Source of the DNA: Candidatus Aenigmatarchaeota archaeon
Lineage (GTDB): Archaea > Aenigmatarchaeota > Aenigmatarchaeia > QMZP01
NCBI GenBank assembly: GCA_030615165.1
Contig: JAUWZW010000004.1
Span: 1-33,316, forward strand
Reading direction: 5' to 3'
DNA: 33,316 nucleotides
Positions 1 through 33,316 of this stretch are shown here, piece by piece. The notes beneath the pieces were generated by a model. It searched no databases and was not told where the DNA came from. It saw only the letters and a program-made list of their open reading frames with translations. The position numbers and the translations under genes were made by a program. Numbering within the stretch: position 1 is the first letter of the stretch; the number at the start of each line of letters is the position of its first letter.

Positions 1-1
1 G

Positions 2-103
2 GCAGGGACATTCAAGGATGCAACAACTTACCCAACAAAGGCAATAGTAAAACAGACAGCTGCAAACTACGCTCAGGAGCAAATCATTTACATTTACACC
101 TAA
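2..103 (+). CDS. C-terminal fragment of a protein (5'-truncated by window edge), ends ...YAQEQIIYIYT
   Basis: Open frame from the window edge to TAA at 101-103; too short for homology. Confidence 0.5.
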   Translation, partial: AGTFKDATTYPTKAIVKQTAANYAQEQIIYIYT

Positions 104-154
104 GCGGCTGCCTTGACTTTGTCAGGTAGCCCTTGGGTTTGGTTAGGTGGGGAA

Positions 155-1330
155 ATGAATAGAATACTCTTGAGCTTAATAATGGGAATGCTGGCTGCAG
201 TAATGATTTCAGGTTCTGCACAGGCTACAGAAGTTTCAGTGACAGCGAAGGGAAACCTTTCGCTTGGGGAATATGTGCTGAACACAACAACAAATCTCAC
301 TGCTGTAACTTTAGAAATGCCTTTCAACGTGACATCATTCAATGCAAGCAGCACAACAGCAAACATAACGATAAAACTGGGTACAAGCATGCATATCCTC
401 TATAATCTTTCTGTTGACAACTGGGGTGTGACAGAACACTATTTGAATTCTTCACTTCCACAAGTTAACGGAACATGGGTAATCAGTGGCACAAACCTGA
501 CCACAAACTTAACAGGGAATGACATTCTTGTGACCTTGAGCTCAAATGACACAGTGGATAACATCAACATAACCATCATAGGGGAAAATGTATCCCTGGA
601 CCCTACAAATGTTCCGATCGCAGTAGCGGATGTAATCACTTCTCCTTCAGTGCAGATAGCGTTTTACGCAATAGACAGCTTCTATGGAGTGGGTGACACA
701 ATAAACGTAACAAACCTTGCTACCACTAACGTGTTTAATTTGACAAACGTAAACCTGACAATAGCTTATCCTGGCAACAAGCTTTCCGAGGATGTAACCA
801 CCTATATAATTGCGTCATTGAATGCCAGCTTTAGCAACACTTCAGCAGTAATGAAGTATCTAAAGCAGGGGCCTTATGTGATAACAGCCCCAACAGCTCC
901 AGTAACTGACACCACTTACAGCGCAAATTACACGATTTATGCTCCAGAGGCTTTGACAGCGATAGTTGGTTGGACACTGACACCGGAGTCGTATCCAGCG
1001 GTGTTCCTGAGGTTCAACTACACAGGTATGGTAGTGGAGGTCAATGGCATTCCGGTAACCTGGACAAAAACAGGTTCAATCACATTAACGGCCATAAGCT
1101 TAGTGGCAGAGGATAACATGATCAAGTTTATCTGGACGCCAATAGTGGTTCCAGTTTGCGTTCCGGAAAACGGAACCTGCACCGTAACAGCAGATTGCTG
1201 TACGGGGCTGGAATGCATTGAAGGGACCTGTCAGACACCGCCGGTTCCGTTCTACTTGACATGGTGGTTCTGGGTAGCAGTCATAATAGTTGCGGTAATC
1301 GGAATAGCTGCTGTTACTTGGAAAAGGTGA
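155..1330 (+). CDS. Secreted/surface protein: signal peptide, N-glycosylation-sequon-rich ectodomain, knottin-like Cys motif, C-terminal TM helix
   Basis: ORF 113..1330; likely start is MNRILLSLIMGM (155). Many N-x-S/T sites; C-terminal NGTCTVTADCCTGLECIEGTCQ then TM and TWKR. Confidence 0.75.
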   Translation: MNRILLSLIMGMLAAVMISGSAQATEVSVTAKGNLSLGEYVLNTTTNLTAVTLEMPFNVTSFNASSTTANITIKLGTSMHILYNLSVDNWGVTEHYLNSSLPQVNGTWVISGTNLTTNLTGNDILVTLSSNDTVDNINITIIGENVSLDPTNVPIAVADVITSPSVQIAFYAIDSFYGVGDTINVTNLATTNVFNLTNVNLTIAYPGNKLSEDVTTYIIASLNASFSNTSAVMKYLKQGPYVITAPTAPVTDTTYSANYTIYAPEALTAIVGWTLTPESYPAVFLRFNYTGMVVEVNGIPVTWTKTGSITLTAISLVAEDNMIKFIWTPIVVPVCVPENGTCTVTADCCTGLECIEGTCQTPPVPFYLTWWFWVAVIIVAVIGIAAVTWKR

Positions 1331-1336
1331 GCAATT

Positions 1337-1579
1337 ATGCAGCAGAGAAAAGGACTTGTAGGCATGATAGCCCTGATAATTTTGGGGCTGGGGAGCGTGT
1401 TATTCGGAGCCGGATTTCTGAACTTAAGCTTTAAGCTCGGGGAGATGGCATGGATGTTTATTGCATTAGCAGTAATACTTGTTGGTGGACTTTTTGGCTT
1501 CATGTTTTTGAAATGGGGTGTCAAGACAACAGGCAAGATGCTCAGGGGCGAATTCGAAAAGAAAAGGGGCTGGCTATGA
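1337..1579 (+). CDS. Small two-TM membrane protein with C-terminal ...KKRGWL
   Basis: 80-aa ORF, two hydrophobic segments, ATGA overlap with the next gene at 1576. Confidence 0.75.
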   Translation: MQQRKGLVGMIALIILGLGSVLFGAGFLNLSFKLGEMAWMFIALAVILVGGLFGFMFLKWGVKTTGKMLRGEFEKKRGWL

Positions 1580-2316
1580 AAAAAATAATTCTGCCCTTTT
1601 TTGTTTTAGCAATGCTGGCTCTGGTTGTTCCGGTTTATGCCCAAACAAACATGACTGCCGGGAACCCTTCTTATATTGTTACATCCCAAACACAGCCAAC
1701 CGGCTACACAACGGATATAGGGATTACGCCCACAGAAACAACAGGATTTGTGGCAGGATCCAGCATATTTATTTGCCTGCCTATTGTTGGGACAGAATGC
1801 GGTGTTTGGGCCAAAGCCACACCATTCTCAGGAACAGAGACATGGGAAGTTTTCGATGCAACATGGAAATCCTTTTACAAGGAAACAAAATCCTATGAGT
1901 CGTTTGAATGCACACTTGCGGATGGCACAGCCTCTAATTGCTATCAGGCCACATGGAGATTTGATGTGGGGGGTTTCATGCCCGCCGGAACATACTACGT
2001 AAGGTATGCTGGAGGTATCCTGGGCCCTTACGTGAATCTTAGGTTTGATATTGGTGAGGGGACGATATGGGACAGCGTGTTTGCACCACTTTACTTTGCC
2101 GGGATGAAGCTGCCAGCTCTGTTCTGGTTGACATCCCCAATCTGGGTTGTTCTGATAGTCATGGGTGTATTGATGATTATCACGAGGTCCATAAGTGGAG
2201 GAGCCAAGGTCATTGCGAGGTTCTTCAAGGCAGGGGCTGGTGCGGCTAGAAGAGTAGCAACGGCTATCAGAGAAGAAGTCCCCAAGAAGGCGAAAAAAGC
2301 GAGATCATATTGGTGA
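1576..2316 (+). CDS. Secreted protein with C-terminal TM and basic tail ...KKARSYW
   Basis: Start MKKIILPFFVLAMLALVVPVYAQ (signal peptide); C-terminal hydrophobic helix plus Lys/Arg-rich tail. Confidence 0.75.
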   Translation: MKKIILPFFVLAMLALVVPVYAQTNMTAGNPSYIVTSQTQPTGYTTDIGITPTETTGFVAGSSIFICLPIVGTECGVWAKATPFSGTETWEVFDATWKSFYKETKSYESFECTLADGTASNCYQATWRFDVGGFMPAGTYYVRYAGGILGPYVNLRFDIGEGTIWDSVFAPLYFAGMKLPALFWLTSPIWVVLIVMGVLMIITRSISGGAKVIARFFKAGAGAARRVATAIREEVPKKAKKARSYW

Positions 2317-2320
2317 TAGA

Positions 2321-3244
2321 ATGAAAAGATTATTGCTTGGCTTGATGGTTGCCCTTTTTTTACCGGTAGTTTGCTCGGCACAGGGAGTTATGGATGTTAT
2401 GCCAGCAACATTTGATATAGCTCCAGGTGTAACCGTCCCTACTGTGAGCGATGCCGCTGTTTTACAGAAAATAGACACGGCCCTGATAAGATTCCCATGG
2501 TTCCTGACATCAGTGCCGCCGGGAGACTATGTCAATTGGAAAAACACGCTAACATTGACCGGCGGGAGCATACGCTGGCCTGTTCTCTCGCTTATTATAT
2601 TTGCCGACCTGAACAATGATGACGTGCCTGACAGTGCTACCTATATGTATTCGGCCACAGACGGCGAGATGACATCATGGAACCTTATTTCCAAGTTGCC
2701 AACCTATGGATGGAAGGAACTGGAAATCACCTGGATGTCTGGAGGGGAATACACGGGGGAAATCACACTACTGGGGGAATATTATTTTGGATTTTTCGGA
2801 GCAGAGGGGGACATAAATGCAAACGGCAAATTCGATTTTGTCTGTGATAAAGATCAATTACCCACCCTGGTTTGTGATATGCACTGCGGTATGGGTCCCA
2901 CGGGGATCGTTGGCTGCTATAGTGAAAATTTAGATACAATGGTGATGTGGGAGTGGAAGGTTTATGAGGGCATAAACCCAGAGGCTGTTCTGGAGAGCAG
3001 ATGGCTTGTTCCTATAGATGTCCCGGAAGCCATGTGGGGCACCTGGAAAATCCAGGCAACATTGATAGACCAGGCTTATAGCTACCCGGAGGGAGTGCTG
3101 TTATCTCAGCAGAGTGCCAGCTTTGATGTCGGTTATGCAGCACCGAACATAACTTTCACGGTAGAAATCTGGATGGTTATTGCGGCGGCAGCCACAGCCG
3201 GAGTGTCAGCAGTTGGTTATGCACTGACCAAATTGAAACCCTAA
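2321..3244 (+). CDS. Secreted protein with signal peptide and C-terminal TM
   Basis: 307-aa ORF, MKRLLLGLMVALFLPVVCSAQG; DLNNDDVPDS and DINANGKFDF Ca-binding-like loops; C-terminal TM. Confidence 0.75.
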   Translation: MKRLLLGLMVALFLPVVCSAQGVMDVMPATFDIAPGVTVPTVSDAAVLQKIDTALIRFPWFLTSVPPGDYVNWKNTLTLTGGSIRWPVLSLIIFADLNNDDVPDSATYMYSATDGEMTSWNLISKLPTYGWKELEITWMSGGEYTGEITLLGEYYFGFFGAEGDINANGKFDFVCDKDQLPTLVCDMHCGMGPTGIVGCYSENLDTMVMWEWKVYEGINPEAVLESRWLVPIDVPEAMWGTWKIQATLIDQAYSYPEGVLLSQQSASFDVGYAAPNITFTVEIWMVIAAAATAGVSAVGYALTKLKP

Positions 3245-3270
3245 TTTATTCTAAATCTTGACCGAAAAGC

Positions 3271-3278
3271 ATTTAAAG
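3271..3278 (+). promoter_or_regulatory. Archaeal TATA box for a leaderless small gene at 3300
   Basis: atttaaag about 25 nt upstream of ATG 3300. Confidence 0.5.
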
Positions 3279-3299
3279 CTATTTGTCCAATAATTGTAT

Positions 3300-3455
3300 A
3301 TGTTGGCTGGAAAGGGACGGATAATATGGAGCGACCAGGGAGTAAAAATCAGCATACCGGCTGCGGTCTCCAAGGACTCCGCATTCCCATTCCCTCACAA
3401 AAAGAACATACCCGTGACAATCAAGATTAACGGTAAAAAGCTGGAAGTGGGATGA
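3300..3455 (+). CDS. 51-aa hypothetical protein (MLAGKGRIIWSDQGVKISIPAAVSKDSAFPFPHKKNIPVTIKINGKKLEVG)
   Basis: Own translation; below the ORF-track cutoff; TATA upstream, ATGA overlap with the gene at 3452. Confidence 0.55.
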   Translation: MLAGKGRIIWSDQGVKISIPAAVSKDSAFPFPHKKNIPVTIKINGKKLEVG

Positions 3456-4105
3456 TGAATAAATTTATAGCAAGTTTGATGCTGGGGATTTTGTTGGTTG
3501 CATGCGGAACCGCAAGCGCCCAGAATGTGGAAACGGAACTTACCGTGCAAGAAGTTATAGGGCCTGTAGTGCAGTGCTTTCCTGTATTAAACAACTCGTG
3601 CATGGTAATAAACGAGGATTTGCTGGAGTCAAGGACATGCGAAGGCCTCTGCAAGTGGGGAGGGTCAGAACGCTGGTACGGAGGCTGCATGAGTGGGCGC
3701 TGGAATATCACAGGGGACTATCCTGGTAAGTGCAACTGCGAGTATATCTGTGATTCCAACGGAAACGAAAGTAAACGCATAAGGTCCATTCTTTCTGAAA
3801 CAAAATTCACACCAACATTTCAATACTACCTGAATAAAACAATACCCACACCTTATCCTGTTGAAACCGATATTGAACAACCAATAGAGATTATAGAAGA
3901 GAATGATTCCAACTTTGTGGCTGGATTGCCCCAAAGGATTGAAGCAGTTCCGATATCAAAACTTTTGACATCAAAAGTATCAAAACCCTCTGAAGAAACA
4001 TTGCCTTCACTCAAAACAGAACCAGTACCCCCAATAGGATTGAGAACCAATCCAATTGTGCAGTTTTTCGGCTGGTTTGTGAAGACATTATTTTTCTGGA
4101 TTTAA
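3452..4105 (+). CDS. Secreted Cys-containing protein with C-terminal TM ending ...LFFWI
   Basis: 217-aa ORF; signal peptide MNKFIASLMLGILLVACGTASAQ; Cys cluster; hydrophobic C-terminus. Confidence 0.7.
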   Translation: MMNKFIASLMLGILLVACGTASAQNVETELTVQEVIGPVVQCFPVLNNSCMVINEDLLESRTCEGLCKWGGSERWYGGCMSGRWNITGDYPGKCNCEYICDSNGNESKRIRSILSETKFTPTFQYYLNKTIPTPYPVETDIEQPIEIIEENDSNFVAGLPQRIEAVPISKLLTSKVSKPSEETLPSLKTEPVPPIGLRTNPIVQFFGWFVKTLFFWI

Positions 4106-4110
4106 GGAGC

Positions 4111-4764
4111 TCACGGATTCACTGAAATGTTTGCCTCGTATATCCCCTTGTTGCCCTGAAATATGATGAGCCCGTTATCAAACCATGCCCTGTGGATACT
4201 GTGGGTTGTGAGGTTCTCTACAGCAACGAACAGTTCATCACCAAGCCTTGCTCCCTCATCAATAGCAAGTGTTGTTGAATCGTCCTGGTAAACATGAGTG
4301 AAGCCATGCATGCCCTGGTATTTTATATCAAACATACCGCAGGATACATCATCCGGGTCCAGGATCCAAACCCTGTAACCCAAGGAAACATTTTCCCCTG
4401 TTGTGTTCCATCTAATCCAGCCGTAAAGGTCATCCCAGTTGTTTGTTTGTGTTGGCTGCACAAGGCTAATGCTGCATCCATAATTCAACCCAACTGTAGC
4501 AAGGTCAAAAATATCTATTTTATTATCTTTTTTAACATCAGCATCAGGGTTCCAGTTTGCATCACCCGGCTCTGAGCCGAATGCAAGGCCTACTGTTGCC
4601 AGGTCAAAGATGTCAACCTCCAAGTCCCAGTTTATATCTGCATTGTTGCAAACAGCAAAAACAGGGGCAGAGCTCATGATTACAAGAATGAATGATACAG
4701 CCAGTGGAAATAGCAGTTTTTCAGCATTCATAATCCAACACCGTACTTGTTCACATTTTTTCAT
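4111..4764 (-). CDS. Secreted dockerin type I-like domain protein
   Basis: Duplicated EF-hand-like segments DINWDLEVDIFDLATVGLAFG and DVKKDNKIDIFDLATVGLNYG after a signal peptide; start may be 4731 (MNAEKLLF). Confidence 0.75.
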   Translation of the reverse strand: MKKCEQVRCWIMNAEKLLFPLAVSFILVIMSSAPVFAVCNNADINWDLEVDIFDLATVGLAFGSEPGDANWNPDADVKKDNKIDIFDLATVGLNYGCSISLVQPTQTNNWDDLYGWIRWNTTGENVSLGYRVWILDPDDVSCGMFDIKYQGMHGFTHVYQDDSTTLAIDEGARLGDELFVAVENLTTHSIHRAWFDNGLIIFQGNKGIYEANISVNP

Positions 4765-4897
4765 TATCCAAAAACTTTAAATAGCTAACCATGTTTATTG
4801 CACATCTGATGGATAATGGTATGAAGGGTGGAAACTAATGCGACACATGCTTATACCACCTAATTAATATTTTAAGCAGGCAAACTAATTCTATTAT

Positions 4898-6370
4898 ATG
4901 GTAACACTGAAACAAGGGTTAATTTATTTGGGGTTATTTATAATAGTAATTGGAACTTTTGGCTATGTCGGCGGCATTGAATCGACACAATTAACAATTT
5001 CCACATTAACCATACAGTCCTTAGCAGTCACTTCTTTACCGGATAAAATTGACCCAACCCTGGCAAAGGTTGGGAACGTTTCCGTGATAATAGAGTTCAG
5101 CGGTGCGATTTCCAAGCTACGAATTTATCCGCTGGCAATTCAGCCCCTGGAGATAGTAGGCTTTGTTCCAATAGCCATAGTCCCGATTGAGTTGATTTAC
5201 CAGGGTAAAAAAAGCTGGGCAGTAAGCGGGACCGTAAATGCAACAGCCCTTCCTGACATAGCAGCGGACCCGAATGTCATCAACATATGGAAAGACGAAA
5301 GGATTTACCTGTACAATACATGCTTTCCTATTGATTGCGATGTCTCCACAGGCTACAGCTATACCCTGGATGGTGCAGGGGAAGCCCTGAAAGTGGACCA
5401 GGTCTGGGCAAACGGGACCACAGGGGATGGGATAGTGGTTGCCATTGCTGATACCGGGGTAAACAAAAACCATCCAGAGTTAACCGGAAGGGTTGTGGAT
5501 GGCTGGGCCCCTGAAAACTATACATGGGGGAATGACACGGATGTCCATGGCACAATGACAGCAGCCATAGTTGCAGGCAGCACGATTAACGGAGGCAAAT
5601 ACAATGGCATGGCCCCAGAGGCGGAGATATACGATGTTATGATAATGCCAAAAGGAGAAGGATATGCAAGCGATACGTTAGACGGTTATGACTGGATTAT
5701 TGATCATTATTCAACAGACGGGACACCGCAGATTGTTTCTAATTCATGGGGGTGTTACGGACCATGCTCTTTAGATAATCCAGAACACCCCGTGACCAAG
5801 AAAATACTGCAAGCTATCGACAGGGGAATAGCGGTTGTTTTTGCCCAGGGAAATTGCGGGAGAACCTGCCCTTCTAAATTTTGTTGGGATTTTAGGGCAC
5901 ATTTGCCGCAAGGGCTTGACAAAGTGATAGCAGTGGGCGCAGTGAACCCGGCACTTAATTATGTTGGGTATTCAACAGAGGGCCCGTCAGTGATAGGAAT
6001 CCTAAAACCCGATGTTATGGGGATTACGCACTTCATGGGGGCTCTGGGTTCAGGATACGGCTTAAACACAGGAACGTCCTCATCCGCTCCAAGCATAGCA
6101 GGTGTCATTGCTTTGCTCAAGCAGGCAAATCCAGAATTAACGCCTGCAGAGGTCAAAAAGATTCTGGAAGAATCCGCAACGGATATGTGCGATGCAGGAT
6201 TTGATAAATGGACAGGTTACGGGGTTGTGGACGCTTATGACGCTTACGTGGGGGCAATAGCCTTTCCTTCGAGAAGGAATCCCTGGGGGTATGGTGCCCT
6301 TTCAGGGGTTGCAATGTGCGGTGTTGGGTTGATCATACCCAAACCCAAGGGCAAGAGGTTCTGGACATGA
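4898..6370 (+). CDS. Subtilisin-like serine protease (S8), membrane-anchored, ending ...GKRFWT
   Basis: Catalytic motifs VAIADTGVNKNHPEL, DVHGTMTAAIVAG, GTSSSAPSIAGVIALLKQ; C-terminal TM. Confidence 0.92.
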   Translation: MVTLKQGLIYLGLFIIVIGTFGYVGGIESTQLTISTLTIQSLAVTSLPDKIDPTLAKVGNVSVIIEFSGAISKLRIYPLAIQPLEIVGFVPIAIVPIELIYQGKKSWAVSGTVNATALPDIAADPNVINIWKDERIYLYNTCFPIDCDVSTGYSYTLDGAGEALKVDQVWANGTTGDGIVVAIADTGVNKNHPELTGRVVDGWAPENYTWGNDTDVHGTMTAAIVAGSTINGGKYNGMAPEAEIYDVMIMPKGEGYASDTLDGYDWIIDHYSTDGTPQIVSNSWGCYGPCSLDNPEHPVTKKILQAIDRGIAVVFAQGNCGRTCPSKFCWDFRAHLPQGLDKVIAVGAVNPALNYVGYSTEGPSVIGILKPDVMGITHFMGALGSGYGLNTGTSSSAPSIAGVIALLKQANPELTPAEVKKILEESATDMCDAGFDKWTGYGVVDAYDAYVGAIAFPSRRNPWGYGALSGVAMCGVGLIIPKPKGKRFWT

Positions 6371-6490
6371 AAGCACTTATACTGGTCAAAGTAAAAAAGA
6401 AGCGGAAATTCTGAAAATAAGAAAAAGAAGAAGTTCTGGTTATAAGGGACTGAATGTTAAAAATTTAAGCAATCAAAACAAAACAATTAC

Positions 6491-8692
6491 ATGAAAACCA
6501 AATTCATATTAATTCTGACTGCGTTTATAGTATTCCTGTTGCTGTCTTTAAATAGTGAAGCTCTGGTTTTTGGGGAATTCCCTGACCGCTTCAGACCTGA
6601 GAGCTGGCTCAATGCTCATTATCTCATGCTGTCAGGAATAAATGCAAACCAAAATATTAATATTAGTCTTTATAATTTTACAACAACAGGCACAGGGACA
6701 TTCGGAGCTCTGGTTGTTGACACTGACACTCTTGTTGTTGATGCTGTTAATCATAGAGTTGGGATTGGGACGGCGACTCCTACCCAAGAATTAGATGTGA
6801 TTGGGGACATTAGAGCTAATTCAATTATGAGAACAGGTTCAGGCGACTTAACAATAGGAAATACAATATATGGTGTGTTTTATGTAGGTGGGACTGATTC
6901 TACCAGTCAAATGTCTGCTTGGGCTAATAATTTTAATTTTCAGTGGGAGAGAAGTGTTGGGTCTTCAGTTGCCCATCATATATTATTTAGGGGAATGATA
7001 GGAGATGAAGAACAAAAATACTTCAAAATTGGTGGTCATTGGAATGCTACTGACCCAGACCATCAGACTCCTTATGCTCAATTTTATGTGAATACCTCTT
7101 TTGATGAGAATGTTGGCATAGGGACAACAAGTCCTCTAAGTAAACTTTACATAAAAGATGATGACCAAACAACAGGTGCAAGTATGTTTACTTTAGAAAG
7201 TGATGATGGACCTTCTATAAAATTAAATGATACAGGCGAAGGTCATTACTGGACTATAAATACTGGTGGGGCTGGGACTGATATATATTTCAATTATGAT
7301 GGTGAAGGTGCATCTGGAAATAAAGTATTTTTTGGTAATGATGGTAAGGTTGGCATCGGAACAACAACACCAAGTGTTAATTTAGAATTAGGGACAAGTG
7401 GAGGAGGAAACAGACAAATAAGATTACAATCTGATACTGCGGGAGTGTATAGTTTTTGGTCTCAAGGAAGCACAGGAAATTTCTTTTACGGAACTGGTGC
7501 ATCTATGTTTATTGGGACAACAGACGAAAAACATCTTCTTTTTGTAACAAACAACACCGTAAGAATGAAAATTGATGATGATGATGGATTTGTTAATATA
7601 ACTAAAGATTTATATGTTGAAGGAACTTCTTATCTTGAAGATGCTGATATAACTGGGACACTTACATTTCCGTCAACATCAAAAGCACTAAATATAACTT
7701 CGGATGGCAGTGCTGACTCATCATTATTTGACATGTATATGACAGATAGCGGGGTTTTTGAAAGCTTTTATGGAATACACATCTCTGGAGTATCGGATTC
7801 CACCCCCCTTGATTTTTATCCAATTTTTATTAACATGACAACTCCGACAGACAATCCTTTCCTGCAGCCCATAAAAATCATTCTTAACAGCACATACTCT
7901 GGGGGATTGGCGACAATAGCAGGACCAGCCGTGAATATAGATGTGAGTGCAGATATGGGAGGCGGTGATATAACAGGAATGAATATACGCAGCACCGCAA
8001 GTAATTTAACGGGTGGTGGGGAGAATATGGCTCTGATATTAGAGGCACGTGGAGCGCCCTCTGGTCAGAACTGGGCGCTTCTCATCAGAGAGGGAGACAT
8101 AGTGTCACTTTCAGGAGATTTGCTTTTCTATGAGGGCAAAGCCGAGATTGGGTCGGCAACGGGTGGCACAGCAAGGTTGTGGAGGTATGATGATACAATA
8201 GCTACTGGTAATGTTATTGGCTCTCTTGAGTTCTACGGAACAGGCGGGCAGGACGTTGTCTCTGCAAAGATAGATGCTGTTTCAGGGGCAATATGGGGCT
8301 GGGGAGATATATTCACTGCTCCCACAATGTTGAAGTTTTATACTACAGGATTAGCGGATGCCTCAGCACAGGAGAGGATGATAATAATGTATGATGGCAG
8401 AGTCGGCATTAATGATAGTTCTCCTGATGCATTATTAGAAATAGCTGGCAGTATAGATAGATTTATGATTTCTTCTGTAGCAGACAATGACGGAGATATA
8501 TTTATAGTTAAAGATACTGGCGATGTAGGTATAGGAACGATAACCCCACAAAATAAATTAAATGTTATTGGAGATTTTAATGTAACTGAAGATGCGATTA
8601 TAGGTGGAGATTTAAACATGAGTGCGAATAATGTAACTGATGTGGATTGTATAGTTTTTGCATCAGGGGGGAAAATTTGCTCAGGTGCTTAG
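6491..8692 (+). CDS. Tail-fibre/adhesin-like beta-structured repeat protein
   Basis: Four VGIGTxxP..L.V.G repeats (6758-6781, 7112-7135, 7349-7372, 8525-8548), as in phage tail fibres and large secreted proteins; N-terminal signal. Confidence 0.7.
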   Translation: MKTKFILILTAFIVFLLLSLNSEALVFGEFPDRFRPESWLNAHYLMLSGINANQNINISLYNFTTTGTGTFGALVVDTDTLVVDAVNHRVGIGTATPTQELDVIGDIRANSIMRTGSGDLTIGNTIYGVFYVGGTDSTSQMSAWANNFNFQWERSVGSSVAHHILFRGMIGDEEQKYFKIGGHWNATDPDHQTPYAQFYVNTSFDENVGIGTTSPLSKLYIKDDDQTTGASMFTLESDDGPSIKLNDTGEGHYWTINTGGAGTDIYFNYDGEGASGNKVFFGNDGKVGIGTTTPSVNLELGTSGGGNRQIRLQSDTAGVYSFWSQGSTGNFFYGTGASMFIGTTDEKHLLFVTNNTVRMKIDDDDGFVNITKDLYVEGTSYLEDADITGTLTFPSTSKALNITSDGSADSSLFDMYMTDSGVFESFYGIHISGVSDSTPLDFYPIFINMTTPTDNPFLQPIKIILNSTYSGGLATIAGPAVNIDVSADMGGGDITGMNIRSTASNLTGGGENMALILEARGAPSGQNWALLIREGDIVSLSGDLLFYEGKAEIGSATGGTARLWRYDDTIATGNVIGSLEFYGTGGQDVVSAKIDAVSGAIWGWGDIFTAPTMLKFYTTGLADASAQERMIIMYDGRVGINDSSPDALLEIAGSIDRFMISSVADNDGDIFIVKDTGDVGIGTITPQNKLNVIGDFNVTEDAIIGGDLNMSANNVTDVDCIVFASGGKICSGA

Positions 8693-10057
8693 ATGAAAAA
8701 TGATCAATTGCTTATGGGATTTGTCTTAATTATTATAATATTTAGTATAATTTTTGTTGATTCCTATCTTGTTTTAGCAAGTAATGGAAATGGAAATTCT
8801 GAACCAACTATAATAGAACCAACTATAACAAAAACAGCTTCAACAGATAGAATATGTTATGATGGAAAATGCACATTAACTTTATGGAGTGGAACAAAAA
8901 ATGTTTATGAAGATGGAGTTTGGAAAAGAGTTGAAGAAGCTAAATCATTGAAAGGTGCTTGGAATGTTGTTTATTTGGAAAATGATTCTGCTTTCAATAT
9001 TATTGTTAATGATTTTAATATTTCTTATATGGATATGACTTTAGATTTTAAAGGAAATCCAGAAGATTACCTAACTTTTTGTCAAGTTACAGATGAATTA
9101 AATGCTAAGTGTGATTTTAAATTAGATGAGAAATGGGAAGAACATAATGAGACAACAAGAGAAGTTATAGAGAAAAGCCAAGTGAAATTCCAGTATAAAT
9201 GGGAGATAAAAAATGGAGAAATAATTAAGGGGGATAAAGTTAAATTTGAATATAAGGGAAACCCCTTTGGAAAAGAATTTAAGTTTGGTGGAAATTCTAC
9301 TACTATAAAACTTGATGATGCTTATGATATGGCTGATATTTATGATTATGATACTTCCATAAATTCTGAATCATTAATGAGGTGGAATATTACTTCTATT
9401 CCTGATTCCTCAATTATAGAAGATGCTTTACTTTGTTTATATATTACTACATGGACTACTGGTTCTCCAGATGATGATGTCACTATAGATAGAATATTAA
9501 ATCAAACTTGGACTGAATCTGTAAACTGTGCTGGAATTGATGCATTTACTTACGACTCTCAAACTAATAAAACTTTGAGTTCTATAACAGAAGAAAGTTG
9601 GACAACCATTGATACTACTGTTCAAGTCAAAGCAGATTATGATGATAATAATGATTTTGCAAGTTTTGTTTTTGAAGACCAAGATGCTCATGTAGGTTCT
9701 TGTTCTAATTCAATGGATACCTATTCTTTAACTATGGGCTCTGCTAGTAATTATTTTACTTTTGAAGATAGAGAAAATCATGATGGCACAGGAAATTTAC
9801 CTTATCTTAATATAACTTATTCAGAGGCACCAGATACTTGCACCTGTCCTGGATTAAATGAAGACTGGGAGATAGATATGTCTGATTATTGCAATATAAC
9901 TACTGATTGTGATTTAGGCACAGGTTATTTGGATTTCACAGGAACAGGAGCTACGAGATGCAACGCCACGATTAATACTACAAATTTAGGAGACCCTGGA
10001 AGTTCAGGAGTCTTATATATGCAAGATAATTGTATGATAAACGTTTTCAGTTCATAA
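8693..10057 (+). CDS. Secreted protein with DNRLRE-like region
   Basis: 454-aa ORF; signal/TM N-terminus; ...SLMRWNITSIPDSSIIEDALLCLYI... resembles DNRLRE-type beta-sandwich; AT-rich. Confidence 0.55.
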   Translation: MKNDQLLMGFVLIIIIFSIIFVDSYLVLASNGNGNSEPTIIEPTITKTASTDRICYDGKCTLTLWSGTKNVYEDGVWKRVEEAKSLKGAWNVVYLENDSAFNIIVNDFNISYMDMTLDFKGNPEDYLTFCQVTDELNAKCDFKLDEKWEEHNETTREVIEKSQVKFQYKWEIKNGEIIKGDKVKFEYKGNPFGKEFKFGGNSTTIKLDDAYDMADIYDYDTSINSESLMRWNITSIPDSSIIEDALLCLYITTWTTGSPDDDVTIDRILNQTWTESVNCAGIDAFTYDSQTNKTLSSITEESWTTIDTTVQVKADYDDNNDFASFVFEDQDAHVGSCSNSMDTYSLTMGSASNYFTFEDRENHDGTGNLPYLNITYSEAPDTCTCPGLNEDWEIDMSDYCNITTDCDLGTGYLDFTGTGATRCNATINTTNLGDPGSSGVLYMQDNCMINVFSS

Positions 10058-10072
10058 AATGGGAGGGATTTA

Positions 10073-10330
10073 ATGGAAAATAAAAGAAAAAATCTGATAA
10101 TGGTTGTGATGGGAGTTGCATTAATCCTGTGTGTCAGTTACATGGTAGGTTCAGTAATTTACGGCTCGGGAAGATTACAAGGGCAGATAGACACCTTAAA
10201 TGAACTTGACCTTAAAGGAGTAGTATCAATTCCAGGTCTCAACAATACAGTAGTATTGTTTTATTCATATCAAGGTTGTCAAAACCAGTGCCAAGCATGG
10301 ATTAATCAGGTACAGAATAACCAGGGGTAA
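10073..10330 (+). CDS. Small membrane-anchored protein
   Basis: 85-aa ORF, GGGAGG SD-like sequence upstream, N-terminal TM. Confidence 0.65.
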   Translation: MENKRKNLIMVVMGVALILCVSYMVGSVIYGSGRLQGQIDTLNELDLKGVVSIPGLNNTVVLFYSYQGCQNQCQAWINQVQNNQG

Positions 10331-10335
10331 GGTAT

Positions 10336-12525
10336 ATGCGTTTTGGGTTTTTCTTGTGGGCAACAATGTTAGTGGTTTTCTTAATTCCTATTGCCTCTGC
10401 CGTCCAGGAAGCAGATGATGTGTGTCAAACTAATACTGAATGTGTCCGTGGAGACTGGATATATAATGATTCATACGACCCATATACTGATTTCGGATGC
10501 ACCATAAACATAACATATCCAAACGGAACCCAAGCTGTTACTGATGGGCAAATGACTAACCATTCTAATGCTTGGCACAACTATACTTTTATCCCTCCGG
10601 TGGATGGCTATTACATCTGTGAGATGTTTTGCAATATGAGCGGGGATGTAGGCAGGAAAAACTGCAATTTTGTGGTGTTGGACATTACTATTTATAATAT
10701 AAACGAAACAATTTCAGAGATAAACCAGACCACTTATGATATTTTGACCAACCAAACCACACTATATAACTTAATTGACAGCTTAGCGAACATAACAGAA
10801 TCAGATGTCTGGACTTATGCAACAAGGATATTATCGGATTATTCTGGTGTGTGGACTGTTGCTGCAAGAACTTTAACCGATTACAACCAAACTGAAATGT
10901 GGGCTTATTTAACAGATATAAATCAATCTACAGAAATAGATATACTTGACTTAATAAATTCTCTTAACAACCTTTCAGCCTCTGATGTCTGGACTTACAC
11001 CACTCGAAGCTTAACCGATTACAACCAAACTGATATGTGGCTATATTTGGACAACATAAACACAACAGTCTCTGCTTTGCCCTCTGAAGGTGATATTTGG
11101 ACATATGCCGACAGGAATTTAACCTACACAGACTGGGGAACAGGTACCTTGTATGTATGGAACTCGACCTCAAGGAACCTTACCTGGTATAATGGAACTG
11201 CTGAAGATGTGTGGACTTATGGAACAAGAGAAATAACAGGTGGTAATTTAACTACTATGGACTGGACTAAGGTTTCAGATTTATCCGATTTAGCAACCCA
11301 AACAAATACAACGGAAATAAGAGATTTAATAAATGGGTTGGCAAATATCACGGCAGCTGATGTTTGGGTTTATACTACAAGAAACCTAACAGATTATAAT
11401 CAATCTGATGTTTGGATATATTTCGAGGATATTAATATTACCTAATTAATTGGAGAGGATGTCTGGACATATGCAACAAGAGTATTAAGTGATTATTCTG
11501 GGGTTTGGAGTTATGGAACTAGAACCTTAACCGATTACAACCAAACTGATATGTGGGCTTTCTTAGATAATATAAATTTAACAGTTTATAGAATTTTACA
11601 CAATCAGACTGCCTACTTCCCAGAATGGAACACGACCTTTTACCTGTGGAACGACACCTATTATGTTTCTGGGGGGTGGAATGAGAGCATATACAATCTC
11701 AACACCAACTTTTCCACTGTGTGGGAATATTTCAACTGTGCTGGTCTTGGTTCAGGGAACGAGATTTGTAATTATCTGAGCAGGATATCTAATAATCAGA
11801 CTGCCTACTTCCCAGAATGGAATACAACCTTTTACTTGTGGAATGATACCTATTACACCATCTTGAACGATTTAATAATGAACCTGAGCGAGAACTGGCA
11901 AACCTTATGGAACCACTTCAACTGCAGTTATTCGGGTTACAGTATTTGCGATTATCTAAGCGAAATTAATCAAACAACAAAAGATATGTACAGTTACCTT
12001 CAGATTATTTTAAAACCAAGGATAGACAGCATCTATATAGACACGCAAATTATTTTAAGTAAATGGGGCATTTATACCGCTTCGGATATAATCAATAAAC
12101 TGGACTTAATAATTTCTGATGCGCAGGACATACAGAATTCTATTTCTAACTTAAGTGTTGATATGAAAAACAATTTCAGCTCAATTTCTCTAGAGGTAAA
12201 CTACATTAAAGATAACTTAGAAAGTTTGAAGTCTGAACTTGGATACCATGGAAAGACGATAACAGCATACGCACACATTAAAGGAATAGTTGAAGATCTT
12301 GAAAAATTAAACCAAACCGTATCCGCTACCGAAGAATCAACACTTCAGCTCACAGGGAAGGTAACAGCCCTTTCCCTGACAACCTCCTCGGCAATAGTTA
12401 TTCTTATTCTGATCATATTAACATTTTCATCCGTAGTTATTTACCTCAGAAAACCTGAATTATTTATGGGTATCAAGACAAAACTTAAAAGGAAACCCAA
12501 AAGAAAGTCATACTGGTTGGATTGA
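10336..12525 (+). pseudogene. DVWTYxTRxLTDYNQTxMW repeat (fibre-like) surface protein with C-terminal coiled coil, TM and ...KRKSYWLD; interrupted by in-frame TAA at 11443-11445
   Basis: ORFs 10336..11445 and 11551..12525 share a frame; repeat coding continues uninterrupted between them (LIGEDVWTYATRVLSDYSGVWSYGTRTLTDYNQTD). Confidence 0.75.
11599..11860 (+). repeat. Internal tandem duplication NQTAYFPEWNTTFYLWNDTYY
   Basis: cagactgcctacttcccagaatgga... occurs twice with mostly synonymous differences. Confidence 0.8.
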
Positions 12526-12526
12526 T

Positions 12527-13270
12527 ATGTTAGAAGAGATAGTGGTGATGGTCTTGTTCATGAGTTTTCTCGTATTCTTAATCACAATTGTAATTCTTTT
12601 GAGGAGCGATAAGAGGGGGGTATTGGCTATGAGTGAGCACTGGCTGGAAAACAAAAGCCAGTTCTGGCTGGATAATTTTGAGCGGTTTATAGGCAGGGTA
12701 AATTATCTAATACTGCTTATAATAGTGGGCACGCTGATAGCAGCAGGCTTTCACGAGTTCTGCCATGCTATAGGTGTGATTGTTGTCGGATTTACACTCG
12801 CCGGTTACGGTCTCGCTCCGGGCATGTTCTGGACAGCATTTACGGCCCTGGAGAATCAGATAACTAACACAAAAATGCTTATAGTTTCTGCTGCCGGGCC
12901 ATTGCTGGGATGGCTGCCCGGGGGGTTGGCTGCACTGTCAGAAGATCCAAGATTTAAGGTAATAGGATATCAGATAATCTTGTTTAATTTGCAACAATTG
13001 TTGCCTGTTGAAGGGCTCGATGGCTTTGCCATCGCTCTGTCATTAGAGGGCGTAACAGGAATCAGTTTCTTAATCTGGTCAGTCATTCTTTTCTCAGTTG
13101 CTGTACCCGTTACTTTGTATGTCACCTACAAAATAGCTGATGTGTGGCTTTACCCCAAGAGGAAACTTTTGCCACGAGAATGGACGGGTGCAATAGGACT
13201 TATCTGGATTGTATCGCTTATAGCATCTTATCTTTTGAATCTTTTGATTGCTTTGCTGGTTGGAGCTTAG
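12527..13270 (+). CDS. Site-2 protease (M50)-like membrane metalloprotease
   Basis: HEFCH (HExxH) within a TM segment, plus LLPVEGLDGF resembling the second M50 motif; multiple TMs. Alternative start 12629 (MSEHWLENKSQFWLDNFERF) has an SD-like G-run. Confidence 0.75.
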   Translation: MLEEIVVMVLFMSFLVFLITIVILLRSDKRGVLAMSEHWLENKSQFWLDNFERFIGRVNYLILLIIVGTLIAAGFHEFCHAIGVIVVGFTLAGYGLAPGMFWTAFTALENQITNTKMLIVSAAGPLLGWLPGGLAALSEDPRFKVIGYQIILFNLQQLLPVEGLDGFAIALSLEGVTGISFLIWSVILFSVAVPVTLYVTYKIADVWLYPKRKLLPREWTGAIGLIWIVSLIASYLLNLLIALLVGA

Positions 13271-13524
13271 ATTAAATCCTTCACTTTGTTTGCGGTCCAA
13301 ACTAATACTATCCAATAAGTCATAGCCAAAAAATATGAGAGGGAAACTGCCTGTGCATTTACAAAAATTTCAGGATGCAAAAATACGTGTATAGCAGTCA
13401 GCACGGTTGTTATAGCAAATCCTAAAGCAAGCATCCAGGATGGCTTAAGTTCTATTTTTATGAGCTTAAAAACCAGCACCAAAACTACAAATTCCAGCAC
13501 CACAACTAATATGAAATTTATCAT
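13267..13524 (-). CDS. Small multi-TM membrane protein
   Basis: ORF 13267..13557; likely start MINFILVVVLEF at 13524; hydrophobic. Confidence 0.6.
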   Translation of the reverse strand: MINFILVVVLEFVVLVLVFKLIKIELKPSWMLALGFAITTVLTAIHVFLHPEIFVNAQAVSLSYFLAMTYWIVLVWTANKVKDLI

Positions 13525-14813
13525 ACAACCACCGTCAAGTGCCTTAAAACCTCCCAAACCTCTAGAGTGAATTGTATTATTGGAGAAACATAGCAGCCAG
13601 GATCTGCTAAATCAGTTAGCCCATCACAGTCGTTATCTATGCCATCATCACAGTTATTGTTTGCAACCGATTCATCCACGCTGTACCCGCCGCAACTGCA
13701 GGAGCAGTCAGAACAGTCATCAGAGGTATAAACACAGGATGTTCCGGAGCAATAATAATTAATATAAGTGTTTCCTAAACAGCCATCCCCGGTTCTTCCT
13801 GCCCCGGTTCCTTGTGTGTTGCAATTTATACAGGAAGTGCAACCACATGATGTATCTGTTCCGGAGCAGTAGTTGTAGCATGCTCCTCCAGAACAATATT
13901 GGCAAGAACCGCAGGCTACGCAACCACTTTTAATAATTTGTGAACTAGTCACGCTGTATATGCAGGATGTTCCGGAGCAATAATAATTCCTGTACTCTTG
14001 GCCCTGACAGGTACATCTGTTGTTGCCATCACAGCATGCATAACTGCTGCCTATGTTAACCCAACTGTCTGTATGCCTGTTTGAGTAAGTATAACCGCAA
14101 CCAAGTACATTATTAACACAACCATAATTTCTATATTCACAACCATTTCCATAAGCATAGCAGCTGTCCAGTGCGTTGCAATTTACACAGAGAGGCCAAC
14201 CTCCACAGCTCGTATCAGTTCCGTCACAGGTTGGGAGTTCTTCACAGGCCCCATTAGAGCAAGTATATCCGCTTGGACAGTCGTATGTGGCACTAGCTGG
14301 TTCATTATAATAGCAAAAACACTCCTCAATACGAGCAGCCCCTATACACATATCGGTGCAACTCAGTCCGCTGCAGGACTCTGTTACCGTTGTTCTTACA
14401 TAGATATTAACTCCTCCGTCAGGGTCTGAACAGATTGCTCTGTTACACCAATAGCTCTCCCAGCAGAATGCCGGATAAGAAACTACTGTAGAACTGCCCG
14501 GGGGGATTTGTTTTTCCTGTATGAATCCCCAGGCACTGGTGTAAAGAACCACCACACATCCCCCTCTTAAATAAGAAGGGCAGTATACTGTCGCTGTTGA
14601 GCCGACACGGCATCCAGATTCATCTGGATAGTCAGAGCAGAGGCATCCTCCAACAACAGTGAGTGGCTTGAAAGTAAGAATACCAAAGATAGTTGAAAGT
14701 GGCTCACCCCAAAATATAGTTATTATCAAAAAAATAACCAACACTGCAGAAACAACAACCAAGATTTTATCATATTTTTTATTTGTTTTTAGCCAGTAAT
14801 CCATATCACACAC
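13521..14813 (-). CDS. Membrane-anchored, very Cys-rich surface protein
   Basis: N-terminal TM; repeated CSGTSC.Y / CSGTDTSCGCTSCINC; C-terminal NCDDGIDNDCDGLTDLADPGC metal-binding-type motif. Confidence 0.75.
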   Translation of the reverse strand: MCDMDYWLKTNKKYDKILVVVSAVLVIFLIITIFWGEPLSTIFGILTFKPLTVVGGCLCSDYPDESGCRVGSTATVYCPSYLRGGCVVVLYTSAWGFIQEKQIPPGSSTVVSYPAFCWESYWCNRAICSDPDGGVNIYVRTTVTESCSGLSCTDMCIGAARIEECFCYYNEPASATYDCPSGYTCSNGACEELPTCDGTDTSCGGWPLCVNCNALDSCYAYGNGCEYRNYGCVNNVLGCGYTYSNRHTDSWVNIGSSYACCDGNNRCTCQGQEYRNYYCSGTSCIYSVTSSQIIKSGCVACGSCQYCSGGACYNYCSGTDTSCGCTSCINCNTQGTGAGRTGDGCLGNTYINYYCSGTSCVYTSDDCSDCSCSCGGYSVDESVANNNCDDGIDNDCDGLTDLADPGCYVSPIIQFTLEVWEVLRHLTVVV

Positions 14814-15330
14814 TCGAATACAGGTAAATAAATATCCCGCTCGGGGTTATGTTCTCGTTTATTCCTCCAAAAGATCCTCCGGCAAGGTCAACAGGAATCC
14901 ACCTGCCAGCTATCTCAACAAAGACGAAGGCATGCCCAGCGAATTTTAAAAAATCAACATTGAAATACACCCTGCAGCTGAGCCCCAGGGACTTCATCAT
15001 CGAGCAGTATAGTATTGACTGGTCGTAGCAATCTCCCTCCCTCGTGTTCAATTCCTTGTCTATGATTTCAAAATAGTTGTTGGTTATCTTGTATTTAATA
15101 TTTTCGTTTATCCAATCATACACGGCCCGGGCTTTACAATCATCTGTTGTGCAATTAGCAGTGATGTTGTGCGCCAAATCATTCACTTTGTTTGGTTGCA
15201 CATTGATTGCTGTTACAAAAGAGGCCCCAACCCAAAGTAAAACTAAGGTGGCAACAGCACACCCTATGATTATAAGAATAATCTTCGACCAGTTTCTTTC
15301 TTTTCCATTATCCAGCCAGAACTGAGCCAT
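14806..15330 (-). CDS. Membrane-anchored transglutaminase-like cysteine protein
   Basis: MAQFWLDNGKERNW, TM, then WINENIKY...REGDCYDQSILYCSMMKSLGL...GHAFVFVEIAGRWIPVDLA (Cys-His-Asp order). Confidence 0.82.
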   Translation of the reverse strand: MAQFWLDNGKERNWSKIILIIIGCAVATLVLLWVGASFVTAINVQPNKVNDLAHNITANCTTDDCKARAVYDWINENIKYKITNNYFEIIDKELNTREGDCYDQSILYCSMMKSLGLSCRVYFNVDFLKFAGHAFVFVEIAGRWIPVDLAGGSFGGINENITPSGIFIYLYSSV

Positions 15331-15366
15331 AATTATTATATATTTCAGCAGTATTAAATAATAATT

Positions 15367-15702
15367 ATGACTGAAGTTGAAGAGCTGAAAGAAAAGCTGG
15401 TAGCCTGTGAGCTTGAACGCAAAAAATTGATGAAAACAAGATATAAGCTTGAAAAACTCAAGGATGCTTTAGGCACGGTGGGATCAGTCGGGTCAACAAC
15501 AGGACTTATCATAATCTTAAGTACAGCACTTGCTACATTTACTATTCCGGGTGAAGGTGAAATAGCGGTGGCAGCGGCAACACCGCAGATAAATCAAGCA
15601 GCTATTTTGTGGATAATTATAGGGCTGATTCTGCTTTTTGTTGGGCTGTATGCCGTTTATCGGGGATGGTTCAAGAAAGAGAAAGAAATCAAATGGTTAT
15701 AA
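15367..15702 (+). CDS. Coiled-coil plus two-TM protein ending ...KEKEIKWL
   Basis: 111-aa ORF, helical N-terminus and two hydrophobic segments. Confidence 0.75.
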   Translation: MTEVEELKEKLVACELERKKLMKTRYKLEKLKDALGTVGSVGSTTGLIIILSTALATFTIPGEGEIAVAAATPQINQAAILWIIIGLILLFVGLYAVYRGWFKKEKEIKWL

Positions 15703-15732
15703 TATTTAAGGACGCAAATACAAAACTAAAAC

Positions 15733-16101
15733 GTGGCTCAGATAATAAAATATTTGGTGGGGGTGGCAAAGGAAATGCCTGAAGAAAAAGAAAGGGTCAC
15801 CAAATTGATAAGGGAAATTGTAGGGAAGCACACAAGGGTTCTTGGGAAATGGCCTGAAGCAGGAATAAAATTTATCAAGGATTGCATAGAAATTGAAAAT
15901 GGGATTCCGCAATTCGTGCCCTCATACGCAAAGGAGAGGTGGGGTCCCGGGCTGGTTTTATTGCGATGTTGGAGTTATCCTGCCAAGACGATAGTGAAAG
16001 GTGGCTTTGTTACAGATGTTCCTGAGGAAGACATAAAAATAATAGAAGAGAGAACCGGGGAATGGAAATATTTTTTGGAAAAATATAAAAGTGCAGGATA
16101 A
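15733..16101 (+). CDS. Hypothetical soluble protein
   Basis: 122-aa ORF, well-formed composition. Confidence 0.6.
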   Translation: MAQIIKYLVGVAKEMPEEKERVTKLIREIVGKHTRVLGKWPEAGIKFIKDCIEIENGIPQFVPSYAKERWGPGLVLLRCWSYPAKTIVKGGFVTDVPEEDIKIIEERTGEWKYFLEKYKSAG

Positions 16102-16108
16102 ATTTAAT

Positions 16109-16270
16109 ATGGTTACTATATGCGAAGTGGATTGGGCAACTGGTTGCGGCGAAATGAGCGGAATACATAATCAAATATGGTGTTGGATGAATTGTAATCC
16201 AATACTGACGTTTTTCATTTTCATAGTGATAGCAATTATCTTAATCATGTATGGAGCGAGCAGGTCATGA
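16109..16270 (+). CDS. 53-aa single-TM protein with Cys-rich ectodomain (MVTICEVDWATGCGEMSGIHNQIWCWMNCNPILTFFIFIVIAIILIMYGASRS)
   Basis: Own translation; ATGA overlap with next ORF. Confidence 0.6.
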   Translation: MVTICEVDWATGCGEMSGIHNQIWCWMNCNPILTFFIFIVIAIILIMYGASRS

Positions 16271-16587
16271 ACAAAAAAAACCAATCCCGCAAAGAACATT
16301 CAAAGAGTCTAAAGAAAAAAATATACGGCACAGTTACGGATTTAACAAGAACATTTTTGGATAAGATAGTAGAGCTTGGTAATGGCGGGACAAAATCAAT
16401 AGAAGAAGGAGATTGCCCAACAAGTTACACCATCGCTAAAAAACTGAGTATAAGCACTTCAACCCCAAAGAAATATTTAGAAATGCTCAGTGAAGAGAAG
16501 AAAGTAGAACCGTTCAACCTGGCTGGAAAAACTGTCTGGGTTGACCCCGGTATTTTTAATTTGGGAAGAGGGACAAATTCTAAGTAA
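16267..16587 (+). CDS. Winged-helix/HTH-like protein
   Basis: CPTSYTIAKKLSISTSTPKKYLEMLSEEKKVEPF HTH pattern; basic N-terminus. Confidence 0.6.
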   Translation: MNKKNQSRKEHSKSLKKKIYGTVTDLTRTFLDKIVELGNGGTKSIEEGDCPTSYTIAKKLSISTSTPKKYLEMLSEEKKVEPFNLAGKTVWVDPGIFNLGRGTNSK

Positions 16588-16660
16588 AAACCATTTTCGC
16601 AAACCGCTATCAAGAGATAGCTTTATAAGCAGGTAAGTTCTATAATAAAAAGTGATATAT

Positions 16661-16885
16661 ATGGCTGAAATATCAAAAGCAGATGTCTTAAGGTTCCTGA
16701 GGGCAGGAGCAATAAGGGCATCCAAGGGCGAGGTCTTGGCCAGGTTCAGCGCTTTCAAGAGAGAGTGCCACATGATTGGGGGGATCCCTCAGCTTGTGGA
16801 CGCTTGGGGCGGGACAAACCTGAGTGTGATGAGATGCCTTGGTGGCATCGGAAAGGTTCCAGGACAAGCATTCACAGTTGCTTAA
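16661..16885 (+). CDS. Hypothetical small protein (MAEISKADVLRFLRAGAIRASKG...)
   Basis: TATA-like ctttataag at 16621; plausible composition. Confidence 0.55.
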   Translation: MAEISKADVLRFLRAGAIRASKGEVLARFSAFKRECHMIGGIPQLVDAWGGTNLSVMRCLGGIGKVPGQAFTVA

Positions 16886-16914
16886 ACAGAAACTGAAGTT
16901 GGACTGATGACGTT

Positions 16915-17103
16915 TCATTTAATTTTAGCTGTGTCTTTATTAATCCAGAATTTCTTTGGCAGCACCCTTTTTACTTTTTCTTTTACAGCATTCCTGATAA
17001 AATCAGACTGAGTTTTGTCACCAGTTTTTCTTTTTGCTTCTCCTATTAATTCAAAAAAATCCTTTGTGGCCCTGAAATGGGCGGACCCATTTTTCTTTGC
17101 CAT
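16915..17103 (-). CDS. Ribbon-helix-helix (CopG-like) protein
   Basis: HFRATKDFFELIGEAKRKTGDKTQSDFIRNAVKEKV pattern; TATA at 17130 about 27 nt upstream. Confidence 0.6.
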   Translation of the reverse strand: MAKKNGSAHFRATKDFFELIGEAKRKTGDKTQSDFIRNAVKEKVKRVLPKKFWINKDTAKIK

Positions 17104-17129
17104 AATTATTATTATGTGCTACATACCTA

Positions 17130-17135
17130 TTTAAA
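17130..17135. promoter_or_regulatory. TATA box (tttaaa) in divergent intergenic region
   Basis: Palindromic tttaaa, 27 nt from the minus-strand ATG 17103 and 35 nt from the plus-strand ATG 17170. Confidence 0.4.
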
Positions 17136-17169
17136 CAGACACCACCAACAATTGAATAAGGTGTTATAT

Positions 17170-17373
17170 ATGGGAAAGACCCTCAAAGAAGCTGTTGAGG
17201 AAGTATCCAAGGAATTAGAAGGACATGAAAAAGAGAACGTGAAAGCCATCTTCCCCCAGGTACTGAAATCATGCCTAGACCAGTCCAGCACTGAAGATGA
17301 GTTCAATGAGTGCATGGACCAGTTCAAGAAATCAGTGGATACTACCCAAGACATGGTTCAAGAAAAACTGTAG
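17170..17373 (+). CDS. Small acidic helical protein
   Basis: 67-aa from MGKTLKEAVEEVSKELEG; heptad-like helices. Confidence 0.6.
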   Translation: MGKTLKEAVEEVSKELEGHEKENVKAIFPQVLKSCLDQSSTEDEFNECMDQFKKSVDTTQDMVQEKL

Positions 17374-17412
17374 ACGGGAAGGTATTTAAGGAAGCCTTTC
17401 CAAATAATAAGT

Positions 17413-17784
17413 ATGAAACTATTAATTGTTCCTGCACTTCTGGGAATAATTAGTACAATAACGGGTTTCTTGGCAGCGCTTACAATTGACTTTATAGTGC
17501 CATTCATAGTTGTTGTTGCAGGTGTTGGAACAACATTATACTTGTTTTATGTGAAAAAAATCAGGGTGAAAACCATAACATTGGACTTCATTGACCTTGG
17601 TTTTACAGCGATTTGGATACTTGTCATTTTCCTTGGCCTTGGCTGGGCTAATTGGGTAGCAGGCCTGTCAGTTATTGGCATCGCTCTGCTGATCCACAGC
17701 AGCAGAGAACTTTTTGTGACCAGGGCCCCCAGAGGATATAAGATATGGACAAGAGCCAGGATAAAAAAATTCTGGAGTATTTAA
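17413..17784 (+). CDS. Multi-TM membrane protein ending ...IKKFWSI
   Basis: TATA tatttaag 17383-17390, about 26 nt upstream of ATG; hydrophobic. Confidence 0.75.
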   Translation: MKLLIVPALLGIISTITGFLAALTIDFIVPFIVVVAGVGTTLYLFYVKKIRVKTITLDFIDLGFTAIWILVIFLGLGWANWVAGLSVIGIALLIHSSRELFVTRAPRGYKIWTRARIKKFWSI

Positions 17785-17815
17785 CTTTTATTTGGGCAAG
17801 TGCTAATAATTAACC

Positions 17816-18307
17816 ATGAAAAGAACTCTGATAGCTTCAACCCTGGCAATTGCCCTGGTCCCTATATTCAGTTACTATGTTTTTAGAGTGTTGTGGTCCT
17901 CAATCCAACTTACAGGATTTGTTGCAGCTTCTTCTTATTTGGTTTGGTATGCCCTGCAGGCCAGGGAAACGAAAAAACAGTATTGGGTTGATCAACCAGA
18001 ATGGCAGGAAGAGGCTTATGCCTGGGTTACTGCCTACATTTTAGCCGCTTTGCTGGCTCTCGGGACGGTTGGTTTAGAAGCGGAAAATCTAGCCACATTT
18101 TTCATATTTTTGACCTTGGGGCTTCTTGTCAGGTTTACGGTCCGGAGTATAATTAACGATGTTCTTCCGGTCATAAAGAAAAAGGAATTGATAAAAAGGG
18201 TGAGCATGCAGGAACAGATAATAATTGGGGTAGCTGTTGCTTTTCTCTGGGCGCTTGTTTTAACAGCAATTGGGTCCGCCCTGGGCATATGGGTAATAGG
18301 GGGATAA
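17816..18307 (+). CDS. Multi-TM membrane protein
   Basis: 163-aa ORF; central KKQYWVDQPEW; C-terminal TM ...GIWVIGG. Confidence 0.7.
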   Translation: MKRTLIASTLAIALVPIFSYYVFRVLWSSIQLTGFVAASSYLVWYALQARETKKQYWVDQPEWQEEAYAWVTAYILAALLALGTVGLEAENLATFFIFLTLGLLVRFTVRSIINDVLPVIKKKELIKRVSMQEQIIIGVAVAFLWALVLTAIGSALGIWVIGG

Positions 18308-18314
18308 TTCACTT

Positions 18315-18434
18315 TCAGGTCGTGATAGCCGCATAGTGCTGTTTACGCTTTACCAGGTCTTCCGGAGGATCTATTTTGCCGGCAAACTCTATACCTTGCA
18401 TGGTGCTGGTTTTGATTTTGGATTTTATGATCAT
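18315..18434 (-). CDS. Possible 39-aa protein (MIIKSKIKTSTMQGIEFAGKIDPPEDLVKRKQHYAAITT)
   Basis: Own translation on the minus strand; short. Confidence 0.35.
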   Translation of the reverse strand: MIIKSKIKTSTMQGIEFAGKIDPPEDLVKRKQHYAAITT

Positions 18435-18546
18435 AACACAAATAAAGTGTCATTTTGGATAAGTTAAGAATGGTTACCTGAGCACGGGCCCGGCATTGCA
18501 GCCAGGTTGAAATAAACATTTATATTTGGAAGGTTAAATATCAACT

Positions 18547-19200
18547 ATGAAAAGGTTATTTGCATCTTTAGTGATGTCAATTCTGTTTTTATTACCGATG
18601 GTTGCAGCACAGTTTACACCACCCACAATGGTTACAATCAATTTCAAGCTTTATATGCCGTACACAGAGGGGAACCTAACATTGAATGACCCCTATTGTT
18701 TAGTCATGCTTTTGGATTACCAAAAAAACATCATGGGACAAACGGACTCCATCATTAATGGGACAGCTGTCATTCAGATTGAACACGCTGTTGGTAATGC
18801 TTTTGTTACAACCGCATGGATTGATGGCGCAAAAGACATATCGGATCAGTATGTCCAAATACAAAATAATACTGCTGAGGTTTTGATGGCACCCGGCGAG
18901 GAAATGTTGGGTGGCCTGTTTCATGATGGCGGACTGATGGCTGGGGCATTTTTTTCGTTTGACATAATAAGGTTCTTCTCATTATCAATCAGCAGCCTAT
19001 TCAATGGCGCCCTGGGTGCAAAGATAATAGCTGCTGTATTCTTAGCAATATCAAGCTTTGTGGTGTTCGGTGCCTTTAAATTAATTTCAGCCACGGTCAG
19101 AGGATTCGTAGGAATAGGAAAAAGTGTGGCAAGCGATCTAGGAAATGTAAAACTAGGTTTGAAACGTAAAAAGAAAGAGGAAAAATCAAGGTGGTTGTGA
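18547..19200 (+). CDS. Secreted protein with signal peptide, C-terminal TM region and tail ...KEEKSRWL
   Basis: TATA tttatatt 18519-18526; signal peptide; hydrophobic C-terminal half; basic tail. Confidence 0.75.
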   Translation: MKRLFASLVMSILFLLPMVAAQFTPPTMVTINFKLYMPYTEGNLTLNDPYCLVMLLDYQKNIMGQTDSIINGTAVIQIEHAVGNAFVTTAWIDGAKDISDQYVQIQNNTAEVLMAPGEEMLGGLFHDGGLMAGAFFSFDIIRFFSLSISSLFNGALGAKIIAAVFLAISSFVVFGAFKLISATVRGFVGIGKSVASDLGNVKLGLKRKKKEEKSRWL

Positions 19201-19201
19201 T

Positions 19202-19459
19202 ATGGGATATCCTGCTGAAGAATTTTATATTGGAAAGAAAGTTGAACTGATAGACAGAAGAAGAGGCAGGATAGAAGGCGTTATAACAGGTTTTAGAGAT
19301 TGTGAACCGGTTCCAGCTTTAGGTGGAGTAATTACAGGATGTGGTTTTCCGCAAGTAAAGGTTAAAGTAGAAAAACCTGAACCATCTGAGGGATGGGTTC
19401 CTTTGAATTATGTTCGTATAGTTGAAACACATAAGAAGGAGAAATCAAGGTGGTTGTGA
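19202..19459 (+). CDS. Small soluble-looking protein with tail ...KKEKSRWL
   Basis: 85-aa ORF without TM; C-terminus nearly identical to the previous gene. Confidence 0.7.
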   Translation: MGYPAEEFYIGKKVELIDRRRGRIEGVITGFRDCEPVPALGGVITGCGFPQVKVKVEKPEPSEGWVPLNYVRIVETHKKEKSRWL

Positions 19460-19464
19460 TTATT

Positions 19465-19581
19465 ATGGGGAGAAAAATCTTTTTATGCGGGGCCGGGCTA
19501 CCTGATGAAGGTAAACTAATAGACGAAAAGGACATTATGAAAGAATTAACACAATTAACGCCAAAGAGGTTTTGGTTATAA
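19465..19581 (+). CDS. 38-aa protein MGRKIFLCGAGLPDEGKLIDEKDIMKELTQLTPKRFWL
   Basis: Own translation; below ORF-track cutoff; ends with the same W-L tag. Confidence 0.55.
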   Translation: MGRKIFLCGAGLPDEGKLIDEKDIMKELTQLTPKRFWL

Positions 19582-19596
19582 TTAGGAAAAAAATGA

Positions 19597-20406
19597 ATGG
19601 TAAAAAAGGGGTATTGGCTTGAAAAAGAGGAATCCGGCCGATTCATTAGTTGGGGAGCGTTGCTGTTTGTTTTGCTGATATTGGTCTTTGGTTTGATAAC
19701 CACATACGTGGTAGACGTATGGGGCTCAGGGCCAAGGACACTTTCCTTTGCCGGATACAACTGGATAGTCAAAGGATCTAACTTCCCCACCAGCCCGGGC
19801 CCTAATTATTTTTCGGACAGGGAAGAAGATGTCTGGGTTGACAGCAATGGTATTCACCTGACAATCAGTCAGCGAAACGGCAGGTGGTTCTCTACTGAGG
19901 TTATTCTCAACCAGAGCCTCGGTTATGGTAAATATGTTTTCCAAACCCGTGGCAGGTTTGATATCATTGACCCGAACATGGTGGCTGCCCTGTTCACATG
20001 GGACAATGATTATCCGGTATATAATTACCGGGAGATAGATATTGAATTTGCACGTTGGGGTGATCCTGATGATGCGACCAATGCCCAATATGTTGTCCAC
20101 CCCGGGTATTATGTCAAACATTACCATCGCTTCCGTATTGACCTCACTACTCAAAATAATGATATGACCCACTACATGATCTGGATACCTGGAAGCATTA
20201 CATTCAAAACATACCGTGGTCAGCATCTTAATAGTACACCACCTGAAAGTGATTTGATTGAAGAATGGGCGCATAGCAGTACAGATGTCCCTCCACCAGG
20301 TAACGAGAACGTTCACTTCAACTTCTGGTTGTATAATGGCAATGCGCCTACCAATAACCATGGCAATGAATTTGTGGTGACAGGTTTTACTTGGAATCCC
20401 CTCTGA
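19597..20406 (+). CDS. Membrane-anchored glycoside hydrolase family 16-like (concanavalin A fold) protein
   Basis: N-terminal MVKKGYWLEKEE and TM; REIDIEFARWG matches the GH16 ExDxE-type signature; C-terminal HFNFWLYNGN... Confidence 0.75.
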   Translation: MVKKGYWLEKEESGRFISWGALLFVLLILVFGLITTYVVDVWGSGPRTLSFAGYNWIVKGSNFPTSPGPNYFSDREEDVWVDSNGIHLTISQRNGRWFSTEVILNQSLGYGKYVFQTRGRFDIIDPNMVAALFTWDNDYPVYNYREIDIEFARWGDPDDATNAQYVVHPGYYVKHYHRFRIDLTTQNNDMTHYMIWIPGSITFKTYRGQHLNSTPPESDLIEEWAHSSTDVPPPGNENVHFNFWLYNGNAPTNNHGNEFVVTGFTWNPL

Positions 20407-20421
20407 AGGTGTCGCCTTCCA
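20405..20421 (+). terminator. Small hairpin after the GH16-like gene
   Basis: gaagg-tgtcg-ccttc; no strong T-tract. Confidence 0.25.
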
Positions 20422-20550
20422 CCTAAATACACGCCAGAATTTCGAATTTTAAGGGCATTTAGCTCGTATTTTGCGTCTAAACTGTCCTATTTATTGAGCA
20501 AGCACGCCTGAAACCGCTATATACCTACGAACTCTCACTTTTGATATAAC

Positions 20551-20560
20551 CTTTTAAATA
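20551..20560 (+). promoter_or_regulatory. TATA box for leaderless gene 20581
   Basis: cttttaaata about 25 nt upstream of ATG. Confidence 0.55.
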
Positions 20561-20580
20561 CTAGTATCTAAAACTACAAC

Positions 20581-21387
20581 ATGACTATATCAAAGATACC
20601 TTATTGGCAGAGGAAACCATCAAAAAAGGTTACAGAATGGGTGCAGAATATATCTAACTTGTTAAGTGACGGTCAGGTCAGGACTGTCAGGAACATAACC
20701 TATCATTTCTATCCTGGGATTCATGGCAAGGAGCTAGACCTGGCATACCACAATATTGTTAAATATATTGTCAGGGGCAGGGCTGTAACGCATACAATTA
20801 AATGGAATTCTATCAGGGAATCCAGGGTTAAGCTTAATGCCGGCAAAGGTTGGGAGAATACAAAGGAGTTTATCGATTACCACACCAAAGACCTAGCGGA
20901 CAGATACAGCAGGGACAAGACCCCGAGCCACATGAAACAGTTTGAGGTCTGGTTCGAGAAGGACACGATCGAGCCGGAGTTCAGCGAGGTCTGTGGCAAG
21001 TACGATGTCCCCAACATGGCGACAAGGGGCCAGCTCACCTGGACGGCCAAGAAGAAGGCGAGCGAGAGGCTGGACGGTGATTCTGTTATCCTGTATTTCG
21101 GTGATAATGACGGCAAGGGGCGTGAGATATTCGATGTGATATGCAGGGACCTGAAATACCTCGGCTGCGGGGTGAGGGTATTGTGGGCAGGGATAACTGG
21201 GAAGCAGGAGTTAAAATACGGGCTGTCCCCGGAGTGCCGGCTGGACGGCGTTGATCTGGAGGATCTGAAACGGATTGTTGAGAAGGCCGTCCTGAGATAT
21301 ATTGACGTGGACAAATTCAATGCCATCATCAGGCAGGAGGGGAAAGACATCAAACTCTTGGAGGGGCTGAAAATAACAGTGAAATGA
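20581..21387 (+). CDS. TOPRIM-domain protein (Topo VI-A/Spo11-like fold, mobile-element type)
   Basis: FEVWFEKDTIEPEF...YDVPNMATRGQLTWTAKKKASERL...DSVILYFGDNDGKGREIF: Glu plus DxDxxG TOPRIM pattern. Confidence 0.65.
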   Translation: MTISKIPYWQRKPSKKVTEWVQNISNLLSDGQVRTVRNITYHFYPGIHGKELDLAYHNIVKYIVRGRAVTHTIKWNSIRESRVKLNAGKGWENTKEFIDYHTKDLADRYSRDKTPSHMKQFEVWFEKDTIEPEFSEVCGKYDVPNMATRGQLTWTAKKKASERLDGDSVILYFGDNDGKGREIFDVICRDLKYLGCGVRVLWAGITGKQELKYGLSPECRLDGVDLEDLKRIVEKAVLRYIDVDKFNAIIRQEGKDIKLLEGLKITVK

Positions 21388-21640
21388 GGAATCCCGCAAA
21401 ACCCCCAAGAGAACATGTCCTCAATTGATGAAAGAACTGGCCAAATGATATGAGATGTCCATAGAAATTGAGTAAGCCAGATGAAACAATCAATTTTGTT
21501 TTTGGATTTCTATTAGCGTTACTACAATCTGCCAGGGTGCCACAAAAATACAATTTATGGGGGAATTGTGGATTCAAAATTTCATTCGAGGGGCACTTTT
21601 ACGCTCAATAAAACGGATATCTGTTTCCTGGGAACCACTG

Positions 21641-21650
21641 TGTTTATATA
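21641..21650 (+). promoter_or_regulatory. TATA box for gene 21673
   Basis: tgtttatata about 25 nt upstream of ATG. Confidence 0.5.
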
Positions 21651-21672
21651 TCAGTGCCACAAATATTATTAT

Positions 21673-21924
21673 ATGGCAATGAAGAAGAAAAAGGTTGGCA
21701 GACCCCGCAAGGCAGAGTCGGAGAAGGTAGTAAAGGTCAATACTTCTTATGACCCGGACAATTACAGATACATTGTGCAGATTCTAGACGAGCGGAAGCT
21801 GGAACATAGAGGACACTTCGTGAAGATTGTTAATGAAATTATTGCAGACCACAAGAACGTGAAACAGTTCAAGGAGCATCAGGCAGCTAAGCTAAAAGCT
21901 CAGTTAGATATTTTGGAGAAGTGA
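21673..21924 (+). CDS. Small AT-hook-containing DNA-binding protein
   Basis: MAMKKKKVGRPRKAES: GRPRK AT-hook core; start supported by upstream TATA. Confidence 0.6.
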   Translation: MAMKKKKVGRPRKAESEKVVKVNTSYDPDNYRYIVQILDERKLEHRGHFVKIVNEIIADHKNVKQFKEHQAAKLKAQLDILEK

Positions 21925-21930
21925 GATAGT

Positions 21931-22392
21931 ATGGCCAGCATACTTGAATCTGAGATACGGCAATCCTTTAACCATTTCAAGGTCTGGTGGGAAAAATTTC
22001 ATTCTGACTCCAGGCACATCCAAAAAAGACCGTTTGACTTCATAGCAGCAAGATATGAGAGCGGAAAGATGAGGGCCATAGAGTGCAAAATGATCAGGAT
22101 CCCCAGCTTTAAATTCTCTGTGCTGCCACCACACCAGGAGAAAGGTCTTTACAAATTTTCTTCGATGAAGGGAGCGTGGGCCTATGTCCTGGTCAACTTC
22201 AGGAGAGATCCCCCTGGGGTTTGCTTTGCTGTGGATATCCATAAATATATATCTCTCAAAAAAATATTGAAAGGAAAGAGAAGCAGCATACCAATAGACT
22301 TGTTTTATAGTCATGCCATACAGCTCGAAAGAATAAATATCTCCGGACCCCCAAGATATTTGAAGGGCTGGAACCTGGAAGCAATACTATAG
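21931..22392 (+). CDS. RecU/Hjc-like Holliday-junction resolvase family nuclease (PD-(D/E)XK)
   Basis: QKRPFDFIAARYESGKMRAIECKMIRIPSFKFSVLPPHQEKGL...KGAWAYVLVNF: D...ExK plus PHQ, RecU-like. Confidence 0.7.
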   Translation: MASILESEIRQSFNHFKVWWEKFHSDSRHIQKRPFDFIAARYESGKMRAIECKMIRIPSFKFSVLPPHQEKGLYKFSSMKGAWAYVLVNFRRDPPGVCFAVDIHKYISLKKILKGKRSSIPIDLFYSHAIQLERINISGPPRYLKGWNLEAIL

Positions 22393-22452
22393 ATTTTGTT
22401 GAAAAAGGGGTGTTTTCATAGGCAATCGAGGGGTGTGATTTGAGGGGTGACA

Positions 22453-22460
22453 TATTTAAA
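22453..22460 (+). promoter_or_regulatory. TATA box of gene 22483
   Basis: tatttaaa about 25 nt upstream of ATG. Confidence 0.55.
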
Positions 22461-22462
22461 TC

Positions 22463-22480
22463 TGTATATGTATATGTAAG
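22463..22480 (+). repeat. 18-bp direct repeat copy 1 (tgtatatgtatatgtaag), candidate operator
   Basis: Identical to 22906-22923; lies between TATA and start codon. Confidence 0.7.
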
Positions 22481-22482
22481 TC

Positions 22483-22704
22483 ATGGCGAAGAATTTACCA
22501 AAAGATATGTTCCCTGCAATCAATAATATTCTCAAAAAACATCCTGATGGATTGAGTTACACAAAAATAGCAGAAGAGTTGAGCAAGATTATGAAAAAAC
22601 CTGTATATGCTTCTTCTACTCAGTGGCACATACTACGGCATATGTCAAAGGTTGTGGACATCAAAATGCAGGGAAACAGGGCAACTATAAAGTTAAAAAA
22701 GTGA
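22483..22704 (+). CDS. Small winged-helix-like protein
   Basis: AINNILKKHPDGLSYTKIAEELSKIMKKPVYASSTQWHILRHMSKVVDIKMQGNRATIKLKK. Confidence 0.6.
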   Translation: MAKNLPKDMFPAINNILKKHPDGLSYTKIAEELSKIMKKPVYASSTQWHILRHMSKVVDIKMQGNRATIKLKK

Positions 22705-22734
22705 AGCTTGGTTATCCAAATAAAATTGACTTCT

Positions 22735-22878
22735 CTATGTGTTGTTTTTAAGTTCAAATTACTTCTGAAACATCACTTTGGACTAAAAATAGCTGAATGA
22801 TATGGGGTAAAGAGGCATTTTACTAAAGGAAAAATAGGCATATCTTAATGAAACCAGCATACTGTGAACAACACATAG
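22735..22878. repeat. 12-bp perfect inverted repeat ctatgtgttgtt ... aacaacacatag
   Basis: Arms 22735-22746 and 22867-22878 in an AT-rich intergenic region. Confidence 0.75.
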
Positions 22879-22905
22879 TCTTTATATGTATGTAGTGCCT
22901 AATTA

Positions 22906-22923
22906 TGTATATGTATATGTAAG
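22906..22923 (+). repeat. 18-bp direct repeat copy 2
   Basis: tgtatatgtatatgtaag, identical to 22463-22480. Confidence 0.7.
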
Positions 22924-22978
22924 AAATCAAAAATTAAAAAATCATATAAAAAATTTGATATAAATTTTACATATACAT
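22911..22978. repeat. 12-bp perfect inverted repeat atgtatatgtaa ... ttacatatacat
   Basis: Arms 22911-22922 and 22967-22978. Confidence 0.7.
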
Positions 22979-22999
22979 TAAAAATTCGGGGGCAATCAA

Positions 23000-23422
23000 A
23001 TGAGCAAAATAGGGAATATAATGAAGCATTATAAGAAACTAAAGAATTACACAAAAAACACTTATATAGCAAGGCAATTTTTCCAGCTACATAAACAACC
23101 AAGCGTAATGACTATCTTAACAGTAAGACGATACCGCATAAAGAAACTTGAAATAATCAATTACCAAGACCTTAACATAACAGTAGTTCGCTACACAAAC
23201 GAACAGATAACCGCACATCTAAAGAATTGGAAAAAAGCGGGTGTGTGTGGCACAATAACAGCAAGAACAATTGCGGAAACCTTTATGGGTTTGCATAAAT
23301 ATAGTGACCGCAAGGCATACCAAACCGCACATAAGAAATCACAACGATTATTAGACCGCTTGTTTAATCAGGGCTTCTTTAGTGAAAAGATACAGCACTC
23401 ACCAATACAATACGCATTTTAA
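23000..23422 (+). CDS. Hypothetical basic, HTH-like protein
   Basis: 140-aa ORF with SD-like cggggg upstream; YTNEQITAHLKNWKKAGVCGTITARTIAETFMG... Confidence 0.6.
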   Translation: MSKIGNIMKHYKKLKNYTKNTYIARQFFQLHKQPSVMTILTVRRYRIKKLEIINYQDLNITVVRYTNEQITAHLKNWKKAGVCGTITARTIAETFMGLHKYSDRKAYQTAHKKSQRLLDRLFNQGFFSEKIQHSPIQYAF

Positions 23423-23431
23423 GACCTTTTT

Positions 23432-23467
23432 AAAGGGGCTTAATTTTTTCCCCTTTTTCTCTTTTTT
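23432..23467 (+). terminator. Hairpin plus T-tract terminator
   Basis: aaagggg - cttaatttttt - cccctttt followed by T-rich sequence. Confidence 0.65.
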
Positions 23468-23521
23468 TATTCCTCAAAATCGCTATTATGCGAACTGACT
23501 ACAATATATTAGTTTTTATGT

Positions 23522-23786
23522 AAGGTTTGCGGATTCGCAATAGTGATAACCGTTGTGACCGCTTGACCTGAAAGAACCTTTAAGCGTATGTGCTGTTTGG
23601 AAATCGGGTATCTGGTGACTTATACCCTTTACGGCGAAAGGAAAACCAAGCCGTTACGCATGGCGTAACGGTGAGCTTAAAGCGTGAAACTGTCAGGGAA
23701 AAACCTTTCATGTGGTTTGTTGGCGACAACGAACCGAAAACATGATTAAGTGGGAAACGGTGACGGACAGGTGAAACTACCGTTTA
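23522..23786 (+). ncRNA. Candidate structured non-coding RNA
   Basis: About 400-nt ORF-free gap with many perfect stems: ttgcg/cgcaa; ctttaagc/gcttaaag; gggtat/ataccc; ccgttacgc/gcgtaacgg; tcatgt/acatga enclosing a GCGA-tetraloop stem; aaacggt/accgttt. Confidence 0.65.
23757..23772. repeat. Left copy of 16-bp perfect inverted repeat (acggtgacggacaggt)
   Basis: Exact reverse complement of 30042-30057; lies in the last hairpin of the ncRNA candidate. Confidence 0.85.
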
Positions 23787-23831
23787 ACCTTCTTTCTTTA
23801 TTATCATCTTAAAAATAAGGGGGTTGGTTAA

Positions 23832-24320
23832 ATGGAATTGACACAAGAGCAAAAAATAGAGTTAGGAACAACAGAAATCGCAAAAAGGATAAGGCAACAG
23901 CTTAAACAAGAATACCCAAGCTGTAAGTTCTCCGTAAGAAGTGAATATTTTTCTATGGGGAGTGCTATAACAATATCCTTAATGGTGGCAGACAGACGAA
24001 TTAAAAGGAATATGTCAGAAATTCCAGAACAAGCTTTTTTAAATGTAGGCAACGGATACAGCAAAGAAGATATAGAAGATAGGCAAAACAAAAAATACCA
24101 CCAGCTAAACCAATACGCTTTAAAAGATGGTTATGACCCTGCTAATTGGTGTAATGGGGTATTCCTAACAGAACAAGGGCATAACCTACTTAAAAGGGTT
24201 GTCCAAATAGCACAGCAATATAACTATAACAATAGTGACCCACAAACAGACCATTTTGATGTAAATTTTTACCTACATATAGAGCTTGGAAAATGGAACA
24301 AAGAATTTATAGACGGTTAA
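23832..24320 (+). CDS. LPD29-like (large polyvalent protein-associated) domain protein
   Basis: IAKRIRQQLKQEYPSCKFSVRSEYFSMGSAITISL resembles the LPD29 pattern; SD-like aaggggg upstream. Confidence 0.5.
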   Translation: MELTQEQKIELGTTEIAKRIRQQLKQEYPSCKFSVRSEYFSMGSAITISLMVADRRIKRNMSEIPEQAFLNVGNGYSKEDIEDRQNKKYHQLNQYALKDGYDPANWCNGVFLTEQGHNLLKRVVQIAQQYNYNNSDPQTDHFDVNFYLHIELGKWNKEFIDG

Positions 24321-24383
24321 ACGGTGGCACTTAATCCCGCACTCCTTCTTTATGATTATTTAAAAATAAGGAAGGTGGTGTTT

Positions 24384-24518
24384 ATGCCCGATTGTAAGAA
24401 TTGCGAAAATGGAAACGGTTGCAAAGAAGGGTGTGAATATTGGTTCACACAAGAGTTAAGGGAAGCTGGTTTCAAAGGCAAAATATTCCATAGTAACGGA
24501 AGCACGGAGAAGCTTTAA
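24384..24518 (+). CDS. Small Cys-rich protein (MPDCKNCENGNGCKEGCEYWFTQ...)
   Basis: SD ggaagg upstream; CxxC clusters. Confidence 0.55.
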   Translation: MPDCKNCENGNGCKEGCEYWFTQELREAGFKGKIFHSNGSTEKL

Positions 24519-24530
24519 GTGGTGATTTCT

Positions 24531-24722
24531 ATGGTTGATTTTAAGGACTTGCTTGAAGAATTGACCAAGAATACGCTGAAACACAACGGTAGGTATCAAT
24601 ACATTATCTCTACAATAAAGCGTATGGATAGGGGGAGTGCGAGGACACCAAATTCAGCAAAACATAACCTCTCCAACAAATTTGAGTTGGGGAGTTTGTT
24701 TGAGGGGGAGAGATTGGCGTGA
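24531..24722 (+). CDS. Small hypothetical protein
   Basis: Start MVDFKDLLEELTK; short; 3' end overlaps hairpins. Confidence 0.4.
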   Translation: MVDFKDLLEELTKNTLKHNGRYQYIISTIKRMDRGSARTPNSAKHNLSNKFELGSLFEGERLA

Positions 24723-24742
24723 GTAGGTCTCTCCCTTTTTTT
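24706..24742 (+). terminator. Intrinsic-terminator-like hairpin
   Basis: gggagaga / tctctccc (8 bp perfect) followed by T7. Confidence 0.75.
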
Positions 24743-24809
24743 ATTTTATAATGATGATATAATTATGGGCTGGTTAGGTTTCGTCAGCCGACCACCCCCT
24801 TGTGATGTT

Positions 24810-24992
24810 ATGGAAAGGAAGATTTGTGAGAATTGCTTTTGGAAACACCCTTTTTCATTTGGTAGAGATAAAAAAGGTAAGGAATATTTTTGCGAACTAC
24901 CAAATCAGCATAGAAGAAAATATAAAACAAAAGGGGTTGTTTATTCAAATACAAAAGCGTGTCACTATTTTAGAAAACTAAAAAGAAGGTGA
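24810..24992 (+). CDS. Small Cys-containing, zinc-finger-like protein
   Basis: MERKICENCFWKHP...YFCELPNQHRR...ACHYF; longer start 24765 possible. Confidence 0.5.
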   Translation: MERKICENCFWKHPFSFGRDKKGKEYFCELPNQHRRKYKTKGVVYSNTKACHYFRKLKRR

Positions 24993-24996
24993 TGTT

Positions 24997-25122
24997 ATGA
25001 CCAAAGACAAAATCGTAACGGAGTTGCAGGGCATAATAAAGAAGCAAGGCAGATACTATGCCTTCCGAACACACACAAAGCCCCTGCTTGAAGGGTTGAT
25101 AGACCAAATTAATACTGGTTAA
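24997..25122 (+). CDS. 41-aa hypothetical protein
   Basis: MTKDKIVTELQGIIKKQGRYYAFRTHTKPLLEGLIDQINTG; SD agaaggtg upstream. Confidence 0.4.
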   Translation: MTKDKIVTELQGIIKKQGRYYAFRTHTKPLLEGLIDQINTG

Positions 25123-25138
25123 AAAGTGAGGGATAGGT

Positions 25139-25252
25139 ATGGCAGAAGTAACACACACCTATATAGAAAACTTATACAGAGAGGGCAAAATAACTTATCT
25201 GGAAAGCGAGATACTACATCAGTTATTATATAATCCTGATTTGTTTGGGTGA
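25139..25252 (+). CDS. 37-aa hypothetical protein
   Basis: MAEVTHTYIENLYREGKITYLESEILHQLLYNPDLFG; SD-like gaggga upstream. Confidence 0.4.
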   Translation: MAEVTHTYIENLYREGKITYLESEILHQLLYNPDLFG

Positions 25253-25254
25253 TT

Positions 25255-25464
25255 ATGATGACGGAAACAATTAGGGGTAATGGCATGAAGAAACCAAAAC
25301 CCGATAAAATATTGGCAGGTGACGGAACAGAAACCGAGCGGAACAGGAACAGGCGATTAGCTGAACAGCAACTAATTGACTTTATTTGGGGCAACTCAAA
25401 CGGACAGCAAAGGAAACAACTGTTTGACGATTTAACAACGGTTCAGGGTTGTTGGGAATATTAG
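25255..25464 (+). CDS. Small hypothetical protein
   Basis: MMTETIRGNGMKKPKPDKILAGDG...; start uncertain. Confidence 0.4.
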   Translation: MMTETIRGNGMKKPKPDKILAGDGTETERNRNRRLAEQQLIDFIWGNSNGQQRKQLFDDLTTVQGCWEY

Positions 25465-25467
25465 GAG

Positions 25468-25692
25468 ATGATGACCATGAAGGTCTTGATTTGTAGATAC
25501 ACTTGCAGAAACTGTGGCTATCAGGGAATAAACATAGACCAAAAGACCTGTCTTGCCTGTGGTGGTAGGACAAAGAACACTATGTCTTATGAGGACATCA
25601 CGGTCTTATTCAGGGGGATTTTGAAGGAGATTGCCCTTTTGGACAGGAAGATAAGGGAGATGGGTGAGAGGTTCGTAGAAGCGCCGAAATAA
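25468..25692 (+). CDS. Zinc-ribbon protein
   Basis: ICRYTCRNCGYQGINIDQKTCLACGGRT (two CxxC), then helical region. Confidence 0.6.
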   Translation: MMTMKVLICRYTCRNCGYQGINIDQKTCLACGGRTKNTMSYEDITVLFRGILKEIALLDRKIREMGERFVEAPK

Positions 25693-25724
25693 GTCATGCT
25701 CATTTTGAGATAGAAACAATTTTA

Positions 25725-27833
25725 GTGGTAAGTATGGACATAAACTGTTTGAGAGTAATGAACTCCCTGCACAAGTTGGGAGTGACCGAACAGGAATTTA
25801 AGGATATTGCTGAAGAGGTCAGCCACACCGAGAGAAGCGGTTTCTCCATAAAAGCGGTCAAGAACGGAAAGGTCATAGGCATAGACCATGACAACAAGCA
25901 CAACATAGTCATCAAGAACGCAGGGGATTTCAGCAAAGTGGAGAGTTCAGGTGATTTGAGCGGATTGGAATTGAAACCGAACACTCGGATACTTATGAAA
26001 ACGCTGGTGAATTTTGACGACCTGCCCGAACAGATTTACACACTTCACGGAATAGCGAGATACAGGGCTTCGGACAGCATGATAAAGTCCATAGCCAACA
26101 ACTTGGAAGAACTGAAACAAAGGATTTGCGAGAGGTTCGCTGATGGCTATTCCAAGCAGTTGGCAGAAGAGCATTATTGGGAAGAGTATGGTGGCTATGA
26201 CGAGGCAAAGAGGGAAGAAGGCAGATTGAAGAAGGAACTAATCAGGCAGGAACAGTTGAAAGCGGTCTATTGGCTGTTCGGTGAGAAATATGATTTCAAG
26301 TATAGCGAAACGAGAACCAACATAGCAAAGATAATCAAAGTGTTCTCCGCAAAAAATGTCAGGTTGGCAATCATACAGTTGAACGAGGAGTTTGAAAAAG
26401 GAAACTTTATGGGATACTGTGCAAGAGAGGTTTGTAAAGGCGTGGAAGTGCGGATACAAGCATACAAGCCAAGCGACAGCCGATACAACTATGTGTGCGA
26501 GGGCAGGGAGATATACAGGCAAGACGGAAAGGAACTGTGGATTTGTGATGACGGACTTCTCGGCAACATAGATGTTGCAGAACTCAATATCCTTATTAAC
26601 CGAACAGGCAACCATATTCTCACGAAAGAGGTCTATGAAAGGGAGAAGGACAGCACAAGGGTTGAGATATTGACAGCCAAACGCAAATCTTTGGAAGAGA
26701 AAGGCAAAAAGAAATTGGCTGAAAAAATACAGCAACAGTTCAGGAAGAAGGGCGAGGTTTGTAGGCAGGGCGTAACCATAAAGCCCAACAGCATAGAATA
26801 CAACGGAACTGTGATTAAGGGAGACATGGTGAACGATTACATAACGGTTCAGGAACTGCCTTTCAGGGAAACTTTGGAGTTCCGCAACATACTCGCTGGT
26901 TATGTTGATTTTGTCTTGGAGAGGGAGAAGGAATATGATACCTACCATGACAACAACAGGATAGAAGTGAACCTGAAAGAAAAAAGGAGTTTCAGCGTAG
27001 GCAGTATTGACATAATGGTTGAGAAAAGGAACAACAGCTTCTTCGTTAATTGCGTTAAGATACGGAAAGATGAGTTACATCAGATAATCATGTTGGCTTT
27101 GAACCACACCGACAGGCAAAAGTATCTGGATTGGCTGAAAGGTGTGGGCAGGGAGAGTTTGCGGTTGAAGAACGCAATCAAGAACGGAATAACTTTCAGG
27201 TTTGTTGTTGATAAATCAGATGACAACTGCCTTGTTGAAGCGGGGGGGAAATTCACATTTAACCTTCCGATAAAACGGGAGAACGGTAAGACCTTTGTTG
27301 TGATAGACGGAAAGGACTACAAAGTCAAGGACATAACCGCACTCTTTGACTTGCAGAAAGATGTCGGAAGGAGTTATCATTACAACAACAGCTTAATGCA
27401 ACGAGGCATAAAACTGCTGTATCAGGGGATAAAGGACATAACACCGAGAGAGATAGGCAAGATAATAAAATCAGCCAAGATAGAGTATTCACGGAAGATA
27501 AGGAAGAGCATAGCGTTCATAGAGAACGCAGTAAGGTTGGCAAAGGCACAATCAGTAAATGGTGGGTGGGTTGTCAGGGGCGATAGCGGAAAGCAGTATT
27601 TCGTGGGCAAAGACATGAGCATTTACACGGTCAAGAACGGAGAGAAAGACCAATACCTTTGCATTTTAGATGACAACTACATAGACCAAGATGACGAGGC
27701 ACAGGTAAATGACGCAGTTGCCAAGCGGTTACTTGTTTTGAGGCATGACAAAACCACAGCGAAGGGTATTTGGGAACAGGGGGATAAGGTTGATAAAATT
27801 TGGAAGGAGATAGCTGATGAAACAAACCAATAA
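25725..27833 (+). CDS. 702-aa protein of unknown family, first gene of the E1-like operon
   Basis: Long ORF; no family recognised; overlaps the E1-like ORF by 17 nt. Confidence 0.85.
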   Translation: MVSMDINCLRVMNSLHKLGVTEQEFKDIAEEVSHTERSGFSIKAVKNGKVIGIDHDNKHNIVIKNAGDFSKVESSGDLSGLELKPNTRILMKTLVNFDDLPEQIYTLHGIARYRASDSMIKSIANNLEELKQRICERFADGYSKQLAEEHYWEEYGGYDEAKREEGRLKKELIRQEQLKAVYWLFGEKYDFKYSETRTNIAKIIKVFSAKNVRLAIIQLNEEFEKGNFMGYCAREVCKGVEVRIQAYKPSDSRYNYVCEGREIYRQDGKELWICDDGLLGNIDVAELNILINRTGNHILTKEVYEREKDSTRVEILTAKRKSLEEKGKKKLAEKIQQQFRKKGEVCRQGVTIKPNSIEYNGTVIKGDMVNDYITVQELPFRETLEFRNILAGYVDFVLEREKEYDTYHDNNRIEVNLKEKRSFSVGSIDIMVEKRNNSFFVNCVKIRKDELHQIIMLALNHTDRQKYLDWLKGVGRESLRLKNAIKNGITFRFVVDKSDDNCLVEAGGKFTFNLPIKRENGKTFVVIDGKDYKVKDITALFDLQKDVGRSYHYNNSLMQRGIKLLYQGIKDITPREIGKIIKSAKIEYSRKIRKSIAFIENAVRLAKAQSVNGGWVVRGDSGKQYFVGKDMSIYTVKNGEKDQYLCILDDNYIDQDDEAQVNDAVAKRLLVLRHDKTTAKGIWEQGDKVDKIWKEIADETNQ

Positions 27834-28416
27834 GGTTCTGATAATTGGTTGCGGTGGCATAGGTTCTTGGCTTACAGGCGAAATCGCAGAAGCGGTCAAG
27901 CAGGGGCAAATAGCCCCAACGGTTGAGTTCCATATAGCCGACAACGACATGGTTGAGATTAAGCAGATTAAGTATCAGAATTTCAGCGAAGATGATATAG
28001 GCGAGAACAAAGCGGAAGCCCTGTCAAAGCGGTATTCGGAGTTCGCTGTCATAAGACCGCTCAAAGACAGGATAGCCAAAGAGAAACAACTCAAAGGATA
28101 CGACCTGATTATCTGCTGTGCGGACAACAATCCAACAAGGGAACTCCTGTTCAGGTTCTGCCACAAGAACGGAGTTGAGTTTATTGACTTGAGAGCGGAA
28201 GGCAGGTATGTCATGGCGTTCCAAAAGACCAGCTTGAAAGCCGACCTGAAAACGCTGGACTTGGCTGACAAGACCAACGGAAGCTGTCAGAAACAGGCAG
28301 ATATTGAGAGGGGCTGGATACAGTATGGGAACAGGATAGTTTCGGTCATAGGACTTCAAATGCTCATCAATTACTTGAGAGAACAGGATAACCCAAGAGT
28401 TCTGATGAGGATATAA
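27817..28416 (+). CDS. ThiF/MoeB/E1-like adenylating enzyme (compact)
   Basis: VLIIGCGGIGSWL, EFHIADNDMVEIKQIKYQNFSEDDIGENKAEAL, DLIICCADNNPTRELLFRFC...DLRAEG match E1-family nucleotide-binding and DN..R motifs. Confidence 0.85.
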   Translation: MKQTNKVLIIGCGGIGSWLTGEIAEAVKQGQIAPTVEFHIADNDMVEIKQIKYQNFSEDDIGENKAEALSKRYSEFAVIRPLKDRIAKEKQLKGYDLIICCADNNPTRELLFRFCHKNGVEFIDLRAEGRYVMAFQKTSLKADLKTLDLADKTNGSCQKQADIERGWIQYGNRIVSVIGLQMLINYLREQDNPRVLMRI

Positions 28417-28427
28417 GGGGGTATTTT

Positions 28428-28667
28428 ATGGAAAGGAAAGTGCCTTTTTTGATAGAGAGCAAGAACGGACACGACACGGAAGAAGTCCCCGAAAGCCAAG
28501 TTCCTGAAAAGGTAAATGAAGAAGTCAAAAATGAGAAATTGGTTACGGTTGAGAAGAAAGACGGTAGCACAGAAGTCGTGGCAGAAGAAAAGAAGAAAGA
28601 CGAGTGGGGCGAAACCTTCAAAGATGTGAAGAGTGCCACATCAACTTCAAAGATGAAGGGCGGTTAA
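28428..28667 (+). CDS. Small, highly charged protein ending in -KMKGG
   Basis: 79-aa ORF, strong SD (aaggggg); Lys/Glu-rich, probably disordered; C-terminal Gly-Gly. Confidence 0.75.
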   Translation: MERKVPFLIESKNGHDTEEVPESQVPEKVNEEVKNEKLVTVEKKDGSTEVVAEEKKKDEWGETFKDVKSATSTSKMKGG

Positions 28668-28674
28668 GCCCTTC
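28655..28674 (+). promoter_or_regulatory. Hairpin gaagggc-ggttaa-gcccttc, may compete with SD sequestration downstream
   Basis: 7-bp perfect stem spanning the stop codon; cccttc can also pair with aaaggggg at 28701-28708. Confidence 0.5.
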
Positions 28675-28713
28675 CTCATGTTCTCTTTTAGAGAATATAA
28701 AAAGGGGGAAACT

Positions 28714-30036
28714 ATGGATAGCAAGGAAACAACTCTATTCAAAACACATCTGAAAAATAGGGTTGAGGAGAGTATGGCAGATATAGACATGGACAAACTA
28801 ATGGAACAGTTCAAGGATTTCTGCCCCTCGCCACAGGAAACCAGCTTGGACAAGGCAAAGCAAACGATTGACGAACTGATAAAAGTGGTAGAACTGACTA
28901 CGCCCAAGCCCAAGACACAGGAAGAAACGGAAAAGGAAAAGAGGAAGCAGGAAATGGAACAGTTGAACAAACTGATACAGGAAGCCAACAGCAAAATCAA
29001 ATGCGACAACAAGGACATTAACAAGTATTACGAGAGGTTGAGGAAATCCGTTGAGATGGTTGCAAAGGGGTTCTTCAACAGCACTTTCTTACAAAGTAGA
29101 ACAGGTCTTGGGAAATCCACGCAAGTAACATCAATCCTGAACGAGTTAGGTCTCAAGAGCGGAGAGGACTACGAAGAATTTGCGGGTGACATCTCACCAG
29201 CATACATCTACAAGTTCGTCTATGAGAACAACGGAAAAATAATAATATTCAGGGACACATCAAGATTGATACAGGAACTGCGGTCTTTGGATATGCTGAA
29301 AGCCATGACCGACACAATAGAACCACGAATTGTCAGAAGGGCTATATACAGGAAGGATTTAGACAACCTACCACCTTACTTTGAGTGCAAGAGCAGGTTT
29401 GTCTTTGAGTTCAACAACCTGCACTTCAACGGTCTAAAGGAAGATTTAGACGCTCTATTGTGTAGAGGGGACTATGTGAACTTGGTTCACTCTATGGAAG
29501 ATGTTGCCAACATAATGAAACAGATAGCCAAAACAGAAGAAGAGAGGGAAGTAACCAAGTTCTTAATCAGGGACTACAAGTATGTCGGCATGAACGCACT
29601 CAATCTCCGCACACAACAGAAAGCATTTCAGATATACAAGTATTCACAGCAAAACGGTGACGATTGGCAAGGGCAGATAAAGAATTTTCTGACCAGCGAG
29701 ATGACACCAATACGCAAAATGCTGTATTCGTTGGTGGGAAATAGAGTAGTTAAGACCACCGACTTGAAACGGTTGCTGGTCATATCGCACATAGACGGTG
29801 TAAGCCATCTGCGAACAGCCGACAGGAGAATAAGAGATTGGATAGTGTTGAGGGAACTCTTTATTGTTGGGTTCGTGTGTGATGATGACGAGGAACTTGA
29901 ACAGTATCTCAACACGCACAGGAACTATGCTGTGTGCATAAACCCGATAGAGCAGATAACCATAGGCGAGAACGGAAAAATAAGCGACATAGCCGACATA
30001 AATAAGGCAAAACAGGTTAAAGCAGAAGGTCAGTAA
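28714..30036 (+). CDS. P-loop (AAA+-like) ATPase
   Basis: Walker A-like SRTGLGKST, hydrophobic strand KIIIFRD, sensor-like FVFEFNN...DALLCRGDYVNL; SD aaaaaggggg before ATG 28714. Confidence 0.65.
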   Translation: MDSKETTLFKTHLKNRVEESMADIDMDKLMEQFKDFCPSPQETSLDKAKQTIDELIKVVELTTPKPKTQEETEKEKRKQEMEQLNKLIQEANSKIKCDNKDINKYYERLRKSVEMVAKGFFNSTFLQSRTGLGKSTQVTSILNELGLKSGEDYEEFAGDISPAYIYKFVYENNGKIIIFRDTSRLIQELRSLDMLKAMTDTIEPRIVRRAIYRKDLDNLPPYFECKSRFVFEFNNLHFNGLKEDLDALLCRGDYVNLVHSMEDVANIMKQIAKTEEEREVTKFLIRDYKYVGMNALNLRTQQKAFQIYKYSQQNGDDWQGQIKNFLTSEMTPIRKMLYSLVGNRVVKTTDLKRLLVISHIDGVSHLRTADRRIRDWIVLRELFIVGFVCDDDEELEQYLNTHRNYAVCINPIEQITIGENGKISDIADINKAKQVKAEGQ

Positions 30037-30041
30037 GCTAA

Positions 30042-30057
30042 ACCTGTCCGTCACCGT
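30042..30057. repeat. Right copy of 16-bp perfect inverted repeat (acctgtccgtcaccgt)
   Basis: Exact reverse complement of 23757-23772 (acggtgacggacaggt). Confidence 0.85.
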
Positions 30058-30140
30058 ATTTTATCTATTTTTTCTACTGATTTCAAATTCAATCACCACC
30101 ACCTATATCTAAATCCTCTGAATGGTTTGCATTTTATGTA

Positions 30141-30389
30141 TTATTTAGTTTCAATCCATTGTGGATGCCAAAATACAGAATTTTTTGGTATATCTTTTGT
30201 AATGAATCCGACACTATCTGTCGGTTCAAAATATCCCCTGACATAACCCTTTACAGCGAACCATATCTTATCTTCTCCTTGTTCAAACTTTCTCGGCATC
30301 CTTTTCATTTCCCAGTAATGAGTAGTATATTTGAAATCACGCTTCTTCATCCAAGTTTCTGGGTTTGTGTAGATTACAATATCTGTCAT
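30141..30389 (-). CDS. Hypothetical protein
   Basis: 82-aa ORF in the minus-strand cluster, ...DKIWFAVKGYVRGYFEPTD... Confidence 0.55.
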   Translation of the reverse strand: MTDIVIYTNPETWMKKRDFKYTTHYWEMKRMPRKFEQGEDKIWFAVKGYVRGYFEPTDSVGFITKDIPKNSVFWHPQWIETK

Positions 30390-30683
30390 TTAGTCCTCCT
30401 TCCATAGAATTTTTAAAACATCATCCAAAGAGCCAACTGGTCTATGATTACAATCAGGACAACACGCTATAACTTTTGGTTGTTCTCTGTCTTTACGGCA
30501 CTGATTTAATGTTGCCCCACATCCCACACAAACACCTTTCAATTTCTCAATATCCTCTTTTGCGGTCTTGAGGGCTGATAGGATTCTATGTAGATCGGTT
30601 TCCAACTCTGTGCCGTAAAAATGATCATCCCATCTCTTTATCATCTCCTCTATCTGCTTGTTCAGTGGCTTTGGGTGTTTCAT
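30390..30683 (-). CDS. Zinc-ribbon-like protein
   Basis: GVCVGCGATLNQCRKDREQPKVIACCPDCNHRP. Confidence 0.6.
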   Translation of the reverse strand: MKHPKPLNKQIEEMIKRWDDHFYGTELETDLHRILSALKTAKEDIEKLKGVCVGCGATLNQCRKDREQPKVIACCPDCNHRPVGSLDDVLKILWKED

Positions 30684-30775
30684 ACTTTCTCAAATTCCTC
30701 ACAGGCACTTTTTGGGTTATGTGTATGCTCATAATTACAATGTAAGTGCCATCTACAATCTTCGCATTTTTTCAT
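30680..30775 (-). CDS. Small Cys/His protein (MKKCEDCRWHLHCNYEHTHNPKSACEEFEKV)
   Basis: Internal start of ORF 30680..30862; Cys/His spacing. Confidence 0.5.
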   Translation of the reverse strand: MKKCEDCRWHLHCNYEHTHNPKSACEEFEKV

Positions 30776-30782
30776 ACCTATC

Positions 30783-30938
30783 TTATTCCTTCTTCGGGGG
30801 GGCGAGGACTTCAAATTCAATTGTTTCACCTTTATGTAACAGAGGCAAGCTTTCTTCAGCATAGTCTAACGCCTCTCTTATGCTCATAGTCCCAACATCC
30901 CCATTATTCCACAAGACACGAATGTTCTTCTTGCTCAT
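30783..30938 (-). CDS. 51-aa hypothetical protein (MSKKNIRVLWNNGDVGTMSIREALDYAEESLPLLHKGETIEFEVLAPPKKE)
   Basis: Own translation; clean ORF in the minus-strand cluster. Confidence 0.55.
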   Translation of the reverse strand: MSKKNIRVLWNNGDVGTMSIREALDYAEESLPLLHKGETIEFEVLAPPKKE

Positions 30939-30969
30939 ACTTTCACCTTCTTCACCTTGTCAGCAGGGG

Positions 30970-31035
30970 TCATGCAGACTCCTTCTTTCCCCAATCTCCT
31001 CCCAATACCCAATCGTTAAATTCTTCTTGTGTCAT
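30970..31035 (-). CDS. Possible 21-aa microprotein MTQEEFNDWVLGGDWGKKESA
   Basis: Strong SD aaggaggaaggcATG on the minus strand; very short. Confidence 0.3.
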   Translation of the reverse strand: MTQEEFNDWVLGGDWGKKESA

Positions 31036-31052
31036 GCCTTCCTCCTTGTTTT

Positions 31053-31166
31053 TCACAGGCAGCTTACGTGTGAGTGATGAACATGGCTTTCGCCACCCCG
31101 ACAAAAACCAGCTCCTAAGAGCCGGGGGCAATCTGTCAGGAACTCTACCTTTCCGCCTGCCTGTGA
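31053..31166 (-). ncRNA. Candidate structured element at the 3' end of the ParB-like gene
   Basis: 10-bp perfect inverted repeat (tcacaggcag/ctgcctgtga) enclosing ggc-gaaa-gcc, gctc-ctaa-gagc and a cccc/gggg pairing. Confidence 0.45.
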
Positions 31167-32602
31167 GGTTCAACATATTTCTGCTGTTTGTTGCTCCAGA
31201 CCCATCCGTGTTTTTGCATATGGGAATCATAAACAGCAACTCCATTCTTTTCTGTGGGATAAGAACGGTGGCATACAGGACATCGTTTCTCTCCCTTAAT
31301 CGGTTTTATATCCATCTGAGCTGCTGGGGTTGGAGTTCTTTTTTTCTCCTTCTCTTTTGCCTTGCTAACCGGCTTCCCGGAATGACTTACTTGCTCCGGA
31401 TAGCCCAGGAACTCCCTCATGAAATCGTGATCCTTCTTGGTGGGGCTCTCAAACCCGTCAACAAAGGCCTTGACAAAGTTGAGTTTCACATCCTTTGTTG
31501 CCTTCGTCTTGGGCTCGAATTTGAAGTGGGAATCTGTTTTGTTTGTATCAAGAGTAATACTTTCATTATCAATAGTTATGTCCAGCTCCTCATAATTCTT
31601 GGAAAGGAACTCACCAATATGAATGTGCACCCTCAAGGGAACCTTCCCTGGAACCACCTTTTTGAGGAGTTCGGCTATTTCCCTCTGCGTTTTCTTTTTA
31701 GCCATCTTGGTGATTTTCTCATAGGGAATCTGGAAGTAATTGGTCCTGGGGTATTTCATCTTCTTCCGTTTCTCTACCCCCCTCCTTATACCCTCCCTTC
31801 TTGTATATGATTCTGAATCCGGGTCCTCGCCGGTCATAACATCCCATGTATGGTTTTCCAGGCAACGAACAAAATTGCCTTCCCTATAACTGAACTCGAT
31901 GGCTCTCTTCTTGCATTTCGGGCATGTCTTGAATTTCGCCTTTTCCATTCTTATCAGAAATTTCAGCCTTTCTTTTTCATCATAAATCATAGAACGCATC
32001 TCGTCCTCTGCCCGGTTCACTGTGAATTTCCTCTTGACTATGGACTTCGCCAGGCCCACCTGCAGCTTGGGGTACTCCTTCATCTTCAGAAGAGAATGCT
32101 CAGCGTGCCCGGGGGACACGTCACCCTTGTTGATCATCCTCTGGACAGGCTCCTCGAGCTCCAGGAGCCTCAGCCGGTTGGAGATATAGGCCTCGGACTT
32201 CTTCATGGTCTCCGCCAGCTGCTTGCCCTTTATCTTGACCTCGTCCATGGCCTTCCGGAAGAACTCGGCCTCCTCCATCGGGCTGATGTCCTTCCTCTCC
32301 ATGTTTTCCGCTAGGGCAAGGAGAACAGCATCCTCATCGGTGAGCTCCCTCACGCTGAACATGCAGCCCTTCCAGCCCAGCTCCTCGACGGAGCAGAAGC
32401 GCCGATATCCTGCAGTCAATTCGTATTCCTTGCCCTTAGGACGCACGGTCGGCTTGTGTATCATGCCCTTCTCGTCTATGCTGCGCTTGAGGGGCTCCAG
32501 GTCCATGTTGTCCCGGTCCCTCATCTGGAAAAGAGGATGCGGGACTACCTTGAAGAGGGGGATATACATCATCCGCTCTTTTGACGTCAAAAGTTTTTTC
32601 AT
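31145..32602 (-). CDS. ParB/Spo0J-like partition protein with C-terminal zinc-finger regions
   Basis: LTAGYRRFCSVEELGW, LAENMERKDISPMEEAEFF, HTH GKQLAETMKKSEAYISNRLRLLEL; later CPKCKKR and CPVCHRSYP..H..QKH. Confidence 0.88.
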   Translation of the reverse strand: MKKLLTSKERMMYIPLFKVVPHPLFQMRDRDNMDLEPLKRSIDEKGMIHKPTVRPKGKEYELTAGYRRFCSVEELGWKGCMFSVRELTDEDAVLLALAENMERKDISPMEEAEFFRKAMDEVKIKGKQLAETMKKSEAYISNRLRLLELEEPVQRMINKGDVSPGHAEHSLLKMKEYPKLQVGLAKSIVKRKFTVNRAEDEMRSMIYDEKERLKFLIRMEKAKFKTCPKCKKRAIEFSYREGNFVRCLENHTWDVMTGEDPDSESYTRREGIRRGVEKRKKMKYPRTNYFQIPYEKITKMAKKKTQREIAELLKKVVPGKVPLRVHIHIGEFLSKNYEELDITIDNESITLDTNKTDSHFKFEPKTKATKDVKLNFVKAFVDGFESPTKKDHDFMREFLGYPEQVSHSGKPVSKAKEKEKKRTPTPAAQMDIKPIKGEKRCPVCHRSYPTEKNGVAVYDSHMQKHGWVWSNKQQKYVEPHRQAER

Positions 32603-32727
32603 TCCAATCCCCTTACCAACAACTTCATCATTTTCCTATAAACTTCTGGGTGTTCACTTTGGGCGTGTTGAATTATTCCGCCTTCTGTGAAATCCTTTTT
32701 GTTGTCAGGACAGTTTTTGCACTTCAT
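32599..32727 (-). CDS. 42-aa C2H2-like zinc-finger protein
   Basis: MKCKNCPDNKKDFTEGGIIQHAQSEHPEVYRKMMKLLVRGLE; ATGA overlap with the ParB-like start. Confidence 0.6.
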   Translation of the reverse strand: MKCKNCPDNKKDFTEGGIIQHAQSEHPEVYRKMMKLLVRGLE

Positions 32728-33038
32728 TCTGGTTTCACCTTCTTCCTTAGATTCCTGCTTACAATCTTCACAAGCCTCGCCCTGTTTTTATAGATAAACT
32801 TGCTCTTATCAAGGCAGTTGCGATATCCCTTGGGGACACTCTTCCAGGAAACAATCTCTGGCACTCCGGAGAGCTTTATTATGTAAATATAATCCCCGGA
32901 CAGGCAATGCAACTCCTTGACCGAAGGATAGGAGTTTGTGTATGTATATTTCCAGACTCCGGCTTTCCATTGCCGGGCCTTCTCGGATTTCAAGAACATG
33001 ACCCTAAATTTCTTTGATGTCGAAAGTTTTTGCTTCAT
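32724..33038 (-). CDS. Hypothetical basic protein
   Basis: 104-aa ORF overlapping the next gene start by ATGA. Confidence 0.6.
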   Translation of the reverse strand: MKQKLSTSKKFRVMFLKSEKARQWKAGVWKYTYTNSYPSVKELHCLSGDYIYIIKLSGVPEIVSWKSVPKGYRNCLDKSKFIYKNRARLVKIVSRNLRKKVKPE

Positions 33039-33069
33039 CTTAGATCACCCTATACATAGTTCGGAACTG

Positions 33070-33315
33070 TCACGCAAATTTGCCAGCAAAGATAATCTCA
33101 ACCTGGTTCTTTGCCTGCTCTATCTGCTCCTGCGTTGCCTGGTAAGAAGCTAAATTCAGTTCCAATAACCTGGGAATGTTGTAAAAAACCTTGCTATGGT
33201 TTGTGTCGTCCCTTATCAATTCCCTTTCTGCCAAAGGGGTTATGTAATCCCTTGCAAACTGTGTTGTTGCAGACTTCCAGGCAAAAACCCTGACCGCAAT
33301 CTCCCTCCTGCTTGT
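33070..33315 (-). CDS. C-terminal part of a protein truncated by the window edge (...TSRREIAVRVFAWKSATTQFARDYITPLAERELIRDD...)
   Basis: Open minus-strand frame to TGA at 33070-33072. Confidence 0.55.
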   Translation of the reverse strand, partial: TSRREIAVRVFAWKSATTQFARDYITPLAERELIRDDTNHSKVFYNIPRLLELNLASYQATQEQIEQAKNQVEIIFAGKFA

Positions 33316-33316
33316 G

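Follow-up and report, generated by a model that had tools for sequence, protein, structure and literature searches.

A Trp-Leu motif recurring at the predicted cytosolic ends of unrelated proteins of a circular archaeal element: a possible docking signal

Eukaryotes and their viruses provide well-known cases in which numerous unrelated proteins share a short terminal address tag. Eukaryotic cytosolic cargo signals include KKxx and KKFF-COOH on type I proteins and N-terminal arginine signals on type II proteins. The motif described here resembles them in being one code at whichever end is cytosolic, in combining basic and aromatic residues and in having a C-terminal form that depends on the carboxylate, although those signals belong to a eukaryotic coat system and no coat protein was seen in the present element. 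For archaeal plasmids and viruses we know of no description of such a shared tag. In alphaviruses, the E2 cytoplasmic tail docks into a hydrophobic pocket of the capsid (e.g. PMC3522669). The likeness is that, in budding, a single cytoplasmic partner binds a short tail motif of a membrane protein, the partner in the element being putative; in the virus, however, one protein type is involved, the motif is a different one and there is no homology. In gene content the element resembles the core list reported for the haloarchaeal plasmid-vesicle elements (apHPVs, e.g. pR1SE; PMC10818511): both are circular replicons of archaea, and both encode a subtilisin-like protease of family S8, a HerA/VirB4-like ATPase, a replication protein of the Orc1/Cdc6 type and an S-layer-like protein. 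The element comes from a different phylum, and the likeness is one of gene content. The apHPVs release DNA in membrane vesicles, and their core ORFs 6, 8, 9, 17, 21, 23, 24 and 25 form two conserved clusters. The protease, the S-layer-like protein and the ATPase are all encoded (Pfam), and as generic families are weak evidence of kinship to apHPVs; two haloarchaeal plasmids reached through HerA matches had no S8 peptidase in their annotated stretches.

The window, meaning the whole stretch of 33,316 nucleotides that was analysed, corresponds to C32, one of the contigs of a MAG from the archaeal phylum Ca. Aenigmatarchaeota. A second contig, C40, overlaps it at both ends (141 and 131 bp), giving a circle of ~50.1 kb, and the two together are a circular extrachromosomal, plasmid-like replicon associated with an uncultured Aenigmatarchaeota host. 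The element also encodes Orc1/Cdc6, an S8 protease, a CPBP protease and its own S-layer protein (Pfam matches), and its HerA-like ATPase also matches the phrog_2666 terminase. No major capsid protein or portal was seen among 10 proteins compared with PHROGs or in the part of the element compared with Pfam. Searches of viral contigs, PLSDB, INPHARED and 158 genomes of the phylum revealed no related element: viral contigs queried with the AAA, HerA, 699-aa, Orc1 and 217-aa proteins yielded no relatives, genome contigs yielded none with Mini-A and a single, chromosomal relative with the S-layer protein, and six query proteins retrieved nothing from the ~158 phylum genomes beyond distant matches to Mini-A and ParB and a marginal one to CPBP. 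The DNA pattern for M-x-K-E-F-W-L had 22 matches in viral contigs, none tagging a convincing gene start; one recurrent match falls close to the C-terminus encoded by a larger reading frame. The element's own genome topped a phylum-wide pattern count, but frame-blind counts are too noisy to use. Near the Mini-A gene of one other genome (G121) one protein ends in IKRRWL, the tag excess being otherwise absent there.

The carriers and backbone genes of the window are compiled in Table 1, and genes are named here by position. The initial annotation had listed a recurrent terminal Trp-Leu tag on unrelated proteins; all of its termini are found in the sequence and their aggregate excess is above chance, but not every example holds. 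The end LFFWI (3452/3455) has no basic residue and RSYW (1576) has no Leu, and the separate entries 10336 and 12525 are one frame, interrupted by a single in-frame TAA at 11443-11445, with the SYWLD end on the downstream half. In the 4898 protein the Peptidase_S8 domain stops at residue 442 of 490, and no gene lies close downstream. The 19465 ORF was missed by the gene caller and its coding status is uncertain.

Table 1. Tagged proteins, a tag-encoding repeat and backbone genes of the window
Feature	Position	Strand	Tag and remarks
Two-TM protein	1337..1579	+	C-terminal KKRGWL; ATGA overlap with the 1576 start; region G-rich and SD-like
Type I membrane protein	1576..2316	+	C-terminal KKARSYW; Trp codon inside TGGTGAT, an SD of the gene at 2321
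S8 subtilase with C-terminal extension	4898..6370	+	Peptidase_S8 1.2e-42; C-terminal tag KRFWT (end GKRFWT)
Secreted N-glycosite-rich repeat protein, C-terminal TM	10336..12525	+	Tail KRKPKRKSYWLD, end KRKSYWLD
Multi-TM protein with HExxH (HEFCH) motif	12629..13270	+	N-terminal double tag SEHWLENKSQFWLDN; N-terminal sequence MSEHWLENKSQFWLDN
18-nt exact DNA repeat CAGTTCTGGCTGGATAAT	12659..12676	+	Encodes QFWLDN; repeated at 15307-15324 (-), within a gene unrelated to the first
Cys-rich secreted/TM protein	13521..14813	-	GTG start; tag MDYWLKTNKK (N-terminus MCDMDYWLK)
Type II membrane protein with transglutaminase-like domain	14806..15330	-	Tag MAQFWLDN; Pfam Transglut_core 6e-18
Two-TM protein	15367..15702	+	C-terminal tag KEIKWL; 30 nt to next start
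Multi-TM protein	17413..17784	+	C-terminal IKKFWSI; 31 nt to next start
Type I membrane protein	18547..19200	+	C-terminal KKEEKSRWL; RWL encoded by AGGTGGTTG, the SD of the 19202 gene
Small soluble protein	19202..19459	+	C-terminal KKEKSRWL; same 19-nt RBS repeat as 18547
38-aa ORF, putative	19465..19581	+	C-terminal tag PKRFWL; downstream gene has its own SD (TTAGGA)
Type II membrane protein	19597..20406	+	N-terminal tag KKGYWLEK
Topo Mini-A like protein, backbone	20581..21387	+	phrog_6247 1.3e-18; annotated Topo Mini-A in LC711082/LC711084
ParB, backbone	31145..32602	-	HTH_ParB 1.7e-21, ParB_N 1.2e-10 (Pfam)
HerA-like ATPase, C-terminal part	33070..33315	-	Gene begins on contig C40 at 15467

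Among the N-terminal carriers, the 14806 protein has a single TM at 17-35, preceded by a K/R-rich stretch, the 19597 protein has no family match and none in the PDB, and the 12629 protein is without a Pfam or NCBIfam match. An alternative start at 12527 is possible for the 12629 gene, in which case its tags would lie within a predicted cytosolic loop. Contig C40 adds the tags MPKEFWLTKGPKKFWLEGK, MEKEFWLEG and MERKEFWLEE, and in two proteases the motif occurs twice, 8-9 residues apart. Three known types of signal were considered and rejected: a PCNA-binding PIP-box (Q-x-x-[ILM]-x-x-aromatic-aromatic), as none of the tag contexts, all of which were inspected, has Gln and an aliphatic residue at the required spacing; a PDZ-type C-terminal ligand, as the tag is also N-terminal and found with trailing residues; and a -CTERM sorting signal. 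The element's CPBP protease weakly matches the models of the proteases of -CTERM systems (MrtS, MrtJ), far below the cut-offs, but a CTERM is a C-terminal TM plus a short basic end, with its recurrent signature ahead of the TM, whereas the present tag follows the TM, is also found at N-termini and is carried by soluble proteins and by the protease as well.

The enrichment was assessed on the protein set of a home-made gene caller. Contig C40 had not been seen when the tag was proposed and serves as a blind replication: the motif as literally proposed stands at the terminus of 3/19 C40 proteins versus 3/936 host proteins (p=1.3e-4). A sharpened motif, [FYWH]WL[DE] near the N-terminus or basic-x-WL(D/E) at the C-terminus, which is post hoc and fitted to seen data, is found in 13/58 element proteins, 1/936 host proteins and 1/706 proteins of relatives. 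C-terminal tags defined as a basic residue plus Trp occur in 12/57 element versus 15/845 host proteins (Fisher 1.1e-8) and N-terminal tags in 6/57 versus 3/845 (3.6e-6), and the tag is specific to the element; an equal frequency in host proteins, named in the initial annotation as a refuting result, was not seen. The residue after WL is usually Asp/Glu or else WL is followed by the C-terminal carboxylate; it is acidic in 7/9 N-terminal copies, against an Asp+Glu background of 11.7% (p 8.7e-6). The tag is absent from several of the element's secreted or TM proteins (113, 2321, 17816).

Part of the C-terminal set has a nucleotide-level explanation, in that Trp may be the AGGTGG or TGGTGA Shine-Dalgarno (SD) of the next gene read in the upstream frame of packed genes. 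The host SD (AGGTGA/GGAGGT) pairs with the 16S anti-SD CACCTCC, and the identical EKSRWL ends of 18547 and 19202, which had seemed the most persuasive case, are accounted for by this overlap, as both are one 19-nt DNA repeat, AAATCAAGGTGGTTGTGAT, at 19183 and 19442, that includes AGGTGG directly upstream of the next start. Similarly, the 1576 gene ends in TGGTGAT with the ATG of 2321 right after. With 1337 and, on C40, 1201 and 8262, six C-terminal tags in all lie at gene junctions with SD-like DNA, and the RWL, GWL and YW termini at tight junctions are thus a subset at least partly produced by the next gene's SD. As the whole explanation this is improbable and is refuted by the N-terminal copies, which it leaves unexplained; it also fails for the ends of 4898, 15367, 17413 and 19465, whose RBS is distant or separate. 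Uncoupled gene ends are still enriched (7/41 versus 9/684 in the host, 8.7e-6), as is the full set with all six junction tags deleted (6/57 versus 15/845, 1.3e-3), and coupled genes of the host have only a slight Trp excess (11/172 versus 25/684). A general warning follows: Trp-rich C-termini in compact genomes can be read-throughs of the next gene's SD.

The tag was also proposed to sit at the cytosolic end of TM proteins, and it lies on the predicted cytosolic (positive-inside) side in 14/14 of those tagged, so that the second refuting result named there, a predicted extracellular side, was not seen either. Basic and aromatic residues beside TM helices can fix topology as membrane-interface anchors with no specific reader, which would suit carriers that are mostly membrane proteins, but we think this unlikely: TM-matched host proteins lack the feature (C-tags in 4/240 versus 8/25 in the element, N-tags in 2/240 versus 5/25), the tags of the 1576, 18547 and 12525 proteins lie roughly 25-40 residues past the TM, and soluble proteins are tagged too (19202 and 19465 in the window, 9591 and 8262 on C40). 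Single-sequence AlphaFold models had a mean pLDDT of 50 for the 18547 protein and 48 for the 1576 protein and are usable for helix prediction only. That the tags arose in a Trp-rich element by accident of composition or by duplication of short DNA, spreading as small repeats with no function, has some appeal given the Trp content of 2.3% in window proteins versus 1.2% in the host and two exact repeats at tags, the 19-nt one and an 18-nt one encoding QFWLDN (0 expected in shuffles). It is nevertheless a poor candidate, because the internal rate of the same proteins predicts 0.27 strict C-terminal matches against 8 observed, and the literal motif is concentrated at termini in the element (10 in 1,798 terminal versus 2 in ~10,700 internal residues, 1.8e-7) and has no terminal preference in host proteins (p 0.21). 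Most copies use different codons, Leu being encoded by CTG, CTA, CTT, CTC, TTA and TTG, which suggests a constraint at the protein level. Terminal hydrophobic tags are also classic degrons, and a signal for degradation or quality control, recognised by a protease of the host or of the element, would fit an element that encodes S8 and CPBP proteases of its own as well as a membrane protein with an HExxH motif; we regard it as very unlikely, since both termini are used, the proteases themselves are tagged and the host proteome has no such excess.

Our preferred reading, held tentatively and at somewhat less than even confidence, is that a short cytosolic docking or sorting motif of the circular ~50-kb element lets one common partner gather unrelated proteins. 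The motif would consist of [basic]-x-[Phe/Tyr/basic]-Trp-Leu with a negative charge after it, supplied by Asp/Glu or by the C-terminal carboxylate. It would be placed on whichever end is cytosolic, C-terminally in type I and C-in proteins and N-terminally in type II and N-in proteins, while a few soluble proteins carry it at one end or the other. Tagged proteins would then dock to a single, putative cytoplasmic partner and be co-recruited to one membrane site, which may serve, for example, the formation of plasmid vesicles or membrane-bound particles. The element itself would be plasmid-vesicle-like or virus-like, and we counted its gene content (S-layer protein, S8 protease, Orc1/Cdc6, HerA-like ATPase) toward the plasmid-vesicle-like version of this reading. 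That the motif amounts to the element's own cytosolic sorting code, FWL-acid/carboxylate, through which one adaptor gathers membrane and soluble cargo for vesicles or particles, is a speculative and rather doubtful extension. If true, such a code would give prokaryotes a counterpart to the coat-cargo signals of eukaryotes, and if the motif is a cargo label, mutation of a few residues would provide a direct handle on the assembly of membrane particles by DPANN-associated elements.

The 16S and 23S rRNA sequences of the 958-kb MAG are archaeal, and its 33,316-bp contig C32 is the window. A second contig, C40 (L039, 17,058 bp), overlaps both window ends (positions 1 and 33316) by 141 and 131 bp, which closes the two into a circle of about 50.1 kb, referred to here as the element. 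Genes and gene starts were called across the whole MAG with a simple home-made caller, and the backbone genes are listed below; numerous secreted or membrane proteins are also encoded. At window 27817-30036 a ThiF/E1-like protein adjoins a small protein and an AAA-type protein (phrog_1250), and an in-frame TAA at 11443-11445, which splits the N-glycosite-rich repeat protein 10336-12525, may reflect decay, an assembly error or a real interruption. The same MAG holds a 15.3-kb circle (L004, C4; 134-bp self-overlap, 51% GC) unrelated to the element. No relatives of the element were found in viral contigs, PLSDB, INPHARED or 158 genomes of the phylum.

Backbone genes of the circular element
Gene product	Contig	Position
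Orc1/Cdc6	C40	5470-6639
ParB	window	31145-32602
Topo Mini-A	window	20581-21387
HerA-like ATPase	C40 to window, across contig join	15467 to 33070
S8 protease	window	4898
S-layer protein	C40	10198-12717
CPBP/Rce1-like protease	C40	1734

Assignment of the element to this host rests on binning, on the S-layer gene in common and on a dockerin-like protein (window 4111-4731, minus strand) that is 82.5% identical to that of host contig C28 (5286-5903). The dockerin-like segment recurs in large proteins on host contigs C28 and C36. The element's S-layer protein shares 52% identity with the host copy (C42 2518-5007), and the two agree in all of the first 29 residues. A 41% relative is encoded in a MAG that bears the name Candidatus Aenigmatarchaeota. 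The element's S-layer gene is possibly a surface-swapping or vesicle-coat gene.

The Trp-Leu termini (tags) quoted in the initial annotation are present in the sequence, and they exceed chance. Strict C-terminal matches number 8 in the window against 0.27 expected from internal positions of the same proteins, and the same control gives 7 against 3.7 for the remainder of the MAG. C-terminal tags occur in 12/57 element and 15/845 host proteins (p 1.1e-8) and N-terminal tags in 6/57 and 3/845 (p 3.6e-6), an excess that holds with transmembrane proteins alone. Contig C46 (G000:C46, L045) was left out of the host set in this element-host comparison and in later ones; with a GC content of 30.5% in a 43% MAG, it is probably mis-binned. 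C40, unseen when the motif [KR]x[FYWR]W[LIT] was proposed, is a true hold-out, and there 3/19 proteins carry the literal motif at a terminus, compared with 3/936 host proteins (p 1.3e-4). A sharpened form, [FYWH]WL[DE] near the N-terminus or basic-x-WL(D/E) at the C-terminus, is found in 13/58 element proteins, 1/936 host proteins and 1/706 in relatives; this form was picked after data inspection, and its p of 3e-16 against the host has to be weighed with that in mind.

Shine-Dalgarno (SD) sequences are a confounder. The anti-SD of the MAG is CACCTCC, AGGTGA or GGAGGT precedes start sites, and where genes are tightly packed the SD of one gene overlaps the end of the gene before it, in whose frame it can read Arg-Trp or Trp-stop. 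Both EKSRWL ends, which are identical, stem from a single 19-nt repeat, AAATCAAGGTGGTTGTGAT, immediately before the next starts, and the end of 1576 (TGGTGAT) is the SD of the next gene; those of 1337, C40 1201 and C40 8262 also lie at gene junctions, with weaker SD-like DNA. Leaving out junction genes gives 7/41 against 9/684 C-terminal tags (p 8.7e-6), outright deletion of six junction tags still gives 6/57 against 15/845 (p 1.3e-3), and N-terminal copies are untouched by the overlap. SD overlap thus accounts for part of the initial list, and not for the phenomenon.

The nine N-terminal copies read EFWLE, KFWLE, EFWLE, EFWLT, GYWLE, QFWLD (twice), HWLE and DYWLK, with Asp or Glu right after WL in seven, against a background of 11.7%. 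Most C-terminal copies have WL or WLD as their very last residues; the carboxylate of the chain end would then provide the negative charge that Asp or Glu provides in the N-terminal copies, a rule that would unify both forms. Leu codons vary among copies, pointing to a putative constraint at the protein level, and an 18-nt stretch, CAGTTCTGGCTGGATAAT, exactly common to the unrelated genes 12629 and 14806 suggests that tags may also be copied as DNA. Two copies of the motif, 8-9 residues apart, occur in each of 12629 (HExxH) and C40 1734 (CPBP), both of them membrane proteins that carry protease motifs. A small protein at window 16915-17103 (minus strand) has an internal PKKFWINK near its C-terminus, possibly a further variant.

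The cytosolic placement proposed initially was borne out, by hydropathy and positive-inside charge, in 14/14 tagged membrane proteins: the predicted cytosolic tag is C-terminal in type I and C-in proteins and N-terminal in type II and N-in proteins. The weakest case is the S8 protease, whose C-terminal hydrophobic stretch is marginal and below the TM threshold. Single-sequence structure models were of too low quality for use. Soluble carriers are C40 9591, C40 8262 and window 19202; the 38-aa ORF at 19465 may be a fourth.

The data show the enrichment of the tag, its predicted location and its sequence context. The most likely reading, which we put forward tentatively at somewhat under even odds, is that the tag serves for docking and is bound by a single partner in the cytoplasm. 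Analogues in function, with no kinship implied, are the tail of alphavirus E2 and the cytosolic cargo signals of eukaryotes. In gene content the element is similar to the core set described for haloarchaeal plasmid-vesicle elements (S8 protease ORF7, S-layer-like ORF9 and HerA/VirB4-like ORF25; PMC10818511), the likeness being one of content. Through such a partner, the tagged proteins would be co-recruited for vesicle or particle assembly.
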